From positions 115,609-159,777 of the forward strand of contig NZ_BBPO01000008.1 in assembly GCF_000787815.1 (NCBI RefSeq): a stretch of DNA of 44,169 bases, given 5' to 3'. The stretch is from Streptacidiphilus neutrinimicus (GTDB taxonomy: Bacteria; Actinomycetota; Actinomycetes; Streptomycetales; Streptomycetaceae). This document shows, one piece after another, positions 1 through 44,169 of this stretch; the first letter of the stretch is position 1, and each line of letters begins with the position of its first letter. A model generated the notes under the pieces. That model made no database searches and was not told the origin of the DNA. It saw only the letters and a program-made list of their open reading frames with translations. Position numbers and translations under genes: made by a program.

Positions 1-1202
1 CTACCGGTGCCCTGGTAGAGCCAGAGCACGCCGTTGTGGTCGCGGGCAACGAGCTGGCCGGTCCCGTCGGCGCGCAGACCGCCGAGGCTCGCGAGCAGGT
101 TGTAGGAGTTCCAGCCAGGGCCCACGTATTCGCGGCCGCCGAAGACAGGCGAGAAGGTGTCGGTGCCGGTGCCGCGGTACTGCCACAGCGTTCCGGAGGT
201 GTCACGTGCCACGAACGCGCCGACCAGGTTCTGAGGCTCATCGATGGCCTGGATCTGCAGGTTCAGCGGTGCGGTTGCCAGGGTGTTGTCAAAGGTGTCC
301 CGAAGGGAGAGGGTGCCGGTCAGCGTGCCGCTGTGGAGCCAGGAGGTGGGAGTCAGTCCCAGGGCGAGCGGCAGATGCGGCGTGCCGACGGCAGGCGAGA
401 GCAACTGGGCCAGCGGGTAGGTGAGGGTCAGCGAGCCGTCGGCGTTGACCGTCCAGGTGCATGGCTGCTCGGGCTGCTGGTCGACCGCGCAGGCGGCGTG
501 AAGGTTGGTGACGACGCGTTGGGCGGTGTTGCCGCTGGCGGCGAGCTGCTGGGCGCTGAAGGTAAGGCTGGTGCGGTACTGCGTGGGTGGGGCGAGCATC
601 GGGACGGGCACGTCGAACGACACGACGTTCTCGGTGGCAGCGCCCTGGATCAGATGAACCACATGTTCGTTGGTCGCCGAGAGGGTGGAGTCGAGTTCGG
701 GGGCCAGCGCCCGGATGTCCTGGACGCCCCTGCCCGTCAAGGCCAGGACGTTTCCGGTCGTGCCGTCGAGGATTTCGCCTTGCACCATGACGGAGCCGCC
801 AGGATAGGCGACAGCGACGTGCGCGGTGATGTCGCCAGCGGACAGCGGCGCTCCGGGGATGCCGTTGCCGTTGCTGTCCTCGCGGCCGATGTCGACGACG
901 GGGGCCCCACCGCCGGGCGGCACAGCGACGGGCAGCCGGTTGCCAGCGGAGTCGGTGATGGTCAGCCCGGCGTCGCCCGTGGGGAAGAGCAGGCGCACGT
1001 AGGCGTCACTGCTGGTCGGATTGGTGACGTGGACGGTTATGTCTCCCGGCGCGCCGTCGAGGTCGATCGCAGTTGGGACGGACAAGGAAATCGTCGGGCT
1101 GGTGGGGCTCGCTTGCGCCGCGGCGGTGGTCCAGGGCGCGAGGGCGGCGACGAGGGTGATGGCGCTCGCGAGGAGGGCCCGGTGGCGCTGACGTGTTGGC
1201 AC
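1..1202 (-). CDS. Secreted repeat protein, 3' end beyond the window
   Basis: The gene starts at GTG 1202, with GGAG seven bases upstream, and stays open to the window edge, giving about 400 visible residues without a stop. The N-terminus is a signal peptide: a basic start (PTRQRHR), a hydrophobic core (ALLASAITLVAALAPW) and an Ala-rich cleavage region. A mature region with beta-sandwich character follows, containing ITVHVTNPTSSDAYVRL. Near the edge, two short repeats of the type VARDxxGxLWxYxGTG appear, as in secreted FG-GAP/VCBS-like proteins. It lies 75 bp downstream of another secreted FG-GAP protein and shares its strand, with a strong terminator hairpin between them. The function is unknown; a cell-surface or extracellular binding role is inferred only from the export signal and the repeats. 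Confidence 0.8.
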   Translation of the reverse strand, partial: MPTRQRHRALLASAITLVAALAPWTTAAAQASPTSPTISLSVPTAIDLDGAPGDITVHVTNPTSSDAYVRLLFPTGDAGLTITDSAGNRLPVAVPPGGGAPVVDIGREDSNGNGIPGAPLSAGDITAHVAVAYPGGSVMVQGEILDGTTGNVLALTGRGVQDIRALAPELDSTLSATNEHVVHLIQGAATENVVSFDVPVPMLAPPTQYRTSLTFSAQQLAASGNTAQRVVTNLHAACAVDQQPEQPCTWTVNADGSLTLTYPLAQLLSPAVGTPHLPLALGLTPTSWLHSGTLTGTLSLRDTFDNTLATAPLNLQIQAIDEPQNLVGAFVARDTSGTLWQYRGTGTDTFSPVFGGREYVGPGWNSYNLLASLGGLRADGTGQLVARDHNGVLWLYQGTG

Positions 1203-1222
1203 GCTGCTGCTCCAGTGAGTGG

Positions 1223-1262
1223 GGCCTCGGGTGGCCCGGCTTGCGCCGGGCCACCCGAGGCC
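1223..1262 (-). terminator. Perfect 18-bp hairpin terminator
   Basis: Arms 1223-1240 and 1245-1262 are perfect reverse complements around the loop TTGC. The hairpin starts 16 bp after the stop of the FG-GAP gene on the minus strand and precedes the next secreted-protein gene. No clear T-run follows, as is common for terminators in high-GC actinomycetes. Confidence 0.75.
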
Positions 1263-1277
1263 GAGGAATGGGTGGTT

Positions 1278-4200
1278 CTACAGGCCAGTGGAACGGCGGA
1301 TCGGGGCGGCGAAGCCGCCGTCGCCGTTGCTGTCAGCGGTCAGCGTGAAGACTGCGCCTGGTGCGGTCGAGTAGTTGTAGTAGAAGCCGAGGTCGGTCTT
1401 GCCGTCGCCGTTGAAGTCCCCGGCCACGAGGAATTCGTTGCTCGGACCCCAGTTGGTGTTGGACCACACGTCGGTTGGGGTGCTTCCGCTGCTTCCGCTG
1501 CTGGTGAAGATCGCCACGTGGTAGCTGCTGTTGTCGGTGTAGTTGTAGAAGAGGGCGATGTCGGCTTTGCCGTCCCCGTTGAAGTCGCCGACGGCCATCA
1601 TCTTGGTGTTCGGTCCCCAGTCAGTGTTGTTCCAGATGTTGGCGGGGATCCCGAGGCCGCCGTCACCGTTTGCATCGGCTGTGAGGGTGAACAGTGAGAC
1701 GTGGTAGCCGTTGTTGTCGGTGTAGTTGTAGAAGAGGGCGATGTCGCTCTTGCCGTCGCCGTTGAAGTCTCCGGCGGCCATGTACTTGGTGTTCGGGCCG
1801 AAGCTCGTGCTGCTCCACACCGTGGTCGGGCCCGCGAATCCTCCGTCGCGGTTCGAGTGGGCGGTGAGGGTCAGGATCGCGACGTGGTTCCCGCTGTAGT
1901 CGGTGTAGTGGTAGAAGAGCGCGAGGTCGGCCTCGCCGTCGCCGTTGAAGTCTCCGGCGGTCATCATCTGGGTGTTCGGTCCGAAGGTCGTGCTGTTCCA
2001 GACCAGAACTGGTGCGGCGAAGTAGCCGCTGCCGCCGGGGTCGGCGGTCAGAGTGTAGATCGCGTCGTGATAGCTGTTGTTGTCGGTGTAGTTGTAGAAG
2101 AGGGCGAGGTCGGTCTTGCCGTCGTGGTTGAAGTCGCCCGCGGACAGGTAGACGAAGTTGGTGTTCGCACCGGCGCTCGGGCCGTCCCAGACCAGGTGTG
2201 GTGTGCTGAAGCCGCCATCGCCGTTGCTGTCGGCGGGTATGACCTCGAGGGCCAGGTGCCCGTTGCCGTAGCTGAGGAGATGGGCGATGTCGCTCTTGCC
2301 ATCGCCGTTGAAGTCGCCCGACACCTGGCCGAGCACCGTGGCGCCGTTGAAGGAGGTGGTGGAGTCGGCGTCCAATGCCTGCAGGCTGCTGCCCTTGACG
2401 AGGGCGTCCTTGACGGTGGTGCCGAGCGCGGTGGTAGAGGCGCAGGGAATCAGGTTGATCTCGCTGCTGGATGCCGCGATCCCGTACAGCTGCGGGCACC
2501 CGCCCGGGCCGGTGTCTCCAGCGGAGGCCAGCATCGTGTAGTTGCTCGTGGCGTAGCCGGTCGAGGCCATCACCGTCTTGACGCTGTGAGGATTGTTCGG
2601 ACCCGGCGGGCTTCCCGCAGCAACGCTGCCATCGGCGCTGGTGCTGGTCCACAGGTCGAGTTCGCCGGTGGTGTTGTCCGCCGACCACAGGGCCGGGAGG
2701 CCGTTTACGACGCCGGCGCTGATGATGGTCTTACCGGACCAGCCGTTGGGCGAGATGATCGTGAACGGGTGGTAGGCGGCCGTGGTCGATGTGGCCTGGT
2801 AGTAGCCGAGGGCGTCGCCTTGGATGGCCCACATGTCGGGGCTGGCTGCGGTGGAGGCGTTGTCGTTTGGGTAGACCCAGGCGCCGGAGTAGTCGGACTG
2901 AGTGGCGCCGACAGAGACGAGTTGCTGGTTCTGGTACCAGTCGGGGGTCGGGGTGCCGGTGCCGCCGTCGGGGGCGACGAGGCTGACGGGGAGCGGAGGG
3001 TTGTCGCCGGTGGCATCCGGGCTGAAGATCGAACCGTTGCCGGTGTCGCCGGTGCCCTGGTAGATCATGGGCGTGCCGGTGGCGGTCCTGACGAGCAGGC
3101 TCTGGGGCGTTTGACCGTTGGTGTTGGTGACGAAGGCGCCGTGGGTGACCAGGGTCCCGTTGAAGTCGGAGGGCTTGCCAGAGCCGCCCAGGGTGCCCTT
3201 GTCACCGATCTGCATCGGCGCGGCCAGGGTACCGTCTGCGTTGCCCTCGTAGAGCCAAAGGCCGGGGTTGCTGGAGCTGCCGACGCCGATCAGGTCCGGC
3301 GAACCGTCGTTGTTGAAGTCACCGTCGCTGGACACATTCGGCGTGGTGTAATCCGTCCACACGTCCACGTTGCCAACGTCCGCGGAGATGTTGCCGACGG
3401 AGTTGATCGCGCGGACGTAGAGGACGTTGGGGCCGGTGGACGGCGGGGTCAGCGTCACCAGGGTCGGGCCGGTGCCACCGGTAGCGGTGAGGGTGAGCGG
3501 AGGGTTGACGGTGGGCGGCGGGGATCCCCAGGAATAGGCGTACTTGGCGACGTCGGTACTGCCGTTCGGGTCGAATGAGAAGTCGTTCGTGCCGCCCGAG
3601 GTCCGCGCGGGATTCTTTACCACCGGGGTGACGCCGGGCCCTGTTGTCTGGTCGCTCTGGGGAAAGACCGAGGACGTCACGATGGGCGTGGGCGGCAGGG
3701 AGGTGTCCACGGTGAAGTGGCAGGTCGTCACCGACTTGGATAGGTCGATTGAATCGTAGGCCTGGACGGTCCAGGTGTAGTCACCGGAGGGTAGGGCGCT
3801 GCTCATCGGCCAGGACGCCAGGCCACCGGTACCGCCGGATGTGTAGGTGCTGATCTGGGCGCCGTTGTAGTGGGAGAGGGTGAAGTTGGCAGTCAGCGGC
3901 TGGCCCGGGTCGGAGTCGCTGAGCTGCGCCTTCAGCGTGATCGACGTGTTGCCGATCTTGGAGAACGGCGGGGTGGTAGGGGTGTTGCAGGTGGTGCCAG
4001 GGCTGGTGTAGGCCGAGGCGACCTTGGGGTAGGCGTTGTACTGGATCACCAGGTTCGGGACGGTGTTGGTGCCCTTGACGTAGAAGCGCTTGAAGTAGTC
4101 CTGGTCGCTGGTGTTCTCGTCGCCGCGAATCGCGAAGGCGAGGGTGGCGCCCTGCCTGGCGTTCTTGACGGCGCTGGTGACGTCGAAGCCCGCCGTGGGG

Positions 4201-5567
4201 GCGCTGGTGCTGGTGACCGGGCCGACGGACTTGCTGTCCAGGGGGCTGGAGCCGTATCCGGGCCGGTTGCTCCAGTCGGCGCTGCTGCCGAAGGTAGAGC
4301 TGGCCAGGTAGACGCCGACGGTGGCGCTGTCCGAGGGAGAGGCGGTGTACTCCTCGGCCAACTTCAGGGTGGCGCCGTAGCCACCCGGGGTGCTGGTCGG
4401 GATGTCGGTGCCGTAGACGCTCGACGGCAGTGTGAACTGGACGTACGTCTGCTCGATACCGGTGCAGCCGTACCAGCCGTTGTAGCCGACGCCGTCGCCG
4501 TAGGTCTCGTAGGTGGTGTTGTCGTACGAGCCGGCGGAGCCGGGGCAGCCCTGCTGCGCCTCGAAGTAGCCGGGGCTGTTGTTCTTCGCTGTGTCCCAGT
4601 TGGGGTCGATGAAGACCGGGAAGTGTGTGCTTTTCCCCGTCAGCAGTGAGGCATCCGGGGTGAGTGCGATGCGGTGCCCGGACAGCAGGTGTGTGGCGAT
4701 CCTCGCCCTGCGGGCCCCCGGGTCAGCCTCGCGGTAGTTCAGGCCAGCAGGCTGGTCGGCGCTGTGCGCTGCCCGGGTGGCGGTGGTGGAGTCCCACATG
4801 GTCGGTGCGGGGGCGAAGAAGACCGGGGCCCCGTGGCGGTCGCGGGTGACCAAGTTGCCCTGCGCGTCGGCGGAAACGGTCTGGCCGGGCGTGGAGGTGG
4901 TGAGGGTCAGCGTGCGCAAAGCCGGGTTGGCTGCGGCCTGAGCCGTCTTGACGACCAGCACCTCGCTGAAACCGCCTTGGCTGTCGGCGGTGACCTTCAG
5001 GTCGACGCCCGGCAGAACACTGGCATAGGTCGCGGTGTCGGCGACGACCTGCGGCTTGGGCAGGACGGTGGGCCAGGTCACCGACAGGGGCTGTCCGTCG
5101 TGGACGAGGCTGGCGAGCGGACCGGTACCGCCACCGGAGAAGGTCACGTCGTTGGCGACCGCGCCCGGGCTGAAGGTGCCGTTCGCGTTGCGGTGCAGGC
5201 TCGGGTCGATCGCTGCCCAGTGGCCCGACCTGAACACGCGCACCGGGAGTGCGCTCTCAGTCAGGATGAATCGGCCTGCGGGGTTGACTGCGGTCTGCGT
5301 GGTTGCGGTGGTCATGGACGCAATCACTACGGGCTTCCCACTCGCCTTCGCCGCACGCCGGGCGGCGGCGATCGCTTCGGGCGTCGCAGTCGGCTTGGCG
5401 GACGTGACCGGTCTCGTGGGGGGAGCCGACCTGGCTGCTCTGGTGAGTGCGTGTGCCGGAGCCGTCAGGCTGACAACTCCCAAGGCCGCTGCGGCCAGTA
5501 CGGCGGCAGCGGCTCTGGCGCGGCAGCGGGCCGCAGCAAACGGTGATGAGGACAACAGGTGTTCCAT
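1278..5567 (-). CDS. Large secreted FG-GAP repeat protein
   Basis: This 1429-residue protein has a signal peptide (Arg-rich start, Ala-rich core, cleavage near AHA at about residue 40). Residues about 340-510 contain YVQFTLPS, ATLKLAEEYTA and FDVTSAVKNARQGATLAFAI, which resembles the DNRLRE / carbohydrate-binding-like modules of secreted actinobacterial proteins. Ig-like segments follow. From about residue 740 to the end come FG-GAP repeats with the Ca-binding-type core DFNGDGKSDIALFYNYTDN, six of them in tandem at the C-terminus with a period of about 60 residues. The start ATG has no obvious ribosome-binding site. The gene is transcribed away from the Rhs toxin gene, and such FG-GAP proteins are often found beside secreted Rhs proteins in Streptomyces. 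A surface adhesion or binding role is inferred. Confidence 0.85.
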   Translation of the reverse strand: MEHLLSSSPFAAARCRARAAAAVLAAAALGVVSLTAPAHALTRAARSAPPTRPVTSAKPTATPEAIAAARRAAKASGKPVVIASMTTATTQTAVNPAGRFILTESALPVRVFRSGHWAAIDPSLHRNANGTFSPGAVANDVTFSGGGTGPLASLVHDGQPLSVTWPTVLPKPQVVADTATYASVLPGVDLKVTADSQGGFSEVLVVKTAQAAANPALRTLTLTTSTPGQTVSADAQGNLVTRDRHGAPVFFAPAPTMWDSTTATRAAHSADQPAGLNYREADPGARRARIATHLLSGHRIALTPDASLLTGKSTHFPVFIDPNWDTAKNNSPGYFEAQQGCPGSAGSYDNTTYETYGDGVGYNGWYGCTGIEQTYVQFTLPSSVYGTDIPTSTPGGYGATLKLAEEYTASPSDSATVGVYLASSTFGSSADWSNRPGYGSSPLDSKSVGPVTSTSAPTAGFDVTSAVKNARQGATLAFAIRGDENTSDQDYFKRFYVKGTNTVPNLVIQYNAYPKVASAYTSPGTTCNTPTTPPFSKIGNTSITLKAQLSDSDPGQPLTANFTLSHYNGAQISTYTSGGTGGLASWPMSSALPSGDYTWTVQAYDSIDLSKSVTTCHFTVDTSLPPTPIVTSSVFPQSDQTTGPGVTPVVKNPARTSGGTNDFSFDPNGSTDVAKYAYSWGSPPPTVNPPLTLTATGGTGPTLVTLTPPSTGPNVLYVRAINSVGNISADVGNVDVWTDYTTPNVSSDGDFNNDGSPDLIGVGSSSNPGLWLYEGNADGTLAAPMQIGDKGTLGGSGKPSDFNGTLVTHGAFVTNTNGQTPQSLLVRTATGTPMIYQGTGDTGNGSIFSPDATGDNPPLPVSLVAPDGGTGTPTPDWYQNQQLVSVGATQSDYSGAWVYPNDNASTAASPDMWAIQGDALGYYQATSTTAAYHPFTIISPNGWSGKTIISAGVVNGLPALWSADNTTGELDLWTSTSADGSVAAGSPPGPNNPHSVKTVMASTGYATSNYTMLASAGDTGPGGCPQLYGIAASSSEINLIPCASTTALGTTVKDALVKGSSLQALDADSTTSFNGATVLGQVSGDFNGDGKSDIAHLLSYGNGHLALEVIPADSNGDGGFSTPHLVWDGPSAGANTNFVYLSAGDFNHDGKTDLALFYNYTDNNSYHDAIYTLTADPGGSGYFAAPVLVWNSTTFGPNTQMMTAGDFNGDGEADLALFYHYTDYSGNHVAILTLTAHSNRDGGFAGPTTVWSSTSFGPNTKYMAAGDFNGDGKSDIALFYNYTDNNGYHVSLFTLTADANGDGGLGIPANIWNNTDWGPNTKMMAVGDFNGDGKADIALFYNYTDNSSYHVAIFTSSGSSGSTPTDVWSNTNWGPSNEFLVAGDFNGDGKTDLGFYYNYSTAPGAVFTLTADSNGDGGFAAPIRRSTGL
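1390..2330 (-). repeat. Tandem ~180-bp repeats encoding FG-GAP units
   Basis: Six DFN(G/H)DG(K/E)xDxx blocks lie near 1410, 1590, 1765, 1950, 2140 and 2300. Each is embedded in closely similar DNA coding for the FG-GAP unit and a following TLTADxNGDGG segment. The similarity at DNA level suggests recent expansion or ongoing gene conversion. Confidence 0.8.
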
Positions 5568-6025
5568 TCAAGGGGTCGGGCGCCCGTCGACTCACTCGGG
5601 CGACTCGGCGAAGAGCAGCGACCGTGCCCGACGCATGCCGGAACCCACGAAGAAGGAACCCCCCGCTGATCACCGGCTTGATTTGGCCAGGTCACAGTCC
5701 TCAAATGCGCACTGTAGGGACCTGGTGGTTCGTAGGGCCACTCTTCGCCGCCTGCGTCGTAGGAGACTTGTCGTCATATATCGCCAATGATCGCTACCTG
5801 TGCTGGTGAAAGCTTTGACTGTGCTTGACCGCACTCTGTTCCTGCCTCGGGTCCGCGACGCCCACCCTCCGGACGAACCGCCCTTATCCGTCGCGAACTT
5901 CTCACTACACCGTCAAGATGTGCTTACGTTTGTGAAGGAGTAGTGAACCCGTCTTTTTGATCGATGATCACGACTCGTACGCTCCGCTCGGTTCATGTCA
6001 TGTGATCTTCGGAAGGGCGGGCCCT
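5568..6025. promoter_or_regulatory. Divergent intergenic region, secreted FG-GAP / Rhs toxin
   Basis: This 458-bp region separates two divergent secreted-protein genes and should carry both promoters. I cannot fix clear -35/-10 pairs. The part nearest the Rhs gene (about 5760-5960) is visibly more AT-rich than its surroundings, as expected for promoters. No coding potential on either strand resembles a known protein. Confidence 0.4.
5934..5960 (+). promoter_or_regulatory. Strong RBS with five-codon mini-ORF before the Rhs gene
   Basis: GAAGGAG (5934-5940) is followed by GTG 5943, which opens the mini-ORF MNPSF and stops at TGA 5958-5960. That stop overlaps a TTG (5957) in frame with the Rhs gene. 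The arrangement could be a translational-coupling leader or a coincidence. The start at GTG 6026 has its own GGAAGGG and gives a better signal peptide. Confidence 0.3.
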
Positions 6026-9000
6026 GTGGCGAGACGGTGGGGCGTGGGGCGGGTGTTGCGGCGCGCACGTCGGGGCACTGCGCAGGTGATGGCCCTGGTG
6101 GCCGTGGCCGCCGTGCTGGGTTCACCGGCAGAGGCTGCTGCGGCTGGGCCGTCGGGTCCGCCGTCGGTGCTGGTGTCGCAGGTGAAGTCGGTGCCGGTGC
6201 GCCCAGTTGCGCGGCACGCCGTGAAGTTTCACGACGACACCAACGGCAACCGCTGGCATGCGGCACCGATCTCATGGCCCGCGGCGGGCTCAGGCACAGC
6301 GTCAGCTCCGGCAAGGGGGCGGACGCAGGCTGGGCACTTGCCTGTGTGGATAGCCGCCGCGTCGGCGGACACGCGGGCACATGCCTCGGCAGTCGCACCG
6401 CTATCCGGTCAGGTCGGTGTGCGGACACTGGATCACAGCGCCGCGGTGGCCGCCGGGGTCGATGGAGTGCTGATCCAGGTCAGGCCCGCGGCTGGCATGC
6501 ACGGCCGGGTCGGCGTGTCGGTCGACTACTCCACGTTCAAGGACGCATTCGGTGGTAACTGGGCGTCCCGCCTGCACCTGGTCGAGCTGCCCGCCTGTGC
6601 TCTGACCACTCCGAAGACCCCCGCATGCCGGATACAGACGCCGCTGGCCTCGACGAACGCCGCTGCGGCCGGCACTGTCACGGCTGACGTGACGCTCGGT
6701 CAGTCCGCCCCCGCAGCTCACGCATCGACCTCGCACGCGGCGTCGCCGATGGCGGCCGCGGGGGCGTCGGCGATGGTGCTGGCGGCGACCTCAAACAACA
6801 GCAGTGGTGCGGGCGACTACTCCGCCACCGGGTTGAACCCGTCGGGTTCCTGGAACGCGGGTGGCTCCAGCGGCGACTACACCTACGACTACCCGATCTC
6901 GGTTCCGCCTGCGGCGGGCGGGTTGATGCCCACCGTCGGCCTGTCCTACGATTCGCAGTCGCTGGACGGGCGCCTTTCGTCGACGAACAGTCAGGCGTCG
7001 TGGATCGGCGACGGCTGGGACTACGCCCCGGGCGCGGTCACCCGCTCTTACGTGTCCTGCTCCGACGACCCTGTCGGCACCGCGCCCAAGGTTCAGGACC
7101 AGTGCTGGGCCGGCCAGGTGCTCCACGTCTCCTTCGGGTCCCACTCGGGCGACATCGTTCAGGACTCCTCGACCCCGACCGGGTGGCGGCTCTCCTCGGA
7201 CGACAACGAAAAGGTCGAACTGGTCACCGGTGGCACGAACGGGACCTACGACGGTGACTACTGGAAGATCACCACGACGGACGGCGCCCAGTACTTCTTC
7301 GGCCTGAACCACCTGCCCGGCTGGTCGTCGGGCAAGGCGACCACGAACTCCGCCTGGACCGAGCCGGTGTACGGCGCGCACAGCGGTGACCCGTGCTACG
7401 ACGCGACGTTCGCCAACGCCTCCTGCTCGCAGGCCTACCAGTGGAACCTCGACTACGTCGTGGACACCCGCGGCAACGCGATGGCCTACTACTACAACAC
7501 CGAGACGAACTACTACGGCGCCGACAACGGTACCACCGGCGTCCCGTACGTGCGCGGCGGCTACCTGGACCACATCGACTACGGCTTCACGAACAACAAC
7601 GCCTACGCCGCCAGCGCCCCGCAGCGGGTGCAGTTCACCACTTCCGACCGATGCGTGGCCACCACCTGTGACCCGATCGCGTCGAACAAGGCGAACTGGC
7701 CGGACGTCCCGTTCGACCTGAACTGCGACTCCGGCGCGTCCTGCAGCAACCACGGCCCTTCGTTCTGGACCGAGCGCCGTCTGACGAGCATCGCGACCGA
7801 GATCTACCAGGGCAGCGCCTATTCACTGGTGGACACCTACGCGCTGGCCCAGTCGTTCCCGGACCCGGGTGACGGCACGAGCCCAGCGCTGTGGCTGGAC
7901 TCGATCACGCACACGGCGAATGTCGGCACGGCGATCACCCTGCCGCCGGTGACGTTCGCCGGCGAGAAGCTGGTCAACCGCTACAACACGGGCAACGGCT
8001 ACCCGGACCTGGTCCGCTACCGCGTCTCGGGCATCACAACCGAGACCGGCGAGCAGATCCAGATCGCCTACTCCTCCCCGTCCTGCACCCCGGTGTCCGA
8101 TCCGTCGACCAACACCAGCCTCTGCTTCCCGGTCTACTGGACCCCATGGGGCCAGAGCACCCCGGTGCTGGACTGGTTCAACAAGTACCTGGTCACCTCG
8201 GTCACCCGGAACGACACGACCGGTGGTGGATCCCAGGTCGTGACGTCGTACAACTACACCGGCACCCCCGCGTGGCATTACGACGACAACGAGGTCGTCA
8301 AGGCCAAGTACCGTACCTGGGGCCAGTGGCGCGGCTACTCACGCGTCGAAACCTTGAACGGTTCGACAGCGGACGGGCAGACCCGCACGGACACGATCTA
8401 CTACCAGGGCATGTACGGCGACACCCTGCCTGGCGGCAAGTCCCGCACGACCACGGTGGGCCTCGACTCGAACATCACCGTCCCCGGCGCGGCCGCGAGC
8501 GTCGCGGACACCCAGCAGCTCCAGGGCCGCCCGCGAGAGTCGATCACTTACGACGGCGCCTCCGGCTCCCCGGTCCAGGCGGCCGTCTACGACTACTGGG
8601 TCAGCCCAGCCAATGCGACGCGCACCCGGACCGGCCTGCCCGCGCTGACCGCCAACTACGTGCGGCCCTCGGCGACGTATGCCACGCAGGCGATCACGTC
8701 CACCAGCCCGACCACGTGGCGTTCCACGGAAACTGTCCAGGGCTACAACCTGGCAACTGGTCTGCTGGAGTACACAGACGACCACGGCGATGTCAGCGTG
8801 CCCGCGCAGGAGGCCTGTACGAGTCTGTTCTACGCGCCGGCCAACACCAGCAACAACCTTTCCGGTCTGGTCGACGAGACCGAGACAGACCAGGGTCCCT
8901 GTGCCTCGAGCGGAACGTATTCTTCGGACTCCGCCGGTTTTGCGTACCCCAGCAGCGACGCCCGGCCCGCGGCGGTGATCGTCGACAAGCGCACCTACTA

Positions 9001-12000
9001 CGACACGACGGCACCCACGACCTGGCCGCCGTCCGTGCCGACGGGTCGGCAGACCACGACGCCCGGCATCGGCCTGGCCACGCTGACCGAGCAGGCCAGT
9101 GACTTCAGCACCGCCAACTCCGCGTTCACGTACCAGATCACCGGCGCGACGGCGTTCGACTCCTACGGCCGACCCACCGATGCGTGGGATGCGCTGGGTA
9201 ACAAGACCCACACCGCGTACACCACCACCAACGGCCTGACCACGCAGACTGCGGTCACGAACGCCAAGAACCAGACCATCACCAACACCCTGGAGCCGAC
9301 CCGCGGGCTGACCACGACCATCGTGGACGCCAACAGCTCACGCACCGACTCCACCTTCGACGCACTCGGCCGTGTCACCGCGGTGTGGCTGCCCAACCGC
9401 TCCAAGAGCAGCGGGCAGAGCGCCGACTTCACCTACGCCTACGCGGTCTCCGCGACCACCCCGAGCGCCGTCACCACCAACTCGCTGCTCGAGTCAGGCG
9501 CGTACAAGACCAGCATCGACATTTTCGACGCACTGCTGCGCAGCCGCCAGACCCAGGACGCAACCCCTGCGGGCGGGCGCCTTCTGACCGACGAGTTCTA
9601 CAACTCGCGCGGCCAGGCGTACAAGGTCAACAACCCGTACCTGGACGGCAGTAACACCCCCAGCACCTCGCTGGACACGGCCACGACGGACAACCTCGTC
9701 CCCAACCAGGACGACTACACCTACGACGCTCAGGGCCGGCAGGTGCTCGACACCTCCATGCACCTGAATATCGCGGTTCCGGGACAGACGACGCGGACCG
9801 TCTACGGCGGCGACCGCACCACCGTCATCCCGCCGACCGGCGGCACCACCATGACCACCGTCACCGACGCCCGCGGCCGGACCACCGAGGTCGACCACTA
9901 CCTCACCGCGCCCACCGTCAGTGGTGACCAGGTGTCCGGAGGCACCCACACCACGATCTCTTACGTCTACGACGCGACCGGTAGTCACGGCCAGATGACC
10001 GAGATCGACGGCCCGAACAGCGGCGTCAAGAGCACCTACGCCTACAACCTGCTCGGTCAGAGGACCGGTTCCACCGACCCGGACACCGGCACCAGCCAGA
10101 TTTTCTACGACGCCGACGGCAACGTGACCAAGACCGTCGACGCCGACCAGAACACCCTCTCGTACGCCTACGACGCGCTTGGCCGTAAGACGTTCGAGTA
10201 CAACGGTCCCACCAGCAGCTCGCCGAAGCTCGCCTCGTGGACCTACGACGCGACCGGCGTGACGGACAGCATCGGGCACGAGACCAGCTCGACCCGGTAC
10301 GACAGCAGCGGCAACCAGTTCACCGAATCGACCACCGGCTTTAACGCCATGGGACAGCCGACCGGCGCGAGCGTCAGCATTCCGACCAGCGTGCCTGGGC
10401 TGGGCAGCAGCACCGCGTACGCCTACAGCTACACCTACTCGGCGACCACGGGTCTGCCGCAGACGATCAACTATCCCGCTGCGGGCAGCCTGCCCGCAGA
10501 GACCGTGACTACCGGCTACACCTCTTTCGATCTGCCCAACTCAGTCGGCGGCCTGAACACCTACGCACTCGGCACCACCTACGACGCCTACTCCCGGGTT
10601 CTGAAGGCGACTCTGGGCTTCCGCGCCAACACCGCAGCGCTCAACTACAGCTACGACGACCACACCGGAGCCGTGACCGAGGTCAACACCCAGCGCACCA
10701 CCGCCCCGGCCACCGTCGACGACATCAAGTACGCCTACGACCCCGCGGGCAACCTCGCCAGCTCCAGCGACGCCCAGAACAGCGGCGCCGTCACCGACAC
10801 CCAGTGCTTCCAGTACGACGGCCTGGACCGGCTCGCCCAAGCCTGGACCGCCAGCACCGGCAGCACGTGCTCGGCGACCCCGACCAACGTCGGCCCCAAC
10901 CCGACCGTCGGCGGCGTCAACCCGTACTGGAACGAGTGGCAGTACGACAACGCCGGCAACCGCCAGCAGCAGACCCAGCACGCCGTCGGCGGCGCGACCG
11001 GTGACACCACCACCAGCTACACCTACGGCCTCGCGACCGACCCGACCAAGCAGCCAGACACTCTGTCCAGCACCACCACCACCCTGCCCGACGGCACCAA
11101 GGTCGGCGGCCTCTACGCCACCGACAACGCGGGCAACACCACCAGCACCACCAACACCCCCGGCACCGATACCCTCAAGTGGGACCCCGAGGGCAAGCTC
11201 CAGTCGGTCCAGTCCACCGGCCAGACCAACCCAACGACGTACCTGTACGACGCCGACGGCAACCAGCTGATGCGCACCGACCCCACCGGCACGGTCACGG
11301 TCTTCCTGCCAGGGCAGGCCATCAGCTACAACGGCACCAGCGTCAGCGGCATCCGCAGCATCGCGCTGCCCGACGGCACCACCGCCACCCGCTACGCCAG
11401 CGGCACCGGGTACGCCTTCATCTGCAACAACTACCAGGGCACCGGAACCCTCAGTCTCGACTCCACCGCCCAGACCCCGACATTCCGCTCCTACGACCCC
11501 TACGGCAACCCCCGCGGCGCTGCGCCCACCACCTGGCACAGCGACCAGGGCTACGTCGGCGGCACCCAAGACCCCAACACCAGCTTGACCAACCTGGGAG
11601 CCCGCGAATACCTCCCGGCACTGGGCCGCTTCCTGAGCGCCGACCCCGTCCTGGAGACCACCGACCCCAACCAGATCGGCGGCTACACCTACGCCGGCGA
11701 CAACCCCGTCACGCACGCCGACCCCACCGGCCTGAACATTCCGGTCGAAACCAGCGGCCCGACAGGCTGCCTCGGCCCTGTCTACGCCCCCGGTTGCCAG
11801 CCCCCGGCCTGTGTTCCGGCGTGGATCTGCACTCCGCCCGGCGGCGGCGGAGATGACGGCAGCGGGAACGGTGACGGCAACGGCGGTGGGAGCGGTGACG
11901 GTCGTTCCGGTCCAACCTCCACACCGACGTCAGGGGCCAAGACATGCGGTGACTTTGACCTCTCATGCCAGGCTTCGCACCTCTGGGCGAAGCACAAGGC

Positions 12001-13066
12001 CGAGCTCATCGGACTTACAGCCAACGGCGCAACCTGGACCCTTTGCATGGGTATCGCCGGCGCGAACGCGGAAGACGGGGCAGGCGAGGTCCTTGCCACC
12101 CGCTGCGGCGCGTTCGCCGGTGCCATCGGCAACCTCGCCCAGAACGCAGCTGACCCCAACGCCGACCACAGCAAGCTCGGCTCTCTTGAGACTGCCGCGA
12201 TCGGCGCGCTCCTCGGCGGATCTCTCGCCAAGCTCGGCTACAAGATCGGCGCCTGGCTCATCGCCCGCTACGGCGATACCGTCCTCGCCGACCTCGGCCG
12301 ACTGCTGACCGGAGACGGCGGCGGCTCTTGCCAGCTCAACTCGTTCGTCGGCACCACTCAAGTGCTTCTGGCAGACGGAAAGACTAAGCCGATCCAGTCC
12401 GTTCATATCGGCGACACGGTCCTCGCATCCGACCCCGTCACTGGGACGACCAAGGCGGAAGCAGTCACCAACGTCATCACAACCTTGACGGACAAGGACT
12501 TCACCGACGTAACAGTCCACACCACTGCGGGTAACCGGAAGATTACCTCCACCCAACACCACCCCTACTGGGACAGCACTGCGCACCGGTGGGTCAATGC
12601 TGGTGATCTCTCAGCTGGAGACGAGCTCCGCACCGCAGATGGATTGCCGGCGAAGGTAGTCGCGGTCAGGAGTTACAGGGCCAGCGTCACGACCTACAAC
12701 CTTACGGTTGGGCGACTCCACACGTACTATGTACTCGCCGGTGCGACGCCAGTTCTAGTTCACAACAGTTCCTCCTGCCCGACGGGGCGTCTGTCCGATC
12801 CCTTGCCCAGGGGAATGAATAACAAGATTGCCGCAGCGTATGACCTTGTTAAATCGGGGCAGCTTACGTCACACGATATCTATTCGGGGAGGGAATATCC
12901 TTGGTGGGCAGGCTCGGAAGAGTATCGTGTTCCTGGCAGGCCGGACAGTGACAGGATTCTAGTGAAGACGCTGCCCAATGGTGACCGGGTATTCGGGTGG
13001 ACGACCACGCATTATCAAAAGATCCAGAAATTTAGTGCGCCACAATTCCCCGACTCTGGATGGTAG
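6026..13066 (+). CDS. Secreted Rhs polymorphic toxin with HINT and barnase-like RNase tip
   Basis: This 2346-residue protein is called from GTG 6026, eight bases after GGAAGGG; a TTG at 5957 would add 23 residues. Residues 1-40 form a signal peptide (Arg-rich start, core VMALVAVAAVLG, Ala-rich cleavage site). An SpvB-like segment follows (YSATGLNPSGSW, LMPTVGLSYDSQSLDGR), then many YD/Rhs repeats and the Rhs core at about 1822-1903, ending NPVTHADPTGL. A HINT autoprotease lies at about 2102-2247, with NSFVGTTQVLLADG, TSTQHHPYW, NLTVGRLHTYYVLAG and terminal VLVHN. The last 99 residues match the microbial RNase N1/T1 fold family (barnase, RNase Sa): DIYSGREYPWW, then Glu2299, Arg2310 and His2329 in SEEYRV, DSDRILV and TTHYQKI. 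The Glu-Arg spacing of 11 equals that of RNase Sa. By family knowledge the Rhs shell encloses the toxin, HINT releases it, and it degrades target-cell RNA. The barstar-like gene downstream supports this. Confidence 0.93.
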   Translation: MARRWGVGRVLRRARRGTAQVMALVAVAAVLGSPAEAAAAGPSGPPSVLVSQVKSVPVRPVARHAVKFHDDTNGNRWHAAPISWPAAGSGTASAPARGRTQAGHLPVWIAAASADTRAHASAVAPLSGQVGVRTLDHSAAVAAGVDGVLIQVRPAAGMHGRVGVSVDYSTFKDAFGGNWASRLHLVELPACALTTPKTPACRIQTPLASTNAAAAGTVTADVTLGQSAPAAHASTSHAASPMAAAGASAMVLAATSNNSSGAGDYSATGLNPSGSWNAGGSSGDYTYDYPISVPPAAGGLMPTVGLSYDSQSLDGRLSSTNSQASWIGDGWDYAPGAVTRSYVSCSDDPVGTAPKVQDQCWAGQVLHVSFGSHSGDIVQDSSTPTGWRLSSDDNEKVELVTGGTNGTYDGDYWKITTTDGAQYFFGLNHLPGWSSGKATTNSAWTEPVYGAHSGDPCYDATFANASCSQAYQWNLDYVVDTRGNAMAYYYNTETNYYGADNGTTGVPYVRGGYLDHIDYGFTNNNAYAASAPQRVQFTTSDRCVATTCDPIASNKANWPDVPFDLNCDSGASCSNHGPSFWTERRLTSIATEIYQGSAYSLVDTYALAQSFPDPGDGTSPALWLDSITHTANVGTAITLPPVTFAGEKLVNRYNTGNGYPDLVRYRVSGITTETGEQIQIAYSSPSCTPVSDPSTNTSLCFPVYWTPWGQSTPVLDWFNKYLVTSVTRNDTTGGGSQVVTSYNYTGTPAWHYDDNEVVKAKYRTWGQWRGYSRVETLNGSTADGQTRTDTIYYQGMYGDTLPGGKSRTTTVGLDSNITVPGAAASVADTQQLQGRPRESITYDGASGSPVQAAVYDYWVSPANATRTRTGLPALTANYVRPSATYATQAITSTSPTTWRSTETVQGYNLATGLLEYTDDHGDVSVPAQEACTSLFYAPANTSNNLSGLVDETETDQGPCASSGTYSSDSAGFAYPSSDARPAAVIVDKRTYYDTTAPTTWPPSVPTGRQTTTPGIGLATLTEQASDFSTANSAFTYQITGATAFDSYGRPTDAWDALGNKTHTAYTTTNGLTTQTAVTNAKNQTITNTLEPTRGLTTTIVDANSSRTDSTFDALGRVTAVWLPNRSKSSGQSADFTYAYAVSATTPSAVTTNSLLESGAYKTSIDIFDALLRSRQTQDATPAGGRLLTDEFYNSRGQAYKVNNPYLDGSNTPSTSLDTATTDNLVPNQDDYTYDAQGRQVLDTSMHLNIAVPGQTTRTVYGGDRTTVIPPTGGTTMTTVTDARGRTTEVDHYLTAPTVSGDQVSGGTHTTISYVYDATGSHGQMTEIDGPNSGVKSTYAYNLLGQRTGSTDPDTGTSQIFYDADGNVTKTVDADQNTLSYAYDALGRKTFEYNGPTSSSPKLASWTYDATGVTDSIGHETSSTRYDSSGNQFTESTTGFNAMGQPTGASVSIPTSVPGLGSSTAYAYSYTYSATTGLPQTINYPAAGSLPAETVTTGYTSFDLPNSVGGLNTYALGTTYDAYSRVLKATLGFRANTAALNYSYDDHTGAVTEVNTQRTTAPATVDDIKYAYDPAGNLASSSDAQNSGAVTDTQCFQYDGLDRLAQAWTASTGSTCSATPTNVGPNPTVGGVNPYWNEWQYDNAGNRQQQTQHAVGGATGDTTTSYTYGLATDPTKQPDTLSSTTTTLPDGTKVGGLYATDNAGNTTSTTNTPGTDTLKWDPEGKLQSVQSTGQTNPTTYLYDADGNQLMRTDPTGTVTVFLPGQAISYNGTSVSGIRSIALPDGTTATRYASGTGYAFICNNYQGTGTLSLDSTAQTPTFRSYDPYGNPRGAAPTTWHSDQGYVGGTQDPNTSLTNLGAREYLPALGRFLSADPVLETTDPNQIGGYTYAGDNPVTHADPTGLNIPVETSGPTGCLGPVYAPGCQPPACVPAWICTPPGGGGDDGSGNGDGNGGGSGDGRSGPTSTPTSGAKTCGDFDLSCQASHLWAKHKAELIGLTANGATWTLCMGIAGANAEDGAGEVLATRCGAFAGAIGNLAQNAADPNADHSKLGSLETAAIGALLGGSLAKLGYKIGAWLIARYGDTVLADLGRLLTGDGGGSCQLNSFVGTTQVLLADGKTKPIQSVHIGDTVLASDPVTGTTKAEAVTNVITTLTDKDFTDVTVHTTAGNRKITSTQHHPYWDSTAHRWVNAGDLSAGDELRTADGLPAKVVAVRSYRASVTTYNLTVGRLHTYYVLAGATPVLVHNSSSCPTGRLSDPLPRGMNNKIAAAYDLVKSGQLTSHDIYSGREYPWWAGSEEYRVPGRPDSDRILVKTLPNGDRVFGWTTTHYQKIQKFSAPQFPDSGW

Positions 13067-13081
13067 AATTAAATATTCCGA

Positions 13082-13124
13082 ATGAACTGGCGCAGCAATA
13101 GATTCTATTGTTGCGTCAGTTCAT
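13082..13124 (+). terminator. Hairpin between toxin and immunity genes
   Basis: The inverted repeat has 21-base arms, starting ATGAACTGGCGC and ending GCGTCAGTTCAT, paired with two G-U wobbles and almost no loop. It starts 16 bp after the Rhs stop codon and ends 35 bp before the immunity start. No T-run follows, so it may be a terminator, an attenuator or an mRNA 3'-end stabiliser. Confidence 0.55.
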
Positions 13125-13159
13125 CAATTTGGCAAATATAGCTGATTGGCGGCTGGTCA

Positions 13160-13906
13160 GTGGAACTTGAGGAACGCTTTCCGATGTACAGGATGGTCGA
13201 TGAGGACTCTCAGGACGTGCTCGTCGAGGCGGAGGACATTAGCGGTTTCTTCGTTGAATTCGAAGAGGGCCCTGCAGAAGTCAACTTCTTGAGAGTGCAT
13301 CACGCAGGCACTGCAAGGCGTAAGGCCGAGTCGGCAGTCCTGGAGGTCTTGAACCGCCAGCAGGAGAAGATCGGTGAATATTTCATTGGCCGAGTCGAGC
13401 GCAGGGAATCACGGATTGACCTAGTGGGGGACGGGTCGTCGAGCTCCGCATATCGTTTCTTTGGCGGCCCGTGCGAATATCCAACGGCTGCTGGAGTGTG
13501 GCAGAGATGGGCTTCGGGAGTCGATCTTCGACAAGGTGAATGGTTTGAGCGGCCAGCGGGAGATCTTGCATCCTGGCTGCACGTTGTCCAGAATTCATGG
13601 TTCGCTTCCCGTCGCCGTGCGGCTCGCTATCTGACTGGCGAGGTTATCTATCTAGATGGTCTGAAGATCGTTGCAAAGCCAGGATTCTATTGTGCCTTGG
13701 GGGAGGCGATGAACGGCCCGGGTGGATACTTTGGGTCAAATCTCGACGCGTTGGCAGATTGCCTCTCATCGGAGGGCGGTCAAGAGCTTCCCGTTAGGAT
13801 CGAGTGGCGTAGCTTCGATGCATCTAGCAATGCCCTGGGCCGTGCTTTCGTTAAGTCGATTCTGGATATTATGCATGAATTTCATATTGAGGTCATTGCA
13901 AATTGA
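13160..13906 (+). CDS. Barstar-like immunity protein with N-terminal extension
   Basis: The protein has 248 residues from GTG 13160. An ATG at 13184 with GAGGAA ten bases upstream is an alternative start. Residues about 162-248 match barstar, the inhibitor of barnase: VIYLDGLKI at the first strand, then YFGSNLDALADCL, then LPVRIEWRSF. Barstar's Asp35 and Asp39, which block the RNase active site, correspond to Asp196 and Asp200; the position of barstar Trp38 is Ala here. Residues 1-160 are not recognised and may bind another part of the toxin or its delivery system. The gene directly follows an RNase-tipped Rhs toxin, so it most likely protects the producer. Its codons are clearly more AT-rich than those of the toxin shell. 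Confidence 0.9.
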   Translation: MELEERFPMYRMVDEDSQDVLVEAEDISGFFVEFEEGPAEVNFLRVHHAGTARRKAESAVLEVLNRQQEKIGEYFIGRVERRESRIDLVGDGSSSSAYRFFGGPCEYPTAAGVWQRWASGVDLRQGEWFERPAGDLASWLHVVQNSWFASRRRAARYLTGEVIYLDGLKIVAKPGFYCALGEAMNGPGGYFGSNLDALADCLSSEGGQELPVRIEWRSFDASSNALGRAFVKSILDIMHEFHIEVIAN

Positions 13907-14089
13907 TCTCTTCTGTCAACGCTCCCGCAGAATTGGCTCTGGATCACTTTTGGTGCCAGGGACACGGAGCGTCACCGAACCCGAGACCATGAACGTTCCT
14001 GGCTGATGCTGTGGGTGCCGATTATTGCGTCCATGCAGGTCACGGCCGCCTTGCACTAGGGCATCTGCCGCGCGGCATGATCGTGTCTC

Positions 14090-14515
14090 GTGCTCGTGCG
14101 TTTCGCGTATCTCGCGGTCTCCCAGGCCTTCGCGGCCCTGCGTCTGCTCCCGATGGGCGACCGTGAGAAGGATGTCGAGATCCTGGCCCTGCGTCACCAA
14201 CTCTCGGTCTTACGCCGGCAGCTCGGTGACGAGCGTCCGAGGTTCCGGCCGGAGGACCGGGCGTTCCTGGCGGCCCTGCTGTCAGGACTGCCGAGACGGA
14301 CGCTGCGGCAACTTCGGCTCCTGGTTAGCCCGGACACGGTCCTGCGCTGGCACCGTGACCTGATCAGCCGTCGACACGCTCGCGCGAGTGCCCGCCGTCG
14401 GCCGGGGCGTCCACGGACCGTCGTCTCGGTCCGCCGCCTGGTCCTGCGGCTGGCGCGGGAGAACTGCGCCTGCCGAGAATGTCGTCCGCCCAGGTCAGAG
14501 GCTGCTGGGGGTTAC
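14090..14515 (+). pseudogene. Truncated integrase-core transposase, copy 1
   Basis: From GTG 14090 the product begins MLVRFAYLAVSQAFAALR and continues through RREKDVEILALRHQ-like and SPDTVLRWHRDLI segments. This is the N-terminal DNA-binding half of the integrase-core transposases common in Streptomyces. Homology stops after RLARENC, where intact relatives continue into the DDE catalytic domain, so the catalytic half is missing. A second copy of the same family begins 17 bp later in the same orientation, suggesting a tandem duplication followed by deletion. Confidence 0.8.
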
Positions 14516-14531
14516 GGCAAGATGATCACTC

Positions 14532-15551
14532 GTGTTGCTGCGTCTTGCCTACCTTGCCGTCTCCCATGCTTTCGCCGCCCTGCGACTGCTGCCGATGAGC
14601 GACCGCGAGAAGGACGTGGAGATCCTCGTTCTGCGCCACCAGATCGCCGACCTTGAACGACAGCTCGGCGGGAACAGGGTGACGTTCACTCCGGAGGACC
14701 GCGCGGTCCTCGCCGCGCTTGCTGGTGCCGCTGCCTCGGGAGTTGCTGCGTCGGCTGAGGTTGCTCGTCCGCCCGGACACGGTGCTGCGCTGGCATCGTG
14801 ATCTCATGCGGCGGCGCCACGCGCGCTCCTGTAGGCCGAAGCGGCCCGTGCGCCCGCCCACGGTCCGCTCGGTCCGACTTCTGATTCTGCGCCTGGTACG
14901 CGAGAACCTGTCCTGGGGCTACCGCAGGATCCACGGCGAACTGGCCACGCTCGGCATCAAGGTCGCCGCCTCGACGGTGTGGGAGATTCTCAAGGCCGAG
15001 GGCATCGACCCCGCGCCCGACCGCGGAGCCACCACCTGGGCGGACTTTCTTCGCACCCAGGCCGACGCGCTGCTGGCTTGCGACTTCATTGAGACGGTCA
15101 TGCTGACCGGCCAACGCCAGTACATCCTGGCGGTCATCGAGCACGCCACCCGCTGCGTCCGGATCCTCGCCACCACCGCGCACCCAACCGCGAACTGGGT
15201 CACCCAGGCTGCCCGGAATCTGGTCATGGACCTGGAAGACGCCGGAGCCACCGTCAGATACTTGATCCGGGACCGGGACACGAAGTACCCAGCCCTTTTC
15301 GACCAGATCCTGGCCGACGCCGGCATCCAGGTCGTGCTCACCGGCGTCCGGATGCCGCGCATGAACTCAATCATGGAGCGTTGGGTCCAGACCTGCCGCC
15401 ACGAACTCCTGGACCGGACGCTGATCTGGAACGAGAACCACCTGCGCCGCGCACTGCGCGAGTTCGAGCAACATCACAACGCTCACCGGCCACACCAAGC
15501 CATGAACCAGGCGGCACCACTACGCGCAGTGCCCGAACGGGCCTTCGCCCG
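14532..15551 (+). pseudogene. Frameshifted integrase-core transposase, copy 2
   Basis: The start MLLRLAYLAVSHAFAALR is in one frame. Near 14719 one extra base moves the sequence to another frame, which continues LVPLPRELLRRLRLL to the end. The DDE residues are present in the second frame: Asp in LLACDFIETV, Asp in YLIRDRDTKYP and Glu in MNSIMERWVQTC. The natural C-terminus (HRPHQAMNQAAPLRAVPE) runs without a stop into the neighbouring IS3 element, which appears to have inserted at the 3' end. The gene is therefore disrupted twice. A programmed frameshift is unlikely because no slippery sequence is seen. Confidence 0.85.
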
Positions 15552-15575
15552 TGATGGTGGACACGCGGTTGGTTG

Positions 15576-16467
15576 TCACGCGGCGAGCGTGAGCTTAGCC
15601 GTGTGCTGCCGCCGTTCGTATTCGTTGGGGCTGAGGTGGCCGTTGGCGGAGTGACGGCGGCGGGTGTTGTAGCGGGTCAGCCAGGCGAAAACGGTCCTCC
15701 TGCAGGTGGCGGGATCGCCAAAGTCGCGGGCGCCCTGGAGGGTCTCGCGTTTCAGGGAGGCGTGAAAGCTCTCGCAGGCCGCATTATCCGCGCTGCTGCC
15801 GACCGCGCCCATCGACCGGATGACGCCCAGCTCCGAGCACAGGTCGGCGAAGGCCCGAGACCCGTACTGGGCCCCGTGGTCGGAATGGAAGATCGCCCCG
15901 TCCAGGTTGCCGCGGACCTGGGCGGCCATCCGCAGTGCGTCGGCAACCAGGTCGGCGCGCATGTCGTCGGCGATCGACCAGCCCACGACCTTGCGGCTGA
16001 AGCAGTCCAGCCCGGTCGCCAGGTAGAGGAACTCCCCGCCCACCAGCGGCAGATACGTGATGTCGCCCATGAACTTGCGTCCCGGCTCCGGGGCGGTGAA
16101 GTCCCGCTGGAAGAGGTCCGGGACGAGCGTCGCGGCCGGGTCCGGGACAGTGGTGCGGACCCGTCTGCGCAGGCGGATACCAGCGACGGAGTGCTCCCGC
16201 ATGACGCGGGCGACCCGTTTGTGGTTGACCCTCGTCCCGGTCTCGTGCAGTTCCGCGGTCACCCTCGGCGAGCCGTAGGCGCCGCCGGAGTCGGCGTGGA
16301 TCCGGCGGATCTGGTCGGCCAGCACCCGGTCCTGGCGTCGACGAGCTTCTCTGGCACCGGCCCCGGCCAGCCACTTGTAGTAGCTGGACCGGTTGAGTCC
16401 AGGACCTGGCACAGCCGCTTCACCTCGTAGGTGTCTCGGTGATCATGGACGAACCGGAAGCGGCTCA
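15576..16467 (-). pseudogene. IS3-family transposase OrfB, split and frameshifted
   Basis: This is the DDE integrase half of an IS3 transposase: Asp in GDITYLPLVGGEFLY, Asp in FHSDHGAQYGS and Glu in AACESFHASLKRE, with the typical ending NTRRRHSANGHLSPNEYE. The original N-terminus (SRFRFVHDHRDTYEVKRLCQ) is still readable from 16467 but is out of frame with the rest. At about 16400 one G seems lost in the codons for VLGLNRSS. The original GTG start overlapped the orfA stop codon and was destroyed by the ISAzo13 insertion. The gene is not expected to be functional. Confidence 0.88.
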
Positions 16468-16492
16468 GGAGCCGTAATTCAATTACTGCCGG
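16468..16492 (+). repeat. Left inverted repeat of the ISAzo13 element
   Basis: It reads GGAGCCGTAA, then seven mostly divergent bases, then ACTGCCGG. It matches the complement of 18210-18234 at about 18-19 of 25 positions. Confidence 0.8.
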
Positions 16493-18167
16493 AATTGATC
16501 TCGTTGTCGTAGTCCGCGATCAGACGCTTCAGAGCGTCGAGTGTGCGGGGCGGGCGGGGCCTGTGGAAGACGAGGATTCTGGCGAGCTCTGGTCCGGCGA
16601 ACGCCAGCAACGGCTTGGACTTCCCCGCGTGGTAGCTCAGCACGTTGCGCTTGCGACCCATGAGTTCGGCCGCGAGGGTGAGGGTGACGGTGTTGCGGCT
16701 GCGGAGCACGGCAGTCAGGTTGCGGTGGCGGTGATCGAGGGTGCCGAAGCCGGGGTTGCGGCCGCGGCCGTCGCCGCTGTGGCGCTCGGCGTCGGTCATG
16801 ACCTGCTGGCACGGTTCGAGGCGGAGCACGAGCTGTTCGAACTCCTCTCTGGGCATGCCGGTGAGTGCGGGGTGGGTGAGGAGGAAGGTGGCCTCAGTCG
16901 GGACCGGGGGCCCTGAGTCGTCGCGTACAGCTTCCTGAACCGGCTGGCCGGGGTCTGGCGGGGTGATGGTGTAGTTCCATTCGCCGTGGAACTCGTCGCG
17001 CTCGACCCGCTGGTCGACGCTCTTCCGCTCGGCCCGGGTGAGTGCGCGGCCGGTGGGGTACGTGTTCTCATCGAGGACGGCCTGGACGGTCAGTCCGGCG
17101 CTGGTGCGGGTGGCCGAGATCGTCTGCAGTAGTACTTCGTAGCTGGTCAGCGGCTGGCCGCGCAGGCTGTGGGTGATCCGGGAGAACAGCCGGTGTTCGA
17201 CCTTGTTCCATTTTGAAGTGCCCGGCGGGAAGTGCATCACGGTGATGCTCAGCCCGTACTCGCCGGCGAAGTCGGCCAGGCCCATCTTGAACAGGCGAGA
17301 GTCGGACGAGTTGGCTCCGCCGGCGTCGGCAGGCACGAGCAAGCGGTCCGCATCGGGGTAATCGAGGCATCCCTGGGTCTTCCACCACCGCCGCAGGGAC
17401 TCGGCCGCGAAGGCGGCGGTGTTGCGGTCGGTGCCCACGTTGACCCAGCCGGTGTCGCGTCCCAGGTCGTAGACGCCGTAGGGGATGGCGACCGGAGTGT
17501 CGGGGCCGAAGAAGTCGTGGTCCGGGGCGGTGATCGGCTGGCCCTTCGGGCGCCAGGTGCGTCCGGGGCGGGCGAAGTCGCCGATGGGCTCCTTCTGCTT
17601 CGTGTCCACGCTCACCACTGGCAGCCCCTCGGCCAGGAACCGTTCGGCGGTGGCGTTGATGTGCCGGAACTGGGCGTCTCGGTCGGGCACCTGGCTGCCG
17701 GCCCGGGTCTTGGCCATGCCCTGCAGGCTGAAGCCGAGCCCGCGCAGCAGGCCGCCGACCACGGGAGCGCTGACTGGATGGCCCGCCTCGGTCAGCTCGC
17801 GGGCCAGGTCCCGCAGCGATGCCGTGGTCCAGCGCAACGGCGAGACCGGGTCGCCCACCTCGTGCGGCTCGATCAGCGACTCCAGCGCTGCCACCAGGCC
17901 TGGGTCGCGCTCCGCGGCGGACCGACGTCCGCCGCCGGGCCGGCGCACCCGCTCCAGCACCTCCGCCCCGCCCGCGAGCTCGTCGCATCCGCGGGCGACG
18001 GTCGATTCCGACACCTCCGCCAGCCTGGCGACCGCCGCGATCCCGCCGTGCCCCAGAGCCTCGGCCTCGGAAGCCAGGTAGAGGCGGCGCTGCCGCTCGT
18101 CCAGATGCGGCAACAGCACCGCGAACTTCACATCCAGCACCGCAAGGACATCATCCGAAATCGCCAC
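16479..18167 (-). CDS. ISAzo13-family transposase
   Basis: This 562-residue protein starts at GTG 18167. The N-terminal part is a helix-turn-helix region (GIAAVARLAEVSESTVARG). It is followed by the ISAzo13-type transposase body: SLQGMAKTRAGSQVPDRDAQF, VVSVDTKQKEPIGDF, PYGVYDLGRDTGWVNVG, LVPADAGGANSSDSRLF and FPPGTSKWNKVEHRLFSRI. The Asp in SVDTK, the Asp in PADAGG and the Glu in KVEHRL are the expected DDE residues. The length is somewhat above what I expect for the family because of a C-terminal extension after YTITPP. The gene looks intact and fills its element almost from end to end, so this may be the youngest and possibly still active element in the window. Confidence 0.93.
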   Translation of the reverse strand: MAISDDVLAVLDVKFAVLLPHLDERQRRLYLASEAEALGHGGIAAVARLAEVSESTVARGCDELAGGAEVLERVRRPGGGRRSAAERDPGLVAALESLIEPHEVGDPVSPLRWTTASLRDLARELTEAGHPVSAPVVGGLLRGLGFSLQGMAKTRAGSQVPDRDAQFRHINATAERFLAEGLPVVSVDTKQKEPIGDFARPGRTWRPKGQPITAPDHDFFGPDTPVAIPYGVYDLGRDTGWVNVGTDRNTAAFAAESLRRWWKTQGCLDYPDADRLLVPADAGGANSSDSRLFKMGLADFAGEYGLSITVMHFPPGTSKWNKVEHRLFSRITHSLRGQPLTSYEVLLQTISATRTSAGLTVQAVLDENTYPTGRALTRAERKSVDQRVERDEFHGEWNYTITPPDPGQPVQEAVRDDSGPPVPTEATFLLTHPALTGMPREEFEQLVLRLEPCQQVMTDAERHSGDGRGRNPGFGTLDHRHRNLTAVLRSRNTVTLTLAAELMGRKRNVLSYHAGKSKPLLAFAGPELARILVFHRPRPPRTLDALKRLIADYDNEINSGSN

Positions 18168-18209
18168 AGCAGCCCATCTACCATGCCACTGGGCTAAGTT
18201 GAGCCGAAA

Positions 18210-18234
18210 CCGGCAGTTGATTCCTTACGGCTCC
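18210..18234 (-). repeat. Right inverted repeat of the ISAzo13 element
   Basis: On the minus strand it begins GGAGCCGTAA and ends ACTGCCGG, partner to the left repeat at 16468-16492. Confidence 0.8.
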
Positions 18235-18591
18235 TCACCAGTTCGTCTCGCCGGCGAAATACTTGGCCGCCTTGCGCAGGATGTCCCGCTCGGTGGCCAG
18301 CTTCCGCTCGCTCGCCTCAAGCTCGGCCACACGGGCCTCCAATCGCCGGATCCGCTCGTCCGGATCGGCAGACACAGCCGGTTGTCCGCCCCGGGCCGAC
18401 GCCTGCCCACCCCGCCGGGCGTCGGTGGGCGCGATGCCGCGGCGGTCTCGGTCCCGCAGCACCCACTCACGCAGCGTCGCCCTGTTGATGCCCAGGTCAG
18501 CGGCGATGTCCTTGTACGTCGCCCCGGGCGTGGACTCGTACAAGGCCACAGCATCGGCCTTGAACTCGTCCGAGTAGTCCTTCATCGCCAT
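18235..18591 (-). CDS. IS3-family transposase OrfA
   Basis: The 118-residue protein is called from ATG 18591, with ATG 18585 as an alternative; GGAGGAAG lies upstream at a somewhat long distance. It has a Tnp_1-type helix-turn-helix (YSDEFKADAVALYES, YKDIAADLGINRATLREWV) and a C-terminal heptad region (RIRRLEARVAELEASERKL), ending DILRKAAKYFAGETNW as in many IS3 OrfA proteins. Its TGA stop is the TCA target duplication of the nested ISAzo13 element. Normally a -1 frameshift fuses OrfA to OrfB; here OrfB is 1.8 kb away, so no full transposase can form. Confidence 0.9.
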   Translation of the reverse strand: MAMKDYSDEFKADAVALYESTPGATYKDIAADLGINRATLREWVLRDRDRRGIAPTDARRGGQASARGGQPAVSADPDERIRRLEARVAELEASERKLATERDILRKAAKYFAGETNW

Positions 18592-18651
18592 CGGCGGTGT
18601 TCTCGCTTCCTCCGGATCAAGCAGATCCAGTATCAGCGTGTCCACCCATCA

Positions 18652-19382
18652 GGGCGAAGGCCCAACCGCTGGAGCCAGGGCAGATCACCCGCCTGGACAT
18701 ACGCAGGAGAGACCGCCTCGGTGGAGCCATCCATGAGTACCGACATGCTGCTTGAGCTGCATGGATGAGGTTGTCGGCAGGCGCACTGTTCGCCAACCGG
18801 AACGAGCCGACCATCCTCGGATCCCGCGCCGTCAGCGGCTTCAGCACCCGTGCCCCCGTGATCATGTCCCCGTCCCGCGTTGGTATGGGGAGGCTACCAG
18901 GGTGAACGCCACCATTCCGGCGCCTTCCACGAGTTGGGGCGGCAGCACCCACGTGACCTGCTGGTCGGCAGAGTTGATCTAGAGGGCGCACATGTGAGTG
19001 GTTTGTGTGGGCGCGCCGCGCAGGCTCCAGCGCACGCATCCTCGGCGGGGTCATCATCCTGTACCAGCAGGTGGCTTGAGCCCGGTTTCGGATCGGCCCT
19101 TCCGAGTCTCGCAGGTTCGCACGCTCGGTCGTCTGAGTCGCAGCAACACCGCCATGATCCAAGTTGCCGGTGTGAAGTGCGGTGAAGTTGCTGGGAGCAC
19201 GAAGGTGCGCTCAATCGCTCGTGGTTAAGAGCGCAAGTCAGTCCCCATGCAGTCGACAACATATGGCGCGACGCCAAAAGTGCCGCATGTAGCCGTGTAT
19301 CCCGCGGCACCCCGGGGCCGGTGGCGAAAGATTTCTGGGCATCTCAACCGTTGTGGGTGATAGCGGTCAACGTGGATTGACC
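18652..19382. other. Gene-poor stretch with remnants
   Basis: No intact gene is recognisable between the IS3 end and the tRNA-Pro fragment region. The open frames lack plausible starts and known motifs. The only legible piece is a possible kinase N-terminus at 18790-18847. Confidence 0.5.
18790..18847 (-). pseudogene. Possible N-terminal fragment of a Ser/Thr protein kinase
   Basis: From GTG 18847 the minus strand reads VLKPLTARDPRMVGSFRLAN. This resembles the N-terminus of Streptomyces Hanks-type kinases (KPLxxxDPRxxGxYRLLxRLG), but the glycine-rich loop that should follow is absent. It is at most a 20-codon remnant, and the similarity is short. Confidence 0.3.
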
Positions 19383-19435
19383 TGGGAGCGGATTGGGAGC
19401 CGAGTGCTCCCAGTTTCGCTCCCAATCTGCTCCCA
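19383..19435. repeat. 18-bp inverted repeat of GGGAGC motifs beside att
   Basis: Arms 19383-19400 and 19418-19435 match as inverted repeats with one mismatch (TGGGAGCGGATTGGGAGC against its complement). A further GCTCCCAG lies in the spacer. The repeat is about 85 bp from the tRNA-Pro core and could be integrase arm-type sites or a regulator site. Confidence 0.5.
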
Positions 19436-19459
19436 GCCGAAGTGGGCCGAAAAACGTCG

Positions 19460-19493
19460 AGAGCCGGTGTCTGATGAATCAGACACCGGCTCT
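19460..19493 (-). terminator. tRNA-type intrinsic terminator
   Basis: A perfect 15-bp stem (AGAGCCGGTGTCTGA and its complement) with loop TGAA is followed on the minus strand by CGACGTTTTTCGG, giving a real T-run. It lies 28 bp beyond the tRNA-Pro 3' half in the tRNA direction, where a native tRNA terminator would be. This marks the original chromosomal side of the tRNA locus. Confidence 0.8.
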
Positions 19494-19520
19494 GACCTGC
19501 GACTCTGGACTAGCGTCCGA

Positions 19521-19562
19521 GTCGGGACGACAGGATTTGAACCTGCGACCCCTTGACCCCCA
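19521..19562 (-). other. tRNA-Pro(GGG) 3' half, putative att core (left)
   Basis: Read on the minus strand this runs from the anticodon (TGGGGGTCAAG) through the T-arm (GCAGGTTCAAATCCTG) to the acceptor end (TCGTCCCGAC) of a Streptomyces tRNA-Pro(GGG). The 5' half is absent. The tRNA-Pro 3' end is the known attachment site of pSAM2-type actinomycete integrative elements. The same 42 bp recur at 25878-25919 in the opposite orientation. Confidence 0.8.
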
Positions 19563-19668
19563 GTTAGGTGACCATGTCACAATTCCCCTCAGTATTCACG
19601 TTATGCACGACGTGCACGTGCGTCAAGGTGCTGATTCGCGTAGTTCGTGCACGGGGGTGCAGGGCATG

Positions 19669-19690
19669 TGGTCCCCAGGTGGTCCCCAGG
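19669..19690 (+). repeat. Doubled 11-bp repeat TGGTCCCCAGG
   Basis: Two adjacent copies of TGGTCCCCAGG lie about 107 bp from the left tRNA-Pro core. The same doubled motif sits at 25983-26004, near the other core. They may be integrase arm-type binding sites. Confidence 0.55.
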
Positions 19691-19784
19691 ATCGGGTGGC
19701 GCATCCACGAAGGTGGTGTCTCGGGGGTTGGGACTGGGGCTTCCTCTGGGCCTATGCCGTGGGGGCGGCGAGTGCTACTCACCG

Positions 19785-20687
19785 TTACGGGGCGGCAGCT
19801 ACTCGGGGACGGGGGAGTCCGTGGAAGACCTGCTGGGTGTGCCATGAGCGGTGCCGGGGATGGATGCGCTCCGCGCCGGCTTGTGGACCGATGATGGACC
19901 GGCCGGCCAGGTCGATGACCTGCCGTCCAGCGGGGCTTGTTGAGACGAACTGCTGGGAGACCAGGACTGTGTCGTCGTCCGCGAGGCCGAGGACGCCCTT
20001 GTCGAAGAGCTTGTGGTGCAGTGAGCACAGACAGAGCCCGTTGTCGACCTCGTCGGGGCCGTCGAACGCCCACCAGCGCACGTGCGCGGCCTCGAGTCCG
20101 ACCGGGACGGTGCCGATGCGACCGTCGTAGCCGCAGAACGCGCACTGGTACTCGTAGGCGGTCAGCACGAGTTCGCGCATCCTGGCGTCGCGCTGCCGGG
20201 ATCGCGGCGCGCCGGGCAGGGCGGCGGTCTCGGCGGGTTTCAGTTCAAGGCCTACGGCCTGGCACAGGTCGTCGTGCAGGGAGGGTGGGAAGTGCAGGTC
20301 CAGCAGGACCCGGGTCATGCGTGGCAGAAGTGAGGTGTCGCGGCGCAGTGAGGTGCGGAGGTCTTCGGCGAGCCGGCCGGTGGCGCCGGATGCTCGCAGC
20401 TCCCGAACTCCGGTACCGGGGCTGCCGGGACCGCGGGTGGTGTGCACCTCCCAGACGCCGTCGTTGACGAGGTGGTGGAACGGGTACGCGGGGCTGGTCC
20501 GGCGGCCCGGCCCGTACTCGATCAGCAGATCCGCGAGCGCTGTCTCCACGGTGCTGTAAGGCAGTTCACCGTCGGGGTCCTGCTGGAACCGGGCCAGGGC
20601 GTAGAGCAGGAGCAGTGGCTTGTGCGGTGCCCGGACCCCGCCCGCGGTCCACTGACGCAGCCGGGCCGTTCGCTCAAGCCAGTCCAT
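19785..20687 (-). CDS. HNH endonuclease of the phosphorothioate-DNA McrA type
   Basis: The 300-residue protein is called from ATG 20687 (MDWLERTARLRQWTAGG). The N-terminal part contains APHKPLLLLYALARFQQD and YPFHHLVNDGVWEV, features of the sulfur-binding domain of SprMcrA/ScoMcrA-like type IV restriction enzymes, which recognise phosphorothioate-modified DNA. The C-terminal part is an HNH nuclease with a Cys-type zinc site: CAFCGYDGRIG, then LEAAHVRWWAFDGPDEVDNGLCLCSLHHKLFDKG. Such enzymes cleave incoming DNA that carries sulfur modification. No dnd modification genes are in the window, which fits a stand-alone type IV enzyme. A decayed copy of its 3' end lies at 26091-26165. The gene sits next to a tRNA-Pro fragment, typical of island cargo. 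Confidence 0.83.
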   Translation of the reverse strand: MDWLERTARLRQWTAGGVRAPHKPLLLLYALARFQQDPDGELPYSTVETALADLLIEYGPGRRTSPAYPFHHLVNDGVWEVHTTRGPGSPGTGVRELRASGATGRLAEDLRTSLRRDTSLLPRMTRVLLDLHFPPSLHDDLCQAVGLELKPAETAALPGAPRSRQRDARMRELVLTAYEYQCAFCGYDGRIGTVPVGLEAAHVRWWAFDGPDEVDNGLCLCSLHHKLFDKGVLGLADDDTVLVSQQFVSTSPAGRQVIDLAGRSIIGPQAGAERIHPRHRSWHTQQVFHGLPRPRVAAAP

Positions 20688-20695
20688 GGCCCAAG

Positions 20696-20701
20696 ATCGT
20701 A
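20696..20701 (-). promoter_or_regulatory. Possible -10 box for a leaderless HNH mRNA
   Basis: TACGAT on the minus strand ends eight bases before ATG 20687, and no ribosome-binding site is visible in between. A TANNNT box at this distance suggests transcription starting at or next to the start codon, as in the many leaderless Streptomyces mRNAs. No -35 box is evident. Confidence 0.4.
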
Positions 20702-20905
20702 CGGTCGCGCGCAGTGGTACGTCCCCAGGATGTCTCCGCCACCACTGTTGGCCGCGCCGTGCGGCGCTACGCAGAAGGTCCACAAGCGGGGCTGGAGGGC
20801 TGGTGGGGATGCGGCCGAAACGCGATCAATGCGCCACTACAGCTCCATCGACGGGAATCATGCTGGAGGAGACGGATGAGCCCCCTGTTGTAGAAGGTGA
20901 TCGTC

Positions 20906-21175
20906 ATGCGTGCCCACGCTCCGGTGGGCCGCGTTTACCGCCGCTGCGGCTGCCGCGATGCGCGGCGCCGCCGGCTCGGCACGCACTGCCCCTCGCTCGT
21001 CTCCGATCCCGGCCACGGGACCTGGACCGTTGCCGCCGACCTTCCGGCCGGCGCCCCTGGAACTCATCCGCGCACGGTGCGCTGTGGCGGCTTCCCCACC
21101 GGCGACGCCGCTGGCAGAGCGCCGCGCCGATTCCTCCGGGGGATTCGCTTCGGGGTGGACGCCAAGGTGACCAGG
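20906..21175 (+). pseudogene. Truncated tyrosine integrase (N-terminal arm domain)
   Basis: From ATG 20906, preceded by GAAGGTG, the product contains VYRRCGCRDARRRRLG, CPSLVSDPGHGTWTVAADLP and RRTVRCGGFPT-like segments, then FLRGIRFGVDAKV. This pattern is the N-terminal arm-binding region of Streptomyces tyrosine site-specific integrases (RVYRRCGCRD...HGTW...DLP...RRGGFP). The core-binding and catalytic domains (R...HxxR...Y) are missing; after about residue 90 the frame runs into unrelated sequence. The remnant lies between the two tRNA-Pro cores and supports an integrative origin for this region. Confidence 0.65.
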
Positions 21176-21237
21176 AGGACGGCGGATCGTAGCCGGAGTG
21201 GTGGCAGGGGATGGGCCGCCGGTGCGGCCCATCCGGC

Positions 21238-21885
21238 TCAGCTGGCGGTGGCCCACTGGACGGCGCGTGTGCGGAGTTTGGAGGTGACGGCGGCGAGGCA
21301 GCCTCCGGGCAGGTCGGTGACCCAGTCGAGGGCGTCGAGGTTGATGCCGTGTTGGGCGGCGGCCTGGAGCATGTCGGCGAGCAGGGCTGTTGCGGCGGCC
21401 TTCTCCTCCTCGGTGCTGGGGGTGCGGCGGCGCTCGGAGACGTCGTTGATGCGGTCGGCCAGTTCGCGGTGCCGGGCCACGGCGCGGTAGCAGGTGCTGG
21501 GCAGGTCGGCGACCCAGTCGAAGGTGTCGAGCGTGATGCCGTGCTTCGCGGCGGCCTGGAGCATGTCGGCGAGCAGGGCCGTCGCGGCGGCCTTGTCCCG
21601 TTCGGTGTCGCCGTGGGTGGGGCGGCGTTCGGCGGCGGTGTTGATGCGCGCGCCCAGGTCGCTGCTCCTGGTGACGGCGCGGTAGCAGCCGCCGGGCAGG
21701 TCGGTGACCATGTCGAGGGCGTCGAGCGTGATGCTGTGCTTTGCGGCGGCCTGCAACATGTCCGCGAGCAGCGCTTGCGCGGTGGCCCTGTCCTGCTCGC
21801 TGCCGTGCGGAGCGGGGCGTCGCTCGGCGGCGTCGTCGATGCGGTCGGCCAGGGTGCGGTTCTTGCGGTCGGTGTACTCGTACAC
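21238..21885 (-). CDS. Protein of three ~68-residue tandem repeats, unknown
   Basis: The 215-residue protein is called from GTG 21885, eight bases after GGAGA; upstream in-frame codons lack a ribosome-binding site. It is almost wholly three repeats: LADRIDDAAERRP, then ALLADMLQAAAKHSITLDALD, then DLPGGCYRAV, with the second and third repeats closely similar. The repeats also show as DNA similarity with a period of about 204 bp. Each unit looks alpha-helical, with a conserved (G/S)xCYRAV turn that becomes GGCLAAV in the last unit. I do not recognise the family. It is downstream of htpG on the same strand (178-bp gap). A DNA- or protein-binding scaffold is possible, but this is speculation. Confidence 0.75.
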   Translation of the reverse strand: MYEYTDRKNRTLADRIDDAAERRPAPHGSEQDRATAQALLADMLQAAAKHSITLDALDMVTDLPGGCYRAVTRSSDLGARINTAAERRPTHGDTERDKAAATALLADMLQAAAKHGITLDTFDWVADLPSTCYRAVARHRELADRINDVSERRRTPSTEEEKAAATALLADMLQAAAQHGINLDALDWVTDLPGGCLAAVTSKLRTRAVQWATAS

Positions 21886-22062
21886 GTGTGAGGTCTCCGT
21901 GGTCGGTCGGGTGGCCGCCGGCAAGCGGCCGGTTCCGTTCTGGATGCCGGGGACAGGGATGGTGTTCGGTGTTGTGCTGTCGGGCTCGACTTGGCCTTGT
22001 CGGGCCTGTGGGCGGGGTGCGGCCGGCCGCTCAGCTAGCCGGGTCGGCCGCACCCTGCCGGG

Positions 22063-24009
22063 TTACAGGGTCTTGGCGAGGCGGTCGGTCAGGAGGCGGG
22101 TGAAGCGGGCGGGGTCGGGCAGGTCGCCGCCTTCGGCGAGCAGGGCCGCGCCGTGGACGAGTTCGGCGATCTCGGCCAGCGAATGGTCTTCGGCCTTCGT
22201 CTCGTGGGCCTCGCGCAGGGCGGTGATGAGGGGGTGGGTGGGGTTGAGTTCGAGGATGCGCTTGACGGAGGGGAGGTCCTGGCCCATGGCCCGGTACATC
22301 TTCTCCAGGGTTGGGGTCAGGTCGTGGGCGTCGCCGACGAGGCAGGCTGGGGAGGTGGTGAGCCGGGTGGTCAGGCGGACCTGCTTGACGTGCTCGGCCA
22401 GGGTGTTCTGCAGCCAGGCGAGGAGGGCGGCGAAGTCCTGCTCCTGCTGGGCCTTGTCGGCCTTCGCCTCGTCACTGTTCTCATCGGTCTCGTCGAGGTC
22501 GACCTGGCCCTTGGCGATGGACTGGAAGCGGTGGCCGTCGAAGGAGGGGACTTGGTCGGTCCAGACCTCGTCGACGGGGTCGGTGAGGATGAGGACCTCG
22601 TAGCCCTTGGCGGTGAAGGCCTCCATGTGCGGGGAGTTCTCTACCATGGCGCGGTTCTCGCCGGTCAGGTAGTAGATGGTGTTCTGGCCGTCCTTCATGC
22701 GGGAGACGTACTCGCGCAGTGTGGTCGTCTTCTCCGGGTCGTGGGTGGATGCGGCGGAGACCAGTTCGAGCAGGGCGTCGGTGTTGTCGCGGTCCTCGAG
22801 CAGGCCTTCCTTGATCACCCGGCCGAACTGCTCCCACAGCGTGGTGTAGGCGTCGGTGTTGGTGGCCTGCAGGTCCTTGATCGCGCCGAGGACCTTCTTG
22901 ACGAGGCGCCGGCGTACGGCGGTGATCTGGCGGTCGTGCTGCAGGATCTCGCGGGAGACGTTGAGGGACAGGTCGTGGGCGTCGACGACGCCCTTGACGA
23001 ACCGCAGGTAGTTGGGCATCAGCGCGTCGCAGTCGTCCATGATGAACACCCGCTTGACGTACAGCTGCACGCCGCGCTTTGTGTCGCGGGAGAACAGGTC
23101 GAACGGCGCGTGCGCGGGCAGGAACAGCAGCGCCTCGTACTCGAAGGTACCCTCGGCGCGCATGTGGATGGTCTGCGCGGGGTCCTGCCAGTCGTGGCTG
23201 ATCTGCCGGTAGAACTCGTGGTACTCGGCCTCGGACACCTCCGGGCGGGGGCGGGCCCACAGTGCCTTCATCGAGTTCAGCGTCTCGGGCTCACCTGCGG
23301 CGCCGTCGCTCTCGGAGCCGTCCTGGCTGTCGGCGGTGTTGGCAGTGGTGGCCATGCGGATGGGCCAGCGGATGAAGTCGGAGTACTGCTTGACGATCTG
23401 GCGGATCTTCCATGCGGCCAGGTAGTCGCCGAGGCCGTCCTCGCTGTCGGCGGTCTTCAGGTGCAGGGTGACCGTGGTGCCGACCGGTAGGTCGTCGGCG
23501 TCGGCGATGGTGTAGGTGCCCTCGCCGTCGGATTCCCACACGGTGCCCTGGGCGGTGCCGGCGCGGCGGGTGTGGAGGGTGACCTTGTCGGCGACCATGA
23601 ACGCGGAGTAGAAGCCGACGCCGAACTGCCCGATCAGGCTCGCCGCGTCCGCGTCCTTGTTCTCCTTGGCTTCCTTGATCTTGGCCAGGAGCCCGGCGGT
23701 GCCGGACTTGGCGATGGTGCCGATCAGGTCGACGACGTCGTCGCGGGTCATGCCGATGCCGTTGTCCCGCACCGTCAGGGTGCGGGCAGCATCCTTGTCG
23801 ACCTCGAGGGTGATGTGCAGGTCGGAGGTGTCGACGCCGAGGTCGGGGTCGGTGAGGGATTCCAGGCGGAGCTTGTCGAGGGCGTCGGAGGCGTTGGAGA
23901 TCAGCTCGCGCAGGAAGATGTCCTTGTTCGAGTAGATCGAGTGGATCACCAGCTGCAGCAGTTGGCGGGTCTCCGCCTGGAACTCCAACGTCTCGGTCGT
24001 GGCGGCCAC
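22063..24009 (-). CDS. htpG: Molecular chaperone HtpG (Hsp90)
   Basis: This 648-residue protein starts at GTG 24009, with AAGGAG nine bases upstream. The N-terminal GHKL ATPase domain is complete: LFLRELISNASDALDK-type helix (here IFLRELISNASDALDKLR), DNGIGM, GTIAKSGT and IGQFGVGFYSAFMVAD. The middle domain (FIMDDCDALMPNYLRFVKGVVD, LNVSREILQ) and the C-terminal dimerisation domain follow. HtpG is an ATP-driven cytosolic chaperone acting on partly folded proteins. The length is normal for the family. It lies downstream of a hypothetical gene, a STAS gene and an HSP18-regulator-like gene on the same strand, which points to a heat-shock-related group. Confidence 0.97.
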   Translation of the reverse strand: MAATTETLEFQAETRQLLQLVIHSIYSNKDIFLRELISNASDALDKLRLESLTDPDLGVDTSDLHITLEVDKDAARTLTVRDNGIGMTRDDVVDLIGTIAKSGTAGLLAKIKEAKENKDADAASLIGQFGVGFYSAFMVADKVTLHTRRAGTAQGTVWESDGEGTYTIADADDLPVGTTVTLHLKTADSEDGLGDYLAAWKIRQIVKQYSDFIRWPIRMATTANTADSQDGSESDGAAGEPETLNSMKALWARPRPEVSEAEYHEFYRQISHDWQDPAQTIHMRAEGTFEYEALLFLPAHAPFDLFSRDTKRGVQLYVKRVFIMDDCDALMPNYLRFVKGVVDAHDLSLNVSREILQHDRQITAVRRRLVKKVLGAIKDLQATNTDAYTTLWEQFGRVIKEGLLEDRDNTDALLELVSAASTHDPEKTTTLREYVSRMKDGQNTIYYLTGENRAMVENSPHMEAFTAKGYEVLILTDPVDEVWTDQVPSFDGHRFQSIAKGQVDLDETDENSDEAKADKAQQEQDFAALLAWLQNTLAEHVKQVRLTTRLTTSPACLVGDAHDLTPTLEKMYRAMGQDLPSVKRILELNPTHPLITALREAHETKAEDHSLAEIAELVHGAALLAEGGDLPDPARFTRLLTDRLAKTL

Positions 24010-24121
24010 GGAAGGGTGCTCCTTGAGGTGAGAGGGGTGGAAAGGGTCGGGTCGAGTAGCAGGTTCGGGGGCGCCTGCGTCGGGGGGCTGATCTGCCTGC
24101 GGCTGTGGGGCCTGGGCGTTC

Positions 24122-24601
24122 TCAGACGTGGCTGAGGGGCTGGTAGGGCTGCTCGGGTTTGGTGCGTCCGGGCGGGGTGGTGCCGTAGCAGGACAGGAAG
24201 AGCTTCCAGCCGTCGCGGCACTCCAAGGTGGCGCCGTAGCGGACCGCGGGCGGGTTCGGGCGGACGCTGTACCGGTCGGCGCGGATGACGCCGCCGGACG
24301 GATCGTCCGCTTCGGCGGCGGTGGCGACCAGGGCCTGCTCGACGTGGGCCACTGGGACCGAGGATCCCGTCAGGTCCGGCACCTGCACAGCAGCGGTGTC
24401 GGCCTCGCCGGTATCACCTGTGGTGGCGGAGGCAGGGGCCGGCCCGCTGGCACCGGTGATGGTCCACCACACCTGTCCGCCGCCAGAGAGGGTGACGGTC
24501 AGTCCGTAGGGCCTGTCGTCGTCGCACTTGGTGGCGTCGGTGATGCCCGGGATGGCGGGGGCGCGCTCGATGAGGAGCTGCTGGAGATCGGCTGGAGTCA
24601 T
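24122..24601 (-). CDS. Hypothetical protein upstream of htpG
   Basis: The 159-residue protein is called from ATG 24601 (MTPADLQQLLIERAPAIPG); no strong ribosome-binding site is seen, and the frame is open further upstream. The sequence has GITDATKCDDDRPYGLTVTL, GGGQVWWTITGASG, VAHVEQALVATAAEAD and a C-terminal block RYGATLECRDGWKLFLSCYG. It reads as a soluble alpha/beta protein without a signal peptide or membrane segment. I do not recognise a family. It ends 112 bp before htpG on the same strand and may be cotranscribed with it. Confidence 0.65.
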   Translation of the reverse strand: MTPADLQQLLIERAPAIPGITDATKCDDDRPYGLTVTLSGGGQVWWTITGASGPAPASATTGDTGEADTAAVQVPDLTGSSVPVAHVEQALVATAAEADDPSGGVIRADRYSVRPNPPAVRYGATLECRDGWKLFLSCYGTTPPGRTKPEQPYQPLSHV

Positions 24602-24672
24602 GGTCGTCGGCGGGGTCGGGGACGGGCTGGGCCGTCTCAGAACGGGCGGGAGACTGGTCTGCGGTGAGCCGG

Positions 24673-24990
24673 TCAGAGTGAGCGCCGTGCTCCGGGTTCG
24701 TGCGGCGCCAGGTGCGGGGGCGTGTAGCTGATGCGGCAGCCGGCGCGTCGGGCGCCCGCGACGGTCCGGGTCAGGGCGTCGATCGCGGCCTGGTCGTAGA
24801 ACGTGGCCCGGGACAGGTCCACGGTGACCTGCCGGTGGTGTGCCGCCTGGTCTTCGAGGTGCCGGCACAGCTGGTCCACGGTCGCGAAGTCGACTTCGCC
24901 GTGCACCGCGATCACCGGTGCTAGGCAGGCTGCCGTGTCCCGGCCACGCCGGGGAAGGAGCGGGGCGGGCAGCAGCGCGGTGGGCCGCAC
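24673..24990 (-). CDS. STAS-domain protein (anti-sigma factor antagonist type)
   Basis: The 105-residue protein is called from GTG 24990 because GGAGG lies five bases upstream; a GTG at 25005 would add five residues. The STAS fold is visible: VIAVHGEVDFATVDQLCRHL as first strand and helix, VTVDLSRATFYDQAAIDALT as the central strand and loop, and AGCRISYTPPH as the last strand. The loop has FYDQAAI where classic antagonists have a phosphorylatable Ser (D-S/C-S-G), so regulation by phosphorylation is uncertain. It lies between an HSP18-regulator-like gene and the htpG group, suggesting a role in stress-response control. Confidence 0.8.
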   Translation of the reverse strand: MRPTALLPAPLLPRRGRDTAACLAPVIAVHGEVDFATVDQLCRHLEDQAAHHRQVTVDLSRATFYDQAAIDALTRTVAGARRAGCRISYTPPHLAPHEPGARRSL

Positions 24991-25091
24991 GTGAACCTCC
25001 TGCACGTCGTGTCAGTGAGCGGTGGTGTAGCGAGCGGGATCGGTCCAGGCGGCATGCCGGCCCGCGGTGGAGGCGGAGCTGCCGCTGGTGG

Positions 25092-25789
25092 TCAGGGGCC
25101 GGTGGGGGTGCGGCGCTGCCGGTCGCTGGCGGTGCGCAGCTGGTCGGTGCGGGCGGTGAGCTGGTCGAGCCGGTCGGCGATCTTCGGGTGGGCGGCTTCG
25201 AGGTGGGGGCGGGCTTCGGCGAGGGGGCGAGCAGGCGGGCTGGGTCGTTGTCGCCGAGCGCGTCCAGCAGGCGCTCTATGGCGGGGGCGGCGCTGGTGGT
25301 GAGGTCGTCGAGGGCGCCGATCTGTCCGGCGAGGCGGCGCAGGTCGGCGGCGTTGTCGCGGGCCCAGCCGGTCACGGCGCGGTCGGCGGCGCGCTGGTCG
25401 CGGGCGGCCTGGACGCGCTGCTCGCCGGTGCTGCCCGCCGCGGTGCCGGCGTCGGCGTTGGGGCGCAGCCGGAGGTAGCGGCGCTCGGCGGCCTGGCGGC
25501 TCTGCACGCCGAGCGGTTCGGCCAGATCGGCCCAGGTGGCGCCCGCCCCGCGGGCGGTCTCGATCAGGCCGGTCTCCCAGCCGGCGATCTCCTCGCGCAC
25601 ATGGCGCAGCAGCATCAGCGCGGCCAGCGGCGCCTGGCCCCTCCCTGCGGCCGGTCGCCGACCGGTGACCACCGGACGGTCCCGGCGTGGGCTGAGGGCA
25701 CGGTCCGCAGCCCGCCGCTCCGCACGCAAGAGCAAGCCACCGGTGGGGGCCGGAGCCGGCCATGACGCGCGAACCACCCCGGCTGCCAC
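25092..25789 (-). pseudogene. HSP18 transcriptional regulator-like gene, frameshifted
   Basis: The first frame reads LMLLRHVREEIAGWETGLIE, GATWADLAEPLGVQSRQAAE, RRYLRLRP and AVTGWARDNAADLRRLAGQI, as in Streptomyces proteins annotated HSP18 transcriptional regulator. At about 25230 the end of the gene (LAEARPHLEAAHPKIADRL through DRQRRTPTGP) moves to another frame. One C appears missing from a C-run in the codons for LLAPLAEA. In the first frame translation would run on antisense to the STAS gene, which is clearly not natural. The start is uncertain (ATG or GTG codons at about 25610-25789). It could be a real loss or a sequencing error in a homopolymer. Confidence 0.7.
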
Positions 25790-25877
25790 CGGACCCGTAC
25801 CGGGTGCTTGGTGTCGAGCCCGGAGCTACGGCCGGGTGCCGGAACCAGCTGATCCAGCTCAAATCGATTTGCCTCCG
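25790..25877. other. Junction DNA before the right att core
   Basis: This short stretch between the HSP18-regulator-like gene and the right tRNA-Pro core has no recognisable gene. It contains AAATCGATTT, a perfect 10-bp palindrome at 25861-25870, seven bases before the core. Confidence 0.4.
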
Positions 25878-25919
25878 TGGGGGTCAAGGGGTCGCAGGTT
25901 CAAATCCTGTCGTCCCGAC
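25878..25919 (+). other. tRNA-Pro(GGG) 3' half, putative att core (right)
   Basis: These 42 bp are identical to the complement of 19521-19562: anticodon side TGGGGGTCAAG, T-arm GGTTCAAATCC and acceptor end CCCGAC. As on the left, no tRNA 5' half precedes it. Unlike on the left, no terminator hairpin follows, so this is not the native chromosomal tRNA end. Confidence 0.8.
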
Positions 25920-25982
25920 CGCGTTTTCCGCAGGCCAGCGAGAGCCTCACAAAACACCTCATTGTCCAGCGTGCGGAGTGTG

Positions 25983-26004
25983 TGGTCCCCAATTGGTCCC
26001 CAGG
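25983..26004 (+). repeat. Doubled 11-bp repeat TGGTCCCCA(AT/GG)
   Basis: TGGTCCCCAAT and TGGTCCCCAGG are adjacent, 63 bp after the right tRNA-Pro core. They match the doubled repeat at 19669-19690 in the same strand orientation. Confidence 0.55.
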
Positions 26005-26090
26005 GTTGGGAGGCGTGTCCGCGACGACGGTGTCTTGGAAGCTGAGACGAGGCTGCCTCCTGGCCGGTGCTGTTGAAGGCGGCGAGTGTG

Positions 26091-26165
26091 CTACTCACCG
26101 TTACGTGGCCTTGTCCGTGCACGTGCCGCCAGGTTGATCACCTGGCGTCCGGCGTGGCTGTCGTG
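26091..26165 (-). pseudogene. Degenerate 3' end of a second McrA-type HNH gene
   Basis: The minus strand reads DSHAGRQVINLAARARTRP and then a stop, matching SPAGRQVIDLAGRSIIGP near the C-terminus of the HNH endonuclease at 19785. The following DNA (GCGGCGAGTG..CTACTCACCGTTACG on the plus strand) is also nearly the same as beside that gene, up to the doubled TGGTCCCCA repeat. The rest of the gene is missing. Confidence 0.6.
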
Positions 26166-26421
26166 GACTTGAGGGGTAGGCTGAGGCCAGCCGATCGCTG
26201 CCGAGTTCGACGACCTCTTCGAGTGGATCCTGGACCCAGACCTCCGCTGAGTCTGGCCGACCGCGACCGAGACGCACGAGACCGGATACGCCTCCCTCGT
26301 CGAGGCCGAGCTGCCCTGGACCAAAGCCGACGACACCGACGTCGAGGTCAGCGCACGGGAGGGCACGTCACCGCGCCTGGAACTGGCGCCCACACCTCCT
26401 GGAACAGGAGGACACTTCGCC
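26166..26421 (+). other. Possible decayed coding DNA before the small-gene pair
   Basis: In the frame of the next gene one can read AEFDDLFEWILDPDLR, a TGA stop, then ETGYASLVEAELPWTKADD up to the start codon. This could be a remnant of a gene with a nonsense mutation. I recognise no family. Confidence 0.3.
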
Positions 26422-26820
26422 ATGCCTGGCATCTATGCCCTCATCGATCCCGACGGACGGCTGCACTTCCGTGACGGCGACACCCGTGCGATGCTCAACG
26501 ACCCCAACGCCGCGCACGCCAGCACCGTCGCCTTCACCATCCTGCGCGCCCGGGGCAGAGCCCAAGGGCTGTGCGGCTACACAGAGGACGGCTCCCTCTC
26601 CTCCGGCCGGCAACCCAACCCGGTCGGCCAGGCGCTCATGGCCGCCTTCGGCAGCCCCGAACCGCCGATCCACGGCGCCCTGGCCATCTGCGGCACCCAT
26701 GACATCCCCGGTGACACCATGACCGGCCTGTGCGGACTGAGTGAACCCCAGCAACGACTCATCCGCTCCGCCCACGCCCGTGTGCGCCAAGAAAGAGGAG
26801 ACGCAGGCCACCGGCCATGA
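26422..26820 (+). CDS. Hypothetical protein
   Basis: The 132-residue protein starts at ATG 26422, ten bases after AGGAGG. It opens MPGIYALIDPDGRLHFRDG and has FTILRARGRAQGLCGY, ALMAAFGSPEPPIHGALAI and TGLCGLSEPQQRLIRSA. No membrane segment or signal peptide is seen. I do not recognise a family; proteins of this style occur among accessory genes of actinomycete integrative elements. Its stop overlaps the next start (ATGA), so the two are translationally coupled. Confidence 0.75.
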   Translation: MPGIYALIDPDGRLHFRDGDTRAMLNDPNAAHASTVAFTILRARGRAQGLCGYTEDGSLSSGRQPNPVGQALMAAFGSPEPPIHGALAICGTHDIPGDTMTGLCGLSEPQQRLIRSAHARVRQERGDAGHRP

Positions 26821-27032
26821 CCACGCTGAGGGCCGAGTACGGAGTCGCCACCGCCGTACTGTGGCACATCGTCCCAGACGCCAACGGCGCCGCCCTCTGC
26901 CACAGACTGTTGTCATCTATCGCAGAGGTGCGCCCGATGACCGATGCTGACTGCGAAGAAGTCAGTCAGCTGTGTCCGCGCTGCCGTACCGCCCTGGAGC
27001 GCGCTCCCAGAGAGACCGATGACCAGAGCTGA
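26817..27032 (+). CDS. Small hypothetical protein with C-x-x-C motif
   Basis: This 71-residue protein starts at ATG 26817, which overlaps the previous stop as ATGA. It contains ALCHRLLSSIAEV and a C-terminal LCPRCRTALERAP, so three Cys residues and a His could form a small metal-binding site. No known family is recognised. Coupling to the preceding gene suggests a joint function. Confidence 0.65.
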   Translation: MTTLRAEYGVATAVLWHIVPDANGAALCHRLLSSIAEVRPMTDADCEEVSQLCPRCRTALERAPRETDDQS

Positions 27033-27154
27033 GACCTTGCCAGCAGACGGCCAGCACGGAATCCGGCTGGGCCCAGCTACTCCTGCCTGACCCGTGCGCG
27101 TGACGTGTCCTGGTAGCAGGCGCGGTCACCGGGAATGCGTGGTCGGATGGCTTT

Positions 27155-28375
27155 ATGGAGGAGCGTGAGCGAGATCGGGTCGCGCCCGAGGCCAGGGGCG
27201 CGGGGAGGTTCGGCGGACACCTGCTGGGTCGTCTCCTGGATCGTGCGGCCGCCGTGCAGCCGCGGCTCTTCCCCTCGGCGGTCGCGCAGGAGCTCGCCGC
27301 CGCCGGCGGGCGGGACGCCGTGCTGCTGCTCCAGGACTACGAGCAACTGCTCCTCGTCCCCCTGACATACGACGACTGCGCCGGCACGGGCTCACAGCCG
27401 ATCGTCGGCTCACCTGCGGGGCGGGCGCTGGTGGAGGAGAGCCTGGTCGTGTTGCCCGGGGTCGACGGGTTGCGGGTCTACCTCCCGCTGACCGACGGCG
27501 GCGAGAACCTCGGCGTGCTGGCACTGACCGTGGACCGCCTCGACGACCGGGAGGGAGCGGAACTGACCAGGGTCGCCACTCTGGTGGCGAGCCTGCTGAC
27601 GTCACGCGGCCGGTCCACGGACCTGTTCACCCGGGCACGGCGGCGCCGTCCGATGAGCGTCGCTGCCGAGATCCAGTGGTCCCTGCTGCCTCCGCTGACG
27701 ATGTCGGTCGCCGAGGTGGAGGTGGCGGGTTTCCTGGAGCCGGCCTATGAGGTCGCCGGGGACAGCTTCGACTACGCCCTCAACGCCGACACGCTGCACG
27801 CTGCCGTGATCGACGCGATGGGACACGGTCTGAAGGCCGCAGTGATGGCCACCGCGGCGATCGGCGCCTACCGCCATGCGCGGCGTGCGGGCGTCGGCCT
27901 GGCCGAGATCTACGCCTACATGGACGAGGTGATCGCGGACCAGTTCGATCCCGAGCACTTCGTCACGGCGCAGATGATGCGGCTGGACGTCTCGACCGGG
28001 CGGTTGCAGTGGGTCAATGCCGGGCACCCGGCGCCGCTGCTGGTCCGCGACCACGACGTTGTTCGGATCCTCGACGGCCCGACCACACTGCCTGTCGGCT
28101 TCGGCGGAGAGAAGCCGCTGGTCAGTGAGGTGAACCTGCAGGCAGGAGACCGGATCGTCTGCTTCACCGACGGCGTGGTCGAGGAGCACACCTCGGGAGG
28201 CATCCAGTTCGGCCGCACGCAGCTCATCGACATCGCCGCACGGGTGGGGCGCGCCGGGAACGGCCTGGCGGCCACTACGCGGGCCCTCTCCCACGCCCTC
28301 AAAGCAGCACGGGGCGGGCGCACCAGCGACGACGCAACGATCTTCCTGATCGAATGGCGTGGACCGGGCCGTTGA
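27155..28375 (+). CDS. PP2C-family Ser/Thr phosphatase with GAF-like sensor
   Basis: This 406-residue protein starts at ATG 27155; the ribosome-binding site is weak. Residues about 50-150 look like a GAF-type sensor (RDAVLLLQDYEQLLLVPLTY, LRVYLPLTDGGENLGVLAL). Residues about 165-400 are a SpoIIE/RsbU-type PP2C domain: EIQWSLLPPL, YEVAGDSFDYAL with the metal-binding Asp, VIDAMGHGLKAAV, WVNAGHPAPLLV, IVCFTDGVVEEH and SDDATIFLIEW. Such phosphatases dephosphorylate STAS antagonists and so release sigma factors of the SigB/SigF type. STAS proteins are encoded elsewhere in this window. The substrate here is inferred. Confidence 0.9.
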   Translation: MEERERDRVAPEARGAGRFGGHLLGRLLDRAAAVQPRLFPSAVAQELAAAGGRDAVLLLQDYEQLLLVPLTYDDCAGTGSQPIVGSPAGRALVEESLVVLPGVDGLRVYLPLTDGGENLGVLALTVDRLDDREGAELTRVATLVASLLTSRGRSTDLFTRARRRRPMSVAAEIQWSLLPPLTMSVAEVEVAGFLEPAYEVAGDSFDYALNADTLHAAVIDAMGHGLKAAVMATAAIGAYRHARRAGVGLAEIYAYMDEVIADQFDPEHFVTAQMMRLDVSTGRLQWVNAGHPAPLLVRDHDVVRILDGPTTLPVGFGGEKPLVSEVNLQAGDRIVCFTDGVVEEHTSGGIQFGRTQLIDIAARVGRAGNGLAATTRALSHALKAARGGRTSDDATIFLIEWRGPGR

Positions 28376-28444
28376 CGGACCTGCCCGCGGGCGTCGATGC
28401 GCACCGCGGAACCGGCCTCAACAGGGCAGGAGCGGAGTACGGTG

Positions 28445-28549
28445 AAGGTACCGAGGGTTCTTCGGACACCGGCGGCCATGCCCTGTCGTTCTCGGCGAAC
28501 GCCGACACCGGGCCTGCCGCGGCGGGCCCGGGGACAGGCCCGCATCATG
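28445..28549 (+). promoter_or_regulatory. Conserved structured leader, DUF5994 copy 1
   Basis: This is one of three 105-bp related leaders in the window; its last three bases are the ATG. The outer stem pairs CCTGTC (28482-28487) with GACAGG (28533-28538). Inside are the hairpin TCGGC-GAAC-GCCGA (28492-28505) and a hairpin with arms GGGCC/GGCCC (28510-28529). The probable ribosome-binding site (GGGGACAGG) ends eight bases before ATG and lies in the outer stem. The 5' part is AAGGTACCGAGGGTT. Confidence 0.65.
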
Positions 28550-29311
28550 ACCCGACTGCCGCTTCCCGGGCGTCCTCTCGCGCTGCCCGACCCTCCGCCG
28601 TTCACGCCCCGCCCGCGCTTCGCGCTCAAGCCCGTCGGCCCGCCATCGGGTCTGCTCGACGGGGCCTGGTGGCCTCACTCCGATGACCTTGCGCACGAAC
28701 TTCCGCTGCTCATAGCCGAGTTGGACCATGGCTGGGGACGCATCACCCGTGTGACTGTCGACCCTCGCCACTGGAGGCAGCCGCTGCCGGCCCGTCTGCG
28801 GATAGCAGGTCACGTCATCCGGATCGGCTGGTGCGCCGTCGAACAGGATCCGCACAAGCTCCTGCTGCTCTCCTTCGGCGTCAGACGCTGCGACCTGCTG
28901 GTCGTCCCGCCGCAGACGGACCCGACCACAGCCGCCCGACTGATGGCGGCGGCCACCGACCCGGCCACCCGGCAGACCGCAAGCGCCCTGCTCGCCGCTG
29001 CCGTCGCCCTGGCCACCAACGCCTGGGAGTCCGACAGCGGCGTCGCCCGCGCCTCCCTGACGCCTGGGCAAGCTCTACCCGCTCGGCACTCGGCGGCCGA
29101 CGGCACGGTCGAGCACCTCAAGGCCCGGTTCGAGCAGCAGGGGACGTTCGGCGAAGCGGAGCTGTGGGCGGCCCAGCTGTCCAGGGCTGCGGAGGCCCGT
29201 GGCGGGAGCCTTGGACTCGAAGCGCTGGCCGAGGAGACCGGGCTCACGTACGAGCAGATCGGAGCGGGCACCCTGTGGCAGCTGCTGTGCTGGAAGGGGA
29301 GCAGTCCGTAG
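28547..29311 (+). CDS. DUF5994 family protein, copy 1
   Basis: The 254-residue protein is called from ATG 28547 because the conserved leader ends there in all three copies; in-frame codons upstream are leader sequence. The DUF5994 core is clear: LLDGAWWPHSDDLAHELPLL, WGRITRVTVDPRHW, RIGWCAVEQDPHKLLLLSF, DLLVVPPQTDPTTAARLMAA. The C-terminal part after about residue 175 adds VEHLKARFEQQGTFGEAELW and a final helical segment that the other copies lack. DUF5994 has no known function; members are small soluble actinobacterial proteins often near stress and signalling genes, as here beside a PP2C phosphatase. Confidence 0.85.
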   Translation: MTRLPLPGRPLALPDPPPFTPRPRFALKPVGPPSGLLDGAWWPHSDDLAHELPLLIAELDHGWGRITRVTVDPRHWRQPLPARLRIAGHVIRIGWCAVEQDPHKLLLLSFGVRRCDLLVVPPQTDPTTAARLMAAATDPATRQTASALLAAAVALATNAWESDSGVARASLTPGQALPARHSAADGTVEHLKARFEQQGTFGEAELWAAQLSRAAEARGGSLGLEALAEETGLTYEQIGAGTLWQLLCWKGSSP

Positions 29312-29339
29312 CCGCGGTAGCTGTTGCCGGCGCGCTCGA

Positions 29340-29505
29340 CTGATGAGGCATCAGAGTTCCGCTGGGTCTGCGGACATCGTGCGCGGGCGTCGACCTGGTG
29401 TCGTGTTCGCGGCGCCATCCGGCGGTAGGGCGGGGCGCAGCGGGGGAGACCAAGCCCGGGGTGAGGGAAGGTGACGGAGGGCCGTCGAAGCAGTGACACG
29501 GACAT
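29340..29505 (-). pseudogene. Decayed 5' end of a DUF5994 gene
   Basis: From ATG 29505 the minus strand reads MSVSLLRRPSVTFP, almost the same as MSVSLMRPPSVALP of the DUF5994 gene at 42772. After about 15 codons the similarity breaks down into frame-shifted traces and the conserved WWPHS core is absent. The remnant points toward the end of DUF5994 copy 1. It retains a full leader (29503-29607). Confidence 0.75.
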
Positions 29506-29607
29506 GGTGCGCGTCCTGTCTCCGGGCCTGCGGGCAGGCCCGGTGTCGGCGTTCGCCGAGAACGGCAGGGGCACTGCAGCCGTTGTTCGGAAGACCTTCG
29601 GTGCTTT
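29503..29607 (-). promoter_or_regulatory. Conserved structured leader, remnant copy
   Basis: By eye it differs from the leader at 42770-42874 at about 13 of 105 positions. The hairpin TCGGC-GAAC-GCCGA is unchanged, and the second hairpin is GGGCCTG-CCCG-CAGGCCC with no mispair. The outer stem has one mismatch (CCTGCC against GACAGG), as might be expected above a dead gene. Confidence 0.6.
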
Positions 29608-29689
29608 CAGCCCACTCCGCGCCGGGCCGGAGGGGACCGGCCCCAGGTCCCTGATCATCAGCATGGCACGGGGACAGTTCGCGCCAGGA

Positions 29690-29947
29690 TCAGACCTCGC
29701 CGGGGTGTGGGTGGTCGCCGCCGGACGAACGGTCGGGGAGCGGACCGGGCGCTTCGGGGGCGCGTGTGGTGTCCACTGTGAGGTGCAGTCTCGTACCGGT
29801 CCCGTCCGGCCCCGCCGGATAGCTGCGCTGTTCGGTGCTCACGAACGTGCTGCGCAGCACAAGCGCGACCTGGCGCGCGGCGTCCGGCGTGGCTGCGATG
29901 ACGCGGACGTCGGCGTGCCCGAGCGGCGGCAACGGCTCGTCCTGCAC
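29690..29947 (-). CDS. Small hypothetical protein
   Basis: The 85-residue protein is called from GTG 29947, just after GGAGG; the upstream open frame is low-complexity. The core HADVRVIAATPDAARQVALV and STEQRSYPAGPDGTGTRLHL resembles a family of short Streptomyces hypothetical proteins (V-x-A-x-(T/S)-P-(D/E)-A-A-R-Q-V-A, then TEQRSYPAG). No membrane segments are seen. The function is unknown. It lies on its own strand between two DUF5994 loci. Confidence 0.65.
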   Translation of the reverse strand: MQDEPLPPLGHADVRVIAATPDAARQVALVLRSTFVSTEQRSYPAGPDGTGTRLHLTVDTTRAPEAPGPLPDRSSGGDHPHPGEV

Positions 29948-29997
29948 AGGTCCTCCACTCCCCACGGACAGGTGACACGGTGTGGGCCGGTCGGTGG

Positions 29998-30025
29998 CCG
30001 ACCGCCGACCGCCGACCGCCGACCG
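29998..30025 (+). repeat. Four tandem copies of CCGACCG
   Basis: A perfect 7-bp repeat occurs four times in the non-coding DNA upstream of the small minus-strand gene. It may be simple slippage. Confidence 0.7.
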
Positions 30026-30118
30026 GGCTTCCGGGGTCCGCCCCCACCGTGGATCGTCGACCCTGCGACCGCCGGGAGCCACGGCAGCCAGTGGCAGGGC
30101 TTGGCACGCCCGACAGCC

Positions 30119-30153
30119 TTCACGCTACTCCGGCCCCACCGGAGTAGCGTGAA
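30119..30153. terminator. Perfect 15-bp hairpin, bidirectional terminator
   Basis: TTCACGCTACTCCGG and its exact complement flank the loop CCCCA. The hairpin is in the 300-bp region between the divergent genes at 29947 and 30249. Its symmetry and A/T ends fit a terminator, though no annotated gene ends next to it. Confidence 0.55.
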
Positions 30154-30248
30154 ATCGGCCCCGGAAGCGGCCCGGCGCGTCGGCCTTTGCCTGGCGGAGC
30201 GACGTCGGCCGTCGGGCGGGGTGGTCCGTTGCGGACAGGCGGTGTCCC

Positions 30249-30731
30249 ATGAGTGTCGATCCTTCCACCACGCCGTCAGCGGGAAGGCTGCTGCCGGACG
30301 GGAACGACTGGCCGCGGGCGCCCGGTGCGGTGGTCCTGCGGCTGGAGACGACCGCGTCGCGGCTCGGGGCGCACGACGGGGCCTGGTGGCCGCGCTCACG
30401 CGACCTGGCTGCGGAGCTTCCGGCACTCATCACGGCGGTGACGGAGTCCGTGGGACCGATCGAACGGGTGGGCCTGGACGCCGCCGCGTGGGACGAGGTG
30501 CCAGGACGGATGACCGTCGACGACCGGGTCGTCCATATCGACTGGTTCCCGGTCGGCGACGACACGGTGATCCTCACCCGCGGCGACCACGACCACTTCG
30601 TGCTCCTGGTCGTTCCTCCCGACGCGGACCCTGCGGCCGCCCAGGCCGCCATGGCCGCGGCGGTGCTGGCCGGCGCCTCGGACTCGGCCCGGCAGATCTT
30701 CGTCAAGACCGGCATCACATCCGCGGCGTGA
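30249..30731 (+). CDS. DUF5994 family protein, copy 2
   Basis: This 160-residue protein from ATG 30249 has the DUF5994 hallmarks HDGAWWPRSRDLAAELPALI, GPIERVGLDAAAWDEVP, HIDWFPVGDDTVILTRGDHD and HFVLLVVPPDADPAAAQAAM. It is closer to the common short form of the family than the other two copies and lacks the structured leader. It is four bases upstream of the GNAT-AAA+ gene, so the two are probably cotranscribed. Confidence 0.88.
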   Translation: MSVDPSTTPSAGRLLPDGNDWPRAPGAVVLRLETTASRLGAHDGAWWPRSRDLAAELPALITAVTESVGPIERVGLDAAAWDEVPGRMTVDDRVVHIDWFPVGDDTVILTRGDHDHFVLLVVPPDADPAAAQAAMAAAVLAGASDSARQIFVKTGITSAA

Positions 30732-30734
30732 CCC

Positions 30735-32057
30735 GTGGACCGCCGGACGACAGGGAAGCCCCAGGACCACGACCCCCGAGGGCCGACCGTGGCCGTGTGG
30801 CACGTTCGTGACTCCACACCGGACGATCTCGAGGCAGTGGTGCGGCTCGACGGTGAGAACGCCGGCGCGGACCCGCCCGCTGTCTTCCGTCTCTCGGAGG
30901 TCGTGGCCGCGCTGCAGGCCGGGAATCCGAGCGTGGTTGCGGTGGCCGAGGGGCATCTCGTGGGTGCGGCGGTGGGCCGGGTGGACGGGGACCGGGCCTG
31001 GGTGCTGCGCGTCGCCCTGCATCCGGCCTGGCGCAACCTGGGCCTCGGCACGGCGCTGGTCTCGGCACTGGAGCATCGTCTCCAGGCGGCCGGGGCCAGG
31101 ATCGTCGCCGCCGTTCTCTCGGCGGAGGCGACCGGCGCCACGGCGTTGGGCAACTCGGGCTTCTCCCCCCACCAGGGCCTGACGTACTTCGAGAAGGTCG
31201 CCGTGGTGAGCGCACAGGGCTCGGCGGTTCTGGCGTCGCTGGGGGGATCGGTGCCCGATGCCGGTCTCTGGGGGCAGCTGAGAGGGATGACCGACGAGAA
31301 GCGGCTCATCGAACGGCGCCTGGTGCTCCCGCTGGCCAATCCCGAGGTCGCGGACGAGCACGGCGTGGAACCTCCCCGCGCGGTGGTGCTGTTCGGGCCA
31401 CCCGGAACGGGGAAGAGCACGTTCGCCCGAGCGGTGGCCGGCCGGCTCGGGTGGCCGTTCGTCGAGCTCTTTCCCTCACGGCTGGCGTTGGAGGGTGGGC
31501 TCGCCACGGGCCTCGGGCACCGTTTCGGGCAGATCGCGGAGCTCGACCGGGTGCTGGTCTTCATCGACGAGGTCGAAGAGGTCGCCAGTACGCGCAACCT
31601 CGCGGACCCGGCGTCGGTCGGCGTGGTCAACGAACTCCTCAAGTCGATCGTGAGCTTCCGTGAGCGTGACGGCAGGCTGCTGGTGTGCGCCACCAACGCG
31701 GTCTCCGCCTTGGACCCGGCTTTCCTGCGGCATGGCCGCTTCGACTACGTCCTGCCGGTCGGGCCGCCGGACCGGGAGGCCCGCATCGCGTTGTGGACCG
31801 GGTACATTGCCAAGACGGGCACGGACGCCGACACGGAAGCCCTGGCGGACGCCAGCGACGGGTTCACTCCCGCCGACATCAAGCAGGTCGCCCGGGGGGT
31901 CGCCCAGACGGTCTTCGAGCGCACTCTCGACACCGGCGAACGGGCACGTCCCACCACTGCGGACTACCTGGACGCCATCGGCAGCACCCGGGCGACGGTG
32001 ACCGAGGAGATGGCCCGGGAGTTCGCCGACGACGCGACCCGGTACGGCCGGACCTGA
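30735..32057 (+). CDS. GNAT acetyltransferase fused to AAA+ ATPase
   Basis: The 440-residue protein is called from GTG 30735; GTG 30789 is an alternative start. Residues about 20-160 are a GNAT domain (WVLRVALHPAWRNLGLGTAL is the acetyl-CoA-binding motif A; GATALGNSGFSPHQGLTYFEK is the C-terminal part). Residues about 195-440 are an AAA+ ATPase: Walker A GPPGTGKST at about 221, Walker B VLVFIDEVEE at about 275, sensor-1 LLVCATN and the arginine-finger region FLRHGRFDYV. AAA+ modules of this kind remodel or unfold proteins. The fusion suggests coupling of an acetyltransferase to a remodelling motor, but the substrates are unknown. The stop is followed 81 bp later by corA. Confidence 0.88.
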   Translation: MDRRTTGKPQDHDPRGPTVAVWHVRDSTPDDLEAVVRLDGENAGADPPAVFRLSEVVAALQAGNPSVVAVAEGHLVGAAVGRVDGDRAWVLRVALHPAWRNLGLGTALVSALEHRLQAAGARIVAAVLSAEATGATALGNSGFSPHQGLTYFEKVAVVSAQGSAVLASLGGSVPDAGLWGQLRGMTDEKRLIERRLVLPLANPEVADEHGVEPPRAVVLFGPPGTGKSTFARAVAGRLGWPFVELFPSRLALEGGLATGLGHRFGQIAELDRVLVFIDEVEEVASTRNLADPASVGVVNELLKSIVSFRERDGRLLVCATNAVSALDPAFLRHGRFDYVLPVGPPDREARIALWTGYIAKTGTDADTEALADASDGFTPADIKQVARGVAQTVFERTLDTGERARPTTADYLDAIGSTRATVTEEMAREFADDATRYGRT

Positions 32058-32138
32058 GGACTCGCGGCGCAGGGGGCGACACTCCGCAGGCGTCGGCCGC
32101 GTCCGGCCCTGCCGAAGTGTCGCGGTTATGGTCGGAGC

Positions 32139-33119
32139 ATGGCCCGTACCCGGCTCTACCGAAGCGGCGTCCTCGCCCGGGAGGGCTTCCCGGTCAGCGA
32201 CGTCTCGCGGTATCTGGCGGAGCCGAACGCCGTCGTGTGGCTGGACCTGTGCCGACCGGACCCGGCCGACTTCGCGGCGGTGGGCGAGGAGCTGGGGCTG
32301 CACGAGCTCGCGCTCGAGGACGCCGTGCACGCCGGACAGCGCCCGAAACTGGACAGCTACCGGTCCCACCAGTTCCTCAGCGCCTACGCGGTCTCCGTCG
32401 CCCCGGACGGCGTGAGCCTGGTGACCAGTGAGATCGCCGTACTGATCACCGCGAACGCGCTGATCACCGTCCGCAAGGACGCCGGTCCGCCGCTCGACGA
32501 GGTGGTGGCCCGCTGGGACCGGGCGCCTGCCACCGCCTCCCCGGCGCCCGGCGTGGGCCTGCTGCTGTACGGCCTGCTCGACTACCTGGTGGACGGGCAC
32601 TTCGCCGCCGTACAGCATTTCGACGACCGCATCGAAGAGCTCGACGAACTGCTCTTCGGCGAGGAACGCAAGCAGATCCAGGAGGTGCAGCGGCGCTCGT
32701 ACGAGCTGCGCAAGTCGCTGGTCCGCCTGCGCCGGGTGGTGCTCCCCATGCGGGAGGTCGTCAACTCGCTGATGCGCCCGGACCTGGGGGTGGTGCCGGA
32801 GCCGCTCATGCCGTACTACCGCGACGTCTACGACCACGTCCTGCGCGTCACCGAGTGGACCGAGTCGCTGCGGGACATGCTCACCTCCCTGGTGGAGACC
32901 AACCTCTCGGTCCAGGCCAACCGCATGAACATGATCATGAAGAAGGTGACCAGCTGGGCGGCGATCATCGCCGTCCCGACCGCGATCACCGGCTTCTACG
33001 GGCAGAACCTGCCCTACCCCGGCTTCGGGAAGGAGTCGGGATTCCTCGTCTCCAGTCTCGTCATCGTCGTCCTCTCGGTGCTGCTGTACGTCGCCTTCAA
33101 ACGCAAGGACTGGCTCTGA
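32139..33119 (+). CDS. corA: CorA-family divalent cation transporter
   Basis: The 326-residue protein from ATG 32139 has a long cytoplasmic N-terminal domain (YLAEPNAVVWLDLCRPD, LALEDAVHAGQRPKLDSY), a stalk (RVTEWTESLRDMLTSLVETN) and two C-terminal membrane segments (ITSWAAIIAVPTAITGFYG-type, then FLVSSLVIVVLSVLLYVAF). The signature between them is YGQN rather than the classic YGMN, a variant common in actinobacterial members. CorA proteins form pentameric Mg2+ or Co2+ channels, but ion specificity cannot be read here. Confidence 0.92.
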   Translation: MARTRLYRSGVLAREGFPVSDVSRYLAEPNAVVWLDLCRPDPADFAAVGEELGLHELALEDAVHAGQRPKLDSYRSHQFLSAYAVSVAPDGVSLVTSEIAVLITANALITVRKDAGPPLDEVVARWDRAPATASPAPGVGLLLYGLLDYLVDGHFAAVQHFDDRIEELDELLFGEERKQIQEVQRRSYELRKSLVRLRRVVLPMREVVNSLMRPDLGVVPEPLMPYYRDVYDHVLRVTEWTESLRDMLTSLVETNLSVQANRMNMIMKKVTSWAAIIAVPTAITGFYGQNLPYPGFGKESGFLVSSLVIVVLSVLLYVAFKRKDWL

Positions 33120-33169
33120 CCGGAGTCGGGGGGCAAGCTGAATGGGGACATCCCGAGGAAGGGGGCCAC

Positions 33170-33529
33170 ATGGTGATCGAGGCTGCGGACATCCGTGAAT
33201 GGCGCACCCGGGACGTCGTGGACCCGGGCGGCCACAAGATCGGCGTGATGGAGGCGGTCTATGTGGACACCACCACCGACGCGCCGGCCATGGCCACGGT
33301 GCAGGTCGGCCTGCCCACCCGTCACCGGCTCGTCTTCGTTCCCCTGGACGGAGCGGTCGTCGGCCCCGGGTACGTCCGGGTCAACTACGCGAAGTCGCAA
33401 GTGAAGGGGTGCCCGGCGATCGGGGTGGACGACGTCCTGCCCGCGACGGAGGAGGAAGCGATCTTCCGGCACTACGGCCTGTCCTACCAGCCCGGCGCGG
33501 CGGGCGAGCGGCAACTCGCACGGCGCTGA
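33170..33529 (+). CDS. PRC-barrel domain protein
   Basis: The 119-residue protein starts at ATG 33170 after GAGGAAGGGGG. It begins MVIEAADIREWRTRDVVDPG and continues KIGVMEAVYVDTTTDAPAMA, then HRLVFVPLDGAVVGPGYVRV, the strand pattern of the PRC barrel in its short stand-alone form. PRC barrels bind partner proteins or RNA. It lies 50 bp after corA and 31 bp before a small membrane protein gene, in what looks like an operon. Confidence 0.85.
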   Translation: MVIEAADIREWRTRDVVDPGGHKIGVMEAVYVDTTTDAPAMATVQVGLPTRHRLVFVPLDGAVVGPGYVRVNYAKSQVKGCPAIGVDDVLPATEEEAIFRHYGLSYQPGAAGERQLARR

Positions 33530-33560
33530 CCGACATGCCCCGCACGGAAGGGTGGGCGTG

Positions 33561-33728
33561 ATGGCTCTGTTCCTGTTCGTGATCATCGTGGCGATCGTGC
33601 TCGGGATCGTCGGCGCCGTCGCCAAGGGCCTGCTGTACCTCCTGGTCATCGGAGCGGTGCTCCTGGTGGCCGACCTGATCTACCTGGGCTGGCGCTGGAG
33701 GCGATCGGGGCGCCAGGCCCAGCGCTGA
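33561..33728 (+). CDS. Small hydrophobic membrane protein
   Basis: The 55-residue protein starts at ATG 33561 after GGAAGGGTGGGCGTG. Two membrane segments are separated by a short turn: ALFLFVIIVAIVLGIVGAV and LLYLLVIGAVLLVADLIYL. The C-terminus is basic (RWRRSGRQAQR). Similar short proteins are widespread in Streptomyces as hydrophobic proteins of unknown function, often near stress genes. It follows the PRC-barrel gene by 31 bp. Confidence 0.8.
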   Translation: MALFLFVIIVAIVLGIVGAVAKGLLYLLVIGAVLLVADLIYLGWRWRRSGRQAQR

Positions 33729-33767
33729 CGCCCGCGCCGGGCGCCGGAAGCGGGCAGCGCGGCTGTG

Positions 33768-34040
33768 CTAGCCGGCCGGGGGCTGTGCCCCGTCCAGTTG
33801 TTCCTGGAGCCACTTCAGCGCTTCCGGCGTGGCCCCGTTCGCCCTCGCATAGTCGAGCAGCCGCTCGACCTGGCCGTCCAGGAGCAGCCGGACGTCCTGC
33901 TGCTGCGCGACCAGGAATCCCGCCGCCATGCCCTTCATCCCCCAGGCGGCGAGGGCCTGCTCCACGGCCGCCCGGTCGCCCCTGCGGGCATCGTCCATGA
34001 TCCGGTCGGTCAGGGCCTCCAGGTCGATGTCCATCGTCAT
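33768..34040 (-). CDS. Hypothetical helical protein
   Basis: The 90-residue protein is called from ATG 34040 (MTMDIDLEALTDRIMDDARR), with ATG 34034 as an alternative. The sequence is acidic and helical (GDRAAVEQALAAWGMKGMAA, QQQDVRLLLDGQVERLLDYA). I recognise no family. It lies just downstream of the PRPP synthase gene on the same strand. Confidence 0.6.
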   Translation of the reverse strand: MTMDIDLEALTDRIMDDARRGDRAAVEQALAAWGMKGMAAGFLVAQQQDVRLLLDGQVERLLDYARANGATPEALKWLQEQLDGAQPPAG

Positions 34041-34092
34041 GCACCCCAGCCTGCGCGGCTCGCCGCGGATGCGCGAGACGACCCACCCCAGG

Positions 34093-35058
34093 TCACCCCG
34101 GGTACACCCGGCTGCCGCCCACCCCACCCTGGACCGGGGACGCCACGGCGGGCTCGTCGCCGTGCAGCAGGTCGACGGCATCGGCGAGCAGCGGAGCCAC
34201 GGAGCACACCTGGAGCGGCAACCCTCCGGCAGACTCCACGGGAAGGGTGTCTGTGACGACCAGACGGCGGATCGGAAGCCGTTGGAGCCGGTCCCGGGCG
34301 CCGCCGACGAGCAGGGCGTGGGTCGTGGCCACGGTGATGTCGACGACGGCGCCGTGGGCCAGCAGGACCTTCACGGCCGTCTCGACGGTGCCTGCGGTGC
34401 TGATCATGTCGTCGATGATCACCGCAGGTCGCTCCGCGACACCCCCGACCAGTTCCTCGGCCAGCACCTGCGTGCCGGACACACGTGTCTTGCGGACAAC
34501 GGCCACGGGGAGGCGCAGCAGGCGGCCGTAGTGCTCGACGAGCTTGACCGCGCCGAGGTCGGGTGCGACCAGCACGGCGGCGCGGGACAGCTCCTGGCCC
34601 AGCGCGTCGGCGAGCAGGGGCACGGCGGTGAGCACTTCGACCGGGACGCCGCACATCGCCTCGAGCGCGGCGGTGTGCGGATCGATGACGACCAGTCGGT
34701 CGGCACCTGCGGCCACCAGCAGGTCGGCGGCGACGCGGGCGCCGACCGGCTGCCCGGCGGTGGTGCGCCGGTCCTGCCGGGCGTAGCCGAAGTACGGCAC
34801 GAGCGCGGTGAGTCTGCGCGCACCTCCCCGGTGGCACGCGTCGAGCAGGAGCAGCAGTTCCACGAGGTTGTCGTTCACCGGCGGCCCCGTGGGCTGGATC
34901 AGGTACAGGTCCGCGCCCTGCACGTCGCCCACCACGGGCCGCAGTTCGCCGTCGGGGAAACGATCGGTCTCGCAGGCCACCGGTTCGGTGCCGAGCGCTG
35001 CCGCGACGGCCTGCGCCAGGGCCCGGTGGCCTGTCCCCGCGACGATCCGAGGCCTCAT
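34093..35058 (-). CDS. prs: Ribose-phosphate diphosphokinase (PRPP synthase)
   Basis: This 321-residue protein starts at ATG 35058. It makes PRPP from ribose 5-phosphate and ATP. Visible motifs are FPDGELRPVV near the N-terminus, LYLIQPTGPPVNDNLVELLL, the ATP-binding YFGYARQDRR, RLVVIDPHTAALEAM, and the PRPP loop PAVIIDDMISTAGTVETA. It is probably a second, accessory copy rather than the housekeeping enzyme, given its company of stress genes. A nearby inorganic pyrophosphatase could help drive PRPP-using reactions, which release PPi. Confidence 0.92.
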   Translation of the reverse strand: MRPRIVAGTGHRALAQAVAAALGTEPVACETDRFPDGELRPVVGDVQGADLYLIQPTGPPVNDNLVELLLLLDACHRGGARRLTALVPYFGYARQDRRTTAGQPVGARVAADLLVAAGADRLVVIDPHTAALEAMCGVPVEVLTAVPLLADALGQELSRAAVLVAPDLGAVKLVEHYGRLLRLPVAVVRKTRVSGTQVLAEELVGGVAERPAVIIDDMISTAGTVETAVKVLLAHGAVVDITVATTHALLVGGARDRLQRLPIRRLVVTDTLPVESAGGLPLQVCSVAPLLADAVDLLHGDEPAVASPVQGGVGGSRVYPG

Positions 35059-35120
35059 CGCCGATCCGCGTGTGCCACGACGTCTCCTCTCCGCGACCCG
35101 CCGTCCGGACGGTCGGTCGG

Positions 35121-35516
35121 TCAGCTGCTGAGCTGCTCGGCGGTGATGACGCCCAGGGCGAAGCCGTCGGCGTCGACGACCGGCCAGACGTGGGCGTCGT
35201 GTTCGCGCATGGCGTTGGCGACGGCGTCGATCGGGGTGTCGGGGTGCGCGAAGGGCTCGAGCGGGCGGACGAGGTCGCGCAGCCGGGTGTGCTGGCTGTA
35301 CCAGGGCTGGGACAGGTAGCCGCTGAGGTCGTCCCTGGTGACGAGGCCGACGCAGCGGCCGTCGTCGCCGCGGACGAGCAGGTGTTCCACGTGGGCGCTG
35401 TGCAGGATGTCCAGCGCCTTGTCGACGGCGGTGTGGTCGCTGACCTGGAGATCTGCGGGGACCATGACGTCGGAGGCGTGGGGACGGTCCGGGGACTTGT
35501 CGAGGGTGGACGCCAT
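35121..35516 (-). CDS. CBS-domain pair protein
   Basis: The 131-residue protein is called from ATG 35516, with AAGGGAGA five bases upstream; a longer open frame upstream is low-complexity. It is a tandem CBS module: ASDVMVPADLQVSDHTAVDK, VEHLLVRGDDGRCVGLVTRD, then PFAHPDTPIDAVANAMREHD and VWPVVDADGFALGVITAEQL. CBS pairs bind adenine nucleotides such as AMP, ATP or NAD and serve as energy sensors. It lies 62 bp upstream of the PRPP synthase gene on the same strand, so it may regulate that enzyme. Confidence 0.88.
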   Translation of the reverse strand: MASTLDKSPDRPHASDVMVPADLQVSDHTAVDKALDILHSAHVEHLLVRGDDGRCVGLVTRDDLSGYLSQPWYSQHTRLRDLVRPLEPFAHPDTPIDAVANAMREHDAHVWPVVDADGFALGVITAEQLSS

Positions 35517-35905
35517 CAGGGTCTCCCTTGGTGCGCGGGGTCGCTCCCGGCTTCGAGACGCTCGGGGTGTCCTGGCCAGGGAGGCTGGGAGCAGGGTGGG
35601 CGGTGGCGCGTCCTGATGTGCCGTCGGGTGGGGCAGACGACGCACCGCGTCTGCCGTCGTGTGCGTCATCCCCTCAAGTCCATGCTAACCGGGCGCTGTC
35701 CTGGCCGAAGGGGGCGATCGGCGGTACCCGGCTGCCGACCGGGCCGGCTTTTCCGTTCCGCGCGGTGTCGCCCCGTCGGCAGGGGAACCCCGGCCGTAGC
35801 CTGGAGTCGGCCGTCATGGTGCGCCGGTGTTCCGCGGCTGCGCGGTGAGGCGTCGAGGGCGGCTCAGCCTCGCCCGTTGATCCGTGCCGTCGGCAGGAGC
35901 GGGAC
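35517..35905. other. Divergent intergenic region before pyrophosphatase
   Basis: This 389-bp region separates the CBS gene (minus) from the pyrophosphatase gene (plus). It must hold both promoters, but I cannot assign clear boxes. No further gene is seen. Confidence 0.4.
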
Positions 35906-36430
35906 ATGGACTTCGTTGTCGTCGTCGAGATCCCCCAGGGGAGCCGCAACAAGTACGAGATGGACCACGCTCTCGGGCGCATCCGGTTGGACCGGATGCT
36001 CTTCACCTCCACCCGCTACCCGGCCGACTACGGCTACGTCGAGGGCACTCTCGGACTGGACGGTGAACCGCTGGACGCACTCGTCCTGGGCGGCGAACCC
36101 ACCTTCCCGGGGGTCCTGATCCGCTGCCGTGCGCTGGGGATGTTCCGCATGAACGACCAGCGGGGCGAGGACGACAAGGTGTTGTGTGTCCCGGCCACCG
36201 ACCCCCGTATGAACCACCTGCACGAGCTCGACGACGTGTTCCCCCATGACCTCCGGGAGATCCAGCACTTCTTCGAGGTCTACAAGGACCTGGAACCCGG
36301 CAAGTCCTTCGACGGCGCCTCCTGGCTCGGTCGGTCGGCGGCCGAACAGGAGATCACCTCGGCACGAGCCAGGCCGGCTAACGGCCCCTCGCAGGAGCAC
36401 GAGGCCAGGGCGACCCCGACGCACAGCTGA
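35906..36430 (+). CDS. ppa: Inorganic pyrophosphatase
   Basis: This 174-residue protein starts at ATG 35906 and is a family I soluble pyrophosphatase: VVVEIPQGSRNKYEMD, RLDRMLFTSTRYPADYGYVE, LDGEPLDALVLGGEPTFPG, RGEDDKVLCVP and HFFEVYKDLEPGK. It hydrolyses PPi to phosphate with Mg2+. The active-site motif is DGEPLD, where E. coli has DGDPVD, so one metal-binding Asp (position 67 in E. coli) is Glu. The C-terminal 20 residues are a hydrophilic tail. This may be an accessory copy tuned differently from the housekeeping one. Confidence 0.95.
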   Translation: MDFVVVVEIPQGSRNKYEMDHALGRIRLDRMLFTSTRYPADYGYVEGTLGLDGEPLDALVLGGEPTFPGVLIRCRALGMFRMNDQRGEDDKVLCVPATDPRMNHLHELDDVFPHDLREIQHFFEVYKDLEPGKSFDGASWLGRSAAEQEITSARARPANGPSQEHEARATPTHS

Positions 36431-36510
36431 CCGGCGCCGTACGAACTCCGGTCCGGGGCGAGCGGCCCGCCGCCGTCGCCACATCATGGCTCCCGCGACA
36501 TGTACTGCCG

Positions 36511-37215
36511 TCACATCGCGGTAGTCATGGATGACCTGAGCCCGCTGAGGAGGATGTCGAGACCGCGTTCGAGTTCCGCGGCGCCGTCGTAGGAGGCCAG
36601 GACCGAGGCGAGACTGCGGAGCAGGGGGAACTCGTGGATCGGCAGGCGGTGCAGGCCCAGCCGTAGCAGGTCGTCGGTCTCGTCGGGGTTCTCGACGAGC
36701 TCCTGGAGTTCGTTGAGGACGTGTCCGTGCAGGAAGCCGAAGAGGGCGCGGTAGATGTGCAGGGCGTCGGCTCCGCTGAAGCCGGCGCGGGTCAGCAGGT
36801 CGAGGACGTCCTCGAGCGGGCGAAGAGTGCCGCGGGGGCGTAGTGCCAGTGGTGTGGCCAGCGGACGGGTGACCAGCAGGGGCACCACGTGAGGGTGGGT
36901 CAGTGCGATTCGGCGGAACTGGTGTGCCACACTGCGGAGTTGGGCGGTCCAGTCGGGGTCTGCGGGGTCCACCGTGAGCTCGGCGAGGACCGTCTCGGCG
37001 ACGCCGTCGAGCAACGCGGCCTTGTTCTCCGCATGGCGGTACAGGCTCATCGGGTCGCGGCCGAGCGCGCGGGCCAGCCCGCGCATGGACAGCTTCTCGA
37101 TGCCGTCGCGGTCGACGATCTCCAGCGCGCAGGCCAGCATTCGCTCGCGGGTGAGCTTGCCGTCCGGATGTGCCTCGGGTTCCCGAAGTGCAGCACCGAT
37201 TGAGGACGTGTCCAT
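36511..37215 (-). CDS. TetR-family transcriptional repressor
   Basis: The 234-residue protein from ATG 37215 has the TetR helix-turn-helix at about residues 20-66 (LTRERMLACALEIVDRDGIE, LSMRGLARALGRDPMSLYRH). The C-terminal part is like the tetracycline-repressor ligand domain (RRIALTHPHVVPLLVTRPLA, LHIYRALFGFLHGHVLNELQ). The divergent region at 37216-37384 carries three copies of a 10-bp palindrome, so it very likely represses its own gene and the divergent membrane-protein gene. The ligand is unknown. Confidence 0.92.
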   Translation of the reverse strand: MDTSSIGAALREPEAHPDGKLTRERMLACALEIVDRDGIEKLSMRGLARALGRDPMSLYRHAENKAALLDGVAETVLAELTVDPADPDWTAQLRSVAHQFRRIALTHPHVVPLLVTRPLATPLALRPRGTLRPLEDVLDLLTRAGFSGADALHIYRALFGFLHGHVLNELQELVENPDETDDLLRLGLHRLPIHEFPLLRSLASVLASYDGAAELERGLDILLSGLRSSMTTAM

Positions 37216-37276
37216 GCCGTCACCCTCCTCCGCCGGGGGCGGGCTTCGTCGCCGTGCGAGAAGGCTCCGAGGCCCT

Positions 37277-37355
37277 GTAGACCTACGATCTCACATGAAC
37301 TCGTAGATCTACACTGTAGACAGCGGTGTAGATCAGGAGTTTACTGTAGGTCTAC
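37277..37355. promoter_or_regulatory. Three GTAGNNCTAC operators
   Basis: GTAGACCTAC (37277-37286), GTAGATCTAC (37303-37312, a perfect palindrome) and GTAGGTCTAC (37346-37355, complement of the first) lie between the TetR gene and the divergent gene. Extra half-sites (TGTAGAC, TGTAGATC) fall between the second and third. They are the likely binding sites of the adjacent TetR protein. Confidence 0.75.
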
Positions 37356-37364
37356 GGCGTATAT

Positions 37365-37374
37365 CCCATATGGG
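37365..37374. promoter_or_regulatory. CCCATATGGG palindrome next to RBS
   Basis: A perfect 10-bp palindrome overlaps the start of the ribosome-binding site GGGAGG of the gene at 37385. It could be a second operator or a small RNA hairpin over the Shine-Dalgarno sequence. Confidence 0.4.
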
Positions 37375-37384
37375 AGGAAACGTC

Positions 37385-37924
37385 ATGATCATTGTTCTCG
37401 GACTCCTCATCCTCGTCGTCGCGGCCGTCATGGCCGTGGCGGGAATCTTCGGCAACACCGGCAGCACCCACGCCGTCAACGGCGCGTTCTCGGTGTTCGG
37501 CCACCACATGACCGGCTCCACGGGAACGCTCTTCCTCTTCGGCATCATCGTCGGCGCAGCGGCCATGCTCGGGCTGGGCCTGCTCCTGACCGGCGCGCGC
37601 CGCACCTCGCGCCGCGGCCTGAACGCGCGCAGGGACCTGCGGCAATCCCGCCGCGAGACCGTCGCCGCGGACAAGGACCGCGAGATTCTGGCCGGGCAGC
37701 GTGACACCGCCCGCGCAAGGACGGCAGCCGTCGCGCAGGAACGCGACGACCTCGCGGAACAGCGTGACGACCTGATCGACCAGCGCGAACTCGACCAGCG
37801 TGAACGCGTTCCTTCCGGATCGTCGGGTACGCGCGCGATCGCGGCATCGGATGGCGCTCCCGCGCCGTCGGGCGGAGGCACCCGCGGTCTGCATCTCTTC
37901 GGGTACCACCTCACGCGCCGCTAG
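37385..37924 (+). CDS. Two-TM membrane protein with charged coiled-coil tail
   Basis: The 179-residue protein is called from ATG 37385, seven bases after GGAGG; the upstream GTG lies in operator DNA. Membrane segments are MIIVLGLLILVVAAVMAVAG and LFLFGIIVGAAAMLGLGLLL, separated by FGHHMTGSTG. A charged helical segment follows (RRDLRQSRRETVAADKDREI, AQERDDLAEQRDDLIDQREL), then a Gly/Ser/Pro-rich end. The role is unknown; it is probably controlled by the divergent TetR repressor. A CsbD stress gene follows 42 bp later. Confidence 0.82.
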   Translation: MIIVLGLLILVVAAVMAVAGIFGNTGSTHAVNGAFSVFGHHMTGSTGTLFLFGIIVGAAAMLGLGLLLTGARRTSRRGLNARRDLRQSRRETVAADKDREILAGQRDTARARTAAVAQERDDLAEQRDDLIDQRELDQRERVPSGSSGTRAIAASDGAPAPSGGGTRGLHLFGYHLTRR

Positions 37925-37966
37925 GCCCCCGCCGAACGGCGAATCCCTCGCGAAAGGAACTCGGGC

Positions 37967-38140
37967 ATGAGTGTCGCCAAGAAGCTCGCCCACAAGGCCG
38001 AAGCGGTCAAGGGCGGCGCGAAGAAGGCCGCAGGCCGCGCCACCGGTGACCGCGCCCTGGAGGCCGAAGGCCGCACCGACCAGGTCAAGGGCAACACCAA
38101 GCACGCCGGCGCGAAGGTCAAGGACGCGCTCAGGCCCTGA
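37967..38140 (+). CDS. CsbD-family stress protein
   Basis: The 57-residue protein starts at ATG 37967 after AAAGGAAC. It is Lys/Ala/Gly-rich with the CsbD-like pattern KAEAVKGGAKKAAGRATGDR, LEAEGRTDQVKGNTKHAGAK. CsbD is a SigB-controlled general stress protein of Bacillus with unknown biochemical function; actinobacterial relatives are common in stress clusters. It is likely in one transcript with the membrane protein upstream. Confidence 0.88.
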   Translation: MSVAKKLAHKAEAVKGGAKKAAGRATGDRALEAEGRTDQVKGNTKHAGAKVKDALRP

Positions 38141-38347
38141 CCTGGAGTGCCACACATCCGCCCCCGGCAGCCGAATCGGCAAAGCCGCCTACGTCCACTG
38201 GACCTGGGCGGCGCCGGATTCGCCCTGCGCGCCCTGCGGCTGCTCGGCTTCGTCTTCCGAGGCCAGGGCAGCACCGCGGGCAGCCGCAGCCATTGGTACC
38301 GCTGGTAACGCTGCGGTAGGCCGCTCCGGGCCCCGGAGTTGGTGAGG

Positions 38348-39088
38348 TCAGCGATGCCGCGGTGATCGGGGGATCTGGTCGGTGTCGAACTCGCCGTCGG
38401 CGATCAGCCGGGCCAGGTGCGAGAGCTGGTGGTGGTGGGAGCGGGCGTAGGCGCGGAATGCTGCGAACGCCTGGTCCGGGGTGACCTGCCAGCGCTCGGC
38501 CAGGATGCCCTTGACCTGTTCCAGGACGATCCGGCTGGTGAGTGCGTACTGGAGCTGTCCGCGCTCGGTCTCGCTGTGGGCCAGGGTGCGCTGCTGCAGG
38601 ATGGCGATGGTGGCCACGTCCGCCAGTGCCTGGGCCAGGGCGGTGTCCGCGTCGCTCAGGGCACTGTCCCTGGTCTGGAACAGGCCGAGCGCGCCGATGA
38701 CGCGCCCGCGCAGCCGCATCGGGATCGCGTTGGTGGACAGGAAGCCGGACTGCAGGGCGGCCGGGGTGAACTGCGGCCACGCCTGCGAGGCGTTCGGGTC
38801 CGCGAGGTCGATGTTGGTGCGCGGCCGGCCGCTGCGGTAGCACTCCACACAGGGACCCTGGTCGTGCTGCAGGGCGAAGAGTTCCAGCAGCCGGGTGTTC
38901 TCGTCCGAAGCGGCCAGCACCTGCAGCACGTCGTGCTCGTCGGCCAGCAGCACCCCGCACGCCGCGACGTCCAGCAGTTCCACGCAGCGCTCGGACAACC
39001 GCTGGAGAAAGTCGATCAGGTCGAAGTCATCGATCAGGGAGTCGGCGACCTCCACGAAGACCTTGGTCAGTTGCTGCTCGCGGGCCAT
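38348..39088 (-). CDS. GAF-ANTAR regulatory protein 1
   Basis: The 246-residue protein starts at ATG 39088. The GAF sensor spans about residues 15-165 (CVELLDVAACGVLLADEHDV, LFALQHDQGPCVECYRSGRP, AIPMRLRGRVIGALGLFQTR). The ANTAR domain spans about 175-235 (ALTSRIVLEQVKGILAERWQ, DQAFAAFRAYARSHHHQLSH). ANTAR domains bind paired hexaloop RNA hairpins and prevent transcription termination. It lies five bases downstream of a second GAF-ANTAR gene, so the two form an operon. Confidence 0.92.
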   Translation of the reverse strand: MAREQQLTKVFVEVADSLIDDFDLIDFLQRLSERCVELLDVAACGVLLADEHDVLQVLAASDENTRLLELFALQHDQGPCVECYRSGRPRTNIDLADPNASQAWPQFTPAALQSGFLSTNAIPMRLRGRVIGALGLFQTRDSALSDADTALAQALADVATIAILQQRTLAHSETERGQLQYALTSRIVLEQVKGILAERWQVTPDQAFAAFRAYARSHHHQLSHLARLIADGEFDTDQIPRSPRHR

Positions 39089-39093
39089 GGCGA

Positions 39094-39876
39094 TCAGTCC
39101 TTGTCTGAGACGGGCAACGGGTTTCCGTCGCCGTTGCCGTTGAGGTCCAGGCGCAGCCGCCGCGCGACCACGTCCCGGGAGACGTCGGTGAGTGGCCGGC
39201 CGCTGCTGTAGGCGTGCGCGCGCAGCCGCAGCAGCGCCTGGGGCAGGGACACGTCGAGCTGGACGCTGACCATGCCGGTGGCCTGGTGCACGACGGCGTG
39301 CAGCAGCGCGTCGGCGGAATCGGCCGGAGCGGCCCCGTTCGGGCCCGGCACGACGCTGCCGAGTGCGCGCCCGGCCAGGGCATGCGCCAGGACCTGCGCG
39401 TCACCGACCTGCCCGTCGGTCAGCGGCCCTGCCGTCCGGCGTACCAGGGTCAGCACACCGACGCGGATCGCCCCGATGCCCATCGGGAAGCAGAACACCG
39501 CGCGGGCCGCCAGGCCGGCTGCCTCGACGCTCAGAGCCGGCCAGCGTTCGGGCCGCACCAGCGCGAGGTCGGGCACCAGCACCATCGCGTCGCCGCGCAC
39601 GGCCTCGGGGCCGGGGCCCTCGCCGAGAGTGAACTGCAGGTCCTCGAAGCTGCCGGCGGCATCGTCGGTGCACCACATCAGCTCCGCCCGGTCACCCCCG
39701 GTCGCCAGGGAGACCGTCAGCCCGGTCACGCCCAGGGTCACCGCGGCCAGCACGGCGACGTCCGCTGCGGCGTCGAACCCTTCGTCGCGCTGAAGCAGCC
39801 GCAGAACCTCGGCCATGCCGTCACTGATCACCGGTTGTCCTGTTCCAAAAGGACCTGGGACGTCGCAGATCGCCAC
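39094..39876 (-). CDS. GAF-ANTAR regulatory protein 2
   Basis: The annotated start GTG 39876 gives 260 residues, but it lacks a ribosome-binding site; GTG 39828 or ATG 39816, preceded by AGGA, may be the true start. The GAF domain has VTGLTVSLATGGDRAELMWC, FEDLQFTLGEGPGPEAVRGD and FPMGIGAIRVGVLTLVRR. The C-terminal ANTAR-like part is LLHAVVHQATGMVSVQLDVS, QALLRLRAHAYSSGRPL and VSRDVVARRLRL. It is expected to respond to a signal through GAF and act on RNA. It is the first gene of the pair. Confidence 0.88.
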   Translation of the reverse strand: MAICDVPGPFGTGQPVISDGMAEVLRLLQRDEGFDAAADVAVLAAVTLGVTGLTVSLATGGDRAELMWCTDDAAGSFEDLQFTLGEGPGPEAVRGDAMVLVPDLALVRPERWPALSVEAAGLAARAVFCFPMGIGAIRVGVLTLVRRTAGPLTDGQVGDAQVLAHALAGRALGSVVPGPNGAAPADSADALLHAVVHQATGMVSVQLDVSLPQALLRLRAHAYSSGRPLTDVSRDVVARRLRLDLNGNGDGNPLPVSDKD

Positions 39877-40184
39877 CCGACAACGAAGGGGCTGCCGAGT
39901 TGACGGCGATAGCGCGTGCCCCCGTATCCCTACGACTCCCGACCAGTGCGACCACCGTACCGCGCTCTCCGTCGCACCGGTGCCCAGGCGACGAGGGGAG
40001 CTTCCGCAACGGCGACGACGCCGAGGGGAGCAGGGCGCGGGTCTCGTTGGTGCGGCCCATCGCGACCTCCTCGCTGCGCCGAGCGGGTCTCCCCGTGCAA
40101 CACATAGAACTTATGGCAACACAGTAGTCGGGGATCTGCGCCACCGGCCCTGCCCGCGACGGAGGCGACGGAGGCTGGGCGGCT
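39877..40184. other. Intergenic region upstream of the GAF-ANTAR pair
   Basis: This 308-bp region between two minus-strand genes has no recognisable coding sequence. It should carry the promoter of the GAF-ANTAR operon. I see no ANTAR-type paired hexaloop hairpins here by eye. Confidence 0.4.
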
Positions 40185-40583
40185 CTACGCCGGGCGCGCG
40201 GGCTGCGGCGCGAGCAGGAGGCTCTCGGTGTCGGTCAGGGCGAGCAATCGCGCAACCGGCGGTGCCGGGTGGTGCAGTCGCACGGATGCTCCGATGGCCG
40301 CGGCGCGGTGGTAGGCGTCCAGGAACGCGCTCAGGCCGCTGCAGTCGCAGAAGCCGACGTGGGTGAGCTCGACATCGATCGTGCGCGCGCCATCGAGCAG
40401 GCACCGCGTCAGGGCTCGGCGGACCAGTGAGACGGAATCCAGATCGATGTCGCCGATCAGGGTGATCTCCGCACTGCTCCCACGATCGTGCCGCTCGACT
40501 GCCAACGTCGCCGCCCCCGCTCGGGGCTGGGGAAGGCTGTGGCTGACCATCAGGCGTCGAGTGACGACGCTTTCCGCGGACAT
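40185..40583 (-). CDS. STAS-domain anti-sigma factor antagonist
   Basis: The 132-residue protein is called from ATG 40583, with GAGGAGA five bases upstream; the longer open frame before it is low-complexity. STAS features are SSAEITLIGDIDLDSVSLVR, ARTIDVELTHVGFCDCSGLS and ASVRLHHPAPPVARLLALT. The loop DCSGL carries the Ser phosphorylated in SpoIIAA/RsbV-type antagonists. In those systems the unphosphorylated form binds the anti-sigma kinase and frees the sigma factor. The PP2C phosphatase at 27155 is a possible partner, though the genes are 12 kb apart. Confidence 0.9.
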   Translation of the reverse strand: MSAESVVTRRLMVSHSLPQPRAGAATLAVERHDRGSSAEITLIGDIDLDSVSLVRRALTRCLLDGARTIDVELTHVGFCDCSGLSAFLDAYHRAAAIGASVRLHHPAPPVARLLALTDTESLLLAPQPARPA

Positions 40584-40860
40584 CCAGATCTCCTCGGCCG
40601 TCTCGTCCGTGAGACCGCCGGGGGCTGGGGCAGCCGGAGCAAGGCCGCAGTTGCGACCTGAGGCCGGGCGTCGGGGGAGCCGCGTCGTACCGGCCTCGAC
40701 CGTGCGCGCCGACCAGGCAAACAGGTGTTCTGCTGGGAACTCTACGACGTGCCGAGGCCGTCTGCTGTCACGCGGACCAGTCACGGAACCCGCTCACGGA
40801 CCCCGGAGCCTCGTCGCAGCGCGTCCCACTCCTCCCGCGGTCGGCCCGGGCCGGGCAGGG

Positions 40861-41862
40861 TCAGATCCGGGTGAGCGGCTCGTCGGGGCTGAAGGCAGTG
40901 GGCCATGAAGCGGCGCGAGTACGGGCGACGTCGGCGCGCAGGCGGGCCTTGCCTAGTTCGCCGAACGGCGGGGCCTGTGAGGGCAGCATCGCCGGCGCGG
41001 AGTCGAAGCCCTGCTGGACGGGGACGGGGTGGAGCAGGGCTTGCAGGAGCTCGGCGTCCGAGGGTGCGAGCCCGTGGTGGGTCTCGGCCGGGGCGGGCAC
41101 CGGGCGGGACTGGGTGTCGAAGAAGCGCAGCATCTCGACGGGGAAAGGCATCACCAGGGTGCTGTTCTTCTCCGCAGAGACGTCCACGACGGTCTGCAGC
41201 AGCCGGAGTTGGAGTGCGCCGGGAGTGTCGGCCATCACGGCCGCCGCCTCGGAGAGTTTCTGGGAGGCCTGAAACTCGCCGTCGGCGGCGATCACGCGGG
41301 CGCGGCGTTCACGCTCCGCCTCGGCCTGCTTGGACATGGAGCGCATCATCTGGTCGGGCAGGGCGATGTCCTTGATCTCGACGCGTTCGATGCGCAGTCC
41401 CCAGGGTTCCTCGGTCGGGGCGTCCATGACCTGTTTGAGTTCGGCGTTGATCTGGTCGCGGTCGGACAGCAGGGTGTCCAGGTCGGCGCGGCCGATGACG
41501 GAGCGGAGCGAGGTCTGGGCGATCTGGGAGACGGCGTGGGGGTAGTTGTTGACGTTGACCAGGGCTTTGACGGGGTCGATGACGCGGAAGTAGACGACGG
41601 CGTCGACGGTGACCGTGACGTTGTCGGCGGTGATGGCTCCCTGGGTGGCGACGCCGAGGACCTCGGTCTGGACCGAGACCTTCCGCATCCGGTCGCCGAT
41701 CGGGCGGATCAGCCGCAAGCCCGGATCGCGCATGCCCGGCAGGAGCCGGCCGAACCGGAAGACGACACCCTTCTCGTACTGCTGCACGGTGCGCAGGCTG
41801 AGCGAGACCAGGACGAGGGCGGCGATCGCGAGGAGTACCGCGACAGTGATCAGGATGATCAC
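40861..41862 (-). CDS. Slipin (SPFH/band 7 membrane protein)
   Basis: The 333-residue protein is called from GTG 41862, ten bases after GAAGGA; the longer open frame reads through a hairpin and is unlikely. An N-terminal membrane anchor (IILITVAVLLAIAALVLVSL) is followed by the SPFH domain: RTVQQYEKGVVFRFGRLLPG, PGLRLIRPIGDRMRKVSVQT, VTVDAVVYFRVIDPVKALVN and WGLRIERVEIKDIALPDQMM. The C-terminal helix (QAEAERERRARVIAADGEFQ) is typical of slipins. These proteins organise membrane microdomains. No nfeD partner is adjacent. Confidence 0.92.
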   Translation of the reverse strand: MIILITVAVLLAIAALVLVSLSLRTVQQYEKGVVFRFGRLLPGMRDPGLRLIRPIGDRMRKVSVQTEVLGVATQGAITADNVTVTVDAVVYFRVIDPVKALVNVNNYPHAVSQIAQTSLRSVIGRADLDTLLSDRDQINAELKQVMDAPTEEPWGLRIERVEIKDIALPDQMMRSMSKQAEAERERRARVIAADGEFQASQKLSEAAAVMADTPGALQLRLLQTVVDVSAEKNSTLVMPFPVEMLRFFDTQSRPVPAPAETHHGLAPSDAELLQALLHPVPVQQGFDSAPAMLPSQAPPFGELGKARLRADVARTRAASWPTAFSPDEPLTRI

Positions 41863-41891
41863 GATGTTCACATCCTTCGATGGTTCGTCAC

Positions 41892-41947
41892 GCTTCGCCG
41901 CGCGGACGGGTGTCGCCAGCTGGGGACACCCGTCCGCGCGGCGAAGC
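41892..41947. terminator. Perfect 23-bp hairpin upstream of slipin
   Basis: Arms 41892-41914 and 41925-41947 are exact reverse complements, with loop GCCAGCTGGG. It lies between the small membrane protein gene (stop 41979) and the slipin start on the minus strand. It is probably the terminator of the DUF5994 transcript, and it also lies in the slipin leader if transcription reads through. Confidence 0.7.
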
Positions 41948-41978
41948 AGGTTCAGGAGCAGCGCCTGGCGCGTCGCCG

Positions 41979-42158
41979 TCAGGGACGGTGAAGTGTCGGC
42001 CGGGCCGCGGGGCTTCGTCGGTGGAGGCGCCAACGGTGCGGCTGGGCTGCCGTCGGCGACATGGCGTGGCGGGCGTTGGCCAGCTGGATCAGCAGCACGC
42101 AGGCGTAGATCATGGCACCGATCGCGAGCACGGTGAGGAGCGTCGTCACCGTTCTCAC
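41979..42158 (-). CDS. Small membrane protein coupled to DUF5994
   Basis: The 59-residue protein is called from GTG 42158, whose GTGA overlaps the DUF5994 stop codon; GTG 42149 is an alternative. One membrane helix (TLLTVLAIGAMIYACVLLIQ) is followed by a basic tail rich in Arg and His. The function is unknown. Translational coupling to DUF5994 suggests the two products are made together. Confidence 0.7.
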   Translation of the reverse strand: MRTVTTLLTVLAIGAMIYACVLLIQLANARHAMSPTAAQPHRWRLHRRSPAARPTLHRP

Positions 42159-42772
42159 CTGCCTGAGGACACGCTGATGCGGCCGATGGGCATGATCAGC
42201 GGAACGGACCGTGCCGCGCCGCCCTCGGATTCCCATGCGGCTTCCGCGCCGATGTCACGGGCCGGGGCGTCGGCCGCGTTGGTCGCGTCGTCGACGCTGC
42301 GGTCGCGTTCGGCGGCGAGCAGGGCGCTCGCGGCGGACGAGCCGGCCGGGTCGCCCGCGGCGGCCATCAGCCGGGCGGCGGCCGCCTGGCTGGTTTGCGG
42401 TGGGATGACGAGCAGGTCCCAACGGCCCGTGCGGTAGGACAGGAGCAGGAGCTTGTGCGGGTCCTGCTCGGTGGTGAACCAGCCGACCTTGACCACATGT
42501 CCCCGGACCGGAACCTCGCGGGGCAGCGACTCCCAGTGGCGAGGGTTCACGTTGACCCTGGTGATCCGCCCCCACACCCGGTCCAACGTGGGGATGAGTG
42601 AGGGCAGTTCGCGAAGGAGGTCGTCGGAGTGCGGCCACCAGGCGCCGTCCAGGGCGCCGACGGGGAGGCCGCCGCCTCCGGCGGCGGGCCGCAGGGCGAG
42701 GCGCAGCACGGGGGATTCCGTGCGGGGCGGGGGAAGGGCGACCGAAGGTGGTCGCATGAGTGACACGGACAT
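42155..42772 (-). CDS. DUF5994 family protein, copy 3
   Basis: The 205-residue protein is called from ATG 42772, where the conserved leader ends. DUF5994 hallmarks are ALDGAWWPHSDDLLRELPSL, WGRITRVNVNPRHWESLP, VGWFTTEQDPHKLLLLSYRT and DLLVIPPQTSQAAAARLMAA. It is close to copy 1 in the core but has a different C-terminal tail (EAAWESEGGAARSVPLIMPI). The role is unknown. A sigma-B-like promoter lies upstream, and the small membrane protein gene overlaps its stop. Confidence 0.86.
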   Translation of the reverse strand: MSVSLMRPPSVALPPPRTESPVLRLALRPAAGGGGLPVGALDGAWWPHSDDLLRELPSLIPTLDRVWGRITRVNVNPRHWESLPREVPVRGHVVKVGWFTTEQDPHKLLLLSYRTGRWDLLVIPPQTSQAAAARLMAAAGDPAGSSAASALLAAERDRSVDDATNAADAPARDIGAEAAWESEGGAARSVPLIMPIGRISVSSGR

Positions 42773-42874
42773 GATGCGCGTCCTGTCCCCGGACCCGCGC
42801 GCAGGCCCGGCGTCGGCGTTCGCCGAGAACGACAGGGGCACTGCAGCCGGTGTGCGGAAAACCCTCGGTACCTT
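42770..42874 (-). promoter_or_regulatory. Conserved structured leader, DUF5994 copy 3
   Basis: This 105-bp leader ends with the ATG. The outer stem CCTGTC/GACAGG and the hairpin TCGGC-GAAC-GCCGA are identical to those of copy 1. The second hairpin is GGGCCTG-CGCG-CGGGTCC, where G-U replaces G-C or A-U pairs seen in other copies, so pairing is kept. The GGGGACAGG ribosome-binding site is partly inside the outer stem. Confidence 0.65.
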
Positions 42875-42878
42875 TGTT

Positions 42879-42903
42879 CTACCCTGCGGCAGCGATGTGA
42901 ACC
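42879..42903 (-). promoter_or_regulatory. Sigma-B-like promoter of DUF5994 copy 3
   Basis: On the minus strand GGTT (42903-42900) is separated by 15 bases from GGGTAG (42884-42879). This fits the Streptomyces SigB-type consensus GNNT-N14-16-GGGTA(C/T) except for the last base. It lies just before the conserved leader, so stress sigma control is plausible. Confidence 0.5.
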
Positions 42904-43256
42904 GATGCGAGGCGCCCGATCCGGCCCAGGCCACCCAGGCCGTACCAGGTCGGGCCGCCGGTGGCCGTCACGGTCGTCCTGTTCGTCGCCTTCGCCGCTG
43001 CCCTGTCCTGTCTCGGGATCGGCCGGTGCGGCGCGGCGCGCAGCGCAGCCCTGAGCCGGATGCAGGGCGGCACACCGGGACGGCCGGCTGGGCTGTCCAC
43101 GCAGTCCGCCAGGACAGCCGGGCGCGGATGCCAGAAGATGTTCCTGGGCAGTCGAGGCTTCCCCGGGCGCCCGGGACCGTATGCAGGGGTCTCATCAGAC
43201 CGCCCCACGTATCGTGCCGCAGGCCCGCTGAGGGCCGAGGACGAAGGAGCCCACTG
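42904..43256. other. Divergent intergenic region
   Basis: This is about 350 bp between the DUF5994 promoter (minus) and the next plus-strand gene. A GTG-started frame near 42961 encodes one hydrophobic stretch, but nothing else supports it as a gene. Confidence 0.35.
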
Positions 43257-43532
43257 GTGAATACCCGCGCGAACACATGGGCGACCTGGACCACCGAGGG
43301 CATCTTCTCCGGGCACGGTGGAGTGCAGACGGAGGAGGGGGACGTCCTCCAGGGCGAGGTGACCGTGCACACCACCTGGAGCGGCGGTCAGGCCAGCATC
43401 ACGGTGCAGTACGTGGGGGCCGAGGACTGGTACACGCTGCAGGGCAGTCCGCTTCCGGCGGGCGACGAGGAGACCGCGCGGAGCCTGCACCAGGCAGCGG
43501 TGAAGACGGTCCAGCGGGGGCGCGGGGCGTAG
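43257..43532 (+). CDS. Conserved hypothetical protein
   Basis: The 91-residue protein starts at GTG 43257, with AAGGAG seven bases upstream. It contains WATWTTEGIFSGHGGVQTEE, VLQGEVTVHTTWSGGQASIT and VQYVGAEDWYTLQGSPLP, a pattern seen in short conserved Streptomyces hypothetical proteins. It appears to be a small beta-rich cytoplasmic domain. The function is unknown. Confidence 0.75.
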   Translation: MNTRANTWATWTTEGIFSGHGGVQTEEGDVLQGEVTVHTTWSGGQASITVQYVGAEDWYTLQGSPLPAGDEETARSLHQAAVKTVQRGRGA

Positions 43533-43619
43533 CCGTGACGACGGACCCGGACGTCCTGCGACGGCGCCTCGCGGAACAGGAGCGACGGGACCGGGGCCCG
43601 GACCGGACCGGAGGCGGCC

Positions 43620-44039
43620 ATGGCGCGGGTGACGATTCACGGCGGTGACCTGGTGGTCCGGCCCTCCTGGCGGGAACGAGCGGTGATGCGGTACGGGCTC
43701 GTGCGGGCACCGCTCGCGGCCGTGGCGCGCGTCGAGGTGCTCGCCGAGCCATGGCGTTGCCTGCGCGGCAGCAGAGAGAGCGGACTGTCGATCCCCGACA
43801 GGGCGTGGCTGGGAGTGTGGCGGCACCCGGCCGGGCGTGACTGGATCGCGGTACGTCCATGGCGTGGTCCTGTCCTGATGGTCGAGCTGCGGCCGCCGGC
43901 CGAGTTCGCCCGCGTCGCCCTCTCCGTTGTCGATCCGCAGGAGCAAGCGGCCCGCCTGCGCGGGGCCGTCGACGAGGCACTGGTGACGTGCGAGCCGCGC
44001 GGTGCCGACGCGGACCTGACTGCTCCGCCCCCGGTGTGA
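43620..44039 (+). CDS. Conserved hypothetical protein, PH-like
   Basis: The 139-residue protein starts at ATG 43620 after GGAGGCGGCC. The sequence VTIHGGDLVVRPSWRERAVM, APLAAVARVEVLAEPWRC, WRHPAGRDWIAVRPWRGPVL and MVELRPPAEFARVALSVVDP suggests a bacterial PH-like beta-sandwich ending in a helix. No signal peptide is seen. The function is unknown; family assignment is tentative. Confidence 0.72.
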   Translation: MARVTIHGGDLVVRPSWRERAVMRYGLVRAPLAAVARVEVLAEPWRCLRGSRESGLSIPDRAWLGVWRHPAGRDWIAVRPWRGPVLMVELRPPAEFARVALSVVDPQEQAARLRGAVDEALVTCEPRGADADLTAPPPV

Positions 44040-44169
44040 TCACCGAGGAGCAGCCTCGTCCTCGTCGAGGCGCGGCTCTTCCTGAGACCGAGCGGTGCGG
44101 ACCTCCGGACCTCACGGTCTACAGCGCCCGAACAGGGGCAGTGGGCATGCCCGTGGCCAGGGGCCCTAA

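Follow-up and report, generated by a model that had tools for sequence, protein, structure and literature searches.

A conserved bulged-hairpin leader RNA precedes DUF5994 and other genes across Actinomycetia

The leaders that precede DUF5994 genes in Streptacidiphilus neutrinimicus belong to a family of structured RNA elements found, on the same strand and directly before a recurring set of genes, in actinobacterial genomes from Streptomyces to Mycobacterium. The conserved fold comprises a helix, P1 (CCGAGGG/UUCUCGG), a 5-nt bulge, a hairpin, P2, and then a further hairpin, P3, that adjoins the ribosome site. The position and the covariation of this fold, against which a single null model speaks, are those of a structured cis-regulatory leader RNA. 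The first-pass annotation of the window (the whole 44,169-nt stretch analyzed here) had described a structured leader of DUF5994 genes as new, and this is borne out by the wider family: no Rfam 15 family reaches its gathering score over the leader, and no match was recovered at E values of up to 5 in the window or up to 1 in nine loci. We consider it marginally better than an even chance (a probability of roughly 0.5) that the element represents a family of cis-regulatory RNAs in Actinomycetia, makes up the entire 5' untranslated region of its mRNAs, is recognized through P1, the bulge, and P2, and controls the Shine-Dalgarno (SD) sequence by alternating between two states.

Three leaders of 105 bp had been reported in the window, with their start codons at 28547-28549 (plus strand), 29505-29503 (minus strand), and 42772-42770 (minus strand), and both their places and their lengths hold. 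Model R2 shows that the conserved unit begins 8 bp further 5' and takes in a -10-like box. The features of the window are as follows.

28437..28549, plus strand: leader copy 1, from the -10-like box to the ATG, preceding a DUF5994 gene (102 bits with model R2, 112 bits with R1)
28438..28443, plus strand: TACGGT, the -10-like hexamer of copy 1 (conserved position by position, GGAGTANNNTG, across 86 copies)
28451..28457, plus strand: 5' strand of P1, CCGAGGG, in copy 1 (alignment and covariation)
28458..28462, plus strand: asymmetric 5-nt bulge, UUCUU in copy 1 (family consensus YAYUU)
28463..28488, plus strand: P2 hairpin with a six-base apical loop at 28474-28479 and near-invariant basal C-G and G-C pairs
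28489..28495, plus strand: 3' strand of P1, TTCTCGG (alignment and covariation), overlapping the first hairpin proposed earlier
28508..28531, plus strand: P3 hairpin, CCGGGCC...GGCCCGG (alignment and covariation), the second hairpin proposed earlier
28532..28538, plus strand: SD region GGACAGG (sequence, conserved GG), containing the 3' strand of the outer stem proposed earlier
28547..29311, plus strand: DUF5994 gene under copy 1 (PF19457, E = 1.4e-35)
29503..29615, minus strand: leader copy 2, before a DUF5994 remnant (81 bits with R2; -10 box TGGGCT)
30249..30731, plus strand: DUF5994 gene without a leader (PF19457, E = 3.4e-39)
42155..42772, minus strand: DUF5994 gene under copy 3 (PF19457, E = 2.3e-38)
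42770..42882, minus strand: leader copy 3 (87.8 bits with R2; -10 box TAGAAC)

As noted earlier, the DUF5994 gene at 30249 lacks the leader, with no R2 match before it. Copy 2 carries an A-C mismatch within P1 (CCGAAGG/TTCTCGG), and the sequence downstream of it matches no Pfam family, being a remnant with a short matching N terminus. The genome as a whole has five leader copies rather than three: the fourth occurs 21 kb upstream, and the fifth, which is weaker, precedes a CBS-domain gene. The leader is carried by three of the seven DUF5994 genes, one remnant, and one CBS-domain gene. The BLAST E values of the remaining genome copies (1.1e-32 to 3.5e-28), together with the occurrence of the element over the class, indicate that the repeat is not due to chance. 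A further window match at 8917-9024 (20 bits), which sits within a long reading frame, was set aside as chance, and a coding reading of the leader was rejected because one-base and two-base indels between copy 1 and copies 2 and 3 shift the frame into the coding sequence.

Across the family, the element begins at a -10-like GTANNNT and ends at the start codon, with P1 starting about 8 nt past the -10 box, and the core YAYUU-CG-Y-AC/GUCGU is common to Streptomycetaceae and mycobacteria. The mycobacterial consensus also includes a short hairpin, GAC-GGGAGC-GUC, which displays the SD sequence in its six-base loop. For Streptomycetaceae, a start-codon hairpin pairing the SD sequence with bases after the ATG was rejected (own-partner score of 9.40 against 9.42 when shuffled, 568 of 1,000 shuffles being as good). 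Of 200 Streptomycetaceae genomes searched with covariance models, 126 contain the element, as do 57 of 394 across the class, where matches below 43 bits are mostly chance (a DUF5994-like frame follows 2 of 16); among 48 mycobacterial and nocardial loci fetched by protein, it lies directly before the DUF5994 gene in 37. The similarity does not merely reflect recent copying of the locus. The DUF5994 cluster lies downstream of 94 of 138 leaders, and several other gene families are also preceded by the leader, which probably sets the level of a group of stress genes. DUF5994 is named nowhere in the literature searched, and no fold in the PDB matches its AlphaFold model (pLDDT of 85) at E values of up to 0.001; the leader therefore offers a means of learning when these genes come into use. 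The model and the fold search speak neither for nor against DUF5994 as an RNA-binding self-regulator.

The conserved fold is supported by extensive covariation. Over 137 distinct Streptomycetaceae copies, 18 of the 23 pairs have changed on both sides (20 of 23 once mycobacteria are added), and 91.6% of the cells are paired, against 39 to 47% when the pairing is slid. Under a null that keeps column rates on the tree, 37 same-branch compensatory events were counted against 7.2 ± 2.5 expected, with none of 300 nulls as high; P1, P2, and P3, with 9, 14, and 14 events (1.4, 3.6, and 2.4 expected), each separately exceed all 300. A de novo ranking of covariation in the best 128 rows of A3 returned predicted pairs in all of the top 5 and in 8 of the top 10 places, the other two column pairs (59-162 and 109-161) having no neighboring pair with which to form a helix. 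A model-free MAFFT alignment of 29 mycobacterial leaders yielded the same P1-bulge-P2-P3 arrangement with RNAalifold; compensatory events in mycobacteria alone (3 against 2.0) do not rise above the null, 108 of 300 being as high. An earlier phylogenetic null, implemented in our own code in the manner of R-scape and moving substitutions between columns, left no significant pairs in A3 or A6 and two in A5. It was judged unfit because it does not preserve the rate of each column, and the rate-keeping null was then used instead. The wider alignment envisaged by the first-pass annotation does reveal a conserved covarying structure, in the form of P1-P2-P3.

The fold first proposed was a static three-way junction, in which an outer stem enclosed a TCGGC hairpin and a second hairpin and sequestered the SD sequence. 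All of these pairings can form in the three leaders, except that the outer stem of copy 2 has a C-A mismatch (CCTGCC/GACAGG). The second hairpin, which is P3, is real. The CUCGG that had been placed in the first hairpin has a different partner, CCGAG close to the 5' end, with which it forms the covarying P1. The outer stem finds little or no backing across the family: in 86 nonredundant Streptomycetaceae copies, it scored 8.66 with its own partners against 8.86 when shuffled, 903 of 1,000 shuffles being as good, and a tree of 128 copies gave 2 compensatory events against 1.5 expected. The TCGGC hairpin stands slightly above its shuffles (7.81 against 7.55, 17 of 1,000) and is paired more often on the tree than expected (53.5% against 43.2%, 9 of 300 nulls as high), but 58 of the 86 copies score below 9 and the same tree gives 1 event against 0.8. 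Within Streptacidiphilus, the paired cells amount to 151 of 156 for the outer stem (26 copies, among them a single compensatory case, CCCGTC/GACGGG), 128 of 130 for the hairpin, and 179 of 182 for P1. In window copies 1 and 3, the junction is also the fold of lowest energy (outer-stem pair probabilities of 0.88 to 0.97 and about 0.7), but in copy 2 the outer-stem probability is at most 0.02. Given the little or no support across the family, it is very unlikely to be the functional fold as a static structure; it may instead be an alternative state of the same RNA within Streptacidiphilus.

Predicted folding of single copies bears on this alternation. The predicted probability of P1 is near 0 in the three window leaders and in all 16 genus copies tested, while the competing TCGGC hairpin is predicted at 0.74 to 0.98 in 15 of these 16, the last lacking the motif searched for; the proposed stem that pairs the SD sequence exceeds 0.5 in only 10 of the 16, at the expense of P1. 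More widely, the predicted probability of P1 is above 0.5 in just 18 of the 93 copies from Streptomycetaceae and 13 of the 30 from mycobacteria, which may mean that folding models misjudge P1. Taken singly, the sequences give weak folding z-scores (-1.19, -1.59, and +0.41 in the window copies, -0.68 and -1.13 in two others). That P1 has been kept by evolution despite a predicted probability near 0 is the observation behind a two-state argument.

On the basis of these patterns, we propose that the leader is the complete 5' untranslated region of its mRNAs and that transcription probably starts beside P1, so that P1, the bulge, and P2 would be the first segment of the RNA to fold. The YAYUU bulge and its flanking near-invariant pairs form a putative recognition site for a trans factor, which is more likely a protein than a metabolite. 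With P1-P2 formed and held, the ribosome site beside P3 would be left free; with P1-P2 lost, the strands UGUC and CUCGG would be released and, in Streptacidiphilus, could build the junction described above, pairing the SD sequence and lowering translation. Action at the level of translation, as suggested earlier, is probable, although there may be an OFF state only locally or not at all, given that the SD-pairing stem lacks family covariation and is favored in only part of the genus copies. More tentatively, the leaders could represent a new and ancient class of sensory RNA that Streptomycetaceae and Mycobacteriaceae have in common with other Actinomycetia. Their 5'-terminal bulged hairpin, formed cotranscriptionally, would be held by a ligand or protein related to stress or dormancy, and the SD sequence would thereby stay free in a regulon that comprises DUF5994, CBS, STAS, desaturase, and alanine-dehydrogenase-like genes. 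The leader family, supported by covariation and present in several actinomycete families including mycobacteria, connects genes that previously had no stated common theme, and the covariance models together with the predicted bulge site make its signal testable.

Conservation of the bulge and of the near-invariant pairs between distant families, the several stress-type gene partners, and the proximity to the SD sequence would also suit a metabolite aptamer, that is, a new riboswitch class sensing a stress or dormancy signal. We regard this as unlikely, since simple bulged hairpins are more typical of protein sites; moreover, invariant unpaired nucleotides are few and the partners offer no obvious metabolic theme. 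A 5'-terminal hairpin that chiefly stabilizes the mRNA by leaving RNases no free 5' end, without any switching, would agree with P1 beginning at about the expected transcript start and with the lack of conservation of the SD-pairing stem, but it would render the conserved bulge sequence needless and would not predict the tie to DUF5994 over the class, making it a rather improbable account. The inclusion of GTANNNT, the palindromic nature of P2, and an OsdR-like palindrome at -23 in a subset of copies might point to a promoter and operator acting as DNA. This reading was rejected because the two strands of P1, separated by more than 30 bp, show compensatory changes, and given also the asymmetric bulge and the fixed place between the -10 box and the ATG, we accord it hardly any probability.

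Targets of ANTAR RNA-binding proteins are likewise leaders in actinobacteria that carry hairpins close to the ribosome site, and the window encodes two ANTAR proteins, 2 of the genome's 11 ANTAR matches being on the leaders' contig. According to the available text of PMC8164766, such targets have two stem-loops defined by an A1/G4 hexaloop pair. The leaders described here lack the conserved A1/G4 hexaloops and the dual arrangement: P2 does have a six-base loop, but with sequences such as UUCCAC, UGCAGU, and GGCCAU, and the P3 loops vary in size, in keeping with the earlier view that they are not of this type. ANTAR-like frames also occur at only 7 of the 48 loci from mycobacteria and at no more than 8 of the 80 from Streptomycetaceae (4 to 16 kb each), and a divergent ANTAR target is accordingly highly improbable. 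The OsdR/DevR dormancy regulon shares stress-type genes and possibly, at a fixed place in some promoters, a palindrome like AGGGCCGATCGGCCCT. With at least 9 of 11 fixed positions matched, such a palindrome occurs in 32 of the 86 upstream regions, compared with 12 of 86 control regions, and exactly at -23 in 12 of the 32, counts obtained with a pattern, GGNCCGNTCGGNCC, that was shaped on these very regions. That regulon differs in being controlled transcriptionally through DNA binding, and the words "leader" and "untranslated" are absent from the main text available (PMC5069765).

The dauA motif (SRC-36-1) is, in the available text of PMC11109978, a three-stem junction that includes the SD sequence, with 57 representatives in Streptomyces before a STAS gene. 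Like the present element, it is a Streptomyces mRNA leader by the start codon, and STAS frames follow three of our leaders, one directly (L292) and two (L256 and L229) about 70 nt past the leader's own start codon. Yet our element consists of P1-P2 plus P3 and occurs class-wide, mostly before DUF5994. A three-stem junction that takes in the SD sequence can be formed by Streptacidiphilus copies but has little or no backing family-wide. By coordinates, 2 of 94 STAS matches in five genomes sit directly behind a known leader, and 2 of 30 fetched STAS loci hold leaders, both at known places. The dauA motif could overlap a minority of these leaders, the two being set apart by published description. 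Orphan cis-regulatory RNAs associated with one unknown gene, such as the yjdF motif, offer a further parallel as available descriptions have it, since here too a structured leader mostly accompanies a single gene family whose function is unknown; the lack of an Rfam 15 match separates the element from them.

The three leaders that the first-pass annotation had drawn as 105-bp elements, each ending at the ATG of a DUF5994 (Pfam PF19457) gene or remnant, are present with the sequences it gave. In the window and elsewhere in the genome, the copies lie as follows:

Window 28437-28549, plus strand: leader copy 1
Window 29503-29615, minus strand: leader copy 2
Window 42770-42882, minus strand: leader copy 3
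21 kb upstream of the window: fourth leader copy, located by BLAST
G000:C177:101754-101862, equal to L240:11755-11863, plus strand: fifth leader copy, weaker than the others (43 bits, E = 1.6e-7, with R1, the first of three successive covariance models)

Pfam searches recovered DUF5994 in the genes behind copies 1 and 3 but no family in the remnant behind copy 2; the gene at window 30249 is likewise DUF5994. The fifth copy precedes a gene for a CBS-domain protein rather than DUF5994, and the leader is found on three of the seven DUF5994 genes in the genome. Copy 2 may be decaying, since it combines a changed -10 box (TGGGCT), a mismatch in P1, the first helix of the fold described below, and a downstream gene remnant. 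Copies 1 and 2 are convergently oriented (window 28437-29615), and transcription from copy 2 would proceed antisense into the copy 1 DUF5994 gene. Window 27155-42033 is densely packed with stress-type genes (a SpoIIE phosphatase, two ANTAR proteins, STAS, SPFH, CorA, and TetR). By eye, we also noted an intergenic short tandem repeat, CGACCGCCGACCGCCGACCG, at 29998-30026 and a 2369-codon reading frame at 5957-13066 (plus strand) resembling an RHS-repeat protein with a Hint-like region.

BLAST searches with copy 3 yielded matches in 9 of the 14 genomes of the genus (Streptacidiphilus), and those with copy 2 in 76 of the 394 genomes searched across the family. Many of the latter were weak and short, and some of the weak ones in other genera are full-length relatives that begin with a GTANNNT box and extend as far as a start codon. 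Aligning 24 copies with MAFFT (A2) provided a first consensus fold, which differs from that of the first-pass annotation. R1, built on this fold with its second and third helices (P2 and P3) lengthened by hand, matched 126 of 200 Streptomycetaceae genomes in 12 of 17 genera (E <= 0.001). R2, trained on Streptomycetaceae alone, detected the leader at E <= 0.01 on the coding strand directly 5' of the DUF5994 gene in 37 of 48 mycobacterial/nocardial loci chosen by DUF5994 protein similarity (top score, 47 bits); across 396 genomes of the phylum, it added just two weak matches beyond the family (31.0 and 27.3 bits). R3, run on 394 genomes of the class (E <= 0.01), matched 57 of them, from 18 of 138 genera. 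Forty stretches fetched outside Streptomycetaceae held 47 matches, 31 of them with at least 43 bits; for 24 of the 31, the frame that follows has a BLAST match in the DUF5994-holding protein set. At five loci (L175, L187, L191, L198, and L205), leaders occur as back-to-back pairs, a few hundred bases apart and directed toward divergent genes.

The conserved fold consists of P1, pairing CCGAGGG with UUCUCGG; a 5-nt bulge in the 5' strand; P2, in which two near-invariant pairs are followed by a one-base bulge, as many as eight further pairs, and a six-base loop; and P3 (CCGGGCC...GGCCCGG), which corresponds to the second hairpin of the first-pass annotation and stops just 5' of the Shine-Dalgarno (SD) region. 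Alignment A3 comprises 138 matches from 80 fetched stretches, picked among the better matches listed, and 20 earlier loci. It shows changes on both sides in 18 of 23 pairs and 91.6% of cells paired, versus 39 to 47% after one strand is shifted by 1 to 3 columns, and none of 500 shuffles attains any of five measures. Having been fitted to the model, A3 is biased toward the fold, a bias from which the MAFFT alignments A2 and A6 are free. In A6, which holds 29 mycobacterial leaders, RNAalifold recovered P1, bulge, P2, and P3 model-free. Adding 30 mycobacterial copies (A5; 123 sequences) gave both-side changes in 20 of 23 pairs and 91.8% of cells paired. Streptomycetaceae and mycobacteria share a conserved core, YAYUU-CG-Y-AC opposite GUCGU. 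Among 86 nonredundant copies, selected from the 118 best A3 matches (of 138), cross-sequence shuffles back P1, P2, and P3 alike (0/1000 each). On a FastTree tree of the best 128 copies, we counted 37 same-branch compensatory events for the whole fold, versus 7.2 +/- 2.5 expected under a null that preserves how many changes each column carries (0/300 nulls); P1 accounts for 9 versus 1.4, P2 for 14 versus 3.6, and P3 for 14 versus 2.4 (0/300 each). An earlier null of our own, in which changes were moved between columns, identified two significant pairs in A5 and none in A3 or A6; we provisionally regard the rate-keeping null as the more suitable. Among mycobacteria alone, all 300 nulls fall below the observed paired fraction, but the compensatory count is not above its null (3 versus 2.0; 108/300).

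The wider alignment shows covariation for P1-P2-P3 and not for the proposed outer stem (CCTGTC/GACAGG). Across the 86 copies, pairing the outer stem with its own partner strand scores 8.66, no better than the 8.86 reached with a strand from another copy (903/1000 shuffles as good), and on the 128-copy tree the stem has 2 compensatory events versus 1.5 (141/300), with 53.1% of cells paired versus 49.9% (63/300). The TCGGC hairpin fared better in part: it pairs above the shuffles (7.81 versus 7.55; 17/1000) and above the tree null (53.5% versus 43.2%; 9/300), although 58 of the 86 copies score below 9 and its compensatory events are at the null level (1 versus 0.8; 167/300). Both folds are possible in the 26 distinct genus copies (pairing cells: outer stem, 151/156; hairpin, 128/130; P1, 179/182), whose near-invariance adds little further evidence.

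Folding programs do not favor P1 in most copies: its probability exceeds 0.5 in 18 of 93 from Streptomycetaceae and 13 of 30 from mycobacteria and is near 0 in all 16 Streptacidiphilus copies tested, 15 of which are predicted to form the TCGGC hairpin (0.74 to 0.98). Forcing P1 would cost 10.4 kcal/mol in copy 1 and 4.6 kcal/mol in copy 3 (in copy 2, P1 is mismatched). Conservation of a thermodynamically disfavored helix would be expected were it the first to fold as the RNA is transcribed, or were it stabilized by a ligand or protein; alternatively, the energy model may be wrong about P1. Because CUCGG and UGUC are common to both, P1-P2 and the junction of outer stem and TCGGC hairpin would exclude each other, and the latter would pair the SD. 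The best explanation, at a probability only slightly above one-half (about 0.52), is a two-state translational leader. The SD-pairing stem is favored (probability above 0.5) in just 10 of the 16 Streptacidiphilus copies, which slightly lowered our estimate for the two-state leader and marginally raised that for a 5'-terminal hairpin chiefly stabilizing the mRNA without switching, a reading that we still consider unlikely. The consensus of the mycobacterial leaders in A6 contains a small hairpin, GAC-GGGAGC-GUC, whose six-base loop holds the SD.

Upstream of the 86 Streptomycetaceae copies, we found GGAGTANNNTG, with merely a weak signal further 5', and upstream of the mycobacterial leaders, GNGTANNNT. 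As P1 begins about 8 nt downstream of the -10 box, the transcript probably starts at or beside P1. A palindrome resembling the OsdR consensus AGGGCCGATCGGCCCT (PMC5069765) is present in 32 of the 86 upstream regions versus 12 of 86 control regions when at least 9 of the 11 fixed positions must match, by a pattern shaped post hoc on these regions, and lies exactly at -23 in 12 of the 32. These sequence matches hint that a subset of leaders may belong to the OsdR/DevR dormancy regulon.

Of the 138 leaders in A3, 94 precede a single cluster, defined by BLAST, that contains the DUF5994 proteins. Twelve (L049, L168, and ten other loci) precede a protein family whose members span about 220 to 375 aa; the two members tested matched nothing in Pfam or NCBIfam, and the family looks GNAT-like by eye only. 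Four precede a short family resembling the product of window 29690-30082 (minus strand), a small protein with no Pfam or NCBIfam match and with relatives in 28 of 80 Streptomycetaceae loci. Another four precede a cluster of CBS-domain proteins (two tested), 13 precede smaller clusters or singletons, and 11 lack a frame of 60 codons. Other partners are the following:

L220: fatty acid desaturase
L251: alanine-dehydrogenase-like protein
L292: STAS protein, directly behind the leader
L256 and L229: STAS proteins, about 70 nt past the leader's start codon
L190: histidine-kinase-type ATPase frame, about 250 nt behind the leader

STAS genes served as a specificity control: in five Streptomycetaceae genomes, 2 of 94 STAS matches lie directly behind a known leader, and among the 30 of these loci that were fetched, two contain leaders, all at already known places. 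In several mycobacterial and related loci, a CspA-type cold-shock gene lies just 5' of the leader on the same strand, namely at L093, L121, L122, L274, L279, L280, L289, and L293, and Csp genes are present in 10 of the 48 mycobacterial loci. The DUF5994 protein behind copy 3 gave an AlphaFold model (59 sequences; pLDDT, 85) with no PDB neighbor at E <= 0.001.

Consistent with the first-pass annotation, the leader is not of the ANTAR-target type, which the loop rule excludes, and Rfam 15 has no match over it; two cspA-family matches below the gathering score fall on adjacent Csp genes. None of the actinobacterial names looked for was present in a 26-genome survey, nor was "DUF5994" in any paper of the literature library searched. 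Judged by Rfam 15 and these searches, the family appears undescribed. A similar leader is the dauA motif, which a 2024 survey (PMC11109978) describes from Streptomyces as lying upstream of STAS genes and folding into a three-stem junction that takes in the SD. By this description, dauA resembles both the junction of the first-pass annotation and a small part of the leader's gene list, and it may overlap with a minority of the leaders.
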